The notes beneath the pieces are model-generated. The model searched no databases. It saw only the letters and a list, made by a program, of their open reading frames with translations, and was not told the DNA's origin. From Altererythrobacter epoxidivorans (lineage in GTDB: Bacteria; Pseudomonadota; Alphaproteobacteria; Sphingomonadales; Sphingomonadaceae): DNA of 64,000 nt. Made by a program: the position numbers and the translations under genes. Where the stretch lies: NCBI RefSeq assembly GCF_001281485.1, contig NZ_CP012669.1:434001-498000 (forward strand). The letters are read 5' to 3'. Shown one piece after another: positions 1 through 64,000 of the stretch (position 1 is the first letter of the stretch; every line of letters begins with the position of its first letter).

Positions 1-89
1 TCGATCGTGATGCCGGACCCGAGTTCGGACACCATCCATTTGCGGAGCGAGGCTACATCGAAATCGGGTTCGGGAACTGCTTCAGGCAT
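1..89 (-). CDS. APH-family phosphotransferase, N-terminal fragment (runs off the window)
   Basis: An open reading frame starts with ATG at 89 and stays open to the window edge, giving 29 residues that begin MPEAVPEPDFDVASLRKWM. The pattern of a short acidic leader followed by D-V-x-x-L-x-x-W resembles the start of bacterial aminoglycoside-phosphotransferase-like proteins that accompany acyl-CoA dehydrogenases, but the kinase motifs themselves lie outside the window. The start overlaps the end of the upstream thioesterase by 8 bases (ATGCCTGA), so the two are probably translationally coupled in one minus-strand operon. A second full-length APH kinase occurs at 51661. The family call is inference from a short segment and could be wrong. 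Confidence 0.45.
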   Translation of the reverse strand, partial: MPEAVPEPDFDVASLRKWMVSELGSGITI

Positions 90-891
90 TCTTCTGGCTT
101 TCGATCCGTTCGAGCGCGTCGCCCTTGGGCCTCATCAGGCTCTCCTGGGCCACGCTAGCGACCATGGTTCCATCCTCGCGATAGAAGTGTCCGCGGTTCA
201 GCCCCCGTGCTCCACCGGCCCACGGACTGGACGTAACGAACAGGTGCCACTGGTCGAAATCGGGCGTTTCATGGAACCAGATTGCATGGTCGAGGCTGGC
301 AGCCTGGACCTCGCGGCTCCCCGGACGGACGCCGTGTGGCAGCAGGGCATTGCGCAGGAACATCATGTCAGAAGCGTAGGCGAGCAGCGCGCGCTGCATT
401 GCCGGGTCAGCCTTGGCCGGATCGCGAAGGCGCATCCACGATGCGGTGATCGGCTCGCGTGCACGGGTGCCGAACAAGGATCCCGGGTCCAGCGGCACGA
501 TCTCTATCGGACGATGACGCAGCCGGTCCAGGATCGGGGATTCCGACGCCTGTACGTTGTGCTCCACCCACGCTTCCAGCGACTGCAATGCTGCGTCGAT
601 GTCGAGGGGAAAGGGCGAAGGCGTCGTATGTTCGAACCCTATTTCGGGTGCGTGGAACGATGCGATCATGCTGAAGATCAGCGTTTCGCCCTGGCTGGCC
701 TCCACCCTCCTCGTCGCGAAGCTGCGCCCTTCGGATAATTGCGAAACCGAATAATCGACAGGATCCACCGCGCTGCCCGCTTTCAGGAAATAGGCATGAA
801 GCGAATGGGCAAGCCTTCCGCCGGTTTCCTGGTCGCTCGCTGCCAGCAGTGCCTGTGCAAGGGCCTGCCCGCCGAACATGCGTGGCCCCAT
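82..891 (-). CDS. tesB: Acyl-CoA thioesterase II (TesB family)
   Basis: This cytoplasmic enzyme would hydrolyse acyl-CoA to free acid and CoA. The protein has the double hot-dog layout of TesB, with FGGQALAQAL near the start, the motif HSLHAYFLKAG, and SLDHAIWFH before the C-terminus, where the Asp is the usual catalytic residue. From the ATG at 891 it has 269 residues, which is about 20 short of typical TesB proteins. The missing family segment (LVELLTP...) is encoded in frame just upstream, from a CTG codon at 957-955 to 892, yet contains no ATG, GTG or TTG. The real start may therefore be the CTG, with GGGAGAG lying 12 bases before it. The gene overlaps the kinase fragment downstream. It belongs with the acyl-CoA genes of the first 29 kb by theme. 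Confidence 0.85.
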   Translation of the reverse strand: MGPRMFGGQALAQALLAASDQETGGRLAHSLHAYFLKAGSAVDPVDYSVSQLSEGRSFATRRVEASQGETLIFSMIASFHAPEIGFEHTTPSPFPLDIDAALQSLEAWVEHNVQASESPILDRLRHRPIEIVPLDPGSLFGTRAREPITASWMRLRDPAKADPAMQRALLAYASDMMFLRNALLPHGVRPGSREVQAASLDHAIWFHETPDFDQWHLFVTSSPWAGGARGLNRGHFYREDGTMVASVAQESLMRPKGDALERIESQKNA

Positions 892-1136
892 GGCGGGGCC
901 GGGCGCCCCGGACCAATGACCGTTACCCGCGTTTCGCGGAGTCAGAAGTTCTACCAGATCGATGACTAACTCTCCCGGTAACTGGCATACTCAATATTCA
1001 AATGAAGAAAAGCGGATTCTTTCAATCTCGTGGCAAGCCTGGCGGAAAACCGCTTCACGCGCGTCGGTTCTACGCGGCAGGTTGTTCGAGCCGGTGCGCT
1101 TAACGCAAGGGTCAAACCGCTTTTTCGAAAAGATTG

Positions 1137-1153
1137 ACAATCTAACAAATAGT
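1137..1153 (+). promoter_or_regulatory. Putative TetR-type operator, copy 1
   Basis: The 17 bases ACAATCTAACAAATAGT recur in opposite orientation at 4018-4034 with one mismatch. This copy overlaps a TTGACA hexamer at 1134-1139 and lies 37 bases before the amidohydrolase start, where a promoter is expected. Two TetR-type regulator genes lie between the two copies, so either could be the binding protein. Function is inference. Confidence 0.45.
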
Positions 1154-1189
1154 GTGAGATGTTCGGTTCAAACGGAAGGAGAATCACGG

Positions 1190-2368
1190 ATGACCTATAC
1201 GAACGGCCGGATCGTCAACGACGCCGATGCGCACACTATGGAGACACAGAACTGGCTCGCCCCCTATCTGGAGGGCGAGTACAAGGAGATCTATTCCGAG
1301 GTGTATTCGAAGCGCGAAGGCGGGGAACGGATCACCAAGATGATCGATCTCGCAAAAGCGCGAAAAAACGACCCCGAAGCGCGCGCAAAGGCGGCCGAGA
1401 ACCCGATCGAAGGTGCGAAAGGTTGGCTGGGCTACGGCGGTTTCGACAAGGAAGAACGTGTGGAGGCGCTGGACTGGTTGGGTTTCCAGAGCCAGCTCGT
1501 CTTCCCGACCTTCGGGCTCGGCGCGATTACCAAGGCTGCAAACGATGACCAGCGCTATGCAGCGGCTCGTGCGCTCAACATGGCACAGCAGGATTTTTGC
1601 AATGCCGATCCGCGGATGATCTGTGTCGCCTTCACGCCGCTCGACGATCCAGAACGCGGTCTTGCGGAAGCCAAGCGCGCTGTTGCGGCAGGTGCGGGCG
1701 CGGTGATGTTCAGTTCCGGTCCGGCCGGCGACAAGAGCCCCGGCCATCCGGATTTCGATCCGTTCTGGCAGTTCCTCCAGGACAATCGCATTCCCTTCAT
1801 GTTGCACATCGGCCCCGGCACAAAGCGCCAGCCGAGCAAGTTCATGAACAATGGACGGGAACGCGCCGCCGACCTCCACGGCGGGGGCGAAAACCTGCGT
1901 TTCGCCGACTTCCTCTGCCTCTGGTATGCCCCGCAGGAATTCCTGACGGCGATGGTCTATGACGGCGTCTTCCAGCGTTTCCCCGACCTTCGCGGCGGGG
2001 TGATCGAAAGCGGTGCGGGCTGGGTGCCCGAATTCCTCCGCATGCTCGACCACGGCTGGTATTCCTTCAACAAGACGGACCAGTACCTGCAGGCGATGGA
2101 CATGATGCCTTCGGAATACATCAAGCGGGCAGTGCGCTTCACGCCGTTCCCGAACGAGGATGTGGGCCGGATGATCCGCGATAGCGCGCCCGAGCTGTAC
2201 CTGTTCTCCAGCGACTATCCGCATCCGGAGGGCACACGCGATCCGCTGGGCAAGTTCGAGGCATCGCTCGATGGCTTCGACGAGCATGTGAAGGACATGT
2301 TCTATCGCACCAATTACGACCACATGATGTTTCGCCAGAGCGAAGCAGTGGCCGAGGCTGCCGAATAG
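1190..2368 (+). CDS. Amidohydrolase_2-type metal-dependent hydrolase or decarboxylase
   Basis: This is a 392-residue TIM-barrel protein of the amidohydrolase_2 group, which includes hydrolases and non-oxidative decarboxylases of cyclic acids. The early D-A-D-A-H motif (residues 12-16), the central LHIGPG histidine, and SSDYPHPEG near the C-terminus supply the usual metal ligands and catalytic Asp/His. I chose the ATG at 1190 because GGAAGGAG lies directly before it; an open frame continues upstream to 962 but crosses the promoter region. The gene stands alone, preceded by the 17-base repeated element and followed by a clear hairpin terminator. That element is shared with the carboxylesterase at 4080, so the two may act on the same substrate. 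The substrate cannot be read from the sequence. Confidence 0.8.
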   Translation: MTYTNGRIVNDADAHTMETQNWLAPYLEGEYKEIYSEVYSKREGGERITKMIDLAKARKNDPEARAKAAENPIEGAKGWLGYGGFDKEERVEALDWLGFQSQLVFPTFGLGAITKAANDDQRYAAARALNMAQQDFCNADPRMICVAFTPLDDPERGLAEAKRAVAAGAGAVMFSSGPAGDKSPGHPDFDPFWQFLQDNRIPFMLHIGPGTKRQPSKFMNNGRERAADLHGGGENLRFADFLCLWYAPQEFLTAMVYDGVFQRFPDLRGGVIESGAGWVPEFLRMLDHGWYSFNKTDQYLQAMDMMPSEYIKRAVRFTPFPNEDVGRMIRDSAPELYLFSSDYPHPEGTRDPLGKFEASLDGFDEHVKDMFYRTNYDHMMFRQSEAVAEAAE

Positions 2369-2391
2369 GCCGACCAGCCTGCACTGATCAG

Positions 2392-2419
2392 GGGCGCGGC
2401 TACATTCCGCGCCCTTTTT
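2392..2419 (+). terminator. Intrinsic terminator after the amidohydrolase
   Basis: An 8-base stem, GGGCGCGG at 2392-2399 and CCGCGCCC at 2407-2414, encloses a 7-base loop and is followed directly by TTTTT. It ends the transcript 24 bases after the amidohydrolase stop. Confidence 0.8.
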
Positions 2420-2487
2420 CATTGCGAGGGAAGTGGCAAACCGGGGTCTCCCGCCTTGTCATTCGAACAGCGCGAGGCCAAACGGAC

Positions 2488-3078
2488 ATGATGGAAGAGC
2501 GGCGCGAGGATCAGGACCGGGGTGAGCAAGTGCTCGCCGCAGCTGAGCGGATCATGCTTCAGTCCGGTGCTGCCACGATCTCTTTCAACGACATCGCTGC
2601 GGAAGTCGGTGTCAGCCGGAGCCTGTTGTACACCTATTACGATGGCGTCCCGCAAATTGTCGACGAACTGTTCCGCCGCCGCGTGTCCGAACTGCAAACC
2701 CTGATCGAGGTAACCGAAGCCGGAGAACCCGATTTCGGGCGCCGGATCGATACCATCTTCCTCTCTTACCTCGCGCATCTCGTCGAGCGCGGCCCTATCG
2801 CATCCCTGATCCTTCGCGAGCGTAAACAGGACAGTCCGCTGAGCGAGGAAAGCTCGCGGCTATTCAGGCGCGTGCTCCACCACCTTGCCAGAGATGTTTC
2901 GCAGAACCTGAACCTTGGTCCGAGGGAATCTTTTGTGCTGCTGGAGCTGCTGGCGGCGATCCCTGAATCGCTCGCAAAAATGGTGCGCGAGGACCAGGTT
3001 TCATCGGAGGTTGCCGAGCAGACCTGCTCGCGCCTGGTATCCGCAGCCGTGGCTGCGATGGAGGTCGATCAGGACTGA
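2488..3078 (+). CDS. TetR/AcrR family transcriptional regulator
   Basis: The product is a 196-residue DNA-binding protein. An N-terminal TetR helix-turn-helix covers about residues 10-55 (ISFNDIAAEVGVSRSLLYTYY), followed by an all-helical ligand-binding region. TetR proteins usually repress nearby genes until a small molecule binds. I take the ATG at 2488 (a second ATG follows at 2491); the frame is open to a TTG at 2422, but that codon sits just behind the terminator of the previous gene. The 3' end overlaps the end of the convergent regulator by 10 bases. Its likely targets are the neighbouring amidohydrolase and esterase, which share a 17-base element. This is inference. Confidence 0.85.
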   Translation: MMEERREDQDRGEQVLAAAERIMLQSGAATISFNDIAAEVGVSRSLLYTYYDGVPQIVDELFRRRVSELQTLIEVTEAGEPDFGRRIDTIFLSYLAHLVERGPIASLILRERKQDSPLSEESSRLFRRVLHHLARDVSQNLNLGPRESFVLLELLAAIPESLAKMVREDQVSSEVAEQTCSRLVSAAVAAMEVDQD

Positions 3079-3926
3079 CCGGATCCCGCGGCCATCAGTT
3101 CTTCATCGCTGACGACACCAGCCATCATGACGGTAAGGCAAAGCTGCTCCACCATCGCAAGCGGGGCACGGCGTGATGCGACGATACCGCCAGCCTTGAG
3201 CGACACGCCGGTTAGCGCAGCAGTGGTCGCCCTGGCCGACTCCATACTCATCGCACCTGTGCCCGTAAGGTGGCGGAGGATCGGTGCGCGACCGGTTTCC
3301 ACCTGAGCGCGGCGCTCCTCGCGAAGCGAGGCTTTCACTTCCGGATTGCGCAACAACATCTGCAATAGAGGGCCGCGCTGCTGGGCTTCGTGCAGATATC
3401 CGATCGTCGAAAGCACGATTCGCGTGTGCCTGTCGGAATTGCGACCGACACGGTTGCGCCTGCGACTTTCCTGCCGGGCTATCTCGCGGCGGGCGAGGGC
3501 GCTCAGCAGGTCATTCCTGCCACCTACGCAGTTATTCACCTGTGTCTCGCTGATCCCCAGATCGCGAGCGATGCGCCTGACGGTCAGCGCAGACAAACCT
3601 TCCTCGAGGGCGATTGAAGCGCTCGCGTCGAGTATCTGGTCACGCCGGCTTTCGCTGTCCATGCGCTTGCGCATTCCGGGTGATTGACGGGCTTGCCTTT
3701 CGCCAATGGCGACCGCCTCGCTCAGGCCGATCGGAGGGGGCGGCAATGCCGGGCGCCTCTCCCGGGCATCCTGACCCCGTGTCCAATGAGTACGGCTGGG
3801 GCGCGGGATATTCAGCCGGTCGCAAATCTTTGCGAGGCCGTTTCCGGTGAGGCCATAGGTTTCTGCAACCTTGCCCATCGGCTCCTGCCAGATCTGATCG
3901 AACAATTGGGACCGCGTCAGTTGCAT
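3069..3926 (-). CDS. Two-domain regulator: N-terminal HTH fused to a TetR-type repressor
   Basis: The 285-residue protein carries two DNA-binding-like domains. Residues 1 to about 50 (LTRSQLFDQIWQEPMGKVAE then GLAKICDRLNIPRP) match a helix-turn-helix type found in uncharacterised proteins with the pattern L-T-R-x-x-L-x-x-x-x-W-x-x-P. After a proline-rich linker, a standard TetR helix-turn-helix starts near residue 92 (LTVRRIARDLGISETQVNN) with a helical C-terminal domain behind it. The second HTH has C-V-G-G-R-N where most TetR proteins have Y-x-H-F, so DNA or ligand preference may be unusual. The gene converges on the other TetR gene. It lies 153 bases from the esterase at 4080 and is divergent from it, sharing the intergenic operator. 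Confidence 0.75.
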   Translation of the reverse strand: MQLTRSQLFDQIWQEPMGKVAETYGLTGNGLAKICDRLNIPRPSRTHWTRGQDARERRPALPPPPIGLSEAVAIGERQARQSPGMRKRMDSESRRDQILDASASIALEEGLSALTVRRIARDLGISETQVNNCVGGRNDLLSALARREIARQESRRRNRVGRNSDRHTRIVLSTIGYLHEAQQRGPLLQMLLRNPEVKASLREERRAQVETGRAPILRHLTGTGAMSMESARATTAALTGVSLKAGGIVASRRAPLAMVEQLCLTVMMAGVVSDEELMAAGSGQS

Positions 3927-4017
3927 GCTGAATGACTAGCGCACCGAACGCGCCTTTGTCCATTCTGCGCGGTCTTGGACCACTCTCACCCTCAGCTCAT
4001 ACCCCGACTTCAAAAAC

Positions 4018-4034
4018 ACTACTTGTTAGATTGT
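4018..4034 (-). promoter_or_regulatory. Putative TetR-type operator, copy 2
   Basis: ACTACTTGTTAGATTGT is the reverse complement of the element at 1137-1153 with one change (16 of 17 identical). It lies 45 bases before the esterase start and within the divergent region shared with the fusion regulator. Confidence 0.45.
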
Positions 4035-4079
4035 TAATTTCGCGATACTCCTTCGTCTGTGGGAAGAGGGAGAGAGAAT

Positions 4080-5483
4080 TTGAAACGTCCGTCATGGGCA
4101 CTTTTCGGCGCATTTGCGTCCGTATTTACAGCATCAGCTGCCTATTCGCAGATGCCGCCAGAAGTCGATTCGGCGGTCGTCGAAGTGGATGCGGGCAAGC
4201 TGTCCGGCTCCCGCGAAAACGGCATACTTGTGTTTCGAGGAATCCCCTATGCGGCGCCGCCGGTCGGTGACCTGCGCTGGCGCCCTCCGCATCCGGTGAA
4301 GCCGTGGCCGGGAGAAAGGGCAGCATCGGCTCACGATGCGCCTTGCACCCAGCCGGTCGATCTCGACACCACGATTGCGAACTTCGGCGGTGTGAACGGC
4401 GCACAATCGGAAGACTGCCTTTACCTCACCATCTACGCTCCCGAAGGCGTGAAGGATGCACCGGTCATGGTCTGGTTTCATGGCGGGGCATTCTTCCTCG
4501 GTGCAGGACACCTCGGTTCGTACGACGGCACCGCGAATGCGAAACAGGGTGTGATCACCGTCGGTGTGAATTATCGCCTGGGGGCGCTGGCAAATTTCGT
4601 TCACCCGGCGCTCGCAGTAGAACATTCCGATGAGCCGAAAGGCAACTACGCCCTCCAAGACAGCGTGGCTGCTCTCGAATGGGTTCGCGACAACATCGCA
4701 TCATTTGGCGGCAACCCGGATAACGTCACGATTGCGGGGCAATCGGCCGGTGGCGGTATCGTGGTCAATCTCCTCTCGCTGCCATCGGCGGAAGGACTGT
4801 TCGACAAGGCTATCGTGCAATCGGGTAGCTTGCTGCTTCCCGACCGTGACCCTGCCGAAGCGAGCAAGATGGCGGTCGACGCGCTCAAGTCCATTGGCGT
4901 CGACGAAGGCGTGGATGCGGACGGTCTGCGAGCGATATCGGCACAGACTTTTGCTGCATCCATGCCGCTACGCGCAGGCTTTTTCTTCACCAGCGATCCG
5001 GATTTCAAACCGGTCTCAACGATCGCGGCCTTGAAAGCGGGCAAGGAATTCGACGTGCCGGTCATGGTCGGCACGAACTCGGGCGAGAAGGGCTTCAATG
5101 GCGCCCGCACGCTGGCCAGCCTCTCCGGCGACAGCGGTGCGCCAGCCTATCTCTATCGTTTCGAGCATGTCCCTGCATTCCGCAGCGACGAATGGAAACA
5201 GGGGCCGATCCATTCAGCCGAACTGATGTTCGCGTTCGATTCAATCGACCGGTCGAGTTGGGGCGGCAAACGTGCCGACGATCGCGATCGGCAACTGGCG
5301 CAGGGCATGAACTCATGCTGGGTCGCCTTTGCCAAATCGGCGGCCGGTGCGCGCTCACTCGAATGCGCGGGCGGTTTCGATTGGAAGCCTTACGCGAATG
5401 GCGGGGAAACAGCCGCTTTCACGTCGGACGGGCCCAAGATGGTGGACTCGCGCGAGTATCCTGATGGCCCACCACAGCAATAA
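4080..5483 (+). CDS. Secreted type-B carboxylesterase (first of three)
   Basis: This is a 467-residue alpha/beta hydrolase of the carboxylesterase type-B family, which cleaves carboxylic esters. A signal peptide (start to about residue 24, ending ASAAYSQ) points to the periplasm or outside. The nucleophile is Ser222 in GQSAGG, the acid is Glu336, and the base is His378 in GPIHSAEL; the oxyanion-hole motif WFHGGAF is present. I take the TTG at 4080 as start because GGGAGAG lies just before it and the peptide then begins MKRPSWALF; an in-frame GTG at 4059 would place that ribosome site inside the gene. It is followed 59 bases later by a TonB receptor, and the pair probably works together: the receptor imports the esterase substrate or product. 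The substrate is unknown. Confidence 0.85.
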   Translation: MKRPSWALFGAFASVFTASAAYSQMPPEVDSAVVEVDAGKLSGSRENGILVFRGIPYAAPPVGDLRWRPPHPVKPWPGERAASAHDAPCTQPVDLDTTIANFGGVNGAQSEDCLYLTIYAPEGVKDAPVMVWFHGGAFFLGAGHLGSYDGTANAKQGVITVGVNYRLGALANFVHPALAVEHSDEPKGNYALQDSVAALEWVRDNIASFGGNPDNVTIAGQSAGGGIVVNLLSLPSAEGLFDKAIVQSGSLLLPDRDPAEASKMAVDALKSIGVDEGVDADGLRAISAQTFAASMPLRAGFFFTSDPDFKPVSTIAALKAGKEFDVPVMVGTNSGEKGFNGARTLASLSGDSGAPAYLYRFEHVPAFRSDEWKQGPIHSAELMFAFDSIDRSSWGGKRADDRDRQLAQGMNSCWVAFAKSAAGARSLECAGGFDWKPYANGGETAAFTSDGPKMVDSREYPDGPPQQ

Positions 5484-5542
5484 TCGATGAAAACACAAGC
5501 GTTTGCAGCTGAGATCTGCATCGCACCAAGGGGAGAGATGCC

Positions 5543-8527
5543 ATGAAATTCAAGACAAGGTTCCTGATCGGATCCATGCTGGCGATGCCGTTGGCGACGT
5601 TCGCTGGCGGTACCGCGCTTGCGCAGGATGATGGCTCCGCTTCAGATAACGCGGACGATGCAGAAATCATCGTCACCGGTAGCTATATCGGCGGTCAGTC
5701 GGAGGACGGGGCGCTGCCGGTCGATGTCTTCCGAACCGAAGAGCTCGACCAGCGCGGTATCGACAGTCCGCTCGAATTCGTCCGCACTCTCCCGTCGGTC
5801 GGCATTACGCTTGGCGAATCCAACCAGTATGCTGCCGGCGGCAGCCAGGGCGTAGGTTCGATCAACCTTCGCAGCCTCGGCCGCGAGCGCACTCTGGTCC
5901 TGATGAATGGCCGCCGGTTCTTCCCTGAACCGGGCGATGGGGCCAGCGACACGAACCTCATTCCGATGTTTGCTCTCGAACGGGTCGAAGTGCTGAAGGA
6001 TGGCGCCGCCACAACTTACGGCTCCGATGCCATCGCCGGGGTCGCGAACTTCGTTACGCGTCGCAATTTCGACGGCGTGGAGATTTCGGGCAACTGGCAA
6101 TTCGTCAACGGATCGGACGACAATTACCAGGCCAGCATCCTGGTCGGGAAGAACCTTGGCTCGGCCAACCTCATGGCTGGTTTCGGCTATCAGCACCGTT
6201 CCGAACTCGCGACGGTTGAGCGTAGCTTCACCCAGCAATCATATGCGGACAATCCGTCGGGCTGGTCGTTCCTGAACGATGTCGGGACCTACATTCCCAA
6301 GCTCGGCCCGATCAGCCAGGGAACGGCAGGCAGGTCACTCGGCCTCGGGGTCGATGGACGCTTGCTGGACGCTTGTGAATCGCTTGGCGGTATCGACGGC
6401 ATCTTCCCGTCGGGCGCGTCGGTATTTCCGGTCTGTCGCTATTCCTACATCCCCTTCGTCAACCTGATCGAAGAGGAGAACCGTTATCAGGCCTATGCCA
6501 AGATGGACGTCGATTTGTCGGATACGCTGCGCTTCGTGGCCGATGCGCTTTATTCGCATACCGACGTGCCGGAGCTGGGTTATTCGCCCAGCTATCCGCC
6601 GACGCAGGGTCCGCGCGGCCCGGGCACGGCGCAGGCATTCTTCGTTCCGGCTTCCAATCCCGGCTACGCAACCTTCCTGCAGCAGACCTTTGATCCCACG
6701 GCTCCGGGAGGTTCATTCCCCTACGCCTCTGGGTATGCGAGCATCCTGTTCAACCGTCCGTTCGGCCTGACCGGAAACCCGCTCGACGAACGCGGTGCAG
6801 GACAGGGCGGGGCCTATAACAATGCCTGGCGCATCACGGCGGGCTTCGAGAAAGAACTCGGCGACAATCTGCAGGCCGAACTTTATGCCACCTACCTGCG
6901 CAGTCACCGCAAGGCATATTCCTACGACATCGTGAGCGATCGACTGCAGCGCGCCCTCAACGGTTTTGGCGGCGAAAACTGCGAAGGCACTGTCGCCGGT
7001 GCCAACGGGTGCATGTACTTCAACCCGTTCACGAACGCGCGACCGGGCAATCCGGCGCTCGGCCTGGTCAATCCGGCCTATGTTCCCGGGCTCGAGAATG
7101 ATCCGGAGCTGATAGAATGGCTGCGCGCGAAGAACGGCACCAAGGCTTTCGAGGAGCAATTCATCGTCGACCTGGTGGTGAGCGGCGAATTCGATCTTGG
7201 CCTGCCGGTAAAATACGCTGTCGGCGGCCAGTTCCGTAACAACCACTTCGTTTCGCGGCCGCTCAACAAGTTCAGCGATCCCGATGCATATCCATGCGCG
7301 ATCGAAGGCGATTTCACCTGCCTCGATGATCCCGATGATGCGAACTTCCCGGTTGGTGCATTCACCTTCCTGGGCCAGTACCCGGCGGCCGACCTTTCGC
7401 AGGACATCTATGCAGTATTTGCCGAAGTCGAAATCGAGCCGGTCGACGGTCTCGAAATCAATGGTGCGGTTCGCCTCGAAGATTATGGCGGCTCGGTTGG
7501 CTCGACCTTCGATCCCAAGGTATCGGCCCGGTGGCAGCTGACCGACTGGTTCGCGATGCGCGGTTCCATCGGTACGACTTTCCGTGGTCCGCTTCCCGGC
7601 GATCTTACGCCGGGCGGACCGAGCGCCGTTGCCGGGATCGATGTGCTCGGCAACAATTACAAGGCGACCGACAACTTCGGTAACCCGAACCTCAAGCCGG
7701 AATCGGGCCTGACCTACAATATCGGTGCCATGCTCGAAGGCGGCGGCTTCTCCTTCTCCGTCGATTACTGGACGTATGAACTGAAGGACCTCTTCGTCGA
7801 TCTGCCGATCCAGGCAATCGCCGCGGCGGTTGCGCCCGGCGGTACCGACGGACAGCAGTCGGTCGATTGCAGCAGCCCGTTCACGCAGTTCGTGGTGTTC
7901 CAGGGCGGCATTTGCGATTCAAGCACTATCGGGCTCGATATCTCGCGTATCCAGACCCGCGTGGTGAATGGTCCGAAAGCCACGATCAGCGGCCTCGACT
8001 TCGGCCTGAACTATCGCGGTGACCTGGGCGGGGTGCGCCTCAATGCAGGGGCCAACGCAACCCATGTGCTGAAATACAAATACAGCGACTTCGAATACGA
8101 AGGCCTGACTTTCAGCACCGGTTACGATGCTGCCGGCTTTGCCAATTACAACCGGGCACCGGGCACTGTTTCGCAGTGGCGCGGCAATGCCTTTGCGACA
8201 TTCGGCATCGGCAAGCTCAACCTGACCTACAACGTGCTCTACATCCAGGGTGTGACAGACAACCGCTGCCCCGCCACCGGGCCGTGTGCTTCCACTCCCG
8301 AATTCGGGGACACCAATTTCGGCAGGGAGGTCGGCGACTACAGCCAGCATGACCTGCTAGCGTCGTTCGACATCGACATGGCTGGCGTGAACTTCCAGCT
8401 GACCGGCGGGGTCGAAAATATCTTCGACAAAGACCCACCGGCGGCGCGCCTCGAATACAGCTACGATCCGTATATCGGCAGCGCACTGGGGCGGACATTC
8501 AAACTGGGTGGCAAGGTTCGCTTCTAA
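5543..8527 (+). CDS. TonB-dependent outer-membrane receptor (paralog A)
   Basis: The 994-residue protein starts with a signal peptide ending in ALAQ (residues 25-28). The sequence EIIVTGS follows and may serve as TonB box, then comes the plug domain (about residues 50-165, with LPSVG, GSINLRSLG, VLMNGRRF, ERVEVLKDGA and GSDAIAGVANF) and a long beta-barrel ending in the aromatic pattern GGKVRF, typical of outer-membrane proteins. Such receptors use TonB energy to import large or scarce substrates. It is preceded by GGGGAGAG and by the esterase gene. The receptor on the opposite strand at 8763-11696 is a close paralog over the whole plug. The cargo is unknown; the link to esterases suggests an ester-bearing molecule. 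Confidence 0.9.
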   Translation: MKFKTRFLIGSMLAMPLATFAGGTALAQDDGSASDNADDAEIIVTGSYIGGQSEDGALPVDVFRTEELDQRGIDSPLEFVRTLPSVGITLGESNQYAAGGSQGVGSINLRSLGRERTLVLMNGRRFFPEPGDGASDTNLIPMFALERVEVLKDGAATTYGSDAIAGVANFVTRRNFDGVEISGNWQFVNGSDDNYQASILVGKNLGSANLMAGFGYQHRSELATVERSFTQQSYADNPSGWSFLNDVGTYIPKLGPISQGTAGRSLGLGVDGRLLDACESLGGIDGIFPSGASVFPVCRYSYIPFVNLIEEENRYQAYAKMDVDLSDTLRFVADALYSHTDVPELGYSPSYPPTQGPRGPGTAQAFFVPASNPGYATFLQQTFDPTAPGGSFPYASGYASILFNRPFGLTGNPLDERGAGQGGAYNNAWRITAGFEKELGDNLQAELYATYLRSHRKAYSYDIVSDRLQRALNGFGGENCEGTVAGANGCMYFNPFTNARPGNPALGLVNPAYVPGLENDPELIEWLRAKNGTKAFEEQFIVDLVVSGEFDLGLPVKYAVGGQFRNNHFVSRPLNKFSDPDAYPCAIEGDFTCLDDPDDANFPVGAFTFLGQYPAADLSQDIYAVFAEVEIEPVDGLEINGAVRLEDYGGSVGSTFDPKVSARWQLTDWFAMRGSIGTTFRGPLPGDLTPGGPSAVAGIDVLGNNYKATDNFGNPNLKPESGLTYNIGAMLEGGGFSFSVDYWTYELKDLFVDLPIQAIAAAVAPGGTDGQQSVDCSSPFTQFVVFQGGICDSSTIGLDISRIQTRVVNGPKATISGLDFGLNYRGDLGGVRLNAGANATHVLKYKYSDFEYEGLTFSTGYDAAGFANYNRAPGTVSQWRGNAFATFGIGKLNLTYNVLYIQGVTDNRCPATGPCASTPEFGDTNFGREVGDYSQHDLLASFDIDMAGVNFQLTGGVENIFDKDPPAARLEYSYDPYIGSALGRTFKLGGKVRF

Positions 8528-8700
8528 CCTCTCCGAAGCGAATGGGCGGCTTTGTGGCTGCCCGACCCAAGGGGGAGTCGGTCATTGGGGAATGCCGGCT
8601 CCCCCACTTGTTTCTGAAGAGATGAAAAGGCGCCAAGCTTACCCGCTACCGTGGAATTCTCCGACGCTCCATTCGACGCGCATCAGACACCGTCGGCACA

Positions 8701-8742
8701 AAAGGAAGGGCCCGGGATCCTGAGATCCCGGGCCCTTCTTTT
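8701..8742. terminator. Bidirectional terminator between convergent receptors
   Basis: A perfect 15-base stem (8705-8719 pairing with 8724-8738) with loop CTGA is flanked by A-rich and T-rich sides, so it can stop transcription from both directions. It lies between the stop codons of two convergent receptor genes. A weaker GGGGGAG/CTCCCCC hairpin (8571-8577 and 8599-8605) precedes it. Confidence 0.9.
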
Positions 8743-8762
8743 CGTTTGCTATCCAGGGGCGC

Positions 8763-11696
8763 TTAGAAGCGCGTACGGATGCCGAGACGGAAGTTACGAC
8801 CGATCGCATTGCCGATGAAGGGGTTGTAACCCAGCGGCAGGTAAGCGTCTGCAGGCTCTTCGTCGAACAGGTTCAGCGCCGCAGCGGTCAGCTGGATATC
8901 GGCGAACTGGACCGGAAGCGTGTAGTTGAGCACGAAGTCGTGCTGCATGTAGCTTCCGCTTTCGCGGCCGAAGCTGCTACCCGCCGGAACACCCGAGATT
9001 GCGAAGCACGGATCGCCCGTGCAGCGCTCGTCCGTCACGCCGTCGATGTAGTTGATCGAATAGCGTGCGTTCAGACCGCCGGTGTTGACGTTGAGGTAGG
9101 CATTGGCACGCCATTCGGGCAGCGTGCCCGGATCGCGGAAGTAGTTGCCGAAGCCGACAGCGTCGTACGATTCGGTCACCAGGATATCGTTCACGTAGAA
9201 GTCGTCCGTGGTGTACTCGATGTTCCAGGTGGCGTTACCGCCAATCGAAACCACGCCGAAGCCTGCATCGATGTCGTAGTTCGCTGCAAAGTCGATGCCG
9301 CGGACGGTAACGTCCGGACCATTGACATACTGCGTGCGGACACGGGCGATATCGAGGCCGGTGGTGGTTCCCTGGACACAGGCGTTGCCGGAGAACGTGA
9401 TCAGGTCGACCAGTTCGCTGGAACAATCGACTGCGGCGGTACCGCTCGTCTGTCCGTTACCGACAAAGCTGGCAATCGCATCAGCCGGAGTGATGACGAT
9501 CTGGTCCTTGAAATCGTAGGTCCAGTAGTCGGCACTGAAGGTGAATGCGCCGGTGTCGATGATGAAACCGATATTGTAGGTAAGCGCGGTTTCAGGATCG
9601 AGCGCCGGATTGCCGTAGATGTCGACCGACTTGTAGTTACCACCAGCTGCCGTCAGGCCCTGCAGCGCGGTGACGAAGTTATCGTCGACGTTGCTGGCGA
9701 GCGGACCGCGGAAGGTCGTACCGATCGAGCCACGAAGCGTGAGCCAGTCGGTTGCTTCGAAGCGAAGCGCAGCCTTCGGGTTGATGGTCGAACCGATCGG
9801 CGAACCGTAATCTTCGTAGCGGATGGCAGCCGAAACCTCGAGAGTGTCGAGGATCGGGAACTGCAATTCGGTGAAGATTGCGTAGACGCTCTGGCTCAAG
9901 CTCGTCGGACGGGTGCCGCCGAGGAAGATGAACGGACCCACGCCTTCGGTCGGCGTGCCGACGCAGCTCTGATCGCCTTCGATGAAACACGGGTTCACGT
10001 CGAGGTTCGATTCATCGCGCAGCGGACGGCTGATGAAGTTGTTCTTACGGTACTGGGCACCGATAGCGAAAGCGACTTCACCGCCGGGCAGTTCGAAGCC
10101 CGTGCCGCCAGCAAGGACGGCATCGACGATGAACTGCTCTTCGCGCTGGAAGGTGCCGTTCGGAACCTGAAGCCAGCGGACGAGGTCAGGATCGTTCTCG
10201 TAACCCGGGACATAGTACGGATTCGTAATTCCGAGCGTCGGGTTGGACGGTCCTGCCAGGACGAACGGGTTGAACCACTGGCAGCCATTGGCGCCAGCCG
10301 TCGTGCCTTCGCAGTTTTCGCCGCCGAAACCGTTCAGGGCAGCCTGGAGACGCGAACCGACGATACCGGGTGAGTAGAACTTGCGAGACGAGCGCCAGTA
10401 GGTGCCGTCGAGGTTGAGCACGAGGTTATCGCCGACATCGAATTCGAAGCCGGTGTTGACCCGCCATGCGTTGTTCTTCGCAAGACCGGTGCCCGAGCCG
10501 CGTTCCGGATCCACCGGATTCCCGATGAAGCCGAACGGACGGTAATAGACATTCGTGACCGCGAGTACGGTGCCGTTTGCACCGCCCGATTGCGGCAAGC
10601 CCTGCTGGGCGAGGAATGCCGCGACTGCAGGGTTGTTGGGCGAAGTGCTGAATGCGCTCACGAAGCCCGAACCCTTCGGGCCCTGCGTCGGCGGGAAGGC
10701 CGGCGAATAGTTCAGGCTTTCGAGATCGGTCTTCGCCCAGAGCGCGCCGGCATGCCAGCGAGCCGTGTCGGAAAGATCGGCTTCTGCCTGTGCATAGACC
10801 TGATAGCGATCTTCATCTTCAGTGATGTTGTCGAACGGAATGTAGGTGAAGCGGCAGACTGCGCCGGTCTGGAAACCGCCGAGGTCGTTACATCCAAGGT
10901 CAGGCCGCAAGGTCGTGCCCGTGCCCGAATACGTGACAGCGAACAGGCCCGGCGTCGCAAGAGCCGAATAGCCCGACGCATTCACGTCATAGGTCTGGCT
11001 CGTGTAATCACGCTTGGTCGTGGCGAGTTCGGAGCGGTGCTGCCAGCCTGCGCCAACCAGCAGGTTCACGCTGCCGAAGTTCTTACCGATCAGCGCACTC
11101 ACGTTGTAGTTGTTATCGGAACCGTCGATGAAGGTGTAATCGCCAGCGATTTCAACACCATCAAAGTTCTTGCGGGTGATGAAGTTGGCAACACCGCCGA
11201 TGGCATCCGAACCGTAGGTGGCGGCTGCGCCGTCCTTCAGGATTTCGACGCGCTCGAGCGCGAACAGCGGGATGAGGTTGGTATCGCTGAAGCCGTCGCC
11301 CGGTGCCTGGATCGTGCGCTTGCCGTTCAGGAGAACGAGGGTGCGGGTGGCGCCAAGGCCGCGAAGGTTGATCGAGCCGTTACCCTGGAAGCCCTGGGCG
11401 GCGGCGGAGAACTGGTTGGTATCGCCGAGCACCGAGCCGACCGAGGGGAGTTCCTTGATCAGTTCGAGCGGGGAGGTGATACCCTTGTTCTGCAGTTCTT
11501 CGGTCGAGACCACGTCGACCGGCAGCGCGGCGTCTTCCGGAGTGCCGCGGATAAGCGAACCGGTAACGACGATCTCTGAACGAGGCTGCGGAGCAGCGCC
11601 CTCTTCAGCGTCCTGTGCGATGGCCGGATTTGCAGCGAAAATACCGGCCGCAAGGGCTGGCAGGGCGCACGTATGGCGCAAACTCAGTTTCCTCAT
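8763..11696 (-). CDS. TonB-dependent outer-membrane receptor (paralog B)
   Basis: The 977-residue receptor has a signal peptide ending NPAIAQ, a short acidic spacer, EIVVTGS, and a plug domain with LPSVG, GSINLRGLG, VLLNGKR, ERVEILKDGAAATYGSDAIG, then a barrel that ends RLGIRTRF. I take the ATG at 11696 because GAGAGGAAA lies just before it; an upstream in-frame start at 11777 would add 27 residues without signal-peptide character. The plug is strikingly similar to that of the receptor at 5543, so the two arose by duplication and probably take related cargo. The gene faces the esterase at 12068 across a 371-base divergent region. Both probably respond to the same substrate, but no shared operator is obvious. 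Confidence 0.9.
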   Translation of the reverse strand: MRKLSLRHTCALPALAAGIFAANPAIAQDAEEGAAPQPRSEIVVTGSLIRGTPEDAALPVDVVSTEELQNKGITSPLELIKELPSVGSVLGDTNQFSAAAQGFQGNGSINLRGLGATRTLVLLNGKRTIQAPGDGFSDTNLIPLFALERVEILKDGAAATYGSDAIGGVANFITRKNFDGVEIAGDYTFIDGSDNNYNVSALIGKNFGSVNLLVGAGWQHRSELATTKRDYTSQTYDVNASGYSALATPGLFAVTYSGTGTTLRPDLGCNDLGGFQTGAVCRFTYIPFDNITEDEDRYQVYAQAEADLSDTARWHAGALWAKTDLESLNYSPAFPPTQGPKGSGFVSAFSTSPNNPAVAAFLAQQGLPQSGGANGTVLAVTNVYYRPFGFIGNPVDPERGSGTGLAKNNAWRVNTGFEFDVGDNLVLNLDGTYWRSSRKFYSPGIVGSRLQAALNGFGGENCEGTTAGANGCQWFNPFVLAGPSNPTLGITNPYYVPGYENDPDLVRWLQVPNGTFQREEQFIVDAVLAGGTGFELPGGEVAFAIGAQYRKNNFISRPLRDESNLDVNPCFIEGDQSCVGTPTEGVGPFIFLGGTRPTSLSQSVYAIFTELQFPILDTLEVSAAIRYEDYGSPIGSTINPKAALRFEATDWLTLRGSIGTTFRGPLASNVDDNFVTALQGLTAAGGNYKSVDIYGNPALDPETALTYNIGFIIDTGAFTFSADYWTYDFKDQIVITPADAIASFVGNGQTSGTAAVDCSSELVDLITFSGNACVQGTTTGLDIARVRTQYVNGPDVTVRGIDFAANYDIDAGFGVVSIGGNATWNIEYTTDDFYVNDILVTESYDAVGFGNYFRDPGTLPEWRANAYLNVNTGGLNARYSINYIDGVTDERCTGDPCFAISGVPAGSSFGRESGSYMQHDFVLNYTLPVQFADIQLTAAALNLFDEEPADAYLPLGYNPFIGNAIGRNFRLGIRTRF

Positions 11697-12067
11697 TTTC
11701 CTCTCCTCTCCCAGGGTGTCATTCTTTGGACATACCCAGAAGTCGAAAAAGTGCGATTTTATTGCCTCTTCTGTCAAGGTCTTTTGCCCAAGGTTTCCGC
11801 GGATTTGCGCATTAATGTTACAATCTGTGTCACAAAAACCGCGGTTCTCGCCGGCTCGTCAGCGCATTTTTGGCTTGGGAGAGTTTTCCTTGGTCACGCT
11901 CAAGTCTCGTTTTCGACTTCGGGCGGCTGTCTGATCCGGTTACGATTGAAACGGAAATAAGTTGCATACCGCATATTTAAAAAATGCTCTTGCGCCTCGT
12001 TAGCAAAGCCGCTTCTCTGTTTTTGAAGAGTTTCCTGCATGACAGGACGCCAATCGGGGAGAAGGTG
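11697..12067. other. Divergent intergenic region between receptor B and esterase 2
   Basis: This 371-base stretch has no convincing gene. It is lower in GC than its neighbours and should carry both promoters. An AT-rich patch at 11964-11987 (GCATACCGCATATTTAAA then a run of A and ATGC) resembles a patch at 29324-29346 upstream of an acyl-CoA dehydrogenase gene. Short open frames run through it but lack ribosome sites. Confidence 0.5.
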
Positions 12068-13666
12068 ATGAAAAACAGCAGGAAATTATGTGTCGGCCTT
12101 GCGGCTATCGCGACGACCCTTGCGGGCGGTGCATTTGCGCAAGTGGTCACGCCGATCGTCGAGACGAAAAGCGGCAAGGTCCAGGGTCTGGAAGAAGGGG
12201 GCGTGGATGCCTTCCTCGGGATCCGTTATGCCGCGCCCCCAACGGGGGAGCTGCGCTTCCAGCCTCCACAAACCCCTGAGGCATGGAGCGGTATCGGGGA
12301 TGCCACCGGCATGGGTGCGCCCTGCATGCAGCTCTATACACCCAGTGGCCCCAACGAAACCGACCTCACGCGGCAGATGCAGGGGATTTTCCCGACCGCG
12401 ACCGAGGCAAAGATCGACAATGAGGACTGCCTGTTCCTGAACGTCTGGACTCCCGACGCATCGAGCGGGAAGCGCCCGGTCATGGTCTGGTTCCACGGCG
12501 GCGGCTATGCTTATGGATCGGGCGGATGGCCTGCCTACAACGGACGGAACCTGGCTGAGAAGGGTGACGTAGTCGTGGTGACGGTCAACCACCGGCTGAA
12601 CGCGTTCGGCTATCTCAACCTCGCCGATAAATTCGGAGACGATTTTGCTGCGTCGGGGAATGTCGGCAATCTCGATCTCGTGCGATCGCTCGAATGGGTG
12701 CGAGACAATATTGCAGCCTTTGGCGGCGATCCCGGCAATGTCACGATCATGGGCGAGTCCGGCGGAGGATCGAAGGTCAGTCACCTGATGGCGATGCCAT
12801 CGGCAAAGGGGCTTTTTCACAAGGCGGTGGTGCAGTCCGGACCCGGGGTTACTTCGGGCAAGCCGGATGAAGCTGCATCCTTTGCCGAGGACATCCTAGA
12901 GGCTGCGGGTGTTTCAACCGTGGATGAGCTTCGCACGCTTCCGGCCGAAGAGCTGCTGATTGCCGTGCGCAAGGCGACGCCGCCCAATTCAGGCTTTGGC
13001 CGCGGGCCAAGCCTTGGCCCGATTGCGGATGGTACGATCCTGCCGCGCGATCCGTTTGTGCCTGCCGCGCCGGAGCAAAGCCGCGGGATTCCCCTGATGA
13101 TCGGTTACAACAAGGACGAGATGACGCTCTTCGTTGCTTCGCAGCCGTGGTTTGGTCGGATCGACGAGGCGCAGCTTGCCGGGATGTCTGCAATGATGGG
13201 CCCGGATGCTGTCGCGGCCGTTGCAGCATATCGCAAGATGCATCCGGATTATTCGCCGTCGCATATTGCGGCCAACGCGATGGGTGCGCGGTTCGTGCAG
13301 GGGACATATCTGCTGGCGGACCAACAGTCGCGGACGGCCACTGCGCCCGTCTATGTCTATCGCCTGACATGGGAAACGCCTGTCGGTGGAGGGGTGCTGA
13401 AGTCACCGCACACGCTCGATATCCCATTGATGTTCGACAATGCCGTGGAAAGTGCGGCCCTCGTCGGCACAGGGGATGATCCGGCGAAGATGGCTGAGAT
13501 GATGAGCGATGCCTGGATCAGCTTTGCCAAGACGGGCACGCCGTCGAGCGATCTTCTACCGGAATGGAAGCCCTATTCGGCGAAGTCACGCATGGTGATG
13601 GAGCTCGACCTGGAACCGCGTGTAGTCGACGATCCGGAAGCAAGCATCCGGACCATCGGCAAGTAG
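12068..13666 (+). CDS. Secreted type-B carboxylesterase (second of three)
   Basis: The 532-residue esterase has a signal peptide ending AGGAFAQ. Its triad is Ser231 in GESGGG, Glu351 in NKDEMTLF and His448 in SPHTLDIP, with the oxyanion motif WFHGGGYAYGSGG. The ATG at 12068 follows GGGGAGAAGGTG closely; an open frame upstream to 11984 lacks a ribosome site. It would cleave ester bonds in the periplasm or outside the cell. In the core it is much closer to the third esterase at 34032 (both read GDVVVVTVNHRLNA and GLFHKA) than to the first at 4080. It is divergent from receptor B and followed by its own hairpin terminator, so it is a single-gene unit. Confidence 0.85.
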   Translation: MKNSRKLCVGLAAIATTLAGGAFAQVVTPIVETKSGKVQGLEEGGVDAFLGIRYAAPPTGELRFQPPQTPEAWSGIGDATGMGAPCMQLYTPSGPNETDLTRQMQGIFPTATEAKIDNEDCLFLNVWTPDASSGKRPVMVWFHGGGYAYGSGGWPAYNGRNLAEKGDVVVVTVNHRLNAFGYLNLADKFGDDFAASGNVGNLDLVRSLEWVRDNIAAFGGDPGNVTIMGESGGGSKVSHLMAMPSAKGLFHKAVVQSGPGVTSGKPDEAASFAEDILEAAGVSTVDELRTLPAEELLIAVRKATPPNSGFGRGPSLGPIADGTILPRDPFVPAAPEQSRGIPLMIGYNKDEMTLFVASQPWFGRIDEAQLAGMSAMMGPDAVAAVAAYRKMHPDYSPSHIAANAMGARFVQGTYLLADQQSRTATAPVYVYRLTWETPVGGGVLKSPHTLDIPLMFDNAVESAALVGTGDDPAKMAEMMSDAWISFAKTGTPSSDLLPEWKPYSAKSRMVMELDLEPRVVDDPEASIRTIGK

Positions 13667-13676
13667 TCTGAGTGGA

Positions 13677-13701
13677 GGCGCGGTCCCTGGCGGACCGCGC
13701 C
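13677..13701. terminator. Hairpin between convergent esterase 2 and MFS genes
   Basis: A perfect 10-base stem (GGCGCGGTCC at 13677-13686, GGACCGCGCC at 13692-13701) with a 5-base loop lies between the two stop codons. It lacks a long T tract, so efficiency is uncertain. Confidence 0.65.
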
Positions 13702-13703
13702 AA

Positions 13704-15020
13704 TCAGGCGGCGGCTTTCTTTGCCGCCATGACGCGCAGGGCGACGCCTGCACGCCAGTAACAGAAGATCGCTGCCGGAGTGAAACACGCGATCACGAGA
13801 AGCGCCTGCTTCAACGATTGCTCCCCATAATCCGCAGCGAAGATATCCGACAGGACGCCAACCATCGTCGGCCCAAGTCCGAGCCCTATGAGGTTGATGA
13901 TCAGGAGGGTCACCGCTGCCCAGACGGCTCGCATTCGCATGGGAGCGAGGGTCTGGATCATGGCGAATGTCGGACCGAGATAGCAGGACTGGAAAAGCAC
14001 GGCGACGAAGTAGATCCCGACGGCCATCCACGCGCTGTCGACAACGTAAAACAGGATCAGGAAGGGCAGGGCGATCGTCTTGAGCGCGGCCACCATCAGG
14101 GGCTGTGCCTGCATACCGTATTTTTCGGAAAGCCGGTTGGCGAGCCACCCACTCCCCAGGCCGCTGGCGACACCGGCAATGGCAAGCAAGGGGGCAACGA
14201 TGTTGCCGACCTGCAAGGTGTTGAGCCCGAACGAGCGTATCAGGTATGCGGGGGTCCAGCCGGTCAGCGCATAGCCGATCATCGAGGTCAGCGTTACGCC
14301 GGCCACCAGCCAGACGGCGGCGCGATTGGCAAAGATCGTGCGGAAGCCTTCCCAGACAGAGGGTGTTTCTTCGCTTTCTACTGCGCCCGGTTCTGCACGA
14401 CGCATCGGTTCGGTGGCGAACAGCTTCACCAATATGGCGAGTGCCACGCCCGGCAATCCGATCGCGATGAAGGCCGTCCGCCAGTCGAAGAAATAGGTGA
14501 GGTTACCGCCGAATATCTGTCCGGCTGCTGCGCCGAGAGTGACGCCAAGCGAATAGATCGAAAGCGCAAGTGCGCGCTTTTCGGCCGGATAGAGGTCGGC
14601 AATGATCGAGTGACTGGGCGGGCTGGAACCAGCCTCGCCGATGCCGACGCCGATACGGGCGAGCAGGAGGTGGGCGAAGTTCTGCGCGAGGCCGCAAGCA
14701 GCCGTCATGCCGCTCCAGAGCGCAAGCGCAATCGAGATGATGTTGACCCGGTTCATGCGGTCGGCAAGCGCCGCAACCGGGATGCCCAGCGTCGCATAGA
14801 AGATCGCGAAGGCAAAGCCGGACAGAAGGCCCAACTGCGTATCCGAAAGGAGCAGGTCGGCCTTGATGTCCTCCAGCAGGATCGCAAGGATCTGGCGATC
14901 CATGTAGCTGAAGAAATAGGTCGCGGTGAGCAGGAACAGCGTCAGCTGGCGCGCCCGCGGCGATACCTCCTGAAACGGAACGGAGGTGGCCGGCGATTGC
15001 GCCGGTGCTTGGCTTGCCAT
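13704..15020 (-). CDS. MFS transporter (spinster-like)
   Basis: This 438-residue inner-membrane carrier has about 12 hydrophobic segments. It shows the first-loop motif A-D-R-M-N-R after TM2, YFFSYMDRQIL in TM1, and R-I-G-V-G-I-G-E-A in TM4, a pattern seen in spinster-like MFS proteins of Proteobacteria that carry organic acids or aromatic compounds. The ATG at 15020 has GGGGAGAG before it. It is the last gene of a minus-strand unit after the serine hydrolase and the bifunctional beta-oxidation enzyme, and a hairpin in the 71-base gap may lower its expression relative to those. It probably moves the substrate or product of this catabolic locus across the inner membrane. The cargo is unknown. 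Confidence 0.8.
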   Translation of the reverse strand: MASQAPAQSPATSVPFQEVSPRARQLTLFLLTATYFFSYMDRQILAILLEDIKADLLLSDTQLGLLSGFAFAIFYATLGIPVAALADRMNRVNIISIALALWSGMTAACGLAQNFAHLLLARIGVGIGEAGSSPPSHSIIADLYPAEKRALALSIYSLGVTLGAAAGQIFGGNLTYFFDWRTAFIAIGLPGVALAILVKLFATEPMRRAEPGAVESEETPSVWEGFRTIFANRAAVWLVAGVTLTSMIGYALTGWTPAYLIRSFGLNTLQVGNIVAPLLAIAGVASGLGSGWLANRLSEKYGMQAQPLMVAALKTIALPFLILFYVVDSAWMAVGIYFVAVLFQSCYLGPTFAMIQTLAPMRMRAVWAAVTLLIINLIGLGLGPTMVGVLSDIFAADYGEQSLKQALLVIACFTPAAIFCYWRAGVALRVMAAKKAAA

Positions 15021-15035
15021 CAAATTCTCTCCCCG

Positions 15036-15064
15036 CGGGTTCCGGCTTTATCGCCGGATACCCG
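15036..15064 (-). terminator. Hairpin between the beta-oxidation gene and the MFS gene
   Basis: CGGGTTCCGGC at 15036-15046 pairs with GCCGGATACCCG at 15053-15064 with one bulged base. No T tract follows on the minus strand, so it may be an attenuator or an mRNA-stability element rather than a full terminator. Confidence 0.4.
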
Positions 15065-15091
15065 TCCTTTCATCACGACCTTTTGGGCGGC

Positions 15092-17128
15092 CTAGTTGAA
15101 GGTTTCGCCAGCTTTTGCCTTGTTACGCAAGTAGTCACTGACTTCGAGGTCATGTTTTTCGAGGCCCGCGACCACCGTGTCGAGGCCGATAGTGTCCGCC
15201 CAGAACATGGGGCCGCCGGTGTAGAGCGGCCAGCCGTAACCATTGATCCAGACGACATCGATGTCGCTTGCGCGCTGCGCCATCTTCTCGTCGAGGATCT
15301 TCGCGCCTTCGTTCACCATCGGATAGAGCAGTCGCTCGCGGATTTCGTCCTTGGAGATTTCACGCTGGGGCGTGCCTTCCTTTTCCGCGAAGTCGGCGAT
15401 GATTTTCTTCACTTCGTCCGAAGGCGTGCGGTTGCGGGATTCGTCATAGTCGTAAAAGCCCTTGCCAGCTTTCTGGCCGAAGCGACCGACTGCACACAGC
15501 GCCTCGCGGACTGTCGTGACCTTGCTCGGATCGCGGTGCCAGCCGATGTCGATACCGGCGAGGTCGCCCATCTGGAACGGCCCCATCGGGAAACCGAATT
15601 CGAGCAGGACGTCATCGACGTCCCAGTAATTCGCGCCTTCCATAATCAGCTTGTTGGCCTGTTGCTGGCGCTGCGAGAGCATGCGGTTGCCGATGAAGCC
15701 CGGGCAAACGCCCGAAACTGCCGCGACCTTGCCGATCTTCTTGGCCAGTTTCATCGAAGTGGCGAGCACGTCGTCGCGGGTTTTCTCGCCCCGCACGACT
15801 TCGAGCAGCTTCATCACGTTGGCAGGCGAGAAGAAGTGCAGACCGATGACATAGCCGGGCCGCTTGGTCGCGGTCGCGATCTCGTCAATGTTGAGATAGC
15901 TGGTGTTTGAAGCGAGGATCGCACCTTGCTTCACCACCTCGTCAAGCTTGGCGAAGACCTCTTTCTTAACGTCCATGTTTTCATAGACCGCCTCGATCAC
16001 AAGGTCGCAGTCGGCCAGATCGGCGTAGTCGAGCGTCGGGGTGAGAAGGCCCATCGCGCCTTCGACCTGTTCCATCGTCATGCGGCCGCGCTTCGCAGTA
16101 TTCTCGTAATTCTTGCGCATGACGCCGGTGCCGCGGTCCAGCGCGTCCTGCTGCATTTCCAAGATGGTCACGGGGATGCCCGCCGACAGGAAGTTCATCG
16201 TGATACCGCCGCCCATCGTGCCAGCGCCGATCACGCCGACCTTCTTGATCGGGATCAGCGGGGTATCTGCCGGTACATCGTCGATCTTGTTGGCGGCGCG
16301 TTCGGCGAAGAAGTAGTGGCGCATCGCCTTCGATTGCGTGCCGGTCATCAGCTTGCCGAACAGCTCGCGCTCTTTCTTCACCCCGTCCACATAGGAAAGC
16401 TCGCCCGCTGCCTTGACCGCTTCGATGGCGGCGTTGGGCGCGTCGAAACCGCGCATCTTGCGGCCGTTCTTGGCGCGAAACTCGTCAAAGATGTCAGGAT
16501 TGCGCACGCCGTCCTGGTTCGCGGTGCCTTCGCTCGCGCGCGGTACGGGCTGGCCGATCCTGGACTTGGCGAAAGCAATTGCGTCGGCTTCGAGGCTGTC
16601 CTCGCCGACGATTTCATCGACCAGGCCGATGTCTTTCGCTTTCTTGGCGGAAATCGGATTGCCGACCGCGACGAGGGGAAGGGCGGCTTCCGCCCCGACG
16701 AGCCGTGGCAGGCGCTGGGTGCCAGCGGCACCGGGAATGAGGCCCAGCTTGACTTCGGGCAGGCCGATCTTCGCGCTCGGCACGGCAACGCGGTAATGGC
16801 ATGCGAGCGCGACTTCGCACCCGCCGCCCAGCGCTGTACCGTGGATCGCCGCCACGACCGGCTTGTTGCTGGCTTCGAGCTTGTCGAGCGCATCGGGAAG
16901 GCTGGGTCCCATCGGCGGCTTGCCAAATTCCGTGATGTCCGCGCCGGCAAAGAAGGTGCGTCCATCACAACGGATCACCACCGCTTCGACGCCGTCGTCG
17001 GACAGCGCCTGTTCGATGCCGTCGGCGAGGCCCTGGCGCACGGCCTGGCCGAGCGCATTGACCGGAGGATTGTCGGAGATGATGACCAGGACGTTGTCGT
17101 GGCGTTCGGTGCGAATGGGGGAAGTCAT
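15092..17128 (-). CDS. fadJ: Bifunctional enoyl-CoA hydratase / 3-hydroxyacyl-CoA dehydrogenase (FadB/FadJ type)
   Basis: The 678-residue protein performs two successive beta-oxidation steps: hydration of enoyl-CoA and NAD-dependent oxidation of 3-hydroxyacyl-CoA. The N-terminal crotonase domain (about residues 1-190) has the oxyanion segments [10 protein letters not shown] and [13 protein letters not shown], then [20 protein letters not shown] with the catalytic Glu. The NAD-binding domain begins near residue 298 with [11 protein letters not shown] and the 3HCDH C-terminal domain follows. The length is shorter than E. coli FadB (729) and fits the compact type common in Alphaproteobacteria. 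AAGGAG precedes the ATG. The gap to the upstream serine hydrolase is only 11 bases. The thiolase at 18571, divergent from this operon, would complete the cycle. The symbol marks the type, not proven orthology. Confidence 0.88.
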
Positions 17129-17139
17129 TGCGGGCTCCT

Positions 17140-18375
17140 TCAGGCGTAGCTGTCGTTCAATGCCGAGTAGATCAGCGTCTTGAGCTGGCGGCGGATCGGA
17201 TAGGTGGATGACGGATAAAGCTGGGTCATGAAGACCATCGTTATCTTTTCGAGCGGGTCGACGAAGAAGGCAGTCGAATAGGCACCGCCCCAGTAGAATT
17301 CACCCTTGCTGGCGGGCATCAGCGTCTTTGCCGGATCGATGACCGTGGCGAAACCGAGGCCGAAGCCGGTGCCGGAATTGTTCGCCTCGCTGAAAAGGCT
17401 CTGGCTCATTTCGGTGAGATCTGCCCCGCCAGGCAGGTGGTTCGCAGTCATCAGGTCGAGCGTCTTGGGCGCGATGATGCGCGCACCGTCCAGTTCGCCC
17501 TTGTTGACCAGCATCGCGCAGAAGCGGTGATAGTCGGCGATGGTGGAAATAAGACCGCCGCCTCCGGACTGGAACTTGGCATCGTCGAACAGCTTGCTGG
17601 TGGTTGCATCGTCGACCTGTCGCGGTTCCTTGCCGGGGCGATAGCCATAGGCATCGGCCAGCCGGTCGGCCTTGCTGCGATCGACCGAGAAACCGCTATC
17701 GACCATGCCGAGCGGTTCGAAGATATATTTCTGGAAGTATTCTCCCAGCCGCATTCCGGATATCCGCTCCACCGCGACGCCGAGCACGTCGGTGGAAACC
17801 GAATAGTTCCATCTGCTGCCGGGTTCGAATTCCAGCGGGATCCGAGACAAGGTCGCGATATATTCGTCGGAGGTAAGATTGCCGCGCGACAGGTCGAGTT
17901 CGGCCTTGCGATAGGCGGCATCGATGCTGCTGCGGTTCTGGAAGCCGTAAGTCAGGCCGGACATGTGCGTCAGCAGGTCGACGAAACGCATCGGCTTCCC
18001 ACGCTGCATCGGCATGAAGGGCAAGGCACCACCGCCGCCATTGTAGGCGCCCAGCTTCGCGAATTCGGGAAGAACGCGCGATACCGGATCGTCAACCGCG
18101 ACTTCGCAGCGTTCGACAAGCTGCATGAAGGCGATCGAAGTGACCGGCTTGGTCATGCTGGCGATGCGGAACAGGGCATCCTCGCGGATCGGCGTGCCAT
18201 CTTCGCGCAGGGTGCCGAACTGTGCGAAATGAACCGGCTTGCCTTCGCGCGCGACGAGAACCTGGGCATTTTTCAGCCGACCACTGTCGATGTAATTCTT
18301 TTCAACGAAGCTATCGATTCGCTTCAGCCGCTCGCAATCGAAGCCGAGTCCGGCCGGGTCGCTCAGATCAACCAT
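17140..18375 (-). CDS. Serine hydrolase of the beta-lactamase class C / EstB type
   Basis: The 411-residue protein has the S-x-x-K motif as SMTK (about residue 70), a Tyr motif YSVS near residue 190, and YWGGAYST near the C-terminus in place of the KTG box. This set marks esterases and peptidases of the class C family rather than true beta-lactamases. I see no signal peptide, so it is probably cytoplasmic. I take the ATG at 18375 with GGGAG five bases before it; a GTG two codons upstream is possible. It is the first gene of a minus-strand operon with the FadJ-type enzyme and the MFS carrier, so it may hydrolyse an ester or lactone intermediate made inside the cell. The substrate is unknown. 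Confidence 0.8.
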
Positions 18376-18570
18376 GTCCACTCCCGTACAGGTGCCCTTT
18401 GCGGGCCATACCTTCTGTTCTGAAACCAGCTATTATACGAAATTGCGTGTGAGTGAACCCTCATACCTCAATTTCTAAGATTCAATCTTCCGGCTTGTCA
18501 CGCGGCCCTGCATCTGCCTAAATTGCCACATAAGAAAATCAGGTCAAATTTGGGAAGAGGACATATCGCC

Positions 18571-19752
18571 ATGCGCGACGCAGTTATCGTATCGACGGCA
18601 CGTACGCCGCTCGCCAAATCCATGCGTGGGGCGTTCAACGCGACTCACCCGGTCCAACTGGGTGCGTGGTCGGTAGAAGCTGCGGTCGAGCGCGCAGGTC
18701 TTTCGGGTGGAGAGATCGACGATGTGATCATCGGCGCGGCCAGCCAGGGCGGGGCGCAAGGCTTCAACATGGGCCGCCAGATCGCGCTTCGCGCCGGTCT
18801 CCCGGTCGAAGTTTCAGGCATGACGATGGACAGGCAGTGTTCTTCGGGCCTGATGTCCATTGCAACCGCAGCAAAGCAGATCATCGTCGATCGCATGGAT
18901 ATCTGTGTCGCTGGCGGGGTCGAATCGATCACCTCGCTACGCTCCGGTGGTGGCCAGCCGCCCCAGCGCGACGAAGAACTGCTCAAAATGCATCCCGATA
19001 TCTTCATGCCGATGATCGGCACCGCCGAAGTCGTCGCCAAGCGCTATGGCATCAGCCGCGAAGCGCAGGACGAATATTCGCTCCAGTCGCAGCAGCGCAC
19101 TGCCGCAGCCCAGCAATCGGGCAAGCTCGCTGACGAAATCATCGAAGTCAGCACCACCATGGCGGTGAAGGACAAGGAAACCGGCAAGATTTCGCAGCGC
19201 GAGGTCACCATTTCGATGGACGACTGTAACCGCCCCAACACGACCCTCGAAGGGCTCGCATCGCTCGATCCGGTGATGGGCGAAGGGCACACCGTAACAG
19301 CAGGCAACGCGAGCCAGTTGGCGGATGGTTCGTCGGCCAGCGTCCTCATGGAAGCGAAGGTCGCCGAACAGCGCGGCCTCCAGCCGCTGGGCCGCTACGT
19401 CGGCATGGCGGTCGCGGGCACCAAGCCTGATGAAATGGGTATCGGACCCGTATTCGCCATTCCGAAGCTGCTCCAGCGGTTCGACCTCGGCATGGACGAT
19501 ATCGGCCTGTGGGAGCTCAACGAGGCCTTTGCCGTGCAGGTGCTCTACTGCCGCGACAAGCTCGGCATCCCCGACGAAAAACTGAACGTGAATGGCGGCT
19601 CGATCTCGATCGGCCACCCCTTCGGTATGACGGGTGCCCGCTGCGTCGGCCACGCGCTGATTGAAGGGAAGCGTCGCGGCGAGAAATACGTCGTCGTCAC
19701 GATGTGCGTCGGTGGCGGGATGGGCGCTGCGGGCCTGTTCGAGGTACTCTGA
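18571..19752 (+). CDS. Acetyl-CoA acyltransferase (thiolase)
   Basis: The 393-residue enzyme would split 3-ketoacyl-CoA with CoA to acetyl-CoA and a shortened acyl-CoA. The nucleophile is Cys90 in DRQCSSGL, the second Cys is Cys379 in [10 protein letters not shown], and His349 lies in [16 protein letters not shown]. The length is the usual one for thiolase II. The ATG at 18571 starts the family-typical [14 protein letters not shown], with GGAAGAGG upstream; the open frame extends to 18523 without support. It is followed after 2 bases by the acyl-CoA ligase. It is divergent from the operon that holds the hydratase/dehydrogenase, so the region supplies activation, hydration, oxidation and thiolysis. 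Confidence 0.88.
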
Positions 19753-19754
19753 TC

Positions 19755-21512
19755 ATGGCGACGCAGACGAAATCCGAGACAGGCAGTCTCGCCTCCGCGA
19801 TCGGCTGGACAGCTCCTGCCGGCTGGCCCGTGATCTCGCGCGATCAATGCCGCGAAATTCTGACGGCTCCCGGTCAGCGGTTCGAAATGGAGACAATCGA
19901 CATTCGCGGGATACCGACCCGTGTCTGGAAGAATGCTCCGCCGAACCTGCGCGCGATCGCCATGGTCGGCCGGATGCATGGTGATCGTGAGTTCACGGTC
20001 TACGAAGACGAACGCGTGACCTATGATGCCTGGTTCCGCGCAGTCGCTACGCTGGCGCATGAATTCCAGGCCCGCGGGGTGAAGAAGGGCGACCGTGTTG
20101 CTGTCGCGATGCGCAACCTGCCCGAATGGCCGGTGGCATTCTTTGCGGCTGTCACGATCGGGGCGATTTGCGTCCCCCTCAATGCGTGGTGGACTGGGCC
20201 TGAGCTTGCCTACGGCCTTGCAAATTCGGGGACCAAGCTACTCGTATGCGACGAGGAGCGGTGGGAGCGCGTCTCGGAAAACCGCGCCGACTGTCCCGAT
20301 CTCGAGACGGTGTTCGTCACACGGGCGGAAGGCTCGCTTAGTGGCGCCGAAGCGCTCGAATCCGTCATCGGCAAGCCGATGGAGTATGCAAGCCTCCCTT
20401 CGCGCGACCTGCCTGAAGTAGAAATTGCGCCCGAAGACGACGCCACGATTTTTTACACCAGCGGCACGACCGGCAAGCCCAAAGGCGCGCTTGGCACGCA
20501 TCGCAACCTTTGCACCAATATCCTGTCGAGCGGCTACAATGCGGCTTGCGCGGTCCTTCGCCGTGGGGAGGAAATTCCCGAACCGACGCCGAAGGTCGGG
20601 CTGACCGTAATCCCGCTCTTCCACGTCACCGCCTGTTCGGCCGGACTGATGGGTAATGTCGCTGCCGGAAATACGCTGATTTTCATGCACAAGTGGGACC
20701 CGGTGAAGGCGTTCCAGATCATCGAGCGCGAGAAGGTCAATTCGACTGGCGGCGTTCCGACGATCGCGTGGCAGTTGATCGAGCACCCCGAACGCAAGAA
20801 CTATGATCTTTCGAGCATAGAAGCGATTGCCTACGGCGGTGCTCCGTCCGCGCCCGAACTCGTGCGCAAGATCCGCGAAGTATTTGGCGCGCTCCCGGGC
20901 AATGGCTGGGGGATGACCGAAACCATGGCCACGGTGACCGGCCATTCGAGCGAGGATTACCTCAACCGTCCCGATAGCTGCGGCCCGCCTGTGGCAGTCG
21001 CCGACCTCAAGATCATGAACGAGGACGGCACGCAGGAAATGCCGACCGGCGAGGTCGGGGAACTGTGGGCGCGGGGCCCGATGGTGGTGAAGGGGTACTG
21101 GCACAATCCCGAAGCGACTGAAGCAACCTTCATCGACGGATGGGTCCGCACCGGAGACCTGGCCCGTCTGGACGACGAGGGATTCTGCTACATCGTCGAC
21201 CGTGCCAAGGACATGGTGATCCGCGGCGGCGAAAACATCTACTCGTCGGAGGTCGAGAACGTACTCTACGACCACCCTGCGGTGACAGACGCGGCGCTGA
21301 TCGGACTTCCGCATACGCAACTGGGCGAAGAGCCCGCTGCGGTGGTCCATCTCGCGCCTGGAACCAGCGCGACGGAAGCGGAACTCCAGCAGTGGGTTGC
21401 CGACCGTCTGGCCAAGTTCAAGGTGCCGGTACGGATCGTCTTTACGAAGGACACACTACCGCGAAATGCGAATGGCAAAATCCTGAAGAAGGATCTTCTG
21501 TCGATGTTCTGA
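19755..21512 (+). CDS. Acyl-CoA ligase (AMP-forming, class I adenylate-forming family)
   Basis: The 585-residue enzyme would activate a carboxylic acid with ATP and CoA. The P-loop-like motif [12 protein letters not shown] lies near residue 235, the GWGMTE adenine motif near 385, the TGD hinge motif in [15 protein letters not shown], and the C-terminal lysine in [11 protein letters not shown]. An N-terminal extension of about 70 residues precedes the core. It starts 2 bases after the thiolase stop and is surely co-transcribed with it. The chain or ring specificity is not readable; the context of esterases and acyl-CoA dehydrogenases suggests it activates the acid freed by ester cleavage. A TetR gene follows 68 bases later on the same strand and could control the unit. 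Confidence 0.87.
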
Positions 21513-21580
21513 TGATGTTGCCGGTTGCGGCATTGGCAGGTGTGCATTTGCTGGTGTAGTGCAGGTTCATGGGGGAGCCG

Positions 21581-22810
21581 ATGGCAAGTAAAACCGCGAG
21601 CACGAAGAAATTCGGCGAGAAGCGCCAGGCGATCGTGCATGCGGCGTCGGTGCTGATCAATGACGCCGGTGTGCAGGCGACGACCTTGTCGGAAGTGGCG
21701 CAGGCCATCGGTCTAAACGCAACCAGCATCACCTATTATTTCTCGCGCAAGGACCAGCTCGTCGTCGCGGTCTATGACGAAACGCTGGAACTGATGGAAC
21801 GGATGGCGCAGGAAGCGCTGGCCGAAGACACACCTGCCGCAAGAATTGCGAAATATGTGGCGCAACATGTCGAGCTGCGGACGCGCATCCGTCGCGGAGA
21901 GCGCGGGCTGGTGACGGCGCTTTCGGAAATCAGGACCCTGAACCCGGAACGGCAGGAACCATTGCTGGCCCGCTATGCCGGGATTGTCGAAACGATCCGC
22001 CAGTTCTTCGGCGAAGCAAAGGACACGAACGAGCGTTCGCTGTTCTCGGCCCGTGCGCACATCCTGCTCGAAGCGATGATGTGGTGGCCGGTCTGGTCGC
22101 TACGCTATTCGACGCTGGACTTCCCGCGGGTCGAACAACGCATGATCGACATCCTCGTCAACGGCATCCCGGCTGAACGGGGACGGTGGCAGCCGATGCC
22201 GCTTGCCGGGAATGACTGGGGCACCGATCCGGCAGGGACGCCGACCCAGAACGACGAATTCCTGCGCGCCGCGACGATCATGATCAACCAGCGCGGTTAT
22301 CGCGGCGCATCGGTCAACCGCATTGCGGAAATGCTGAACGTGACCAAGGGCAGCTTCTATCACCATCACGATGCCAAGGACGATCTCGTCCTGGCATGCT
22401 TCCAGCGCAGCTATGACCGCTTGTCGGCGGTCCAGATGGCAGGACAGGATGTCGACGGAGATTGCTGGGTCCAGCTGTCCAGCGTGCTCAACGGCTTGCT
22501 CGAGGTCCAGTTCTTCGACGAGATGCCGCTGCTTCGCACGACCGCGCTGCAAGCCCTCGATAGCGAACACAAGGTCGACGTGGTGACCCGTTCGAACCGT
22601 CTTGCGCGTCGTTTTGCAGGGATGCTGATCGATGGGGTGGCAGACGGATCGGTCCGCCCGATCGACCCGCTGATCGCCAGCCAGTTGATCATGTCGACAT
22701 TGAACGGCGCTTATGAAGCCCGCCGCTGGGCGCAGCGTTTCGACAATCGCGAAATGGCTATCGAAACTTACGTTTCGGCGCTGACAGAGGGCCTGGCCCC
22801 CGAAGCCTGA
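21581..22810 (+). CDS. Tandem TetR regulator with two complete DNA-binding domains
   Basis: The 409-residue protein is twice the usual TetR size and contains two TetR helix-turn-helix units. The first covers about residues 10-60 (TTLSEVAQAIGLNATSITYYFSRKDQL) and the second starts near residue 225 (ASVNRIAEMLNVTKGSFYHHHDAKDDL). Each is followed by a helical domain of ligand-binding size. This is a head-to-tail fusion of two repressors, so a monomer might act as a pseudo-dimer. An ATG at 21569 is an alternative start; I prefer 21581 because GGGGGAG lies before it. It follows the acyl-CoA ligase and converges on an MFS gene. It probably senses an acyl-CoA or substrate of this region, which is inference. 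Confidence 0.85.
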   Translation: MASKTASTKKFGEKRQAIVHAASVLINDAGVQATTLSEVAQAIGLNATSITYYFSRKDQLVVAVYDETLELMERMAQEALAEDTPAARIAKYVAQHVELRTRIRRGERGLVTALSEIRTLNPERQEPLLARYAGIVETIRQFFGEAKDTNERSLFSARAHILLEAMMWWPVWSLRYSTLDFPRVEQRMIDILVNGIPAERGRWQPMPLAGNDWGTDPAGTPTQNDEFLRAATIMINQRGYRGASVNRIAEMLNVTKGSFYHHHDAKDDLVLACFQRSYDRLSAVQMAGQDVDGDCWVQLSSVLNGLLEVQFFDEMPLLRTTALQALDSEHKVDVVTRSNRLARRFAGMLIDGVADGSVRPIDPLIASQLIMSTLNGAYEARRWAQRFDNREMAIETYVSALTEGLAPEA

Positions 22811-22825
22811 CTTTCGTCGGAATTG

Positions 22826-24109
22826 TCAGGAGGGCGCCCTGTGGCGCGGCTCATCCACCTTGAATACCAGCACGGCCAGCGCTGCGATCAGTGCTGTCAG
22901 GACGATGACGAATAGCGGGATGAACCCCGTGATCCCGATCAGAACGCCGGCGGCGATCGGCCCGATAGCGGCGATTGCACCCTCGACCGTCGTGACGAAG
23001 GCCAGGCGCATCGGCGTATCTTCCTGCTTGCCGAATTCGAGGACCATGGTGGTCGAGGCGAGCATCCATCCCGATGCACCCACGCCAAGGCACACGAAGG
23101 CGATGTAAACGGGCAGGGCGGTGTTCGCCAGGATCAACAGGACGACGCCCGCAATCGTACTCACCAGCGCCGAAACATAGACGATCTTGAAACCGAACCG
23201 GTCGCCCATTGGCCCCCAGAAGATGTTCGAGACCGTATCCGATCCCAGGAACAGGAAACTGAGCCCGCCGATCAGTGCGCCGTCGAGGCCGAGCAGGGTA
23301 CCGGCATAGACCGTCCAGAACGGCCCGCCGACCCGTGCCAGAGTGGCAAAGCTCTGCACCACAAGGAAACCTGCGAAAGCTCGGTCTTCGAGTAGTTCGG
23401 GAAACTGGCGCATGCGTTCGAGCATGGGCATCTGCGGCCGCGAAACGGGCGCTGCCGGTTCGCGGATCATGGTCTTCAGGACGACCAGACCTGCACTCGT
23501 CAGCAGGAAGGCGAACAGGAAAGTGGTCGCGTAACCGTTGCCCAGCCACTCGTCTGCAATGAAGTAATTGCCGGCAACCCAGGCCAGCACGGCGGCAATC
23601 AGTCCGCCTGCGAAGTTGCGATAACCCTGCAATCTGCCGCGTTGCCTGATCGGGATGAGTTTGCTCATCAGCATCTGGAAGGCGACGCGCTGTGCGCCGG
23701 TGAAGAAGCCGAGCAGGAGGAAACTGGCGAAGGTTGCAAACAGCAGCCAGCTGCCGGTCAGGAACCAGCCTGCGAGCGCGAGGCACAGGATCATGAGGCG
23801 CATCATCGAACCGACGCGTATGGCGTAGGGCAGGATGTGGCTGCGGTGTTCGATCCGCGCGCCGCTGGCAATGGGGCTGATCGTCGCGCCGAGCTGCAGC
23901 AAGGCTGCGCCAAGGCCGACCGCAGCAGTGCTTCCGGTCAGAAGCAGCAGGTATGCGGGAATGATGGTCGGCGCATAGATGAGCCGGAAACCGGTCATCC
24001 CAAGGACGCCGTGGATGAAGTTGGCGCGAAAGTTCCGTGGCAGGTTTTCGTCGACGAAACGCGCGTGTTCAGCCAGCGCACGTTGTTGTGCGCTGGCTGC
24101 CACTGTCAT
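22826..24109 (-). CDS. MFS transporter
   Basis: The 427-residue inner-membrane protein has 12 predicted hydrophobic helices. The first about 40 residues are soluble, then come membrane segments such as MTGFRLIYAPTIIPAYLLLLTG and others through to the end. The frame is open back to 24217, inside the neighbouring dehydrogenase gene, so I take the ATG at 24109, which lies 31 bases after that gene's stop. It is the last gene of a five-gene minus-strand operon that otherwise holds three acyl-CoA dehydrogenases and a GPH-type carrier. A role in uptake or export of the acyl substrate is plausible. I cannot assign a subfamily or cargo. Confidence 0.75.
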   Translation of the reverse strand: MTVAASAQQRALAEHARFVDENLPRNFRANFIHGVLGMTGFRLIYAPTIIPAYLLLLTGSTAAVGLGAALLQLGATISPIASGARIEHRSHILPYAIRVGSMMRLMILCLALAGWFLTGSWLLFATFASFLLLGFFTGAQRVAFQMLMSKLIPIRQRGRLQGYRNFAGGLIAAVLAWVAGNYFIADEWLGNGYATTFLFAFLLTSAGLVVLKTMIREPAAPVSRPQMPMLERMRQFPELLEDRAFAGFLVVQSFATLARVGGPFWTVYAGTLLGLDGALIGGLSFLFLGSDTVSNIFWGPMGDRFGFKIVYVSALVSTIAGVVLLILANTALPVYIAFVCLGVGASGWMLASTTMVLEFGKQEDTPMRLAFVTTVEGAIAAIGPIAAGVLIGITGFIPLFVIVLTALIAALAVLVFKVDEPRHRAPS

Positions 24110-24140
24110 TCCATCGGGATCCTCGAGCGGATCCAAGCGA

Positions 24141-25211
24141 TCAATAGCCGCCGAGCTTGGCGAAGCGGTTCTTGAGGTAAGACGTGCTGCCAAAGCTCGC
24201 CTCGAGGACGCGGGCACGCTTCAGGTAGAAGCCGATGTCATACTCATCGGTCATCCCGATACCGCCATGAAGCTGCACACCCTCGCGGCTCATCGTGTGG
24301 AGCACCCGGTTCGCTTCCGCCTTGGCGATGGTTGCCGCACGGGCGACGCCAAATCCGCTGTCGAGCGCCTGCAACCCGCCTTCGACGGCCGAGCGCATCA
24401 TGGCAAGATCGCCGAAGAGGTCCGCCATCCGGTGCTGGAGCGACTGGAAGGTCGCCAGCACCTGGTTGAACTGGACGCGCTGCTTCAGGTAATCGAGCGT
24501 GGTGTCGAACACCTGCTGCGCCATGCCCAGCATCTCGCAAGCGGTGAGGATGCGTGCCCTGTCGAGCACATCGTCGAGCAGGCTGTCGCCGCCACCTGCC
24601 AGCTTGTCTGCCGAGGCACCGTCGAAGGTGACGTCGGCATGGCTGCGCTGGTCGGTCAGCTTGCGGGTCGACAGAGAAACGCCATCGCCCTTTTCGACAA
24701 GATAGAGTCCGTCGGTCGAAGCGACCACGAACAAATCGGCGCCATGCGCTTCGTGGACGAAGGCCTTCGTGCCCGAAATCTTGCCGCCCGAAACGCTGGT
24801 CGCGATCTTCGAAGGATCGTGACGCGCACCTTCATCGATGGCGAGCGTTCCGATCATCTCCCCGCTGGCGAGCTTGGGCAGGTATTTCGCCTTTTGCTCG
24901 TCACTGCCGCCAAGCACGATTGCAGCAGCTGCGATCGTGGTCTGGATCAGCGGACTTGCCGTCAGCGTCTTGCCCAGTTCCTCGACCACCAGACCGGCCG
25001 AAAGCCAGCCGAAGTCCGAACCACCGTGCTCTTCGGGGATGATGACCCCGGTCCAGCCCATTTCGGCCATGTTGCCGAAAGCGCCGCGATCGAATGCCTC
25101 GGGTTCGCCGCTTGCGCGAACCTTGCGGAATTCGGTCACAGGGCTTTCATTGGTGGCCCATTCGCGCGCCATGTCGCGCAGCATTTCCTGTTCTTCGTTG
25201 AGAACTGCCAT
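24141..25211 (-). CDS. Acyl-CoA dehydrogenase, short subunit type
   Basis: The 356-residue flavoprotein has the acyl-CoA dehydrogenase N-terminal helical domain (NEEQEMLRDMAREWA), the middle beta domain and a C-terminal domain with GGIGMTDEYDIGFYLKRA. It lacks the usual Y-E-G-T/S catalytic segment near the C-terminus and is shorter than typical 380-residue members. The ATG at 25211 follows GCGAGG; the open frame to 25250 would run into the previous gene. It starts 16 bases after the next dehydrogenase, with which it may form a heterotetramer as in known steroid side-chain dehydrogenases, where the short partner does not carry the catalytic base. That assembly is inference from gene pairing and motif loss. 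Confidence 0.85.
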   Translation of the reverse strand: MAVLNEEQEMLRDMAREWATNESPVTEFRKVRASGEPEAFDRGAFGNMAEMGWTGVIIPEEHGGSDFGWLSAGLVVEELGKTLTASPLIQTTIAAAAIVLGGSDEQKAKYLPKLASGEMIGTLAIDEGARHDPSKIATSVSGGKISGTKAFVHEAHGADLFVVASTDGLYLVEKGDGVSLSTRKLTDQRSHADVTFDGASADKLAGGGDSLLDDVLDRARILTACEMLGMAQQVFDTTLDYLKQRVQFNQVLATFQSLQHRMADLFGDLAMMRSAVEGGLQALDSGFGVARAATIAKAEANRVLHTMSREGVQLHGGIGMTDEYDIGFYLKRARVLEASFGSTSYLKNRFAKLGGY

Positions 25212-25227
25212 TTTCCTCGCGCCCCTC

Positions 25228-26439
25228 TTACTGGTGGTCGAGCATGCCAAGCACGCGCTTGGCGATGATGTTGTTCTGAATTTCGGTCGAACCGCCGTAG
25301 ATCGTGGTGGCCTTGCCGAACAGCCAGGCGCGCACGCCTGCCAGTTCGCTTTCGGAGAAGCCTTCGCCCTCCCAGCCGAGGCCCTGCAGCCCCATGATCT
25401 CGATCAGCATTTCGGCGCGTTCCTGCCCGAGCTTGGTGCCCAACTTCTTCAGCACCGAGCTGATTTCCGAGACGCCGCCAGCCGCTTTCGACTCTTCGGT
25501 CGCACGGCGCGCGGTCATCAGGAACGAGCCCCAGCGAATCTCGAAATCGGCGATCCGGTCACGCATGACCTTGTCGGCAATCTCGCCGCCATCATCGAGT
25601 TCGAGGTACTTCTTGGCGACGTCGGACACGCTCTGGCCCATCAGGCGCGCCATGCTGCCGCCGCCCGACAGGTTCGTCCGTTCGTGCTGCAACAGGCGCT
25701 TGCCGATCGTCCAGCCCTGGCCTTCTTCGCCGACCAGGTTTTCCTTCGGCACCTTCACATCGGTGAAAAAGGTTTCGCAGAACGGGCTCATGCCGCTGAT
25801 CATCTGGATCGGGCGAACTTCGACGCCCGGCGAATCCATGTCGATCAGCAGGAAGCTGATCCCGCGATGCTTGTCGCTTCGATCAGTGCGGACGAGGCAG
25901 AAGCACTTGTCCGCCCACTGGCCGCCGCTTGTCCATGTTTTCTGGCCGTTGACGAGGTAATGGTCGCCCTTGTCCTCCGCCGTGGTCTGAAGGTTAGCAA
26001 GGTCGGAACCGGCATTGGGTTCGGAATAGCCCTGGCACCAGCGGACTTCGCCGCGGCAGATCGGAGGGATATGTTCCTTCTTCTGCTCTTCGCTGCCGTA
26101 TTCGAGCAGGGTCGGGCCGAACATCATCACGCCCATGCCGCCGATCGGGTTATAGGCACCGGCCTTGGCCAGTTCCTCGTTGAGGATCGCGGCCTGTTTG
26201 CGGTTCAGCCCGCCGCCGCCATACTCCTTGGGCCAGGTGGGCGTGCCCCATCCCCTCGCGCCCATCGCCTCGCGCCATTTGCGCTGTGGTTCGGTTTCTG
26301 CCGTCGGTCCTTCGACGCCTGCGAGGGCATTGCCTTTGCCCTTCAGTTCCTCGGGGAAATTATCCGCCAGGAATTGCCGCACTTCCTCGCGGAATGCGTC
26401 CGTCGTATCGGCCGGTTGCAGTTCAGTCTGCGTTGCCAT
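25228..26439 (-). CDS. Acyl-CoA dehydrogenase, long subunit type
   Basis: The 403-residue enzyme would oxidise acyl-CoA to enoyl-CoA with FAD and pass electrons to ETF. It shows WCQGYSEPNAGSDLANLQT in the flavin/substrate region, KTWTSGGQWAD, and IYGGSTEIQNNIIAKRVLG near the end, where a Gly replaces the Glu of the common Y-E-G motif. A glutamate elsewhere would have to serve as base, as in FadE26-like proteins. AAGGAG stands before the ATG at 26439 (a GTG three codons earlier is less likely). The gene is 24 bases after the GPH carrier and 16 before the short dehydrogenase. The pair looks like the two subunits of one enzyme. Confidence 0.85.
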   Translation of the reverse strand: MATQTELQPADTTDAFREEVRQFLADNFPEELKGKGNALAGVEGPTAETEPQRKWREAMGARGWGTPTWPKEYGGGGLNRKQAAILNEELAKAGAYNPIGGMGVMMFGPTLLEYGSEEQKKEHIPPICRGEVRWCQGYSEPNAGSDLANLQTTAEDKGDHYLVNGQKTWTSGGQWADKCFCLVRTDRSDKHRGISFLLIDMDSPGVEVRPIQMISGMSPFCETFFTDVKVPKENLVGEEGQGWTIGKRLLQHERTNLSGGGSMARLMGQSVSDVAKKYLELDDGGEIADKVMRDRIADFEIRWGSFLMTARRATEESKAAGGVSEISSVLKKLGTKLGQERAEMLIEIMGLQGLGWEGEGFSESELAGVRAWLFGKATTIYGGSTEIQNNIIAKRVLGMLDHQ

Positions 26440-26463
26440 TCTCTCCACTCCTTCAATATTCGA

Positions 26464-27978
26464 TCAGCGTGCCGGTGCACCCAGCGCGCTGTCACGAACC
26501 GTTTGCTCGCGGGCTTCCGCTTCCAGCGCGCGCAGGCGCTCCACGTTGTCGCGATGGATCTGTTCGGTGATAGGGTAAAACAACAGGAAAAGGCAGCCGA
26601 TTATCCATAGCCCCAGGGATACGGGGATGTAGTGGATCAGCAGGCTCTGCTCCATCGCTAGGGTTACCGCTGACGGATCGACCTTTTCCGGGAAACCCGA
26701 CCACGTCAGGATCAGGCCCGCGCTGAAAATGCCGAGGCCCGACGAACACTGTTGCATGAAGCTGGACGCGGAAAAGAACACGCCCGCACTGTGCTTGCCC
26801 GATTTGACTGCATGATCTTCGACCACGTCTGCGAGCATCGAACTGGTGTTGATCAGCGAAATCGCGATCATAGCTCCGTAGGATGCGCCGATCAGGAACA
26901 GGGTCGGCACCAGCATGGGATGGCCGACCGGGAAGAATAGCCCGAGATACGTCAGAATCAGCGGCGATATCCCGAGACAAATGCCAAGCAAGGCCATGAT
27001 CATCGACGTGTTCCGCTTGCCCAGCTTGCGCGAGAAATAGGGCGCCAGCGGAGCAGCGATCGTCGCCGCTATCAAAGAATCGAACGTCAGCAGCGCGATC
27101 TGTTTTGCGGACAAGTCGAACACATAGGTGCTGAAATAGAGCGTTGTGGCGCTGTAGAGGCCGATTGCGGTGTATTTGAATACGCCGAAGCCGAAAATCG
27201 CGAGGAAGCCCTTGTGCGAAAATGCGGTCAGCATTTCCTTCACGTGATTGCTCACGCCGCTCCCTCCCTCCGGCTCTTCGCTTTGCCGCATGTAGGGAAT
27301 GCGGTTGCGAGTGCCGAACGCGCAGACCAGGATTGCGATGAAGATCAGCGCGCCGCCGGTCATGGCGAACTTGACGTATCCTTCAGGGTTGAGCTGGCCG
27401 ATCGGATAATCCTCTGTCGCCACGAAGAACGCGGCAAGACTGAAAGCGGTAAACCCGAAGGTTCCCGCATACCCGTACCAATAGCGCAGCGAAAACAGCT
27501 TGGTTCTGGTTGCGTAATCTGATGTGAGCTCAGGGTTCATCGCGCTGCTCGGAATCTCGAAGCAGCTGATCGATGCACGGGTCAGCGATGCGAGGGCGAA
27601 GATCCAGACACCCATTTGGAAATCGGTCAGCCCGGATGGCGGGAACCAGGCGAGCACGAAGAAGAAGGTCGTCGGGATTGCCGCCCCGAAAATGAAAGGA
27701 TGCCTTCTGCCGAGGCGCGACCGCGTGATGTCGGACCAACGCCCGATGAAAGGATCTGCGAACGCATCCACTAGCAGCGTCAGGGCGATCGCGGTCGAAA
27801 CGATCGCAGCCGGAACGCCTATCACCTGGTTGTAGAACAGCAGGAGGTAGGTCGAGAATGCAGCGTTCTTGACGCCGATCGAAACCGCACCGAAGCCGTA
27901 GGCGTGCCGCGTACGAGCGCTGATCGGCGGGATTTCGCTTTCGTTGACCGGCGTCGCGCCCATGGTGGCGGCCGTCAT
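26464..27978 (-). CDS. GPH-type sodium/proton symporter (MelB-like MFS)
   Basis: The 504-residue membrane protein has 12 helices and the marks of the glycoside-pentoside-hexuronide:cation symporter group. These include YGFGAVSIGVKNAAFSTYL at the start, DAFADPFIGRWSD after TM2 with the cation-site Asp residues, and SRLGRRHPFIF after it. GPH carriers usually import sugars or glycosides with sodium or protons. Here the gene sits between acyl-CoA dehydrogenases, overlapping the upstream one by 4 bases (ATGA), so its cargo may be a glycosylated or non-sugar substrate of that operon. An internal ATG at 27963 is an alternative start. Confidence 0.8.
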   Translation of the reverse strand: MTAATMGATPVNESEIPPISARTRHAYGFGAVSIGVKNAAFSTYLLLFYNQVIGVPAAIVSTAIALTLLVDAFADPFIGRWSDITRSRLGRRHPFIFGAAIPTTFFFVLAWFPPSGLTDFQMGVWIFALASLTRASISCFEIPSSAMNPELTSDYATRTKLFSLRYWYGYAGTFGFTAFSLAAFFVATEDYPIGQLNPEGYVKFAMTGGALIFIAILVCAFGTRNRIPYMRQSEEPEGGSGVSNHVKEMLTAFSHKGFLAIFGFGVFKYTAIGLYSATTLYFSTYVFDLSAKQIALLTFDSLIAATIAAPLAPYFSRKLGKRNTSMIMALLGICLGISPLILTYLGLFFPVGHPMLVPTLFLIGASYGAMIAISLINTSSMLADVVEDHAVKSGKHSAGVFFSASSFMQQCSSGLGIFSAGLILTWSGFPEKVDPSAVTLAMEQSLLIHYIPVSLGLWIIGCLFLLFYPITEQIHRDNVERLRALEAEAREQTVRDSALGAPAR

Positions 27979-29279
27979 TCGGCGGGCTCCATCGCGTTAC
28001 TTAGTTCGCCCAGCGGATCGTACATCGCCTTGGCCGCTTCGCGGCGGTGGATCAGCGAATATTCGGGGAACATCGGATCTTCGACATCGCGATATTTTCG
28101 CAGGTGCTGCTTCGCGACGGTAACCTTGTGCACTTCGGTCGGACCATCAGCGATGCCCATGACCATCGAGCCGATCAGCCCGCCGACGAAGGGCATTTCG
28201 TTCGAAACGCCGAGCGAACCGTGGATGTGAATACAGCGCGAGGCGATGTCGTGATAAACCTTTGGCATCAGGGCCTTGATCGCGGCGATGTCCTTGCGAA
28301 CCTTGCGATAGTCCTGGTACTTGTCGATCATCCATGCCGTCTTGAGCACGAACAGCTTGAACTGCTCTAGCTCGATGTAGCTGTCGGCGATCTGCATCTG
28401 GACCGACTGGTAATCGGCGATGACGCCTGTGCGAGTCTTACGGCTGACTGCACGGCGGCTCATGGCATCGAGCAGGCGCTTGCAATTGCCGACCGTCCGC
28501 ATTGCATGGTGGACGCGGCCACCGCCGAGGCGGGTCTGTGAAATGGCGAATGCACCGCCCTGTTCGCCGAGCAGGTGATCGGCCGGTACACGGACGTCGG
28601 TATAGCGAACGTAGCTTTCCGACCCGTCTTGCTGGCCATAGACGCCGACGTTGCGGATGATTTCCACCCCGGGCGTATCGACCGGCACGATGAACATGCT
28701 CATCCGCTTGTGCCGTTCGGCGTCGGGATCGGTCACCGCCATCACGATCAGGAAGTCTGCCCACTTGCCATTGGTGGAGAACCACTTCTCACCGTTGATC
28801 TTCCAGTGATTGCCGTCGAGTTCAGCCTTGGTAACGAAGTTCGTCGGGTCCGAGCCACCCTGCGGCTCGGTCATCGAGAAGGCGGAAACGATTTCGTTTT
28901 CCAGCAGCGGCTCAAGATACCGCTCTTTCTGTTCGGGTGTGCCGTAGTGTGCGATGATCTCGGCATTGCCGGTATCGGGTGCCTGGCAGCCGAACACGAT
29001 CGGTGCGAAAGTGGCGCCGCCAAGGATCTCGTTCATCAGGCCCAGCTTTACCTGGCCATATCCTTGTCCGCCGAGTTCTGGGCCGAGATGGCAGGCCCAA
29101 AGCCCCTTGTCCTTCACCTCTTGCTGGAGGGGGCGGACCAATTTGTTACGCTTGGGATTCTTGACGTCGTAGGGGTGGATGCCGAGCATTCCGAGCGGCT
29201 CGACTTTCTCCCGAACGAATTCTTCCATCCAGTCGAGTTTCTCCTGAAACTCGGGATCGGTTTCGAAATCCCAGGCCAT
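27975..29279 (-). CDS. Acyl-CoA dehydrogenase, ACAD11-like
   Basis: The 434-residue enzyme starts MAWDFETDPEFQEKL. It carries FSMTEPQGGSDPTNF and NGEKWFSTNGKWADF in the flavin/substrate regions and GIADGPTEVHKVTVAK near the C-terminus, a segment typical of the ACAD10/11-like branch, where D-G-P replaces the Y-E-G motif. I take the ATG at 29279 because GGGAGAG stands 6 bases before it; the long open frame upstream to 29450 covers the promoter region. It is the first gene of the operon that runs down to 22826. Members of this branch often work with an APH-type kinase on 4-hydroxyacyl-CoA; candidate kinases lie at 1-89 and 51661. The substrate is inference only. Confidence 0.85.
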   Translation of the reverse strand: MAWDFETDPEFQEKLDWMEEFVREKVEPLGMLGIHPYDVKNPKRNKLVRPLQQEVKDKGLWACHLGPELGGQGYGQVKLGLMNEILGGATFAPIVFGCQAPDTGNAEIIAHYGTPEQKERYLEPLLENEIVSAFSMTEPQGGSDPTNFVTKAELDGNHWKINGEKWFSTNGKWADFLIVMAVTDPDAERHKRMSMFIVPVDTPGVEIIRNVGVYGQQDGSESYVRYTDVRVPADHLLGEQGGAFAISQTRLGGGRVHHAMRTVGNCKRLLDAMSRRAVSRKTRTGVIADYQSVQMQIADSYIELEQFKLFVLKTAWMIDKYQDYRKVRKDIAAIKALMPKVYHDIASRCIHIHGSLGVSNEMPFVGGLIGSMVMGIADGPTEVHKVTVAKQHLRKYRDVEDPMFPEYSLIHRREAAKAMYDPLGELSNAMEPAE

Positions 29280-29472
29280 ACCATACTCTCCCATCGGCGC
29301 TGATTCTGCGCTCGTTGAGGGAAGCATACCGTATTTTTGAAAACGGGCAAGATTGCTGCGTTCGTTGCTTGCGCGAAGCCGCGATCCGCCGTTGTTGGGA
29401 CGGGGATGCGCCGGATATGCGGGATGGAACTCCCGCAATGTCCCCGTCAATTCGAAGCTGAAAGCCCGCTGG

Positions 29473-30249
29473 CTATTCTACGATGAGCGATGCTTCGCCG
29501 AGCCCTGCAAAGCGTGCCACGACCTTGTCGCCAAGTTTGACGTCGTGAACGCCGGTGATGGCGCCGCTTGATACCCACCAGCCTGCCTCGAGCGGAATGT
29601 TACGCTTCGTCAGATTGCCGAGCAGGAAGGCGACCGCACCGAACGGGCCATCCAGCATTGTCGCGGTGGTCGCTCTGCCAGCAATCTCGCCTTCGATTTC
29701 GAGAGAAACCTCGATCTCGTCGAGCTTTGGCCAGATGGCTTTCGGCACTGGCTTTCCCAGCAGAAGACCGGCGTTGTTCCCATGGTCGGAAACAGTCACG
29801 CATGGGCCGTCCACATTGATGTTTGCATATGGCGATGACGCGAGTTCGATCCCAATGCGCACCTCGTCGACCCATTCCATCGCCTCTTCGCGATTTGTCG
29901 GCAAGGGGCCGTCCTTGGGCGCGAGGCGCAACATGAATTCCGCCTCTGCCGCGGCAAAGCCGCCACGAAAAATGGTGAAATGCGCTTTCGGATCGCCTTC
30001 TTCGAAAATCTGGTCGGTGAAGGCCGGTCCGATCAGGCGGTTCGCGCCAAGCAGCGCGTCGGAAGGGGGATTGATCTTGCCGACTTTCCATCCCCCGACA
30101 GTGCGGTCCCAAATGGAAAGCGCTGCGTCCTGGATGGCGTAGGCAGCCGCCAGATCGGCAGGTTTCGGCCCCGGATATGTCGCAATGGCTTCGCCGGTTC
30201 GCCGCGCCTGGACGAAGGCATCAGCAATGTCTTGAACCGCGGCAACCAA
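29473..30249 (-). CDS. 2-keto-4-pentenoate hydratase / fumarylacetoacetate-hydrolase family protein
   Basis: The 258-residue protein has the fold and length of the MhpD-type hydratases of the FAH superfamily. It shows GWKVGK early, the metal-ligand stretch EAEFMLRLA, then VDEVRIGIELASS and NAGLLLG. Such enzymes add or remove water, or cleave C-C bonds, on short 2-keto acids with a divalent metal. The start is a TTG at 30249 with GAGGGG seven bases before it; there is no ATG in frame near. It is divergent from the LacI regulator, and a copy of the pectin operator sits 51 bases before its start, so it belongs to the pectin regulon by position. It may act on a 2-keto-3-deoxy acid from uronate or pentose breakdown. 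The reaction is unknown. Confidence 0.75.
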   Translation of the reverse strand: MVAAVQDIADAFVQARRTGEAIATYPGPKPADLAAAYAIQDAALSIWDRTVGGWKVGKINPPSDALLGANRLIGPAFTDQIFEEGDPKAHFTIFRGGFAAAEAEFMLRLAPKDGPLPTNREEAMEWVDEVRIGIELASSPYANINVDGPCVTVSDHGNNAGLLLGKPVPKAIWPKLDEIEVSLEIEGEIAGRATTATMLDGPFGAVAFLLGNLTKRNIPLEAGWWVSSGAITGVHDVKLGDKVVARFAGLGEASLIVE

Positions 30250-30299
30250 ACCCGAACCCCTCGCAAAAATCCCCTCTGGAAAGTGTCTTTGACGAAAAA

Positions 30300-30313
30300 G
30301 GTAACCGGTGTCA
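30300..30313 (-). promoter_or_regulatory. LacI-type operator, site 1
   Basis: GGTAACCGGTGTCA is the reverse complement of the exact motif TGACACCGGTTACC. It lies between the divergent FAH-family gene and the LacI gene and could control both, giving autoregulation. The central ACCGGT with partly symmetric flanks is the form expected for a LacI dimer site. Confidence 0.75.
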
Positions 30314-30418
30314 AAATGATTTTTGCGGACAGGTCAGGGGCGAATGTTTGTAGATTTTTGCATTCCTGCGAATGCCGACTAGAACGCGGGCAAGCTTGAA
30401 GGGAGTGGTGGGCAACGC

Positions 30419-31441
30419 ATGGCAAAACAGGGCAAGGCACCGACGATCAACGATGTCGCGCGTGTCGCCGGCGTGTCCAAGAAGACCGTCAGCAGGGTCA
30501 TCAATCGTTCGCCGCTGATCAAGCAGGATACGCGCGAGAAGATCGAATCCGTCATCGCTGAACTCGGCTATGTTCCGAACCCCCAGGCGCGTGCTCTGGC
30601 CCTGCGTCGCAACTTCCTGATCGGGCTGTTGCACGACAATCCGAACGCGCAGACGGTGCTCAATTTCCAGGAGGGCGTGCTCGACGCAATTCGGGATACG
30701 GAGTTTGCGCTGGTGGTCCGCCCGGTCGATCGGCACTCTCCCGAAATGCTCGACGACATTCGCAATTTCCTCGAGCAGCAGCGACTCTACGGCGTCCTGC
30801 TGCTTCCGCCGATCTCGGAAAACGACGAGCTTGCCGCCCTGTGCGAGGAAGTCGGATGCGCATATGTGCGAATGGGTTCCGCCGCCCTCGATGACGATCA
30901 TCACATGGTCGCATCGAATGATCGAGAAATGGTCGAAAGCGCGGTCGATTATTTGGTGGGGCAGGGGCACACGAGGATTGCCATCATCCAGGGGCCGGAA
31001 GGTTTCCGCTCCGCCAAGGAGCGCCGCGAAGGTTTCCTTGGTGCGATGAAGCGGCACGGGCTGGAGGTGCCGAAAGGTTACATGGCGCAGGGCACCTATC
31101 GGTTCAATTCAGGCATATCGGCTGCCGAAGAACTGCTCTCGCAAGAACCCCGCCCGACCGCGATCTTTTCCAGCAATGACGAAATGGCCGCTGGTGCAAT
31201 GCATGCGGCTCGGGCGCGAGCGATTTCCATTCCTGCCGACCTTTCGATCATTGGGTTCGACGATTCCCCGATCGCGGCTCATATCTGGCCTCCGATGACG
31301 ACGGTCGGCTGGCCGATTCGCCAGATGGCGAAGGCGGCCGCGCTGAAGATTGTCGATCCATCGAACGACGAGGCCGAGAAGGCGATATTCCCCGCGCAAC
31401 TGGTTCATCGGTCTTCGGTCGCATCGCCCGCGAAGGATTAA
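30419..31441 (+). CDS. LacI family repressor of the pectin/uronate locus
   Basis: The 340-residue regulator has a LacI helix-turn-helix at residues 7-31 (TINDVARVAGVSKKTVSRVI) with the hinge helix NPQARALALRR near 55-65, followed by a periplasmic-binding-like ligand domain (FLIGLLHDNP to the end with SIIGFDDSP). GGGAG precedes the ATG by 14 bases. Five copies of one palindromic 14-base motif stand before the gene units of the surrounding pectin locus, one of them in its own promoter region, so it most likely represses pectate lyase, receptor, DhuI/KduD/KdgK, UxaA and UxaC units until a breakdown product binds. The inducer may be 2-keto-3-deoxygluconate or a related uronate. Motif and context are seen; inducer and sign of control are inferred. 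Confidence 0.88.
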   Translation: MAKQGKAPTINDVARVAGVSKKTVSRVINRSPLIKQDTREKIESVIAELGYVPNPQARALALRRNFLIGLLHDNPNAQTVLNFQEGVLDAIRDTEFALVVRPVDRHSPEMLDDIRNFLEQQRLYGVLLLPPISENDELAALCEEVGCAYVRMGSAALDDDHHMVASNDREMVESAVDYLVGQGHTRIAIIQGPEGFRSAKERREGFLGAMKRHGLEVPKGYMAQGTYRFNSGISAAEELLSQEPRPTAIFSSNDEMAAGAMHAARARAISIPADLSIIGFDDSPIAAHIWPPMTTVGWPIRQMAKAAALKIVDPSNDEAEKAIFPAQLVHRSSVASPAKD

Positions 31442-31490
31442 TTGCATTGCGTGGTTGAACTCGCCCCGCTTTTGCCGCTATGTCAGTAAA

Positions 31491-31504
31491 TGACACCGGT
31501 TTCC
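31491..31504 (+). promoter_or_regulatory. LacI-type operator, site 2
   Basis: TGACACCGGTTTCC, one change from the main motif, lies 66 bases before the start of the isomerase at 31571 and should control the isomerase-reductase-kinase-esterase unit. Confidence 0.7.
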
Positions 31505-31570
31505 TAAATTGCATTGGACACCGCGAAATTCGAGATTGAAAGTGCCGTTGACGGCCGAAGAGAGGTTTTT

Positions 31571-32209
31571 ATGAAAGTTGCCCTGATCATCGAGAACAGC
31601 CAGGCCGCCAAGGCAGAGATCATCCATGACGCGTTGAGCTCGGTCGCTGGATCGTTCGGCCATGAAGTTCATCACTACGGGATGTATTCGGCAGAAGACG
31701 ATGCATCGCTGACCTATGTGATGAATGGCCTGCTCGCCGGTATCCTGCTCAATTCCAAGGCGGCCGATTTCGTGGTCACCGGATGCGGCACGGGCATGGG
31801 TTCGATGCTGGCGTGCAACTCGATGCCGGGCGTTTTCTGCGGTCTCGTGATCGATCCGACCGACGCGTTCCTGTTCAGCCAGATCAACGATGGTAACTGC
31901 ATGTCGATGCCTTATGCCAAGGGCTTCGGCTGGGCGGCCGAACTGAACCTGCAGGACTGCTATCGCAAGATCTTCGAGAATGAAGGCGGTGCCGGTTACC
32001 CCAAGGAACGCGCCGAGGTCATGGCCAAGAACCGCGGCATCCTGAAGGACCTTAAGGCGGCATCGTGCAACGACATGCTGACCGTACTCAAGAACGTCGA
32101 TCAGGACCTGCTCAAGGCAGCAGTCGCTGGCGAAAAATTCTCCGAACTGTTCTATGCCAATTCGCAGGACGAGGCGATCAGCGAATACCTTCGCGGGATC
32201 ACGGGCTGA
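31571..32209 (+). CDS. RpiB/LacA/LacB-family isomerase, probable unsaturated-uronate ketol-isomerase (DhuI-like)
   Basis: The 212-residue protein belongs to the RpiB/LacAB sugar isomerase fold: MKVALIIENSQAAKAEII at the start, then VVTGCGTGMGSMLACNSMPG in the place of the phosphate or carboxylate loop. Database-style naming would be ribose-5-phosphate isomerase B-like. Its neighbours are an SDR of the KduD type and KdgK, and no KduI gene is present, so the likely role is the isomerisation of 4-deoxy-5-hexosulose uronate to 3-deoxy-2,5-diketo acid, as shown for streptococcal DhuI of the same family. GAGAGG stands before the ATG; the frame is open to 31514 without support. The gene leads the unit 31571-35549, 40 bases before the SDR. 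Confidence 0.8.
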   Translation: MKVALIIENSQAAKAEIIHDALSSVAGSFGHEVHHYGMYSAEDDASLTYVMNGLLAGILLNSKAADFVVTGCGTGMGSMLACNSMPGVFCGLVIDPTDAFLFSQINDGNCMSMPYAKGFGWAAELNLQDCYRKIFENEGGAGYPKERAEVMAKNRGILKDLKAASCNDMLTVLKNVDQDLLKAAVAGEKFSELFYANSQDEAISEYLRGITG

Positions 32210-32249
32210 GCGACCGGGGTAACCCCGGCGCAATGAGCGGGAGAGACAG

Positions 32250-33023
32250 ATGACTTCCAGTCCATTCGACCTGTCGGGTCGCAAGGCGATCGTGACCGGT
32301 GCCAACACCGGAATCGGGCAGGGGATTGCCCTGGCGCTGGCGAAGGCCGGCGCCGACGTTGCGCTCGTCGGGCGGAGCGCGGCAGCCGAAACCGAAAAGA
32401 TGGTGAGCGACACCGGTCGCAAGGCGATACAGATCAAGGCAGACCTCTCCTCGATCGAACCGGTGGGCGATGTCGTCGCCGAAGCTGTCGATCAGCTCGG
32501 CCGCGTGGATATCCTCGTCAACAATGCCGGGATCATCCGGCGCGAAGATGCGCTCGATTTCTCGGAGGAAGACTGGGACGCGGTGGTCGATACCAACCTC
32601 AAGTCGCTTTTCTTCCTGACGCAGGCTGTCGGCCGGCACATGGTCGGCTGGTCGAGCCAGGACGGCGATCGCGGCAAGATCGTCAACATCGCATCGATGC
32701 TGACGTTCCAGGGCGGGATCAGGGTCCCCAGCTACACCGCTTCCAAGAGCGGTGTAGGCGGTCTGACGAAGCTGCTCGCAAACGAGTGGGCTCCCAAGGG
32801 CATCAACGTGAACGCCATCGCCCCCGGCTACATCGCGACGAACAACACCGCTGCCTTGCAGGCTGACGAGACCCGCAATCGCCAGATCATGGAACGTATT
32901 CCCGAAGGGCGCTGGGGTGACCCTGCGGATATCGGTGGTGCGGCGGTATTCCTGTCCAGCAAGGCTGCGGATTATGTCCAGGGCCACATCCTCGCGGTTG
33001 ACGGCGGGTGGCTCGCACGATGA
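32250..33023 (+). CDS. kduD: SDR-family 2-keto-3-deoxy-D-gluconate 5-dehydrogenase (KduD/DhuD type)
   Basis: The 257-residue classical short-chain dehydrogenase has TGANTGIGQGIA for cofactor binding, NNAGIIRR, the catalytic serine region IVNIASML, and Y162-x-x-x-K166 in PSYTASKSG. The segment NNAGIIRREDALDF is characteristic of KduD proteins. It would reduce 3-deoxy-2,5-diketo-gluconate to 2-keto-3-deoxygluconate in the cytoplasm. GGGAGAG lies before the ATG. Its 3' end overlaps the KdgK start by 4 bases (ATGA). Together with the isomerase before it and the kinase after it, it forms the branch for unsaturated uronates freed by pectate lyase. Confidence 0.88.
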   Translation: MTSSPFDLSGRKAIVTGANTGIGQGIALALAKAGADVALVGRSAAAETEKMVSDTGRKAIQIKADLSSIEPVGDVVAEAVDQLGRVDILVNNAGIIRREDALDFSEEDWDAVVDTNLKSLFFLTQAVGRHMVGWSSQDGDRGKIVNIASMLTFQGGIRVPSYTASKSGVGGLTKLLANEWAPKGINVNAIAPGYIATNNTAALQADETRNRQIMERIPEGRWGDPADIGGAAVFLSSKAADYVQGHILAVDGGWLAR

Positions 33024-34045
33024 GCGCCGGGGCCGGGCTCAAGCCGGTCGTCTGTTTCGGCGAGATGCTGCTGCGTCTTTCGCCGCCATCGGGAACACCG
33101 CTCGCCCGGACCGACGCGCTTGCGCTCGATGTGGGTGGGGCCGAAGCCAACGTCGCGATTGCGCTCGCCGGACTCGGCCAGGCTACGCGCATGGCGAGTA
33201 TTTTGCCCGACAACCCGCTTGGCCGACGTGCGCGTGCCGCGCTTGGTGAAGCGGGCGTCGACACGCGTTTTTGCGTCAGCGTGCAGGGGCGTCTGGGGCT
33301 CTATTTCTTCGAGCCGCCGTCCGGACCGATCGGCGGCCGCGTTACCTATGACCGCGCCGGAAGCGCATTCGTGAATGCCTCTCCGGACGATTTCGACTGG
33401 TCGCAAATCCTCGATGGCGCAGGCCTGCTTCATCTTTCCGGAATTACCCCTGCACTGGGGCCCTCGGGCGTCGCGCTCGCTCGCGCAGCCGTAAAAGCGG
33501 CGCGCGAGCAAGAGGTACCGATCTGTTTCGACGGAAATTATCGTTCGAACCTGTGGGAAGGATGGGACAGCGATCCACGCACGATCCTGACCGACCTCGT
33601 GTCGCAGGCGACTGTCCTGATCGGCAATCACAGGGACATCTCGCTCTTGTTGGGGCAGGACTTTTCGGGCGAAGGGCCGGATCGGCGCAGGGAAGCGGCA
33701 GAGGCCGCATTCGCTGCGTTCGACAATCTCGAACTGATCGCATCGACTGCGCGCCATGTCGAAAGCTCGACTGCCCAGCGACTGGCCGCACGCATCGACC
33801 TTCGCGAAAGCCATTGGCAGACTGATGAGGTGCGCATCGATCCGGTCATCGACAGGATTGGGACGGGGGATGCCTTTGCCGCAGGCGTCCTGCTGCGATG
33901 GCTCGAGGGTGGCAGCGCCCAGGAGATGGCGAAGACCGGCCTCTCTCTCGCAGCCATGAAGCACGGGATTGTCGGCGATAATCTGTCGGTTTCGAGAGCG
34001 GAACTCGACGCGTTCGACCCTGCAGGTGCCGATGTCAGTCGCTAA
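33020..34045 (+). CDS. kdgK: 2-keto-3-deoxygluconate kinase
   Basis: The 341-residue PfkB-family sugar kinase starts VVCFGEMLLRLSPPSG and has the ATP/catalytic signature DRIGTGDAFAAG near the C-terminus, where Asp284 is the expected base. KdgK phosphorylates 2-keto-3-deoxygluconate, the product of both uronate branches of this locus, and the product KDPG is then split by Eda, which is not in the window. I take the ATG at 33020 because it overlaps the SDR stop as ATGA and gives the family-typical N-terminus. The esterase gene behind overlaps its end by 14 bases. Confidence 0.9.
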   Translation: MSAGAGLKPVVCFGEMLLRLSPPSGTPLARTDALALDVGGAEANVAIALAGLGQATRMASILPDNPLGRRARAALGEAGVDTRFCVSVQGRLGLYFFEPPSGPIGGRVTYDRAGSAFVNASPDDFDWSQILDGAGLLHLSGITPALGPSGVALARAAVKAAREQEVPICFDGNYRSNLWEGWDSDPRTILTDLVSQATVLIGNHRDISLLLGQDFSGEGPDRRREAAEAAFAAFDNLELIASTARHVESSTAQRLAARIDLRESHWQTDEVRIDPVIDRIGTGDAFAAGVLLRWLEGGSAQEMAKTGLSLAAMKHGIVGDNLSVSRAELDAFDPAGADVSR

Positions 34046-35549
34046 TGGGATTGACCGGCGTACACTGATCGGCGCCGGCATTGCAGGCGGCATCGCGGCG
34101 TCATTTCCAGCCCTGGCTCACGATCTGGCAATGCCGCTCTGCCATGGACCGGTAGACGCGCCTGACGGCTGGTACGAGGCGCGCAGTTGCGATGGTGCAT
34201 GGTCCTACCCACTGATCCGATATGCCCGGGCTAACCGCTTCCAACCACCTGTACCGGTAACTTCGGCGGAGCAGTTAACGGGCAGGTGGAGCGCCATCCC
34301 GGCATGTCCGCAGCCGTCCGACCGATATTCACCAGAAATCGAGGACTGCCATTTCCTGAATGTCTGGACGCCGCGCACCGATGGCGAGCCGCTTCCCGTA
34401 ATGGTCTATTTCCACGGCGGCGCATATTCGAACGGTTCCGTGGGCGATCCGGTAAATGACGGAGCGAAACTGGCAAAGCGCGGCGATGTCGTGGTCGTCA
34501 CGGTCAATCACCGGCTGAATGCTCTCGGTTACCTCTACTTGCCCGAACGCTACCCCGACAGCGGCAACAACGGTCAGCTGGACCTTGTGGCTGCACTGCA
34601 ATGGGTTCAGCGCAACATCGCTGCTTTCGGTGGAGACCCTCGCAATGTCACCGTCTTCGGGCAATCGGGCGGCGGGGCGAAGATTGCGACGCTGATGGCG
34701 ATGCCTGCTGCAGCAGGTCTGTTTCACAAGGCCATCACGATGAGCGGTCAGCAGGTTACCGCCAGCGGCCCGTTGAACGCCGCGAAACGCGCAGAGGCTT
34801 TCCTTGCCGCGCTCGGTGAAGGCGTCGATCCGGCCACCGCCCCGGTCGAGCAATTGATTGCTGCCATGTCCGCGACCGACCCCATCCTTGGCGGAGGTGT
34901 GTACATGGGGCCTGTGCTCGATATGCGGAACCTGCTGCGGCATCCGTTCTGGCCGGACGCAGCGCCGCAATCGAACCACATCCCGATGATGCTGGGCAAT
35001 ACGGTGATGGAAACGCGGGCATTCTATTCGACCGAGAAGCCGCCCATCGCCGGACTGACGATGGACAACCTTGCGGAACGGATCGCGCCGCAGATGCGCG
35101 TCGATATCGAACCCGATTGGGTCGTGGCCCAGTTCCGCGAACGCTATCCGGATGCCGCCGCGCTGGAGCTGTTCCACCGGATCGTGACCGCCGCGCGCAG
35201 CTGGCGCGGGCAGGTCGAAGAAGCTGAAGCCCGGGCAAGCGCCGGGTCACCTGCGGCGGATCGCACCTGGGTCTACCAGCTCGACTTCGAGGACGCGCAA
35301 CATACGGACGACATTGCCTTGTCCTTCGGCACCGTTGTCGCTCCGACCGCAGCGCAACAGGCGATGAGTGACAGTGTGATGGATGCATTCGTGCGTTTTG
35401 CGCGCACCGGCAATCCGGGTTGGCCCACCTATGACCTGGCAAGTCGCAATACGATGGTGTTCGACAACGTCAGTCGGGTCGAGAGCAACCCGAGAGCGTG
35501 GGAGCGCGAACTGTTCTCGCGCGTGCCCTATATCCAGCCCGGCAGCTGA
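34032..35549 (+). CDS. Exported type-B carboxylesterase of the pectin locus (third of three)
   Basis: The 505-residue esterase has a twin-arginine-like signal, DRRTLIGAG then a hydrophobic stretch ending FPALAH, so it probably leaves the cytoplasm folded. Its triad is Ser212 in GQSGGG, Glu327 in VMETRAF and His424 in AQHTDD, with YFHGGAYSNGS for the oxyanion hole. It is closer to the esterase at 12068 than to the one at 4080. It starts inside the end of kdgK and is last in the operator-controlled unit, so it should serve pectin use, perhaps removing methyl, acetyl or feruloyl esters. Type-B carboxylesterases are not standard pectin methylesterases, so the exact bond is open. It converges on the cupin gene. 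Confidence 0.82.
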   Translation: MSVANGIDRRTLIGAGIAGGIAASFPALAHDLAMPLCHGPVDAPDGWYEARSCDGAWSYPLIRYARANRFQPPVPVTSAEQLTGRWSAIPACPQPSDRYSPEIEDCHFLNVWTPRTDGEPLPVMVYFHGGAYSNGSVGDPVNDGAKLAKRGDVVVVTVNHRLNALGYLYLPERYPDSGNNGQLDLVAALQWVQRNIAAFGGDPRNVTVFGQSGGGAKIATLMAMPAAAGLFHKAITMSGQQVTASGPLNAAKRAEAFLAALGEGVDPATAPVEQLIAAMSATDPILGGGVYMGPVLDMRNLLRHPFWPDAAPQSNHIPMMLGNTVMETRAFYSTEKPPIAGLTMDNLAERIAPQMRVDIEPDWVVAQFRERYPDAAALELFHRIVTAARSWRGQVEEAEARASAGSPAADRTWVYQLDFEDAQHTDDIALSFGTVVAPTAAQQAMSDSVMDAFVRFARTGNPGWPTYDLASRNTMVFDNVSRVESNPRAWERELFSRVPYIQPGS

Positions 35550-35570
35550 GCGCTGCGCACAGTTCAGCGC
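35550..35570. terminator. Weak hairpin between convergent esterase 3 and cupin genes
   Basis: GCGCTG at 35550-35555 pairs with CAGCGC at 35565-35570 with a 9-base loop. It overlaps the cupin stop codon and has no clear T tract, so it is only a candidate. Confidence 0.3.
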
Positions 35571-36007
35571 GAAACGGGATAGGCGATGATGATCGAGAGG
35601 GGTTCGTCACCCGTTTGGCGGATACCGACTACGGCATTTTCGTAAAGATAGGCCGCCATGCCGGCCGAGAGTTCCGCTTCGACCCCATCGGACACCACGA
35701 CGCCCGTGCCGGACGTGACGTAATAGACTTCATCATGCGAGATCGGATGTTCTCCGACCGCAGCGCCCACGTCCAAAACGCGGCGACGGAACTCCATCGT
35801 CCGTGGCTGAGGGGCCACATCGCTGATCCGGTATGCGGTGGACATGCCGATGGCGCCATGCGGCGGGGCCTCTCGAACCATGACGTCCCGCTCGTTCACC
35901 ACCACCATGGGCGGCGCTGCCGAAGCCGTCGTTCCAGGTGGTGGAGTGGCCGATGCCGCGCATGCCGAAGTGATAGCGGCGACGAGCGAGGCAAGGAGGA
36001 AACGCAT
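35564..36007 (-). CDS. Exported cupin-domain protein (KdgF-related?)
   Basis: The 147-residue protein begins with a signal sequence MRFLLASLVAAITSACAASA and continues as a single cupin with the first motif around EHPISHDEVYYVTSGTG, which offers two His and a Glu as metal ligands. The signal could be a weak lipobox ending in Cys or a plain signal peptide. Cupins of the KdgF type convert unsaturated uronates to linear ketones, but known ones are cytoplasmic; this one should act in the envelope, beside the pectate lyase. The start ATG shares one base with the lyase stop (TGATG), so the two are coupled. The frame is open upstream into the lyase gene, but those residues have no support. Confidence 0.78.
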   Translation of the reverse strand: MRFLLASLVAAITSACAASATPPPGTTASAAPPMVVVNERDVMVREAPPHGAIGMSTAYRISDVAPQPRTMEFRRRVLDVGAAVGEHPISHDEVYYVTSGTGVVVSDGVEAELSAGMAAYLYENAVVGIRQTGDEPLSIIIAYPVSR

Positions 36008-37347
36008 CACTGGCCGCTCGTGCGCATCAGCCGATCGCGCGGCGAAAGATGCTCTTGTGCCCCTGCCTTCTGACCCGGATAGACCCGCGATTTCGGGGTC
36101 ATGGTGGCGAGGTCCCATGCCTTGGCATCGAAGGGTGCAGCGCTGCTTTCGATAACGGGATAGCCACCGACTTCGCTTTCATCGTCGATGATATCGCCGC
36201 GGCCCTCTGCAATGAAGAATAGTACGCGAATTTCCTCGGCGCCGCGATCCCAGGGACGCGCGCCGGCCGTGGCAAGCACGGTGGTTTCGACATCGCCGCT
36301 CGCAAGAATGTCATATCCATCAAGCGATGCGAGAGGGGCTTCGGATTCGATCAGTTCAGCGCCTGTTTCGCCATAACGGCCAAACATCGGGAGAGGGTTG
36401 CCGTGACGATCGACCGCCCGGTTGTCGCGGCTGTACCAGGCGAGGTCGCCCACACCGCCGAGCATCAGGAAGGGCAAGCCGTCGTCCGTGTCGTTTCCGC
36501 CGCGCATGACATTGCCGACTGCGGTAATTTCGCCGGTCACAGGCTCATGTCCCGCCCACTCGAGATCCATCAGGTTGTAATGCACGGCCCGGTGCTGCGG
36601 GTTATAGATGACGTTATTGACCATGAGGACCTGGGCGCCGCCTTTGACGAGCGGGCTGCGTTCGACATTGTGGGCCCAGATATTGCGATCGAACACGATC
36701 CCGGTCGCATTGTCGTGGACCAGCGAGCCTTTCGAATGTTCGCCCTTGGGGTGGCTCGAATCGGCGAGACCTTCAGCTGCGAGGTTGAGACGGAAAACGA
36801 TGTCGTGACTGGTTCCGGCACGCCATTCCTCGACAGTGTTGCCGGTGAATCGTGGGCCCGATGCCGACATGTTTTCGTCGATCGCCCACATGAAGGTGCA
36901 ATTTTCGATCACCACGCGGGCTGCGGCTGCGGTCGAGAAGGCGTCGGCTTCCCAGCCGCTACGCTTGGCCTGGCCATCGGCGCCCGTGATCACGCGCAGA
37001 TGCTGGAGCTTCACGTCATGGGTTTTGACGTCGATCCCGCCGCGCAAGAGCGTGATGCCGGGGGAAGGGGCCGTCTGCCCCGCGATCGTAACATAGGGTT
37101 CGGCGATCGAGAGGCTGGACCGTTCAAGGTCGATGGCGCCGCCCACTTCGAACACGATCACGCGCTTGCCTTTTTCGGCCAGCGCGGCCGCAAGACTGCC
37201 CGGGCCATCCTTCGCCAAGGTGGTTACCTTGACGATGCGGCCGCCGTTGCCGCCCTGCGTCGGATCTGCCGGATGGGCGAAAACTTGTTGTGGTGCGGAC
37301 ACAACCAGGAGAGCCAATGCTGCCCAAACTGCAAAAAAACCACGCAT
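36007..37347 (-). CDS. Secreted pectate lyase-like protein, right-handed beta-helix
   Basis: The 446-residue protein has a signal peptide ending QQVFAHP and then a repetitive beta-helix body. Residues such as GGNGGRIVKVTTL, GPGSLAAAL, IVFEVGGAIDL, YVTIAGQTAPSPGITL and VKLQHLRVITG follow the layout of PL1-type pectate lyases; EWRAGTSHDIVFR and NIWAHNVERSPLVKGG are also conserved features of the group. It would cut polygalacturonate by beta-elimination outside the inner membrane and make 4,5-unsaturated ends, which suits the DhuI/KduD branch. GGGAGAG stands before the ATG. Two operator copies lie in the 181-base region shared with the divergent TonB receptor. The cupin gene follows directly. 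Confidence 0.85.
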   Translation of the reverse strand: MRGFFAVWAALALLVVSAPQQVFAHPADPTQGGNGGRIVKVTTLAKDGPGSLAAALAEKGKRVIVFEVGGAIDLERSSLSIAEPYVTIAGQTAPSPGITLLRGGIDVKTHDVKLQHLRVITGADGQAKRSGWEADAFSTAAAARVVIENCTFMWAIDENMSASGPRFTGNTVEEWRAGTSHDIVFRLNLAAEGLADSSHPKGEHSKGSLVHDNATGIVFDRNIWAHNVERSPLVKGGAQVLMVNNVIYNPQHRAVHYNLMDLEWAGHEPVTGEITAVGNVMRGGNDTDDGLPFLMLGGVGDLAWYSRDNRAVDRHGNPLPMFGRYGETGAELIESEAPLASLDGYDILASGDVETTVLATAGARPWDRGAEEIRVLFFIAEGRGDIIDDESEVGGYPVIESSAAPFDAKAWDLATMTPKSRVYPGQKAGAQEHLSPRDRLMRTSGQ

Positions 37348-37413
37348 TTCCGTTACTCTCCCGATTTATTTCCTAGTTTCTTGACAGAATGACCGGAGCG
37401 TGGCAACCAATAA

Positions 37414-37427
37414 TGACACCGGTTACC
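37414..37427 (+). promoter_or_regulatory. LacI-type operator, site 3
   Basis: An exact copy of TGACACCGGTTACC lies 67 bases upstream of the pectate lyase start. It is one of two sites, 68 bases apart start to start, in the divergent lyase/receptor promoter region; this spacing could allow looping or independent control of each promoter. Confidence 0.75.
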
Positions 37428-37481
37428 AAAATCGGGGGAGGACATGATGGTGGCGCGGCGCAGTAGCTTTACGACTGCGAA

Positions 37482-37495
37482 GGAAACCGGTGTCA
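37482..37495 (-). promoter_or_regulatory. LacI-type operator, site 4
   Basis: GGAAACCGGTGTCA is the reverse complement of the variant at 31491. It lies 34 bases before the GTG start of the receptor gene, in a position where a repressor would block the promoter or early transcription. Confidence 0.72.
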
Positions 37496-37528
37496 CTCCT
37501 CCCGAAACATCGTAGGGGAGTAGGTTTC

Positions 37529-40276
37529 GTGTCACAGGTATTTCGAGTTTCCCGTTTCAAGTCTGCGCTGCTCGCAAGCAGCGTCGTGTTCATGCCCGCA
37601 GTCGCCATGGCGCAGGATGCGGATGCAGCCGGCACCGTCGCTGAAGACGGCGTGGGCGAATACGATGAAAACGTCATCATCGTTTCCGGCTTCCGCGAAT
37701 CGCTGAACGCTGCTGTCGCAGCGAAGCGCGAAGCGGTTGGCCAGGTCGACGTGATCGTCGCTGAAGACATCGCAAAATTCCCGGACACCAACCTCGCGGA
37801 ATCGCTTCAGCGCATTCCCGGTGTCGCGATTGAACGCGATGCAGGCGAAGGTCGCCAGATCACTGTTCGCGGCCTCGGTGCCCAGTTCACGCGTGTCCGC
37901 GTCAACGGCATGGAAACGATCGCGACCTCGGTCGACGGTGCATCGTTCAACCGCGATCGCGCGTTCGACTTCAACGTCTTCGCATCCGAGCTGTTCAACT
38001 CGATCGTCGTCAACAAGACGGCGTCGGCATCGCTCGATGAAGGTTCGCTTGGTGCGGTCATCGACCTCAACACCGGCAACCCGCTGGCATATGGTGCAGG
38101 GACGAAGGTCGTTGCCACCGTGCAGGGTCGCTACAACGACCTGAACGACGACATTTCGCCGCGCATCGCCGGCCTGTTCGCATGGAACAATGCCGACGAG
38201 ACCTTCGGACTTTCGGCATCGGCTGCATGGTCGAAATACGAAACGCCCGAACTCGGCAACAACTCGGTCCGCTGGGCAAACAATGCCACCTTCCGTTCGG
38301 TCGACGGCGTCAACTGCACCACCAGCCCGGCCGATGTCGGCTGTGTCGAAGTGCGCAATGCCTTCCACCCGCGTATCCCACGCTACGGCCTGGTGAACCA
38401 CGACCGTGAGCGCCTTGGCGCGACCGCAGCTATCCAGTTCCGCCCGAGCGACAGCACCGACATCGAAATCGATGCGCTGTATTCGAACTTCAAGGAAGAT
38501 CGCGACGAATACTGGGGTGAAGTCCTGCTGCGTTCCAACGAGCGCAACATCGACCTTTCCAACTACACGATCGACGGGGACAACAACGTCATCTCGGCCG
38601 ATCTGACCAATGCCTGGATCCGCAACGAGCGTTACCACCGCGAAAGCGAAACCGATTTCTACCAGATTTCGGGCCGCCTCGAGCAGAGCTTCGGCGACAC
38701 CTTCACTGCCACGCTGCAGGGCGGTTTCTCCAAGTCGGATGCCACCATTCCGGTCGAAACCACGATCATCTTCGACGATCGCGACGGCGACTACAGCTAC
38801 GATTATTCCAACATGGATTTCCCGCTGCTGGTCTTCAACACGGACGTCACCGATCCGACGAACTTCCAGCTCGCCGAATTCCGCGATCGTCCGAGCTCGG
38901 TCGAAAACAAGTTCAAGACCGTATCGCTCGATCTCGAGTGGGAACCGGTTGACGGCCTGAAGATTTCGACTGGTCCGTTCTTCCGTCAGTTCGATTACTT
39001 CACCACCAGCGCGCGTCGTGACAGCCAGTATTGTTCGGCCTTCACCTGTGCGACCGGTGCCTATGGCGCGCCCGTTACATCCGACCTCGCTGAGCTGTTC
39101 GAGCTCGGCGATGCCGGTCAGCCCAGCGGCAACACCAACGCATGGGTGGTTCCGGATCTCGATGCGACGACGGCATTCCTCGATCTCTACAACCGCACCG
39201 CAACGACCCAACAGGGCGACGAACGCGGTGTGCGCGAGAAGACCATGGGTGGCTTCTTCCAGACCGATTTCGAGATCGAAACCCCGGTTCGCATGACGGG
39301 TAACTTCGGTGTCCGCTATGCCAAGACGAAGCAGACATCGCAGGGCTTCGTGAGCGGTCAGTATGTCACCATCAAGCGGGACTATGACGACTTCCTGCCG
39401 GCGGTGAACCTGAACATCTTCCCGAGCGATGATTTCATCATCCGCGGTGCGATTGCGCAGGTGGTCACCCGACCTTCGCTCGGCAACCTGACGCCGGGCG
39501 GTTCGGTCGACCAGTTCAACTTCCGCATCACGTCGGGCAACCCGTTCATCGATCCGTATCGTGCATGGAACTACGACGTTTCGCTCGAATACTACTTCGC
39601 TCCGGGTGCGATCGTCTCGCTGGCCGGTTTCATCAAGGACGTGCAGAGCTTCCCGGTTGGCGAATCGCTGCAGATCACCTGGGCACAGAGCGGCTTGCCG
39701 AACTCGCTTCTTACTTCGGGTACGCCGGTCTATGACGCCATCGTCAACGGAACCGATCCGAACCGCGAGTTCGAATTCCGCACCACCACCAATGGCGAAG
39801 GCGCCACGATCAAGGGCGTAGAGCTCGGCCTCAACCTGCCGTTCTCTGCCTTCACCTCGGGTGCGCTTTCGGACTTCGGTGTCCTTGGCAACGTCACTTA
39901 CGTCGACAGCAACCAGGAAGTGAACTTCGGCGGCACGCTTTACGATGCAAGCTTCCCGGGTGTGTCGAAGTATTCGGCCAACGGTACGGTGTACTACGAC
40001 AACGGCCGCTTCTCGGTTCGCGTCTCGGGCGCATATCGTAGCGACTACAACACCGGCAACAGCGGCAACGGCAACTTCCTCGAAGGCTTCGACTCGACCT
40101 TCAACCTGGATGCGTCGATCCGTTACAAGCTGACCGACAAGGTCGAGCTGCTGATCGACGGCAACAACCTGACCGACCAGTATCGTTATCGCTGGACCGA
40201 CGAGTTCGCTCGCCGGAACTACGAAAACAACCACTTCGGTCGGATCATCATGGTCGGTGCCCGTATCGAAATGTGA
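37529..40276 (+). CDS. TonB-dependent receptor of the pectin locus (Caulobacter/Xanthomonas carbohydrate type)
   Basis: The 915-residue receptor has a signal peptide ending PAVAMAQ, then NVIIVSGFRESLNAA as TonB-box region, and a plug with KFPDTNLAESLQRIPGVAI, GRQITVRGLGAQFTRVRVNG and FNVFASELFNSIVVNKTASA. These are the marks of the TIGR01782-type receptors used for complex carbohydrates. The barrel ends FGRIIMVGARIEM. The start is a GTG at 37529 with GGGGAG eight bases before; an in-frame GTG at 37490 lies inside operator site 4 and is unlikely. It should import pectin oligosaccharides across the outer membrane. It is the first gene of a unit that runs to the TRAP transporter, with gaps of 39 bases or less. 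Confidence 0.9.
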   Translation: MSQVFRVSRFKSALLASSVVFMPAVAMAQDADAAGTVAEDGVGEYDENVIIVSGFRESLNAAVAAKREAVGQVDVIVAEDIAKFPDTNLAESLQRIPGVAIERDAGEGRQITVRGLGAQFTRVRVNGMETIATSVDGASFNRDRAFDFNVFASELFNSIVVNKTASASLDEGSLGAVIDLNTGNPLAYGAGTKVVATVQGRYNDLNDDISPRIAGLFAWNNADETFGLSASAAWSKYETPELGNNSVRWANNATFRSVDGVNCTTSPADVGCVEVRNAFHPRIPRYGLVNHDRERLGATAAIQFRPSDSTDIEIDALYSNFKEDRDEYWGEVLLRSNERNIDLSNYTIDGDNNVISADLTNAWIRNERYHRESETDFYQISGRLEQSFGDTFTATLQGGFSKSDATIPVETTIIFDDRDGDYSYDYSNMDFPLLVFNTDVTDPTNFQLAEFRDRPSSVENKFKTVSLDLEWEPVDGLKISTGPFFRQFDYFTTSARRDSQYCSAFTCATGAYGAPVTSDLAELFELGDAGQPSGNTNAWVVPDLDATTAFLDLYNRTATTQQGDERGVREKTMGGFFQTDFEIETPVRMTGNFGVRYAKTKQTSQGFVSGQYVTIKRDYDDFLPAVNLNIFPSDDFIIRGAIAQVVTRPSLGNLTPGGSVDQFNFRITSGNPFIDPYRAWNYDVSLEYYFAPGAIVSLAGFIKDVQSFPVGESLQITWAQSGLPNSLLTSGTPVYDAIVNGTDPNREFEFRTTTNGEGATIKGVELGLNLPFSAFTSGALSDFGVLGNVTYVDSNQEVNFGGTLYDASFPGVSKYSANGTVYYDNGRFSVRVSGAYRSDYNTGNSGNGNFLEGFDSTFNLDASIRYKLTDKVELLIDGNNLTDQYRYRWTDEFARRNYENNHFGRIIMVGARIEM

Positions 40277-40315
40277 TCGGGCTTTCGATCGAATGAATAA
40301 TGAAGGGCCCGCGGA

Positions 40316-41317
40316 ATGAATAGCGATCGCAGATCGGTACTTACCGCGGGCCTGCTTATTTCAGCCCTGGGGGCCGGCAGCGCAGCGGCGCAAACCGCAC
40401 CTCCCATGGCAGACGGGCTTCTCCCGCCCGGGTTGCCCCAACCGACCGAGACGATCGATCTCTGGCCGGATGGGGCGCCCGGGTTTCCTTCGAGCCCACC
40501 CGTTGAAAAGACCACCGAGCGATCGACCGATGCGCTGGTTACCGACCGTGCGGTGCTGGGGATCACCGTTCCTCGCATGGCGGTTTTTCGCCCCGACAGG
40601 CCGAACGGTGCGGCGGTGCTCCTGATCCCGGGCGGCGGCTACAAGCATGTCGTCGTCGACAAGGAAGGTTATGAGATGGCGCGCTGGCTGACGGCGCGCG
40701 GCTTTACCGCCTTCGTCCTTTTTTATCGTTTGCCCTATGACGGCTGGGCCGCCGGTCCCGACGTCTGCCTGTCGGACGCTCAGCGCGCCATGCGCCTGAT
40801 TCGCCACCGCCATGCACAGTTCGCTGTCGATCCCGAGCGCGTAGCCGCGATGGGCTTTTCCGCTGGTGGCCATCTTTGCGCCGACCTCGGCACGCGTTTC
40901 GCAGCGAAAACATATACCAGGACGGATGAAGCCGACGAACTAGGCGCGAAACCGTTCTGCGCGGCACCCATCTATCCGGTCATTTCGATGGCCAGCGGAC
41001 CCGCCCATCCCGGATCGCGAGAGAAATTGCTGGGGTCGGCTCCTCCCTCCGACCTCGTAAAGGCGCATTCCCCGGACAAGAATGTTCCGGAGGATGCGCC
41101 ACCATTCTTCATCCTTCACGCGGAAGACGATGATGTGGTCCCGGTGGAAAATGCCTTGCTGTTGCGCGCTGCGCTGAAGGCGAAGGGAATCTCCGTCGAA
41201 ACGCACCTGTTCGAACATGGCGGTCATGGTTTTGGCCTGCGCAAGGCGATCGGCAAGCCGGTCGCAATCTGGCCGGAGCTCTGGCGCAACTGGACCCGGT
41301 CGATCGGCTTCGCATGA
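40316..41317 (+). CDS. Exported alpha/beta-hydrolase, acetyl-esterase-like
   Basis: The 333-residue protein starts with a twin-arginine-like signal, DRRSVLTAG, ending GSAAAQ. Its core is an alpha/beta-hydrolase with IPGGGYKHVVVDKEG for the oxyanion hole, Ser182 in GFSAGG, Asp272 in HAEDDDVVP and His304 in GGHGFGL. This layout (with a preceding IDLWPDGAPG segment) is that of bacterial acetylxylan/pectin acetyl esterases of the BD-FAE-like group. It would remove acetyl groups from pectin or hemicellulose side chains in the periplasm. It overlaps the GH43 gene behind it by 4 bases (ATGA), which ties the two functions. Specificity for pectin is inferred from the locus. Confidence 0.82.
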   Translation: MNSDRRSVLTAGLLISALGAGSAAAQTAPPMADGLLPPGLPQPTETIDLWPDGAPGFPSSPPVEKTTERSTDALVTDRAVLGITVPRMAVFRPDRPNGAAVLLIPGGGYKHVVVDKEGYEMARWLTARGFTAFVLFYRLPYDGWAAGPDVCLSDAQRAMRLIRHRHAQFAVDPERVAAMGFSAGGHLCADLGTRFAAKTYTRTDEADELGAKPFCAAPIYPVISMASGPAHPGSREKLLGSAPPSDLVKAHSPDKNVPEDAPPFFILHAEDDDVVPVENALLLRAALKAKGISVETHLFEHGGHGFGLRKAIGKPVAIWPELWRNWTRSIGFA

Positions 41318-42939
41318 AGGCCGATCGCAGGGACTTCTTTCGCGGAGCAGGCGCGCTCGGCCTGGCAGGCACGCTGCCCGGCGTGGCTGTTGCCAAGTCC
41401 GATCAGTCCGGCGCGATCTCGCAGAACGCAACGCCAAGCACCTATGCGCGCGGTTTCGACAACCAGCGTATCTCCGACCTCGGCAATGGGACGTTCCTCA
41501 ACCCGGTTGTTTCGGGCGACAGGCCCGATCCGGCAATCTTGCAGGATGGAGAGGATTACTATCTCACCTTCTCCACCTTCGATGCCTATCCCGGGCTAAC
41601 GATCTGGCACTCGCGCGACCTGGTCAACTGGCGGCCGCTTGAGGCGGCTCTGCACAACAACATCGGGTCGGTCTGGGCGCCTAGCCTGCACAAGGATCGT
41701 GGCAGGTACCTGCTCTATATTCCGGTGAAGGCGCAGCCGAGCAATGACATCTTTGTCAGCTGGGCGACCGATATCGAGGGACCGTGGAGCGAGCCGATTT
41801 CGCTGGGCCTGCCCAATCATATCGATCCATGCCATGCGGTTGCCGAAGATGGCAGTCGCTGGCTGTTCCTGTCCGGCGGCGATCGGGTGCGTCTTTCGGA
41901 CGACAATCTCTCGCTCGCCGGCGAAGTCGAACATGTTTACGATCCGTGGCGCTATCCGTCCGACTGGATTGTCGAAGGATTTTCTCCCGAAGGGCCCAAA
42001 ATCCACCACATCGGCGACTGGTTTTACATGATCACCGCTGTCGGTGGGACAGCAGGTCCACCGACAGGGCACATGGTAATCGCGGCTCGGTCGAGGTCCT
42101 TGCACGGCCCGTGGGAACATCATCCCGCCAACCCGATCGTCCGGACCAATTCGGTTGCGGAGGCCTGGTGGTCGCGGGGCCATGCATCGCTCGTGCAGGC
42201 ACCCGACAAGAGCTGGTGGTCGCTCTATCACGGTTTCGAGAATGATTTCTGGACCCTTGGCCGCCAGTGCCTGCTCGATCCGGTTCGCTTCACCGACGAC
42301 GGCTGGTTCGAAATGACCGGCGGCGATCTGTCCGCGCCGATCGCAAAACCAAAAGGTGGCGAGGTGCAGCCGCATGGCATGGCGCTGTCGGACGATTTTT
42401 CCGGACCGCTCGAGCTCGGTTCGAAATGGGCGTTCTTCCGCCCCGACCACGACGAGCAGGATCGCATCCGCATCAGCGACAACACGCTGCACCTTGCGGG
42501 CAAGGGCGAAGCACCCTCTTCCGGTTCGCCATTGCTGATTACGGCTGGCGATCGCAGCTACGTGTTCGAATGCGATATCGAATGCGCGCATGGTGGCAGG
42601 GCGGGCCTGATCCTGTTCTACGACGACAAGCTATATTGCGGCCTCGGCTTCGACGGCGAACGTTTCGTCACCCACCAATACGGTATCGAACGCGCACGGC
42701 CTGCCAATCCCCATGGTCGGCGGATGCGGATGCGGGTGACCAATCGTGAGCATATCGTGACATTCGACACCAGCGGAGACGGCGGCCGGACTTGGCACCG
42801 GTTCGACCGCGGGATGGAAGTGTCCGGCTATCACCACAATGTTCGCGGCGGCTTCCTGATGCTGCGTCCGGGGCTCTACGCTGCCGGACCGGGCGAAGCA
42901 CGTTTTCGCGACTTTCGCTTTACCGCCCTGGCGGACTAG
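41314..42939 (+). CDS. Glycoside hydrolase family 43 protein with C-terminal beta-sandwich
   Basis: The 541-residue enzyme has a twin-arginine-like signal, DRRDFFRGAG, then a five-bladed beta-propeller. The GH43 catalytic set is visible: Asp72 in DRPDPAI as base, Asp171 in NHIDPCH as pKa modulator and Glu226 in SPEGPKI as acid. A C-terminal beta-sandwich region of about 190 residues begins near residue 365 (ALSDDFSGPLELGSKWAFF), as in two-domain GH43 proteins. GH43 enzymes release arabinose, xylose or galactose; in pectin they trim side chains. It is translationally coupled to the acetyl-esterase-like gene. The sugar freed is not readable, and no arabinose pathway is in the window. Confidence 0.87.
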   Translation: MKADRRDFFRGAGALGLAGTLPGVAVAKSDQSGAISQNATPSTYARGFDNQRISDLGNGTFLNPVVSGDRPDPAILQDGEDYYLTFSTFDAYPGLTIWHSRDLVNWRPLEAALHNNIGSVWAPSLHKDRGRYLLYIPVKAQPSNDIFVSWATDIEGPWSEPISLGLPNHIDPCHAVAEDGSRWLFLSGGDRVRLSDDNLSLAGEVEHVYDPWRYPSDWIVEGFSPEGPKIHHIGDWFYMITAVGGTAGPPTGHMVIAARSRSLHGPWEHHPANPIVRTNSVAEAWWSRGHASLVQAPDKSWWSLYHGFENDFWTLGRQCLLDPVRFTDDGWFEMTGGDLSAPIAKPKGGEVQPHGMALSDDFSGPLELGSKWAFFRPDHDEQDRIRISDNTLHLAGKGEAPSSGSPLLITAGDRSYVFECDIECAHGGRAGLILFYDDKLYCGLGFDGERFVTHQYGIERARPANPHGRRMRMRVTNREHIVTFDTSGDGGRTWHRFDRGMEVSGYHHNVRGGFLMLRPGLYAAGPGEARFRDFRFTALAD

Positions 42940-42967
42940 AGTGCGCGGCAGGAGAGGGCGCAAGACA

Positions 42968-43975
42968 ATGAAAATGACAGGCCGGATAGGGCGAAGAGGA
43001 TTCCTGGCAGGCACCGCTGCCATAGGTGCAATGGGTATGCTCGGCGGCTGCGAACGGCGCATGTCCGGGTTGCTGACCAGTGCCGATGCGCATCCGGTAG
43101 ATTATCCGACCAGCAAGGCTGTGTCCTACATGGGCGAACTGCTGGCTGAACGGACGGGCGGACGGCTGGGCATCAAGCTTTATGCCGGCGGCCAGCTCGG
43201 CAGCGAGACTGACACGCTGGAGATCACCAGCTTCGGCGGGCTCGACCTCAACCGCGTCAACCTTGCTCCGCTCAATTCGATGGAGCCGATGACGCTACCG
43301 CTTTCGCTGCCTTTCGTGTTCGATTCGGTCGATCACATGCGGCGCGTAGTGGACAGCGAGATTGGCGACGAAGTGCTTGCCTCGCTGGAACCGCATGGGC
43401 TGGTCGGACTGTGCTTTTACGATTCCGGCGCACGCAGCTTTTACAACAAGGCGCGGCCCATCAATTCCCCTTCCGACATGAAGGGGATGAAGCTGCGCGT
43501 GCCTGCATCCGATCTTTACGTGGCGATGGTCAATGCACTGGGTGCCAACGCAGTGCCGATCTCTTTTGGCGAGATCTACCAGTCGTTGACGCAGGGCGTG
43601 ATTGACGGGGCAGAGAACAACTGGCCGACCCTCGTTAGCGAACGCCATTACGAGGCGATCAATTATTTCAGCCTGACCGAACACCTGCTGACGCCTGAAG
43701 CGCTGGTGATGAGCAAGGCAAGCTGGGATCGCCTCGATGCATCCGATCGAGACCTCGTCGCTCGGACGGCCAAGGAATCGGTGATCAAGATGCGGGAGCT
43801 CTGGGACGCCAAGGTCGAAGAGGCGAAAGCTGCGATTGCGGCCTCCGATGTCGTCGTCAATTCGGTCGACAAGCAGCCGTTTGCCGACCTGATGAAACCG
43901 GTCTGGAGCGAATTCATAACCACGCCGCAGCAACAGTCGATTGTAGAGCGGATTACCGCGATGGGAGGGCAGTAA
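42968..43975 (+). CDS. dctP: TRAP transporter solute-binding protein (DctP family)
   Basis: The 335-residue binding protein has a twin-arginine-like GRRGFLAGT followed by a lipobox LGGC (Cys28), so it may be a lipid-anchored Tat substrate. DctP-family landmarks are ERTGGRLGIKLYAGGQLGSE, the conserved arginine region SPSDMKGMKLRVPASD that binds a carboxylate, and GEIYQSLTQGVIDGAENN. It would hand a uronate to the DctQM membrane pair. The ATG at 42968 has GGAGAGG ten bases before it; a frame open to a GTG at 42941 lacks that site. Genes dctQ and dctM follow at once. The likely ligand is galacturonate or an unsaturated uronate from the operon context. Confidence 0.88.
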   Translation: MKMTGRIGRRGFLAGTAAIGAMGMLGGCERRMSGLLTSADAHPVDYPTSKAVSYMGELLAERTGGRLGIKLYAGGQLGSETDTLEITSFGGLDLNRVNLAPLNSMEPMTLPLSLPFVFDSVDHMRRVVDSEIGDEVLASLEPHGLVGLCFYDSGARSFYNKARPINSPSDMKGMKLRVPASDLYVAMVNALGANAVPISFGEIYQSLTQGVIDGAENNWPTLVSERHYEAINYFSLTEHLLTPEALVMSKASWDRLDASDRDLVARTAKESVIKMRELWDAKVEEAKAAIAASDVVVNSVDKQPFADLMKPVWSEFITTPQQQSIVERITAMGGQ

Positions 43976-43976
43976 G

Positions 43977-44447
43977 ATGGCCCACAGGATCAGCATGTTG
44001 CTGGTGAAACTCGGAGCCCTTGGCCTCGTGGCCATGACAGCGATTATCGGCTGGCAGGTGTTCGGGCGCTTCGTCCTCAATTCCAGCCCCTCCTGGACCG
44101 AACAGGCGTCCCTGATCCTGATGATCTGGTACGTCATGTTTGCTGCGGCAGCCGGCGTTTACGAAGGCTTCCACATCCGCATTGCCCTGCTCGAGGAAAA
44201 GCTCGGCGACCGTGCAGCGCCTGCACGCAGACTGGTCGCGGCCATCGTCATGGTGCTCGGCCTCGTATTGCTCGTTTACGGTGCACAGCTTTGCTGGCTG
44301 GTAAGGGAAAATGTCGTACCATCGCTCGGCATCAGCCGGTCGGTGGCTTATTTCCCGATGCCGGTATCCGGATTGCTGATGGCGCTGTTCGCCTTGCCAA
44401 GGGTTTTCAGCGGCGCGCCCTATCCGGCCCATGAGGAGGAAGCATAA
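43977..44447 (+). CDS. dctQ: TRAP transporter small permease (DctQ family)
   Basis: The 156-residue protein has four hydrophobic segments and the DctQ signature around WTEQASLILMIWYVMFAAAAGVYEGFHI. It joins the binding protein to the large permease in the inner membrane. The ATG begins one base after the dctP stop, and its stop shares one base with the dctM start, so the three are translated together. Confidence 0.88.
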   Translation: MAHRISMLLVKLGALGLVAMTAIIGWQVFGRFVLNSSPSWTEQASLILMIWYVMFAAAAGVYEGFHIRIALLEEKLGDRAAPARRLVAAIVMVLGLVLLVYGAQLCWLVRENVVPSLGISRSVAYFPMPVSGLLMALFALPRVFSGAPYPAHEEEA

Positions 44448-45730
44448 TGGAACTGCTCGTCCTCTTCGGGGTCCTATTCCTCCTGCTCGCGCTGGGTGTA
44501 CCGGTCGGTTACGCCCTGCTCGGATCCGCGCTTTCTTGCTTCGGGGTGATGGGGATACCGCCCATCGTCGCCGTGCAGAGGGTGGCAGCAGGGATCAGCG
44601 TCTTTACGCTCATGGCGATCCCGTTCTTCATCTTCGCCGGCGACCTCATGTATCGCGCAGGTATCGCGGAACGACTGGTCAGGGTGGCCGATGCCGCCGT
44701 CGGGCGCGTGCGCGGCGGCCTCGGACTGGTCGATGTCGGCGCGTCGATGATGTTCGGCGCGGTTTCCGGTTCTGCCATTGCCAGCGCCTCGGCCATCGGG
44801 TCGAGCATGGTCCCGCTGATGAAGGACAAGGGCTATCCCGGCGATTATGCGGTGAACGTGACTGTCACGGCGGCAATCGTGGGCCTTCTCATCCCGCCGT
44901 CCCACAACATGATCATCTATTCGGCGGCATCGGGCATCGGCGTTTCGATCGGTGACCTGTTCGTCGCAGGCGTAATCCCGGGCCTGCTCACCGGCCTGAT
45001 GCTGATGGCGACCGCCTGGATCGTCGCGCGGAGGCGCGCCTTGCCATATGGCGCTTTCCCGGGTTGGCGTGAATTCATGCGGGCTGCGGTGTTTGCCATT
45101 CCCGGCTTGCTTACCGCAGTAATCATCATGGGCGGCATCCTGAGCGGCATTTTCACCCCGACCGAAAGCTCGGCCATCGCCGTTATCTATACCATCCTGG
45201 TCGGTGTGCTCGTTTATCGCAGCCTCGGCTGGACGGCATTCTGGGAAGCTGCCCAGAAATCGGTGCGGACGGCGTCGATGGTGCTGTTCATCATCGCCGC
45301 GGCGACCGCTTTCGGCTTTGCCCTCGCATTGCTCGAAGTGCCCGCCGCGCTGGCATCGCTGATCGGGTTCATTACCGAGAATCCGCTACTGACGCTGCTC
45401 ATCATCAACATCATGCTGCTGGCATTGGGGACCTTCATGGACATGGCCCCGCTGATCGTGATTACCACGCCGATCTTCCTGCCGGTCGCAATGGGGGTCG
45501 GCGTCGATCCGGTCCACTTCGGGATCATCATGATGCTCAATCTGGGCATCGGTCTCGTGACACCGCCGGTGGGTTCGGTCCTGTTCGTGGGCTCTGCCGT
45601 GGGCAAGATCCCCGTGACCACCTTGGTGAAGACGATCTGGCCGTTCTATTTTACGCTGATCGCGGCGCTGATGCTGATCACCTACATCCCAGGCCTGTCG
45701 CTGTGGTTGCCCGGGGTGCTGGCAGAATGA
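44447..45730 (+). CDS. dctM: TRAP transporter large permease (DctM family)
   Basis: The 427-residue protein is the ion-driven transport subunit, with 11-12 membrane helices. DctM landmarks are AIPFFIFAGDLM, MMFGAVSGSAIASASAIGS, GLLIPPSHNMIIYS, FTPTESSAIAVIY and a late GIVTPPVG-like segment (GLVTPPVGSVLFVG). The length is the normal one. GAGGAGG lies before the start inside dctQ. The stop directly abuts the stop of uxaA on the other strand, with no room for a terminator between them. The system should bring monomeric or short uronates into the cytoplasm for UxaC and DhuI. Confidence 0.92.
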   Translation: MELLVLFGVLFLLLALGVPVGYALLGSALSCFGVMGIPPIVAVQRVAAGISVFTLMAIPFFIFAGDLMYRAGIAERLVRVADAAVGRVRGGLGLVDVGASMMFGAVSGSAIASASAIGSSMVPLMKDKGYPGDYAVNVTVTAAIVGLLIPPSHNMIIYSAASGIGVSIGDLFVAGVIPGLLTGLMLMATAWIVARRRALPYGAFPGWREFMRAAVFAIPGLLTAVIIMGGILSGIFTPTESSAIAVIYTILVGVLVYRSLGWTAFWEAAQKSVRTASMVLFIIAAATAFGFALALLEVPAALASLIGFITENPLLTLLIINIMLLALGTFMDMAPLIVITTPIFLPVAMGVGVDPVHFGIIMMLNLGIGLVTPPVGSVLFVGSAVGKIPVTTLVKTIWPFYFTLIAALMLITYIPGLSLWLPGVLAE

Positions 45731-47248
45731 TCAGAGCGTTACGCCGCGCTTCCAGATCGAGATCACGCGCTGGCCCGAACGCTCGGCGCTGGTCTCCTTC
45801 CCGCTGGCAACCTCGAGCAGGTAAGCGGCGAAGTCGTCTGCCACGGCGTCGGGATCTTCCGCCAGCATCCTGCCGGCATCGAAATCGATCCAGCCGCTCT
45901 TGTTATTGGCAAGCTGCGAGTTCGACGAAACCTTGACCGTGGGAACGGGAAAGCCGAGCGGCGTCCCGCGACCTGTCGTGAAAAGGATCATCGTCGCACC
46001 GGCGGCTGCCAGTGCGGTCGATGAGACCGCATCATTGCCGGGTGCTTCGAGCAGGGTCACACCCGGTTTCGAGGCCACGCCGCCGTAATCGATGACGTCG
46101 CTCAGTCGCGCTTGACCCGCTTTCTGTACCGCTCCGAGGGATTTTTCCTCGAGCGTCGTGATCCCGCCCGCGATATTCCCGGGTGAGGGGTTTTCGGAAA
46201 CTGGCTGTCCCTGTTCGAGGAAATAACGCTTGAAGCGATTGAGCAATGCACCTGCGCTTGCGAGTATTTCCGGAGTATCGCTCCGCGCGAAAAGAGCCCT
46301 CTCGGCACCGAAGATTTCGGGGATTTCGGTGAGGATCAATCGACCGTCGCTCGCATCGACACGATTGCTGAACCTGCCCAGCAGGGGGTTGGCGGTAAGG
46401 CCGGAAAGTGCATCCGAACCTCCGCACTTCAGGCCGACGCAAAGAGCCGAAGCGGGCGCCTCGACCCGGGACTGTCTGCCGATCTCGTCGACCAGTTGTG
46501 CAATCAGAGAATGGAGCGCTTCCCTCTCGTCGCCGACTTCCTGCGCACGCATGGTGCGCAATTTGGCGCGGCTGCGCTCGGGGACGGCTTCGACGAGCTG
46601 GTCTAGCTGGTTGCTCTCGCATCCCAGGCCAACGAGGACGACGGCGCCGGCGTTGGGATTGTCGCAAAGCGCGGCGAGCACGGCACGCGTTCCGGAAAGG
46701 TCGTCGCCAAGTTGCGAGCAGCCATGCGGGTGCCCGAAACCGACGATGCCGTCGACATGCCCCGCATGCATTGCGGACGCTTCGCGTGCGACCATCTCAA
46801 CGAGCGGGGAGACGCAGCCGACAGTGGGCAAAACCCAGATTTCATTGCGGGTCGCGTAACGGCCATCGTCGCGGCGGTAACCGAGCCATGTCCCGAGCGG
46901 AGCATCACCGACCCCTTCGTCATGCTTCCTGTCGAACGATGCGTAAGACACTTCGCCCGACAGCGCTGTCTTCAGATTGTGCGAGTGGACGTGTTCGCCC
47001 GTTTCGATCTGCCGGGTCGCAAGGCCGATCTGTTCGCCGTAGCGCAGGACTGCATCGCCTTGTCCGATCGGCGCGAGCGCGAACTTGTGTCCGCGCGGGA
47101 CCGGGTCGACCAATCGGACGATGGCACCCGCAACTTCGACATGCTGCCCGCTGCTCAGGTCCGCCAAAGCGACGGCCACGTTATCGCGTGGGTGGATTTT
47201 CCAGGCAAAAGGGCCACTTTTGACTGCAAGTACTTCCTGATCCGACAT
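45731..47248 (-). CDS. uxaA: Altronate dehydratase
   Basis: The 505-residue enzyme would dehydrate D-altronate to 2-keto-3-deoxygluconate. An N-terminal SAF-like domain (residues about 12-80, with HPRDNVAVALADL) precedes the main UxaA domain with NEIWVLPTVGCV, GFGHPHGCSQLGDD, GLGCESNQ, GLKCGGSDALSGLTANP and NPSPGNIAGGITTLEEKSLGA. Cys and His residues in these stretches bind the metal. Full length matches known UxaA. It is divergent from uxaC, and operator site 5 lies in the shared region, 74 bases before its start. It abuts dctM tail to tail. Confidence 0.92.
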   Translation of the reverse strand: MSDQEVLAVKSGPFAWKIHPRDNVAVALADLSSGQHVEVAGAIVRLVDPVPRGHKFALAPIGQGDAVLRYGEQIGLATRQIETGEHVHSHNLKTALSGEVSYASFDRKHDEGVGDAPLGTWLGYRRDDGRYATRNEIWVLPTVGCVSPLVEMVAREASAMHAGHVDGIVGFGHPHGCSQLGDDLSGTRAVLAALCDNPNAGAVVLVGLGCESNQLDQLVEAVPERSRAKLRTMRAQEVGDEREALHSLIAQLVDEIGRQSRVEAPASALCVGLKCGGSDALSGLTANPLLGRFSNRVDASDGRLILTEIPEIFGAERALFARSDTPEILASAGALLNRFKRYFLEQGQPVSENPSPGNIAGGITTLEEKSLGAVQKAGQARLSDVIDYGGVASKPGVTLLEAPGNDAVSSTALAAAGATMILFTTGRGTPLGFPVPTVKVSSNSQLANNKSGWIDFDAGRMLAEDPDAVADDFAAYLLEVASGKETSAERSGQRVISIWKRGVTL

Positions 47249-47321
47249 TTTTGCGGTCTGCTTTCGTATGCCCGCTCCGGCGCGCTTGATTTAAGGCATC
47301 CGACGCGGCAGATACTCTCTT

Positions 47322-47335
47322 TGACACCGGTTACC
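47322..47335 (+). promoter_or_regulatory. LacI-type operator, site 5
   Basis: An exact copy of TGACACCGGTTACC sits in the 142-base divergent region between uxaA and uxaC, 56 bases before the uxaC start. A single site here could control both arms. Confidence 0.75.
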
Positions 47336-47390
47336 ATAACCTTATCGACAGAACAATCTGCCTTGCTCGGATATTCCGAATGGAGAGAGA

Positions 47391-48791
47391 ATGAGCCGCC
47401 CACTTCACTTAGACCCCGACCGGCTTTTTCCGGCCGATCCGGGGGTGCGATCGATCGCGCGCCAGCTGTATGGCGAAGTTGCCGGTCTGCAGATCATCTC
47501 GCCACACGGGCATACCGATCCGGAATGGTTCGCGACGAACGAACCGTTCGGCAATGCGACCGAACTGCTCCTGCACCCCGATCATTACCTGTTCCGGATG
47601 CTCTATTCGCAGGGCATCTCGCTCGATGCGCTCGGTATTGCCGGTCGCGACGCCGACCCGAGGGAGTCCTGGAGGATATTGGCCGAGAACTATTACCTGT
47701 TCCGGGGCACGCCTTCGCGCATGTGGCTGGACTGGGTGTTTGCCGAGGCATTCGGGATCGATGTGCGCCTCGATGGCTCGACCGCAGACTTCTATTTCGA
47801 CACGATCACCGAGGCGTTGCAGACAGACGCGTTTCGGCCGCGCGCATTGTTCGACCGCTATGGGCTGGAGGTCCTCGCGACGACCGAAAGCCCGATCGAC
47901 ACGCTCTCGCATCACAAGGCGATCCGCGAAAGCGGATGGAACGGCCGGGTTATCACAGCTTACCGCCCGGACCCTGTGGTCGATCCCGATTTCGAAGGTT
48001 TCGCGCAGAACCTCGCCACCTTTGCAGACCTGACCGGCGAAGATACGCAAAGCTGGTCGGGCTACCTGGCTGCCCATCGCAAGCGCCGCGCATTCTTTGC
48101 CAAAATGGGGGCAACATCCACCGATCACGGGCATCCGACCGCGACGACAGCCAACCTTTCCGCTTCGGAGGCTGCGGCGCTGTTCGACAGGGTGAAATCG
48201 GGCAATGCGTCTTCGCAGGATGCAGAGCTGTTTCGTGGCCAGATGCTTACCGAAATGGCTGCCATGAGTCTCGACGACGGACTCGTGATGCAGATCCACC
48301 CGGGCAGTTTCCGCAACCACAATCGCTGGCTGTTCGAAAACTTCGGGCGAGACAAGGGAGCAGACATTCCGACGCGAACCGACTACGTCCACGCTCTGCA
48401 ACCCTTGCTCGACCGGTTCGGCAATGAGGCGGACCTTTCGATCATCCTCTTCACCCTGGATGAAAGCAGCTACGCACGCGAACTGGCGCCGCTCGCAGGT
48501 CATTATCCGTGCCTCAAGCTCGGCCCGGCGTGGTGGTTCCATGACAGTCCGGAAGGGATGCGCCGGTTCCGCCTGATGACGACGGAGACCGCCGGTTTCT
48601 ACAACACGGTAGGCTTCAACGACGATACGCGGGCCTTCCTGTCCATACCGGCGCGGCACGATGTTGCACGCCGGATCGACTGCGGATTCCTCGCACAGCT
48701 CGTGGCTGAACATCGTATCGAAGACTGGGAAGCTGCAGAGGTTGCGCAGGACCTCGCCTACAACCTGGTGAAGAAGGCGTATCGCCTGTGA
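47391..48791 (+). CDS. uxaC: Glucuronate/galacturonate isomerase
   Basis: The 466-residue enzyme converts D-galacturonate to D-tagaturonate (or glucuronate to fructuronate). It has the UxaC fold of the amidohydrolase superfamily: His39 and His41 in SPHGHTDP bind the metal, LLHPDHYLFRMLYSQGI and TTESPIDTLSHHKAI are family stretches, and HPGSFRNHN appears later. The length agrees with known UxaC proteins. GGAGAGAG stands before the ATG. Its end overlaps the GTG start of the reductase by 4 bases (GTGA). It begins the saturated-uronate branch. Confidence 0.93.
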   Translation: MSRPLHLDPDRLFPADPGVRSIARQLYGEVAGLQIISPHGHTDPEWFATNEPFGNATELLLHPDHYLFRMLYSQGISLDALGIAGRDADPRESWRILAENYYLFRGTPSRMWLDWVFAEAFGIDVRLDGSTADFYFDTITEALQTDAFRPRALFDRYGLEVLATTESPIDTLSHHKAIRESGWNGRVITAYRPDPVVDPDFEGFAQNLATFADLTGEDTQSWSGYLAAHRKRRAFFAKMGATSTDHGHPTATTANLSASEAAALFDRVKSGNASSQDAELFRGQMLTEMAAMSLDDGLVMQIHPGSFRNHNRWLFENFGRDKGADIPTRTDYVHALQPLLDRFGNEADLSIILFTLDESSYARELAPLAGHYPCLKLGPAWWFHDSPEGMRRFRLMTTETAGFYNTVGFNDDTRAFLSIPARHDVARRIDCGFLAQLVAEHRIEDWEAAEVAQDLAYNLVKKAYRL

Positions 48792-50158
48792 GGTTGAACT
48801 CCCTGACGGCCGGGGAATTGCCAGAGAATGTAGCGCGATATTCCTATGATCGGGACGACCAGTCGATAGGGATCGTCCACTTCGGTATCGGCGCATTTCA
48901 CCGTGCCCATATGGCATGGTACACCGACCTTGCGATGAGCGCGGGCGAGCGTGACTGGTTGATCAGTGGCGTCTCGATGCGGTCGCGCTCCGTCGCGGAC
49001 CAGCTCACCCCCCAAGACGGCCTTTACACCCTGACCGAACGGAGCGGCGACAGTGCGTCGACGCGGCTGATCGGATCGGTTGCCGAAGTGCTGTTCGCAC
49101 CTGAACAGGCAGAGGAGGTCATGTCACGTATCGCCGATCAGGCCTGCAAGATCGTGAGCTTCACAGTGACAGAAAAGGGCTATGCGAGAGGAGAGGGCGA
49201 CCAACTCGACCTCGAGTTGGCGCAAGCAAGCTTCTATCCGTTGCTGGCCCGTGGACTTGAGCTGCGAAAGCAGGCGGGGTTACCCGGCATTACCCTCCTT
49301 TGCTGCGACAATCTTGCCGACAACGGCCATGTGCTCGAAGCGCTGATGCGCCAATGGCTCGAAGCGGAAAAACCCGATCTTGTCGATTGGTTTGCAGATC
49401 ATTGCCGCGTGCCGTCGACAATGATCGACCGGATCGTTCCACGCACCGGTAAAGAGGATCTCACTTATCTGGAGAATGTACTCGGCATGGAAGATGCAGG
49501 GGCGGTCTTCACCGAGCGATTCAGCCAGTGGGTGATCGAGGACAATTTTGCGGGCCCCCGACCGACTTGGGAAGATCATGGGGCGCAGATCGTCGACGAT
49601 GTCGCGCCTTATGAAACCGCAAAGCTTCGGATGCTGAACGGCGCGCATTCGCTGCTGGCCTATTGCGGACTTCGTGCCGGCCATGAATTCGTCCACGAAG
49701 CCGTTGCCGATCCGCAGCTTCGCGCTCTGGCTGACCACCTGATGCGTGAAGAGGCAATGGCGACGATCATTCCCTCGGCCGGGCAAGACCTTTCCGCCTA
49801 CGCGGACGAATTGCTGACCCGCTTTGCCGATCCTGCACTGCGTCACCGACTGTCGCAGATCGCGATGGACGGAACCCAGAAGATCCCCCAGCGATGGCTC
49901 GATACGGCAAGCGCGCTGATGGCCCAGGAACGGCCAGCAAGCGCGATTGCTGCCGGTTTCGATGCGTGGCTATGGCACCTGGAGGACAGCCGCTTCGTCG
50001 ACGATCCTCATGGGCCGGAACTCGCGACCCTGGCTCGAGAAGGCGGCAGTGGTGCGGTGATCGAACGATGTTTTGGCCAGTCGCGTGGTGCTACTGCCCT
50101 TTGGCCGCATTACAGCCACCTCGCGGGCTACCTATCGGCCAACCTTTCACCGGCATAA
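48788..50158 (+). CDS. Mannitol dehydrogenase family oxidoreductase (fructuronate/tagaturonate reductase)
   Basis: The 456-residue NAD-dependent polyol dehydrogenase has IVHFGIGAFHRAHMAWYTD near the start for nucleotide binding, the catalytic lysine region SFTVTEKGY, LLCCDNLADNG and KLRMLNGAHSLLAYCG. In sequence style it follows the UxuB/mannitol-dehydrogenase branch rather than the E. coli UxaB branch. The pathway logic, with UxaC before it and UxaA on the opposite arm, calls for tagaturonate reduction to altronate, so it probably serves as tagaturonate reductase or works on both keto-uronates. It starts with GTG overlapping the uxaC stop. No mannonate dehydratase is present in the window. 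Confidence 0.82.
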   Translation: MRLNSLTAGELPENVARYSYDRDDQSIGIVHFGIGAFHRAHMAWYTDLAMSAGERDWLISGVSMRSRSVADQLTPQDGLYTLTERSGDSASTRLIGSVAEVLFAPEQAEEVMSRIADQACKIVSFTVTEKGYARGEGDQLDLELAQASFYPLLARGLELRKQAGLPGITLLCCDNLADNGHVLEALMRQWLEAEKPDLVDWFADHCRVPSTMIDRIVPRTGKEDLTYLENVLGMEDAGAVFTERFSQWVIEDNFAGPRPTWEDHGAQIVDDVAPYETAKLRMLNGAHSLLAYCGLRAGHEFVHEAVADPQLRALADHLMREEAMATIIPSAGQDLSAYADELLTRFADPALRHRLSQIAMDGTQKIPQRWLDTASALMAQERPASAIAAGFDAWLWHLEDSRFVDDPHGPELATLAREGGSGAVIERCFGQSRGATALWPHYSHLAGYLSANLSPA

Positions 50159-50182
50159 CCGAACCGCCCGGGGCGGCGGGTT

Positions 50183-51469
50183 TCAGCCATACATCCCCTT
50201 CTTGGGGCCGAGATAGCCGAAGAGATAGGCGGCGACCTTGCGCATCTGGATTTCCTCCGCACCCTCGGTGATCCGGTAGCGCCGGTGGTGGCGATAGATG
50301 TGCTCGAACGGTTTGTGCCGCGAATATCCTATGCCGCCATGCACCTGCATCGCGCGGTCGGCGGCCTGGCAGACAAGCCGGTTGGCCCAGTAGTTGCACA
50401 TGCTGACCTTGTCGGAGATCGTCTTCTCGATCTCCTCGTGCGGCATGTTGTCCATCTCCCACGCAGTCTTGTAGATCAGCAGGCGCAGCATTTCGCATTG
50501 GGTGTTGAGTTCGACCAGCGGGAACTGGATCGCCTGGTTGCGGGCCAGTTCCTCCCCGAACGGCTTGCGCTCGCGCGCATATCTGACGCTTTCATCGACA
50601 CAGAACTGCGCTGCGCCGAGGCTGCTTGCCGCCTGCCGGATGCGGTTCTGGTGTACGAAGCTTTGCGCCAGTGCGAGGCCGTATCCCTCGCGCCCCAGAA
50701 TTGCTTCGTCAGGTACCCAGACATTGTTGACGCTGAGCCGCGGATGATCGGTCGGCATGTTGAAGGTCCACAGCCACTCTTCGATCTCGAGACCCGGCGT
50801 GGGGTTGGGAACGAGGAAGCAGGTGATGCCGCGGGCATCGCCATCCTCTCCGCTGGTGCGGGCGAACATGGCGCAATGGGTCGCCACATGCATGCCGGTG
50901 ATCCACATCTTCTCGCCGTCGATCCGCCAGCCATCGACCCCGTCACGGGTTTCGCGCACCGCTTTTGTTTCCATATGCGTCGCGTCGGAACCGTGATGCG
51001 GTTCGGTCAGGCCGAAGGCGACGCGGCGCGTGCCTTCGAAGCCGCCTAGGATGAATTCCTGCTTCTGTTCCTCGGTGCCGAAATGTTCGAACATGGCGAC
51101 GAAGGGGAAGTTGCCGACGATCGAATGTTCGTTCTGGAGGTCGTTATGGAGGCCGAGGCCCATTCGGGCGAAATGGTCGCGGATCACCGCCATCCAAAGG
51201 TTGCTGCCGTCCTTGCCGCCGTATTTCTTGGGGGCCGAAAAGCGCCAGTGCCCGGCCTTGTCAGCACGCTTGCGCGCCTCGCGCAGCAGGTCTTCCCATT
51301 CGTGGCGAGGCAGGCCGCCATTTTCGAAATCGGTCCGCGCCCATTCGCGGCGATGATCGAAGAAACGGATGTTGTCGTCCTGCTGTTCGAGCGGCCTTAT
51401 TTCGGCAGCGATGAAAGCGTCCAACTCGTCGAGATAGGCCTGAAGGTCGGCGGGAATCGTGAAATCCAC
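50183..51469 (-). CDS. Acyl-CoA dehydrogenase divergent from an APH-type kinase (LvaC-like)
   Basis: The 428-residue enzyme has the three ACAD domains, with AFGLTEPHHGSDATHMETKAV and GEKMWITGMHVATHCAMFART in the flavin region, and AMQVHGGIGYSRHKPFEHIYRHHRRYRITEGAEEIQ at the end. The start is GTG at 51469 with GGGAGAG seven bases before it. It is divergent from an APH-family kinase and a DUF6285 protein, the same trio as LvaC, LvaA and LvaB of Pseudomonas, where the kinase phosphorylates 4-hydroxyacyl-CoA and the dehydrogenase-like enzyme completes the loss of the hydroxyl. The match to that pathway is inference from gene company; the family is clear. It converges on the reductase gene of the pectin locus. 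Confidence 0.85.
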   Translation of the reverse strand: MDFTIPADLQAYLDELDAFIAAEIRPLEQQDDNIRFFDHRREWARTDFENGGLPRHEWEDLLREARKRADKAGHWRFSAPKKYGGKDGSNLWMAVIRDHFARMGLGLHNDLQNEHSIVGNFPFVAMFEHFGTEEQKQEFILGGFEGTRRVAFGLTEPHHGSDATHMETKAVRETRDGVDGWRIDGEKMWITGMHVATHCAMFARTSGEDGDARGITCFLVPNPTPGLEIEEWLWTFNMPTDHPRLSVNNVWVPDEAILGREGYGLALAQSFVHQNRIRQAASSLGAAQFCVDESVRYARERKPFGEELARNQAIQFPLVELNTQCEMLRLLIYKTAWEMDNMPHEEIEKTISDKVSMCNYWANRLVCQAADRAMQVHGGIGYSRHKPFEHIYRHHRRYRITEGAEEIQMRKVAAYLFGYLGPKKGMYG

Positions 51470-51640
51470 GTGTAACTCTCCCTTGCATGAATTCGCGGCC
51501 TTGTGGCCGTCTTGCCCATAGTCATAACTGAATGACGGCGCATGGTAAGTGCGTTTTTGAAACTTTTTTGCTGCCGCTGCTTGAACCGGGCGGCAGGCTT
51601 GCTAGCCTTCATCGGGCCGGTCCGGCACGGGAGAGAAATC

Positions 51641-51673
51641 ATGTTTGATATTCGGCACAGGTGCCGGCCTTGA
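51641..51673 (+). CDS. Candidate 10-residue leader peptide overlapping the kinase start
   Basis: An ATG at 51641 stands 5 bases after GGGAGAG, the best ribosome site here, but opens only ten codons (MFDIRHRCRP) and ends TGA at 51671-51673. It overlaps, in another frame, the GTG start of the kinase at 51661. It may be a leader whose translation couples to the kinase, or the trace of a frameshift in the kinase 5' end. Confidence 0.25.
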   Translation: MFDIRHRCRP

Positions 51674-52704
51674 ACGACCAGTCGCTCGACATCCTCGGGG
51701 ACGCGATCCTTGCAGCCGCATGCGAGGCCGGGATGCCCGCGCAGTCGGTCGGAAACCTGAAGCGGCTGTCTGGCGGTGCGAGCAAGGAAACCTGGGCGTT
51801 CGACCTCGTGCTGGAGAATGGCGAGACACAGCGCCTGGTTCTGCGCCGCCAGCCTCCGGGCAGGCGGTTCAGTTCGCAGGGTCTCGAAAGCGTGGCCAAG
51901 GAAGCGTCGATCGCGCGGCTCGCAAGGCTGCAGGATATTCCCGTACCGATGGTCGCTTTCGAACTGCCGGAAGGGTCGGCCGGGGGGGATGGTTACGCGA
52001 TGGAGCGGGTCGACGGAGAAACCGTCGGCGTGAGGGTTCTCAAACTGCCGGAGCTTGAAAAGGCCCGTAAAGGCATGGCGCGTCGCTGCGGCGAAATTCT
52101 CGCCCGGTTGCATCGGGCCAAGGGTTACGAAACGCTGGGACTGCGTGAAGAGAGCGCGGCCCAGGCGCTTGAGGCACTCGAAGCGCGTTACCGCGACACC
52201 GGGCGCGAACGGCCAGTGTTCGAATTTGCGCTTCGCTGGCTCAAGGAAAACCTGAAGACGGGCGGCGATCACGTCCTCCTCCACGGCGACTTCCGCAACG
52301 GCAATCTGGTGGTCGGGCCGGAGGGGATCCGCGCGGTGCTTGATTGGGAACTCGCGCTGATAGGGCCCGCTGCATACGACCTGTCATGGCTTTGCGTCAC
52401 CAGCTGGCGGTTTCAGCGGCCGGACCTGCCCGTGGGCGGTTTCGGGTCGAGGGAGGACTTACTTGCCGGATATGCGGAGGCAGGCGGAACCCCGGTCGAT
52501 CCCGCCGACTTGCACGCCTGGGAAGTCTTCCAGACCATGAACTGGGGAACAATGTGTGCAGGTGTTGCAAAGGCATTCATGGAGGGGAACCGTACCGTCG
52601 AAAGCGCGGTGATCGCGCGGCGTGCCTCTGAAACGGAATTCGACCTGATGCGATTGCTCGCGCCCGAACACCCGCAGTGGGAGAAACTTCGCCATGCAGG
52701 ATAA
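51661..52704 (+). CDS. APH-family phosphotransferase (LvaA-like, ACAD10/11 kinase domain type)
   Basis: The 347-residue protein has the aminoglycoside-phosphotransferase fold: LSGGASKETWAFDL as the glycine-rich loop, LVLRRQPPG with the ATP-binding region, HGDFRNGNLVV with the catalytic Asp in the H-G-D-x-x-x-x-N pattern, and AVLDWELALIGPAAYDLSWL with the metal-binding Asp. This subgroup accompanies acyl-CoA dehydrogenases and is fused to them in animal ACAD10/11. It would phosphorylate the hydroxyl of a 4-hydroxyacyl-CoA rather than an antibiotic. The in-frame start is GTG at 51661 or TTG at 51670; neither has its own good ribosome site, while an ATG in another frame at 51641 does. The DUF6285 gene overlaps its end by 11 bases. 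Confidence 0.85.
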   Translation: MPALNDQSLDILGDAILAAACEAGMPAQSVGNLKRLSGGASKETWAFDLVLENGETQRLVLRRQPPGRRFSSQGLESVAKEASIARLARLQDIPVPMVAFELPEGSAGGDGYAMERVDGETVGVRVLKLPELEKARKGMARRCGEILARLHRAKGYETLGLREESAAQALEALEARYRDTGRERPVFEFALRWLKENLKTGGDHVLLHGDFRNGNLVVGPEGIRAVLDWELALIGPAAYDLSWLCVTSWRFQRPDLPVGGFGSREDLLAGYAEAGGTPVDPADLHAWEVFQTMNWGTMCAGVAKAFMEGNRTVESAVIARRASETEFDLMRLLAPEHPQWEKLRHAG

Positions 52705-53044
52705 CCCGCCGCCGCCGCTCATCATCGAAGAAGTGTCCAAGGCCCTTCAGGAAGGGCTCGCGGCAGGCTTCCCCCAAAAGGTAGCAGCAAATGCGCTCAG
52801 CATTGCACAGCGCGAACTGGTCGACGGGCCGCGCACCGATGCCGCTGAAAGCGAGCGCCTTTCCAGGCTTGTCGGAAGCGAGGGGGATCTGGCGGCGAGG
52901 AATGCCCGGCTCGCCTCGATGATTGCGGCAGGCGAGATTGCGATTTCCGATGAACTCGTCGGTCACCTGATCGCGACCACGATAGAGAAGATCGAAAAGG
53001 ACCAGCCGGGTTACCCGTCATTCCGGGCGTGGCGCGGTGGCTAG
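52694..53044 (+). CDS. DUF6285 small protein, partner of the APH kinase (LvaB-like)
   Basis: The 116-residue acidic, helical protein has no signal or membrane segment. The pattern of an N-terminal helix (LIIEEVSKALQEGL), FPQKVAANALSIAQREL, and a short C-terminal tail ending RAWRGG fits the DUF6285 family, which is regularly encoded next to APH-type kinases. In the Pseudomonas levulinate pathway the comparable small protein LvaB is needed for LvaA kinase activity, so a role as kinase partner is likely. Its start lies within the kinase gene, with an 11-base overlap, which favours equal production. Equating DUF6285 with LvaB is from memory of the families. Confidence 0.75.
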   Translation: MQDNPPPPLIIEEVSKALQEGLAAGFPQKVAANALSIAQRELVDGPRTDAAESERLSRLVGSEGDLAARNARLASMIAAGEIAISDELVGHLIATTIEKIEKDQPGYPSFRAWRGG

Positions 53045-53116
53045 CCGCCTGTAATTCGCGCGATATGCGACTATCCTCTGCCTTGACCTGCCCGATGGTG
53101 CGTAGAAGGTAGAGCG

Positions 53117-55015
53117 ATGTCGATAGATCCGGCGCTAATCCACGAGGTCGATGACTTCCTTCGCGAGGTGCCAGCTTTCGCCTTCCTCGACGATGCTGCG
53201 CGCCATTCGGTCGCGGTCCGGATGGAAATTGCCTATTTTCGGCGCGGGGCACCCGTAACGCAGGCGGGAGATGACAATCGGCATCTTTCGATCATCCGGT
53301 CGGGCAGCGTCGAACTAAGGCTCGGCGGGACCGAACTCCATGCGAGGCTGGGTGAAAGGGATTGCTTCGGTTATCCCTCGCTTATCCGTCGTGGTCCGGC
53401 CCAGAACGAGGCGATCGCCTGCGAGGATACGCTCCTTTACCGCCTACCCGATGATGCGTTTCACAAGCTGCGCGACGCAAACGAGCAATTCCGGCATTTC
53501 TTCGACATCGACGAAGCCGCGCGATTGCGGCGGGCGGTGGGTTCGCTTCGCGAGGACGGTCCGCAAGGTGGGCAGGAGGGCGGTAGCGGATTTGGTGTCC
53601 ATGTTCCGTTAGCATCGGTCATGTCTCGCCGGGAGGTCGTCCATTGCAGCCCCGATCTAGCCATCGGCGATGCGGCGCGGTTGATGGCTGAGAAGGACGT
53701 TTCGGTCCTACCCATTCTGCAGGCAGACGCGCTGGTCGGCATCCTGACGGACAAGGATTTGCGGCGCCGTGTTCTTGCTCCGGGCCTCGATGGAGGCACT
53801 CCTGTGAACCGGGTCATGACGCCAGATCCGATTACGATCGGCGAAAGCCAGACTGTCCTCAATGCCTTGCTGGCAATGACATCGCATCATATCCGGCACT
53901 TGCCCGTGGTCGACAATGCCGGGCGATTGTCCGGAATTGTATCCTCGTCCGACATTCTTGCGCAGCTGGGTTCGAACACCTTTCACCTCGCACGCGAAGT
54001 GCAGATGGCGCGCAGCCAGACGGAACTGTTCGAAGCAACGAGCCACTTGCCCCGTGCGGTCGCCGGCCTGGTAGAGGCGGGAGTCGATGCCGATCCGGTT
54101 GCCCGTTACATCAGCGCAATCGGCGAGGTGTCGCACAAGCGATTGCTCGACCTCGTCGAGCAGGAACTCGGGCCGCCGCCCGTTCCCTATGCCCTCGTTT
54201 GTTTTGGTTCCCTTGCGCGTCACGAACTGTCGCTCGGTTCCGACCAGGACAACGGCTTCGTGTTCGGGGAAGGTTTTGTTCGCGAGGAGCATGACGACTA
54301 CTTCGCCGAACTCGGACGGCGCTTGGCCGATGGGCTGGAGAGCGCGGGATATCGCTATTGTCCCGGCGATATCATGGCTTCGAACCCCGAATATCGCCGT
54401 ACCGCGCCGGAATGGATCGATCGGTTCAGGGGGTGGATCGATAGCCCTGATCCGCAGGCGATCCTCGAAAGCGGAATTTTCTTCGACATGCGCGCCGTGG
54501 CGGGCGAAGCGGCGCTGGTTGATGAGATGCGGCAGGAGACGTTCCGGGCTGCAGCGAAGAACAGGATCTTTCTTTCCTTCGTTGCCCGGGCAGCTGCCGT
54601 GACTGCGGTTCCGCTCGGCTTCTTTCGCAACTTCCTGCTCGAAAAGGACGCGGTCGAGGGGAAGGTGCTCGACCTCAAATCACAGGCGATCACTCCGATC
54701 ATCGACCTCGCCAGGACCCACGCCATAGCTGGCGGTATAGAGGCGACGAGTACGATAGAGCGGCTGGAGGCTGCTGCTGCGAGCGGATCGCTCGATCCGG
54801 AGGCTGCACGCGACCTTGCCGCCTGCTTCGAATTCGTGCGGGACGTTCGCTTCCGCCATCAGGCCGCACAGATATGCCGCGGCGAGAGGCCATCGAACAA
54901 GCTCGACCCGGGCGAACTGTCGCGGTTCGACCGCGAACACCTGCGCGATGCCTTCAAGCTCATCCGCGGCCAGCTCGACAAGCTGCGGTCCGACCTCGCA
55001 GGCGGCCTGACCTGA
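53117..55015 (+). CDS. cNMP-binding / CBS / DUF294 nucleotidyltransferase-like signalling protein
   Basis: The 632-residue cytoplasmic protein has a cyclic-nucleotide-binding domain (about residues 12-135), two CBS domains (about 165-290, with KDVSVLPILQ and MTSHHIRHLPVVD), a DUF294 nucleotidyltransferase-like domain with GSLARHELSLGSDQDNG near residue 365, and a DUF294 C-terminal helical domain. Proteins of this layout stand next to acetate-type symporters in many Proteobacteria and may sense nucleotides to adjust uptake. GTAGA-AGG sequences precede the ATG. The exonuclease gene follows one base after its stop. The catalytic-type motif is intact, but no activity is known to me for this group. 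Confidence 0.85.
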   Translation: MSIDPALIHEVDDFLREVPAFAFLDDAARHSVAVRMEIAYFRRGAPVTQAGDDNRHLSIIRSGSVELRLGGTELHARLGERDCFGYPSLIRRGPAQNEAIACEDTLLYRLPDDAFHKLRDANEQFRHFFDIDEAARLRRAVGSLREDGPQGGQEGGSGFGVHVPLASVMSRREVVHCSPDLAIGDAARLMAEKDVSVLPILQADALVGILTDKDLRRRVLAPGLDGGTPVNRVMTPDPITIGESQTVLNALLAMTSHHIRHLPVVDNAGRLSGIVSSSDILAQLGSNTFHLAREVQMARSQTELFEATSHLPRAVAGLVEAGVDADPVARYISAIGEVSHKRLLDLVEQELGPPPVPYALVCFGSLARHELSLGSDQDNGFVFGEGFVREEHDDYFAELGRRLADGLESAGYRYCPGDIMASNPEYRRTAPEWIDRFRGWIDSPDPQAILESGIFFDMRAVAGEAALVDEMRQETFRAAAKNRIFLSFVARAAAVTAVPLGFFRNFLLEKDAVEGKVLDLKSQAITPIIDLARTHAIAGGIEATSTIERLEAAAASGSLDPEAARDLAACFEFVRDVRFRHQAAQICRGERPSNKLDPGELSRFDREHLRDAFKLIRGQLDKLRSDLAGGLT

Positions 55016-55016
55016 C

Positions 55017-55709
55017 ATGCTGGGCAATTTGCTCGGCGGTCCCGGACCCAAGCTGGTTCGCGTATTCGAGAAAGCGGCCAAGGCAGCGCCGCCCGGACCG
55101 CTCGCCGACTTCTATGCCGCCGGTTTGCCCGATCTGAGCCAGCCGGTCGGCAATGCGCCGCTGACAGCGATCGATCTCGAAACGGACGGGCTGGACGCAA
55201 AAACCGACAGCATCCTCGAATCGGGCAGCATCGAGATCTTTGGCGGACTGATCGGGGCGAACAGCGCCAGCCGCATTCGCATCAGGCCAGATAGGGGACT
55301 CAACGCCGACGCAGTTGTCGTGCATCGCATCACCGACGACGAAGCGGCAAAAGCCTTGCCGCTGGAAGAGGCGTTCGCGCAGATATTGAAGCTTTGTACC
55401 GGGCGGGTTCTCGTCGCGCATTTCGCCGAGATCGAGGCCGGCTTCCTCGATGCCGCATCGCGCAAACTCTATGGCGCGCCGCTGGTCGCTCCCTTCATTT
55501 GCACCATGCAGCTGGAAATGCGCTGGGTGCAGAAGCAGCGCGCGCATGACGGCCTGCGCCTCGGCAAGCTGAGATCGCAATACGGCCTCCCGACCTATCG
55601 AGCACACGACGGTCTGACGGATGCCGTGGCGTGCGGCGAATTGCTGCTTGCACAACTGGCCAGCGCAGGTCGCCAGCAAGCGCCAATAATGGACCTTCTG
55701 CGTCGCTGA
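55017..55709 (+). CDS. DnaQ-like 3'-5' exonuclease
   Basis: The 230-residue protein has the DEDD exonuclease motifs: AIDLETDGLD (ExoI, first Asp and Glu), VLVAHFAEIEAGFLD (ExoII) and HDGLTDAVACGELL (ExoIII with His and Asp). The first about 50 residues form an extra N-terminal part. Proteins of this type trim DNA or RNA 3' ends, but this branch recurs between a cNMP/CBS/DUF294 gene and a DUF4212/acetate-symporter pair, so its role may be regulatory in acetate use. It starts one base after the previous stop. A 118-base gap separates it from the symporter subunit. Confidence 0.85.
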   Translation: MLGNLLGGPGPKLVRVFEKAAKAAPPGPLADFYAAGLPDLSQPVGNAPLTAIDLETDGLDAKTDSILESGSIEIFGGLIGANSASRIRIRPDRGLNADAVVVHRITDDEAAKALPLEEAFAQILKLCTGRVLVAHFAEIEAGFLDAASRKLYGAPLVAPFICTMQLEMRWVQKQRAHDGLRLGKLRSQYGLPTYRAHDGLTDAVACGELLLAQLASAGRQQAPIMDLLRR

Positions 55710-55827
55710 ACCTCGCCAAGCATTAGACCAAAGTCGCGCTGTGAAAGCGGCGGTCACTCTCTAGTCTGGATGATGGACCGTGGAGCATCTGCGGCATCAA
55801 CAATCGCATTGGAGGGGGAGGTTCAAC

Positions 55828-56097
55828 ATGTCTGACGAAGAACCCAAAAACACTGCCGCAGGAGCATATTGGAAAGCCAATATACGCTTGCTCGTCACTC
55901 TCATGGCCATCTGGTTCGTGGTGTCTTTCGGCGCCGGGATCCTGTTCCGGCCATTCCTCGACCAGTTCATGATCGGCGGTTTTCCGCTCGGCTTCTGGTT
56001 TGCCCAGCAGGGTTCGATCTACGTCTTCATCGGTCTGATCTTCTACTACACGTGGAAGATGAAGAAGATCGAACGCGAATTCGATCTCGACGACTGA
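55828..56097 (+). CDS. DUF4212 small subunit of a sodium:solute symporter
   Basis: The 89-residue protein has two membrane helices (LLVTLMAIWFVVSFGAGILF and GFWFAQQGSIYVFIGLIFYY) and a charged C-terminal tail, KKIEREFDLDD. It is the usual small partner of symporters of the next gene's type. GGAGGGGGAGG stands before the ATG at 55828; the open frame to 55780 has no support. The symporter starts 10 bases after its stop. Confidence 0.9.
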   Translation: MSDEEPKNTAAGAYWKANIRLLVTLMAIWFVVSFGAGILFRPFLDQFMIGGFPLGFWFAQQGSIYVFIGLIFYYTWKMKKIEREFDLDD

Positions 56098-56107
56098 GGA
56101 GGGTGAA

Positions 56108-57886
56108 ATGGAAACACAAACTCTGATCTACATCTTCGTCGGTATCAGCTTCGCGCTCTACATCGGCATTGCGATCTGGTCGCGCGCCGGTTCGACGAAA
56201 GAGTTCTATGTCGCAGGCGGCGGGGTCAATCCTGTCGTCAACGGAATGGCAACGGCTGCCGATTGGATGAGCGCTGCGTCGTTCCTTTCCATGGCGGGCC
56301 TGATCGCATTCATGGGCTATGACGGCTCGGTCTATCTGATGGGCTGGACCGGCGGGTACGTCATGCTCGCGCTCCTGCTTGCGCCTTACCTGCGCAAGTT
56401 CGGCCAGTTTACCGTGCCCGACTTCATCGGCACGCGTTACTATTCGAACGTGGCGCGCACGGTTGCAGTGATCTGCCTCATCTTCATCAGTTTCACCTAT
56501 ATCGCCGGGCAGATGCGCGGCGTGGGGATCGTGTTTTCGCGTTTCCTCGAGGTGGACGTGACGATGGGCGTCATCATCGGCATGGCGATCGTGTTCGTTT
56601 ACGCCGTTCTCGGCGGGATGAAGGGGATCACTTACACCCAGGTCGCGCAATATTGCGTGCTGATCTTCGCCTATCTCGTCCCTGCGATCTTCATCTCGCT
56701 AATGATCACCGGTAACCCCGTGCCGCAGCTCGGCCTCGGTTCGATGGTGAACGACGGGTCCGGAATGTACGTTCTCGAAAAACTCGACGAGAGCTTGCAG
56801 ATGATGGGCTTCGGCGCCTTCACGAGCGGCAGCAAATCGATGATCGACGTGTTCTGCATCACCGCAGCTCTGATGATCGGTACTGCCGGCCTGCCGCACG
56901 TCATCGTACGGTTCTTCACCGTTCCCAAGGCTTCCGACGCTCGCAAGTCGGCCGGCTGGGCGCTGATCTTCATCGCACTGCTCTACACGACCGCGCCCGC
57001 GGTTGCCGCCTTTGCCCGCCTGAACTTCAACGACGGCATCAATCAGACGTCTTACGAAGAAGCGCCCGCCTGGTTCAAAAACTGGGAAACCAACAAGCTG
57101 ATCGCCTGGGTCGATAAGAACGACGACGGCGTGATGCAGATTGCTGCTGGCGACGCTTTCGTGGGTGCGCCCGAATACACCGGTGAAACCGGTGCGCTCG
57201 GCCAGCAGGTGGTTTCCAACGAGGTGGTCACCGACAATGCCAACGAGGTCTATGTCGACCGCGACATCATGGTCCTTGCCAATCCGGAGATCGCCAATCT
57301 TCCCGGGTGGGTGATTGCCCTGGTTGCGGCAGGCGGCCTTGCGGCAGCCTTGTCGACTGCGGCGGGCCTGCTGCTCGTCATTTCGACGGCGGTAAGTCAC
57401 GACCTGCTCAAATCGACCTTTAAGCCGGACATATCGGAAAAGGGGGAATTGCTTGCTGCGCGTCTGGCAGCGACGGCCGCCATCGTGGTGGCCGGTTATC
57501 TCGGCATCTATCCTCCGGGATGGGTGGCGCAGGTGGTTGCGTTCGCGTTCGGCTTGGCCGCGGCATCGCTGTTCCCTGCAATCTTCATGGGGATCTTCTC
57601 CAAGAAGATGAACAAGGAAGGCGCGATCGCAGGTATGGTCGTGGGCCTGGCCTTCACATTTATCTACATCGCTTATTTCAAGCTGATGGTGGATCCGGCG
57701 ATGAACACGGCGGCAAACTGGCTGTTCGGCATTTCGCCTGAAGGCATCGGCGTGGTTGGCATGGTGCTGAACTTCATCGTGGCGATCGTCGTATCCAAAA
57801 TGACTTCCGCTCCGCCTGCCGAAATCGATGCCCTGGTGGAATCGATCCGCGTTCCACGCGGAGCGGGCGAGGCCCACGCGCACTAA
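56108..57886 (+). CDS. Sodium:solute symporter, acetate/short-acid type (VC_2705 subfamily)
   Basis: The 592-residue membrane protein has about 13 helices of the SSS family: EFYVAGGGVNPVVNGMATAADWMSAASF early, with the sodium-site residues, and ALSTAAGLLLVISTAVSHDLLK late. An insertion of about 70 residues between helices, rich in Asp and Asn (residues about 315-395), is typical of this subfamily compared with ActP. It would import acetate or a related carboxylate with sodium. GAGGAGGG stands before the ATG. A strong terminator follows. Its neighbours, a CrbS-like kinase and acetyl-CoA synthetase, support acetate as the substrate. Confidence 0.88.
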   Translation: METQTLIYIFVGISFALYIGIAIWSRAGSTKEFYVAGGGVNPVVNGMATAADWMSAASFLSMAGLIAFMGYDGSVYLMGWTGGYVMLALLLAPYLRKFGQFTVPDFIGTRYYSNVARTVAVICLIFISFTYIAGQMRGVGIVFSRFLEVDVTMGVIIGMAIVFVYAVLGGMKGITYTQVAQYCVLIFAYLVPAIFISLMITGNPVPQLGLGSMVNDGSGMYVLEKLDESLQMMGFGAFTSGSKSMIDVFCITAALMIGTAGLPHVIVRFFTVPKASDARKSAGWALIFIALLYTTAPAVAAFARLNFNDGINQTSYEEAPAWFKNWETNKLIAWVDKNDDGVMQIAAGDAFVGAPEYTGETGALGQQVVSNEVVTDNANEVYVDRDIMVLANPEIANLPGWVIALVAAGGLAAALSTAAGLLLVISTAVSHDLLKSTFKPDISEKGELLAARLAATAAIVVAGYLGIYPPGWVAQVVAFAFGLAAASLFPAIFMGIFSKKMNKEGAIAGMVVGLAFTFIYIAYFKLMVDPAMNTAANWLFGISPEGIGVVGMVLNFIVAIVVSKMTSAPPAEIDALVESIRVPRGAGEAHAH

Positions 57887-57913
57887 CTCTCCTCCATTCG
57901 TGAGGGTCTCGGG

Positions 57914-57950
57914 GAAGGGGCGGCAGGAAACTGTCGCCCCTTCCTCGTTT
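57914..57950 (+). terminator. Intrinsic terminator after the symporter
   Basis: A 13-base stem (57914-57926 with 57931-57943, one G-T pair) and a GAAA tetraloop is followed by CTCGTTTTAT. It separates the symporter unit from the kinase gene. Confidence 0.85.
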
Positions 57951-57989
57951 TATGGCTAGGTTGCCCGGCGGGAGAGGGAGAGGCCGAGC

Positions 57990-60900
57990 ATGTCGTCATG
58001 GTCCATTCCGGTCATGGTCGCGGCCGCGTATGCGGCGCTGTTGTTCTGGATTGCGCACATGGGAGATCGCATTGCGATTACCCATTGGGCAAGGCGGCAC
58101 TCCCGGGCAATTTTCGGGCTGTCGCTGGCGGTCTATTGCACCAGCTGGACTTTCTACGGCGCGGTCGGGACGGCACTTGGTGCAGGGCTCAGGTATCTCC
58201 CGATCTATCTCGGTCCGATCGTCCTGTTCTTGTTCTTTCCCGGTTTCGTGAGCCGGGTCGTCGAGATCGGCAAGACGCAGCATTCCACTTCGATCGCCGA
58301 CTTCCTTTCCGCACGCTATGGCAAGAGCGCCTGGGTGGCCGCACTTGTCACGCTGATCGCACTGTTCGGCGCGCTTCCCTACATGGCGCTGCAGCTCAAG
58401 TCCGTCAGCCAGACGCTCGTCGCGCTTTCGCCCGACATAACCCGATATCTCCACGCCGATGAAATCGTGATGGCCGTGGCAGGGACGATGGCAGCATTCG
58501 CTGTCCTGTTCGGAACGGGAAGGCTCGACCTTACGCAGCACAATCGCGGCATGGTCCTCGCGATCGCGGTCGAAGCAATGGTCAAGCTGGTGGCACTCGG
58601 GTCGGTCGCGTTGCTTGCGACCTATCTGCTGTTGAGCGAGGCCACTCTGGAAACCTCGCTCCAGCGCGCTGGCGATACGTTCTCGTTCGCGCAGATAGAT
58701 GCGCGGTTCGTGACCCTTACCTTCCTCGCGGCAATGGCGGTGCTGTGCCTGCCGCGCCAGTTCCACATGCTGGTGGTCGAAGCGCAGGAGGATCGCCTGC
58801 GCGGATCGATGCGCTGGCTGTTCCCGCTGTATCTCGTGATCATTTGCGCTGCGGTGGTGCCCGTTGCTGTGGCAGGCTCGCTCCTGATGCCGGGAAGCCA
58901 GGCCGACATGCTGGTGCTCAGCCTGCCGCAGACATTCGGTTTCGACCTGTTGGCGATGCTTGCCTTCATCGGCGGTTTTTCGGCGTCGACCGGCATGATC
59001 ATCGTCACCAGCATTGCACTGTCCGGGATGATCACGAACGACCTCATCCTGCCGCTGTTCTTCAGGGACAGGCTGCGGCAGAGCGTCGACCGCCAGAACG
59101 TGGGGCCGGTCCTCATCATGGTCCGCCGTCTGACAATTATCGGACTGCTGGCATTCGCCTATTTCTATGTCAGGGCAGCCAGCGAGAGCCTGAGCCTAGC
59201 CGGACTTGGCGAGATCGCCTTTGCTGGCGTGGCGCAATTTGCGCCGGGTCTTTTGCTGGGCCTTTCCTGGCGGCGAGCGAACCGGGCCGGCATGATCGCC
59301 GGGTTGCTCGGTGGCTTCGTTGCCTGGATGGTCCTGCTCGCTTTCCCGGTATTCGTGCCGGAAAGTCTGCCCGTCCTGATCGGTGACGATGCGCTGGTTT
59401 CCGGCACTATCATCAGCCTCGGCATCAACACGGCGCTGTTCGTCTTGTTCTCGCTCACCAGCGAAACATCGCTGTCCGACAGGGTGCAGGCCGTCGCCTT
59501 CGTTGACCGTCAGGCCGCCTTGCCCGATCCGGGTGACATCTCGCGTGAGGTAAAAGTCGCGGATTTCCGGCTGTTGATGGAACAGTTCGTTGGCGAAGAA
59601 CGAACGCGAGAGGCGCTCAACGCCCTGAGGCTCGAGACGGGTCGGAACTACCGCGATGCCGACCGTGCCGACGCCGCTTTGCGCAATGCCTGCGAGCGGA
59701 TGATCAGCGCGATTATCGGCAGTTCTTCGGCCAAGGCGCTGATCCAGTCGACGCTCGAGGGGGAATCCGTATCGCTCGAACATGTGGTCGCGATGTTCGA
59801 TGAAACGACGCAGCGCCTCCAATTCGGTGCGGGTCTGCTCCAGATCGCGATCGAGAACATCGACCAGGGCATCTCGGTGGTTGATAACGAACAGCGTCTG
59901 GTCGCGTGGAACAGCCGCTATGTCGAGATGTTCGATCTGCCCGAAGAACTCGTCGAAGTAGGGCGCCCGATTGCCGACTTGCTGCGTTTCAACATGCGGT
60001 CGTTGCGGTTCCCCGAAGATACGATCGATGCCGAGGTATCGAAGCGGCTCGAGTACCTTCGCCAGGGCAGTCGTCACAGTACGGAGCGCGTTCTTTCGGA
60101 TGGCCGCATCCTGCGTGTGCTCGGCAATCCCGCGCCAAATGGCGGCTATGTCACCAGCTATACCGATGTGACCGCCGACCGTGTCGCCGAACAGGCGCTA
60201 GAGGCAAAGGTGTACGAACGCACGGAGCAGCTTGTCCAATCGAACGCTGCGCTGGAAGCCGCGACCAGGTCCAAGACGCGGTTCCTCGCCGCCGCCAGCC
60301 ACGACCTGGTGCAGCCTCTGAACGCGGCAAGACTGTTCGCCAGCGCCCTCAGCGAAGAAATCGACACAGAACGTGGAAGAGAGCAACAGTTGCTTGGTCA
60401 GATCGACCGTTCGATCAGGACCGCCGACCGGCTGCTGCGCGCTCTGCTGGATATTTCGCGCCTCGACGGAAGCAAGGTCGACGTCGCAAAGTCGCGTTTC
60501 TCGCTGGATCTCGCCTTTGCCGAAATTCGCAACGAGTTCGAAGTGCAGGCAGAGGCAAAGGGTGTCGAGCTGATTGTCCAGCCGTGCGGGCTATGGATCG
60601 AAACCGACCGCGGGCTGTTCGTTTCGGTGCTCCAGAACCTCGTCACCAATGCCGTGCGCTACACCGATGCCGGCAAGGTGCTGATCGGTGGGAAGCGGCG
60701 CGGCGGAAAGGTCCAGATCGTCGTGGCCGACCAAGGGCCAGGAATACCGCAACAGGACCTCGGCCGGATATTCGAAGAGTTCACCCAGCTTGACCGCAAG
60801 CACGAAAGCGAGGGGCTAGGCCTGGGTCTTGCTATCGTGAAACGCATTGCCGCCATGCTCGGCACACAGGTCGTGGTTGAATCCGAACCGGGGGTCGGCA

Positions 60901-61349
60901 GCTTTTTTTCCTTCCGCATGCCGGTGGTGGAGCCGGGTGAAGTGCAGACGCGCGTCGAGGAAGGGCGAGGTCAGGCCATGCCCGCATCTGGCGCGCGCGT
61001 TCTGTGCATCGATAACGACAGGGCCAGCTGCGAAGGCATCGTTGCCTTGCTCCAGCGATGGGGACTGGATGCTGTGGGGGCACATCATCCGGACGAGGCG
61101 CCGACCGATTGCGCTCCGTCTCTGATCGTCCTCGATTACCGCCTCGACGACGGATTGACCGGAGACAATGCGTGTCCTGTCCTGGAAGAAAAATTCGGAT
61201 CACTTCCGCCGATCATCCTGCTTACGGCAGAGGAAACGGAGGAAACGAAACTCGCCGCCCAGACAATCGGCGCGCATCGCCTGATCAAGCCTGCCAGCCC
61301 TGCCATCTTGCGGGCACTGATCGGGTCGTTGTTACGTATCGAGGCCTGA
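57990..61349 (+). CDS. crbS: Symporter-like sensor hybrid histidine kinase (CrbS type)
   Basis: The 1119-residue protein joins a sodium:solute-symporter-like sensor of about 13 helices (residues 1 to about 480), a linker, a PAS-like domain near 620-740 (NIDQGISVVDNEQRLVAWNS), a histidine kinase core and a receiver domain. The kinase H-box is SHDLVQPLNAARL with His771, and the ATP site has NLVTNAVRYT and GLGLGLAIVKR. The receiver phosphoacceptor is Asp1049 in IVLDYRLDDG. In Vibrio and Pseudomonas the CrbS/CrbR pair turns on acs. Here the response regulator and acs lie on the opposite strand and the two genes overlap tail to tail by 18 bases. GGGAGAGG precedes the ATG. Confidence 0.88.
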   Translation: MSSWSIPVMVAAAYAALLFWIAHMGDRIAITHWARRHSRAIFGLSLAVYCTSWTFYGAVGTALGAGLRYLPIYLGPIVLFLFFPGFVSRVVEIGKTQHSTSIADFLSARYGKSAWVAALVTLIALFGALPYMALQLKSVSQTLVALSPDITRYLHADEIVMAVAGTMAAFAVLFGTGRLDLTQHNRGMVLAIAVEAMVKLVALGSVALLATYLLLSEATLETSLQRAGDTFSFAQIDARFVTLTFLAAMAVLCLPRQFHMLVVEAQEDRLRGSMRWLFPLYLVIICAAVVPVAVAGSLLMPGSQADMLVLSLPQTFGFDLLAMLAFIGGFSASTGMIIVTSIALSGMITNDLILPLFFRDRLRQSVDRQNVGPVLIMVRRLTIIGLLAFAYFYVRAASESLSLAGLGEIAFAGVAQFAPGLLLGLSWRRANRAGMIAGLLGGFVAWMVLLAFPVFVPESLPVLIGDDALVSGTIISLGINTALFVLFSLTSETSLSDRVQAVAFVDRQAALPDPGDISREVKVADFRLLMEQFVGEERTREALNALRLETGRNYRDADRADAALRNACERMISAIIGSSSAKALIQSTLEGESVSLEHVVAMFDETTQRLQFGAGLLQIAIENIDQGISVVDNEQRLVAWNSRYVEMFDLPEELVEVGRPIADLLRFNMRSLRFPEDTIDAEVSKRLEYLRQGSRHSTERVLSDGRILRVLGNPAPNGGYVTSYTDVTADRVAEQALEAKVYERTEQLVQSNAALEAATRSKTRFLAAASHDLVQPLNAARLFASALSEEIDTERGREQQLLGQIDRSIRTADRLLRALLDISRLDGSKVDVAKSRFSLDLAFAEIRNEFEVQAEAKGVELIVQPCGLWIETDRGLFVSVLQNLVTNAVRYTDAGKVLIGGKRRGGKVQIVVADQGPGIPQQDLGRIFEEFTQLDRKHESEGLGLGLAIVKRIAAMLGTQVVVESEPGVGSFFSFRMPVVEPGEVQTRVEEGRGQAMPASGARVLCIDNDRASCEGIVALLQRWGLDAVGAHHPDEAPTDCAPSLIVLDYRLDDGLTGDNACPVLEEKFGSLPPIILLTAEETEETKLAAQTIGAHRLIKPASPAILRALIGSLLRIEA

Positions 61350-61967
61350 TGTCGGCTCGTTTATATCGAGTTCCTTGGCGACGAGCACTGCCTGCGTCCT
61401 GTTGGTCACGCCGAGGCGGCGGAAGATCGCCGTGATATGTGCTTTGACGGTCGCCTCGCTGATATCCATTTCGTAGGCGATTTGCTTGTTGAGCAAGCCT
61501 TCGGAAAGGTAACGCAAGATCCGGGTCTGGGCCGGGGTAAGGCTGGCGAGCCTTGAAGCGGCAGCGTCGCTCTCTTGCGAAGTCTCGGGAAAGACCAGTT
61601 CGCCTTCGCTGATCTGTCGCAGGCTATGCGTCATGTCGGAAAGTGAAGCCGTTTTCGCGATGAAGCCCGAAGCGCCCAGTTCGCGGGCCTTGGCAATGGT
61701 CTGACTGTCCCCGCTCGCCGAAATGACGACGATCGGAACGGCCGGACACAGCTTGCGCAGTTCGAGCAGGGCGGCAAGCCCGTTGGAATCCTGCATATGC
61801 AGGTCGAGCGTCGCCAGTTCGACATTGCCGGCTTCCATCTCGGTGCGTGCCGACGCAACATCGCTGACTTCCCTGACTTCGTGGGAAGGCCAGACTTTTT
61901 CTACCGCAGCGCGGATTGCACCGCGCATCAGCGGATGATCGTCTGCGATGAGGATGCTGCGGGCCAT
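61332..61967 (-). CDS. crbR: LuxR/FixJ-type response regulator (CrbR type)
   Basis: The 211-residue regulator has a receiver domain (residues 1-120; acidic pocket Asp9-Asp10, phosphoacceptor Asp55 in TLDLHMQDSNG) and a LuxR-type helix-turn-helix (LTPAQTRILRYLSEGLLNKQ then MDISEATVKAHITAIFRRLG). It should be phosphorylated by the kinase on the facing strand and activate acs. It starts 5 bases after the acs stop, so it is made from the acs transcript, which would give positive feedback. Its end overlaps the kinase gene by 18 bases on the opposite strand. Confidence 0.88.
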   Translation of the reverse strand: MARSILIADDHPLMRGAIRAAVEKVWPSHEVREVSDVASARTEMEAGNVELATLDLHMQDSNGLAALLELRKLCPAVPIVVISASGDSQTIAKARELGASGFIAKTASLSDMTHSLRQISEGELVFPETSQESDAAASRLASLTPAQTRILRYLSEGLLNKQIAYEMDISEATVKAHITAIFRRLGVTNRTQAVLVAKELDINEPTSGLDT

Positions 61968-61972
61968 CGGCG

Positions 61973-63922
61973 TCAGCGGTTCATGCGCCCGTCGATCAGC
62001 GTATCGACAATGCCGGGATCCGCGAGCGTGGAGGTGTCCCCGAGCGAACCGTAATCATTCTCCGCGATCTTGCGCAGGATGCGGCGCATGATCTTGCCGC
62101 TCCGCGTCTTGGGGAGCGCAGGGGTGAAATGCAGGTGATCGGGCGTAGCGATCGGGCCTATCTCCTTTCGCACCCATTGCCGCAATTCACCCATCAGCTC
62201 GTCGGAGTGTTCTTCACCGGCGTTGAGCGTGACATAGCAATAGATGCCCTGGCCCTTGATGTCGTGCGGGTAACCCACGACCGCGGCTTCGGAAACCTTG
62301 GCATGCAGGACCAGCGCGCTTTCGACTTCTGCCGTGCCCATGCGGTGTCCGGACACGTTGATCACATCGTCGACACGGCCGGTGATCCAGTAGTATCCGT
62401 CCTTGTCGCGGCGGCATCCGTCCCCTGTGAAATACTTGCCCTTGTAGGTGCTGAAATAGGTCTGGATGAAGCGATCGTGGTCGCCATAAACGGTACGTGC
62501 CTGGCCCGGCCAACTGCGCGTGATGCACAGATTGCCTTCGGTTGCGCCTTCCAGGACTGCCCCGTCGTTGTCGACAAGTTGCGGGCAGACGCCGAAGAAG
62601 GGCTTGCCGGCACTGCCGGGCTTCATGTCGTGTGCGCCGGGCAGGGTGGTGATCATGATCCCGCCGGTTTCGGTCTGCCACCATGTGTCGACAATTGGAA
62701 CGGTCCCGCCGCCTACGGTTTCGTGGTACCAGCGCCATGCCTCGGGATTGATCGGCTCACCCACCGAACCCATGACCCTCAGCGATGAAAGATCGTGCTT
62801 TGCGACATGGCCTTCGCCTTCGCGCATGAGGGCGCGAATGGCAGTTGGCGCGGTGTAGAAGATATTGACCTTGTGCTTCTCGCACACCGCCCAGAAACGG
62901 TCGTGGTCGGGATAATTCGGAACACCTTCGAACATGAGCGCGGTGGCCCCGTTCTGGAGCGGCCCGTAAACGATGTAGCTGTGCCCCGTGACCCAGCCAA
63001 TATCGGCCGTGCACCAGTAGATTTCGCCAGGCCGATAGTCGAACACATAGCGGAAGGTGGTTTCGGTCCAGACCGAGTAGCCGCCGGTCGTGTGGACGAC
63101 GCCCTTGGGGCTCCCGGTCGATCCCGAGGTGTAGAGGATGAACAGCGGATCTTCCGCATTCATCGGCTCGCACGGGCATTCGTCGGCAACGTCGGCCGAA
63201 TATTCGTGGTACCAGTGGTCGCGACCTTCCGTCATCGCCACGTCGGCACCCGTGTGGCTGACGACAAGGACACCCTTGGCCGGGACTTTCTCCAGAGCGG
63301 CATCGACATTGGCCTTGAGCGGGACTTTTTTCGACCCGCGCAGGCCCTGGTCCGCGGTCACGATCCAGTCGCTTTCGCAGTCCTCGACGCGGCCGGCGAT
63401 GGCGTCGGGCGAAAACCCGCCGAAGATCACCGAGTGGATTGCGCCGATACGGGCGCAGGCGAGCATGGCGAAGGCGCCTTCGGGCACCATCGGCATGTAG
63501 ATCGTCACGCGGTCACCCTTTGCCACACCGAGCTTCTTCAGCGAGTTGGCCATGCGCACGACTTCGCCCTGCAACTCGGCATAAGTGATGTGGCGGACTT
63601 CGCCTTCGGGATCGTCGGGCTCGAAAATCAGTGCGACGCGGTTACCATTCCCCGCATCGACATGGCGGTCGACTGCGTTGTGGCAGATATTGAGCTTGCC
63701 ATCCTCGAACCACTTGATGTCGACCGGATCGAATGACCAGTCGGCGACCTTCGTCGGTTTTTCGAACCAGTCGAGTCGCGCAGCCTGTTCGGCCCAGAAG
63801 CCATCTGCGTCCTCGATGCTACGAGCGTACATCGCTTCGTATTGCGAGGCATTGCAAGCGGCGCCGTCGGCGGCGGCTGCGGGCATGCGGACCCATTCTT
63901 GTTGCACGGCTTGGTCGGTCAT
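61973..63922 (-). CDS. acs: Acetyl-CoA synthetase
   Basis: The 649-residue enzyme makes acetyl-CoA from acetate, ATP and CoA. The ATP motif is [15 protein letters not shown], and [11 protein letters not shown] contains the acetate-pocket Trp. The C-terminal [11 protein letters not shown] carries the lysine that is acetylated in known Acs proteins. The length matches typical Acs (about 650). AGAGGAAAA stands before the ATG. The crbR gene follows 5 bases after its stop. An inverted repeat lies 46 bases upstream of the start and may bind the regulator. Confidence 0.95.
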
Positions 63923-63967
63923 GGGTTTTCCTCTCCGCTTGATCGGTTACGGATGCTTGTTTTTCGT

Positions 63968-63988
63968 GTTGGTGATTATCCTACCAAC
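63968..63988 (-). promoter_or_regulatory. Inverted repeat upstream of acs
   Basis: GTTGGT at 63968-63973 and ACCAAC at 63983-63988 form perfect 6-base arms around a 9-base spacer, 46-66 bases before the acs start. This size and position would suit a LuxR-type activator dimer such as the CrbR-like protein. Function is inference. Confidence 0.4.
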
Positions 63989-64000
63989 TGATCGAATGCG

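Follow-up and report, generated by a model that had tools for sequence, protein, structure and literature searches.

How is the pectin and uronate locus of Altererythrobacter epoxidivorans controlled, and what kind of site does its presumed repressor read? The locus lies in what we call the window, the whole stretch of 64,000 nucleotides that was analysed, and five short sites recur between its genes. The original prediction listed three copies of the 14-base motif TGACACCGGTTACC and two of a variant, TGACACCGGTTTCC, and all five were found again (Table 1). Judging from sequence comparisons, these sites very probably serve as operators for the LacI-family regulator whose gene starts at 30419, the whole forming one local, presumably autoregulated pectin/uronate regulon. 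As a pectin/uronate regulon it is ordinary; the unusual part is the operator, a mixture of two different half-sites that recurs in several families.

Table 1. Genes and candidate operators of the pectin/uronate locus, in window coordinates
Feature	Position	Strand	Basis and remarks
FAH / 2-keto-4-pentenoate hydratase-like protein	29473..30249	-	PF01557, 23.1 bits vs. cut-off 23.9
Candidate operator 1, TGACACCGGTTACC	30300..30313	-	Exact motif match; FAH gene–lacI interval
LacI-family regulator, 340 aa	30419..31441	+	PF00356 (E 7e-20), PF13377 (E 5.8e-34)
Candidate operator 2, TGACACCGGTTTCC	31491..31504	+	Exact motif match; lacI–dhuI interval; kept in relatives
RpiB/LacAB-type isomerase, probably DhuI	31571..32209	+	PRK09273 ('hypothetical protein'), 316.7 bits, above cut-off; DUF3666, LacAB_rpiB
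KduD dehydrogenase	32250..33023	+	TIGR01832, 396.8 bits, above cut-off
PfkB-type kinase, probably KDG kinase	33008..34045	+	PF00294 (E 3e-29); KDG kinase models below cut-off
Pectate lyase (PelZ-like)	36007..37347	-	NF041900, 330 bits vs. cut-off 840; no Pfam match
Candidate operator 3, TGACACCGGTTACC	37414..37427	+	Exact motif match; pectate lyase–TonB receptor interval
Candidate operator 4, TGACACCGGTTTCC	37482..37495	-	Exact motif match; same interval; points to pectate lyase gene
TonB-dependent receptor (Xanthomonas-Caulobacter type)	37529..40276	+	TIGR01782, 595.6 bits, above cut-off; start inferred
UxaA/GarD-type altronate/galactarate dehydratase	45731..47248	-	TIGR03248, 245 bits, below cut-off
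Candidate operator 5, TGACACCGGTTACC	47322..47335	+	Exact motif match; uxaA–uxaC interval
UxaC uronate isomerase	47391..48791	+	NF002794, 581.8 bits, above cut-off
UxuB/UxaB-type uronate reductase	48788..50158	+	Fructuronate/tagaturonate reductase models, below cut-off; overlaps uxaC

The regulator combines an N-terminal LacI helix-turn-helix (residues 9-54, with recognition helix SKKTVSRVIN) and a periplasmic-binding-protein-like domain (Peripla_BP_3, 176-334), both with Pfam scores well above cut-off, and thus belongs to the LacI/GalR family. It ends 6 residues past the ligand domain; a tetramerization tail, and with it DNA looping, appears unlikely. Among its neighbours, the names of the FAH protein, the kinase, the lyase, UxaA and the reductase are approximate, because their models score below cut-off (as do the NCBIfam hydratase models for the FAH product), while the name DhuI derives from protein family and gene neighbourhood. 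The UxaA homologue of Novosphingobium is annotated as belonging to the altronate dehydratase family. The locus also encodes a carboxylesterase, a cupin, a GH43 protein and the TRAP transporter parts DctP and DctM, as identified with Pfam and NCBIfam models.

All five sites are intergenic, as predicted, when their flanks are read directly; this includes operator 4, in spite of a mechanical reading frame that begins at 37490, since the most likely start of the receptor is the GTG at 37529, behind AGGGGAG. The gaps from site to start codon are 50 bases for FAH, 66 for DhuI, 66 for the pectate lyase, 33 for the TonB receptor, 73 for UxaA and 55 for UxaC, so that the predicted range of 34-74 bases is right to within one base (33-73) for these six genes but fails for lacI, whose start codon lies 105 bases from the nearest operator. 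Each site has an evenly spaced ACCGGT core with a central CG, as is characteristic of LacI/GalR operators; outside the 14 bp they have little in common beyond A/T richness adjoining the motif. The genome (2,786,256 bases in a single contig) holds five exact matches to the general form TGACACCGGTTWCC, all within the pectin locus, and there is no sign of the scatter that the original prediction had named as evidence against it. Counting exact matches only, all five stand beside the genes of one pathway and their regulator, as one would expect of a local sugar-acid regulon. With one mismatch there is a single further match, at 24088, which falls within a mechanical reading frame of 1360 aa, and with two there are 35, among which weaker operators could be found; a reversed-pattern control gives 19 at up to two mismatches. 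At up to three mismatches, TGACACCGGTTACC matches the genome 208 times vs. 191 for its control, so that such loose matches carry no signal. Within the window, 8 matches occur at this level; 100 shuffles gave 3.16 on average, and one of them reached 8 or more. The three that are not among the five sites, each with 3 mismatches, lie at 2601, 32291 and 44035; the second and third were rejected as operators, lying inside kduD and the TRAP small-permease frame, respectively. That permease frame is named by its place between DctP and DctM.

The regulator and the exact motif were each sought in the same 199 genomes of the family (that of A. epoxidivorans included). Taking a LacI match of at least 54% identity as the orthologue threshold, 54 genomes pass, including one with a partial match (G052), and the motif is present in 53 of these vs. 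10 of the 145 others (Fisher p about 8e-37, with the genomes treated as independent and kinship uncorrected). The lacI gene adjoins sites in most family loci, most of 30 relatives have sites near the position corresponding to operator 1, and, among the matches listed, sites precede FAH, DhuI/KduD, Pel/TonB receptor, UxaA and UxaC in family loci too, Novosphingobium included; the best 80 of 203 loci come from Tsuneonella, Qipengyuania, Erythrobacter, Sphingomonas and other named relatives. The predicted local LacI regulon is thus strongly supported at the sequence level, with exact sites that are confined to the locus, co-occur with the LacI homologue and precede the same genes in relatives. 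A global regulon was considered for one genome with 12 exact sites (G072) and rejected: the nine outside its LacI locus all fall in mechanical reading frames, have unlike flanks and were taken as chance.

Some genomes count against the regulon reading. One (G091, LacI 65% identical) has no exact site in the genome and no TGACACCGGT in 20 kb, while in two others (G043 and G123) a pair of exact sites lies about 16 kb from lacI, and no site at up to one mismatch was found beside that gene. The latter two could also be cited in favor of binding by some transcription factor other than the LacI protein at 30419, a view we regard as very improbable: the motif co-occurs with the LacI homologue, lacI adjoins the sites in most loci, the core is of LacI type, and related palindromes occur near gammaproteobacterial LacI homologues, as described below. 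Of the genomes with the motif and no LacI homologue, five were viewed; one (G141) has two sites on a short contig that also carries pel and TonB receptor genes, and in the other four (G115, G133, G142 and G188) the site falls within a mechanical reading frame. These four, the ten such family genomes overall, and ten class-sample genomes with a single match apiece and without such a LacI, are what could be said for the motif being a product of chance or a repeat. That reading we consider refuted for all practical purposes by the co-occurrence just given and by the confinement of all exact genome matches to one locus, with little similarity in their flanks.

The site itself, whose asymmetry and largely uniform direction the original prediction does not mention, is more puzzling. 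It consists of ACCGGT flanked on one side by TGAC and on the other by GGWA (the complement of TWCC), and TGACACCGGTTACC is palindromic at only 8 of its 14 positions, without the inverted repeat that is typical, if not universal, of the family. The absence of the palindrome expected of a homodimer counts against reading the site as a LacI operator. What it lowers is the assignment as a typical palindromic operator, not the protein's membership in LacI/GalR. The form was followed through 141 loci (sixty stretches, six of them picked for carrying the motif, plus 80 named loci and the window, with some overlap of genomes), which after removal of identical stretches yielded 1252 ACCGGT cores: 437 upstream of locus genes detected with 17 queries, 448 inside them, and 367 in neither position, which were omitted. 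A TGAC half stands beside 383 of the 437 upstream cores vs. none of the 448 intragenic ones; for the sixty stretches and the window only, the figures are 152 of 179 vs. 0 of 195. A conservation profile of 157 sites was not used as evidence for TWCC, these sites having been picked at up to one mismatch to the full motif.

Of those 383 operators, 302 combine TGAC with GGWA (GGTA in 165, GGAA in 137), and TGAC/TGAC occurs once, vs. a mean of 96.1 on random re-pairing (minimum 78 in 2000 shuffles), a test that addresses TGAC/TGAC only, since the operators had been selected by their TGAC half. No GGWA/GGWA was found among all 437 upstream cores. Both halves have the form TGNN in 16 of the 383, with a TonB receptor as a listed neighbor in 12 of the 16. 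The palindromic counterparts of the natural TGACACCGGTTACC are TGACACCGGTGTCA and GGTAACCGGTTACC. The palindrome TGACACCGGTGTCA occurs in 4 of the 199 genomes (in G047, 4.4 kb from its lacI), and also once each in locus L188, before a TonB receptor, and in locus L292 of G260; GGWAACCGGTTWCC occurs in 7 of the 53 genomes with both motif and LacI, about 3 kb from lacI in G168 and about 8.5 kb in G013. In whole genomes, too, such palindromes are thus rare, though not entirely absent. A lopsided site of this kind, recurring in related bacteria, appears unusual for the LacI repressor family. We suggest, quite tentatively, that the operator is mixed by rule, combining TGAC with GGWA, hardly ever palindromic, and with TGAC usually upstream of the controlled gene.

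As to direction, the TWCC side faces a detected locus gene, with TGAC away from it, in 324 of 382 asymmetric sites; the other 58 face none, and 29 of them stand next to lacI with the TWCC side turned the other way, perhaps towards genes missed by the 17 queries. Where lacI shares the region with another gene, 75 sites are directed at that gene and 3 at lacI; of those in the Pel–TonB receptor interval, 43 point to the receptor and 18 to Pel. In one locus (L284, whose coordinates match Niveispirillum cyanobacteriorum), the sites at 4646 and 17570 point away from FAH and UxaA, respectively, the latter towards an ABC-transporter-like frame, and the one at 5977 faces lacI. A strict orientation rule is weakened by these exceptions and by the 58 non-facing sites.

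The asymmetry might instead belong to the promoter. A -35-like word is found at one of four distances in 256 of the 382 sites: TTGACA about 33 bases before the site (64), TTGC or TTGA 13 before (49), TTG 7 before (65) or TTGACA at the site edge only (78), classes that were set after viewing the alignment, so that the counts are descriptive. If these words are indeed -35 elements, the operator would lie at, between or just after core promoter elements, as for steric repression. The site could then be a composite, with LacI reading the symmetric part and the TWCC half being read by RNA polymerase as a -10 element, or by a second regulator; this is compatible with LacI control but seems to us rather unlikely. 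In its favor, the GGTA or GGAA partner in those 302 operators, for which only the core and a single TGAC half had been required, is rather specific for a weak half-site, and the half goes with the geometry, being TACC, whose TA could be a -10, in 47 of the 49 sites with TTGC/TTGA 13 bases before, and TTCC or TTCT in 60 of the 65 with TTG 7 bases before. However, the -35-like word stands at several distances (about -33, -13, -7 and the site edge) and 126 of the 382 sites fit none, while the asymmetry is unchanged. Promoter position may therefore explain the base W, not the asymmetry, and promoter overlap was rejected as its whole cause. In the window, operator 1 overlaps a consensus promoter match directed towards lacI (TTGACG-N17-CAAAAT, 30289-30317, + strand), and operator 3 is preceded by TTGACA (37381-37386)-N17-CAACCA (37404-37409). 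The consensus promoter scan found one match vs. 4.7 expected from shuffles in 30000-48000 and one vs. 0.7 in 27800-30450; since matches are not above chance in the former, our statements on promoters rest on the alignment.

The mixed site extends beyond the family. In a sample of 190 genomes drawn from the class Alphaproteobacteria, six outside the family carry the LacI at 48-51% identity, and five of these have the exact motif: in four (G211, G343, G371 and G296) it lies within 250 bases of lacI, and in the fifth (G260) exact sites precede KduD and FAH within the LacI locus. The ten other class-sample genomes with a match have no such LacI, and their single matches correspond to the chance rate. 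The sixth genome with the LacI (G202, 49%) has no exact site, and two Asticcacaulis plasmid homologues (47-50%) have a differing form, TGACACCGGTATCG, before a TonB receptor; both observations count against the regulon reading. Of 17 PLSDB plasmid records bearing a LacI homologue, five come from Pseudoalteromonas or Saccharobesus, at 40-44%. The three of these gammaproteobacterial records that were examined (42-44% identical) are like the window in having uronate or pectin genes, the ACCGGT core and a recognition helix one residue apart (SKRTVSRVIN). Their sites, in contrast to the asymmetric ones here, include the perfect palindrome TGCCACCGGTGGCA, at six upstream positions, two per record, with imperfect forms alongside.

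In the portion of the LacI-family survey considered here (PMC4052901), operators have even spacing and a central CG, over 75% of known sites lie 30-140 bases upstream, autoregulation is found in 72%, and motifs are described as palindromes of inverted repeats. Its hexuronate groups KdgR, UxaR, UxuR and ExuR (UxaR/UxuR/KdgR being named as a Bacteroides branch) share with the present regulator a local regulon and an evenly spaced operator with central CG, but have palindromic motifs rather than mixed half-sites. The main text of that survey nowhere uses the term 'Sphingomonadales', although this regulon may already be entered in the supplements or in RegPrecise. The recognition-code paper, in the sections drawn on here (PMC2978694), covers both palindromes and half-site mixtures, and reports that E. 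coli LacI failed to bind a mixture of O1-derived half-sites with even spacing, which makes the present mixed site more surprising and counts against reading it as a LacI operator. Its natural asymmetric case is lac O1, which shares with the sites here a lack of symmetry but has an extra central base; ours are evenly spaced, and many genomes show the same lopsidedness in front of several genes. A regulon of almost only half-site mixtures was not found in those portions of PMC4052901 and PMC2978694, nor anything on the motif in the excerpts of PMC1790865 and PMC5263246, and among the literature matches listed for the motif strings no title concerns a bacterial sugar regulon. The dhuI-kduD gene pair of the window defines a type G cluster, reported only from Sphingomonadaceae and Erythrobacteraceae among 3,550 strains (PMC12838403, whose main text mentions neither 'LacI' nor 'regulator'), a distribution that fits our named relatives.

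A comparison with lac also speaks in favor of a further explanation, by which a strong TGAC half and a weaker GGWA half lower the affinity for the sake of good inducibility, the direction being historical. SymL is bound more tightly than lac O1. The former is a synthetic, symmetrised operator and the latter the natural, asymmetric one, in the account of PMC2978694, part of which was used here. Such tuning, also compatible with LacI control, is conceivable, though we are inclined to doubt it: a merely weak half should vary more, yet GGWA is the partner in most operators before several genes, and the exact form recurs in all but one of the outside genomes with the LacI.

Returning to LacI control, the sites, whose exact form is unique to the locus and is conserved together with regulator and targets, lead us to infer the following course of events. 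A LacI dimer would bind the 14-bp operator, with the CG of ACCGGT at its centre, and so obstruct RNA polymerase at the FAH/lacI, dhuI-kduD-kdgK, pectate lyase, TonB receptor and uxaA/uxaC promoters. An intermediate of pectin or hexuronate breakdown, for which our guess would be KDG or its 5-keto precursor, would release the repressor, and the locus would then be induced as one unit, with lacI autoregulated.

For the Sphingomonadaceae and Erythrobacteraceae, these results predict a concrete operator and a regulon serving the use of pectin and uronates, one that extends to a named strain in which it can be tested, Novosphingobium aromaticivorans DSM 12444 (SARO_RS18440). The strict mixing of half-sites poses the question of why a repressor that is itself symmetric should retain a site that is lopsided and, for the most part, directional. 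If the mixed rule is true, a homodimer, or a dimer together with polymerase, would read DNA directionally, and this would have been kept across several alphaproteobacterial families, in contrast to the palindromes kept by the gammaproteobacterial homologues.

Upstream of the TonB receptor genes, 31 of 65 TTGACA words have a GCAA downstream at a spacing of 16 bases. This fixed pair, of which the window carries an example, could serve as a core promoter whose -10 element is of the CAA type. Four genomes outside the family also have pairs of more symmetric sites, of the TGACACCGGTRNCA type, adjoining the TonB receptor gene and spaced 34-35 bp apart; unlike these pairs, the sites at the enzyme genes of the same genomes are asymmetric.

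Operator 1, the predicted LacI site between the FAH gene and lacI, might reach beyond FAH, since acyl-CoA dehydrogenase and MFS_2 genes follow on the same strand and could be controlled by read-through. The mechanical ORF of the first dehydrogenase lies 22 bases from FAH; its Pfam domain starts only at residue 70, however, so that the true start may be about 190 bases away. No terminator-like site was found between the two frames. Such genes adjoin FAH in none of 141 related loci, many of which cover just a few kb there.

Features discussed (L numbers, stretches from relatives in their own coordinates; genes downstream of FAH assigned by Pfam)
Feature	Stretch	Position	Strand	Remark
TTGACA/GCAA pair	window	37381-37409		upstream of TonB receptor gene
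TGACACCGGTRNCA-type pair	L284	11884/11918		beside TonB receptor gene
TGACACCGGTRNCA-type pair	L289	4142/4176		beside TonB receptor gene
TGACACCGGTRNCA-type pair	L291	11895/11930		beside TonB receptor gene
TGACACCGGTRNCA-type pair	L292	3220/3254		beside TonB receptor gene
TGACACCGGTGTAG site	L294	11956		facing lacI; site start
TGACACCGGTGTAG site	L124	15994		facing lacI; core
TGACACCGGTGTAG site	L125	3995		facing lacI; core
TGACACCGGTGTAG site	L126	4033		facing lacI; core
FAH and downstream genes	window	24141-30249	-	same strand
Acyl-CoA dehydrogenase	window	27975-29450	-	next after FAH
MFS_2 sugar-transporter-type gene	window	within 24141-30249	-	beyond that dehydrogenase
Two further acyl-CoA dehydrogenases	window	within 24141-30249	-	listed after MFS_2

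When the exact motif was sought in 199 family genomes, one genome (G072) exceeded every other in extra copies, with nine outside the LacI locus, all nine inside mechanical reading frames. Both in Novosphingobium aromaticivorans and in three genomes that belong to a single genus, lacI itself is faced by a second site, TGACACCGGTGTAG, which may be a distinct autoregulatory operator.
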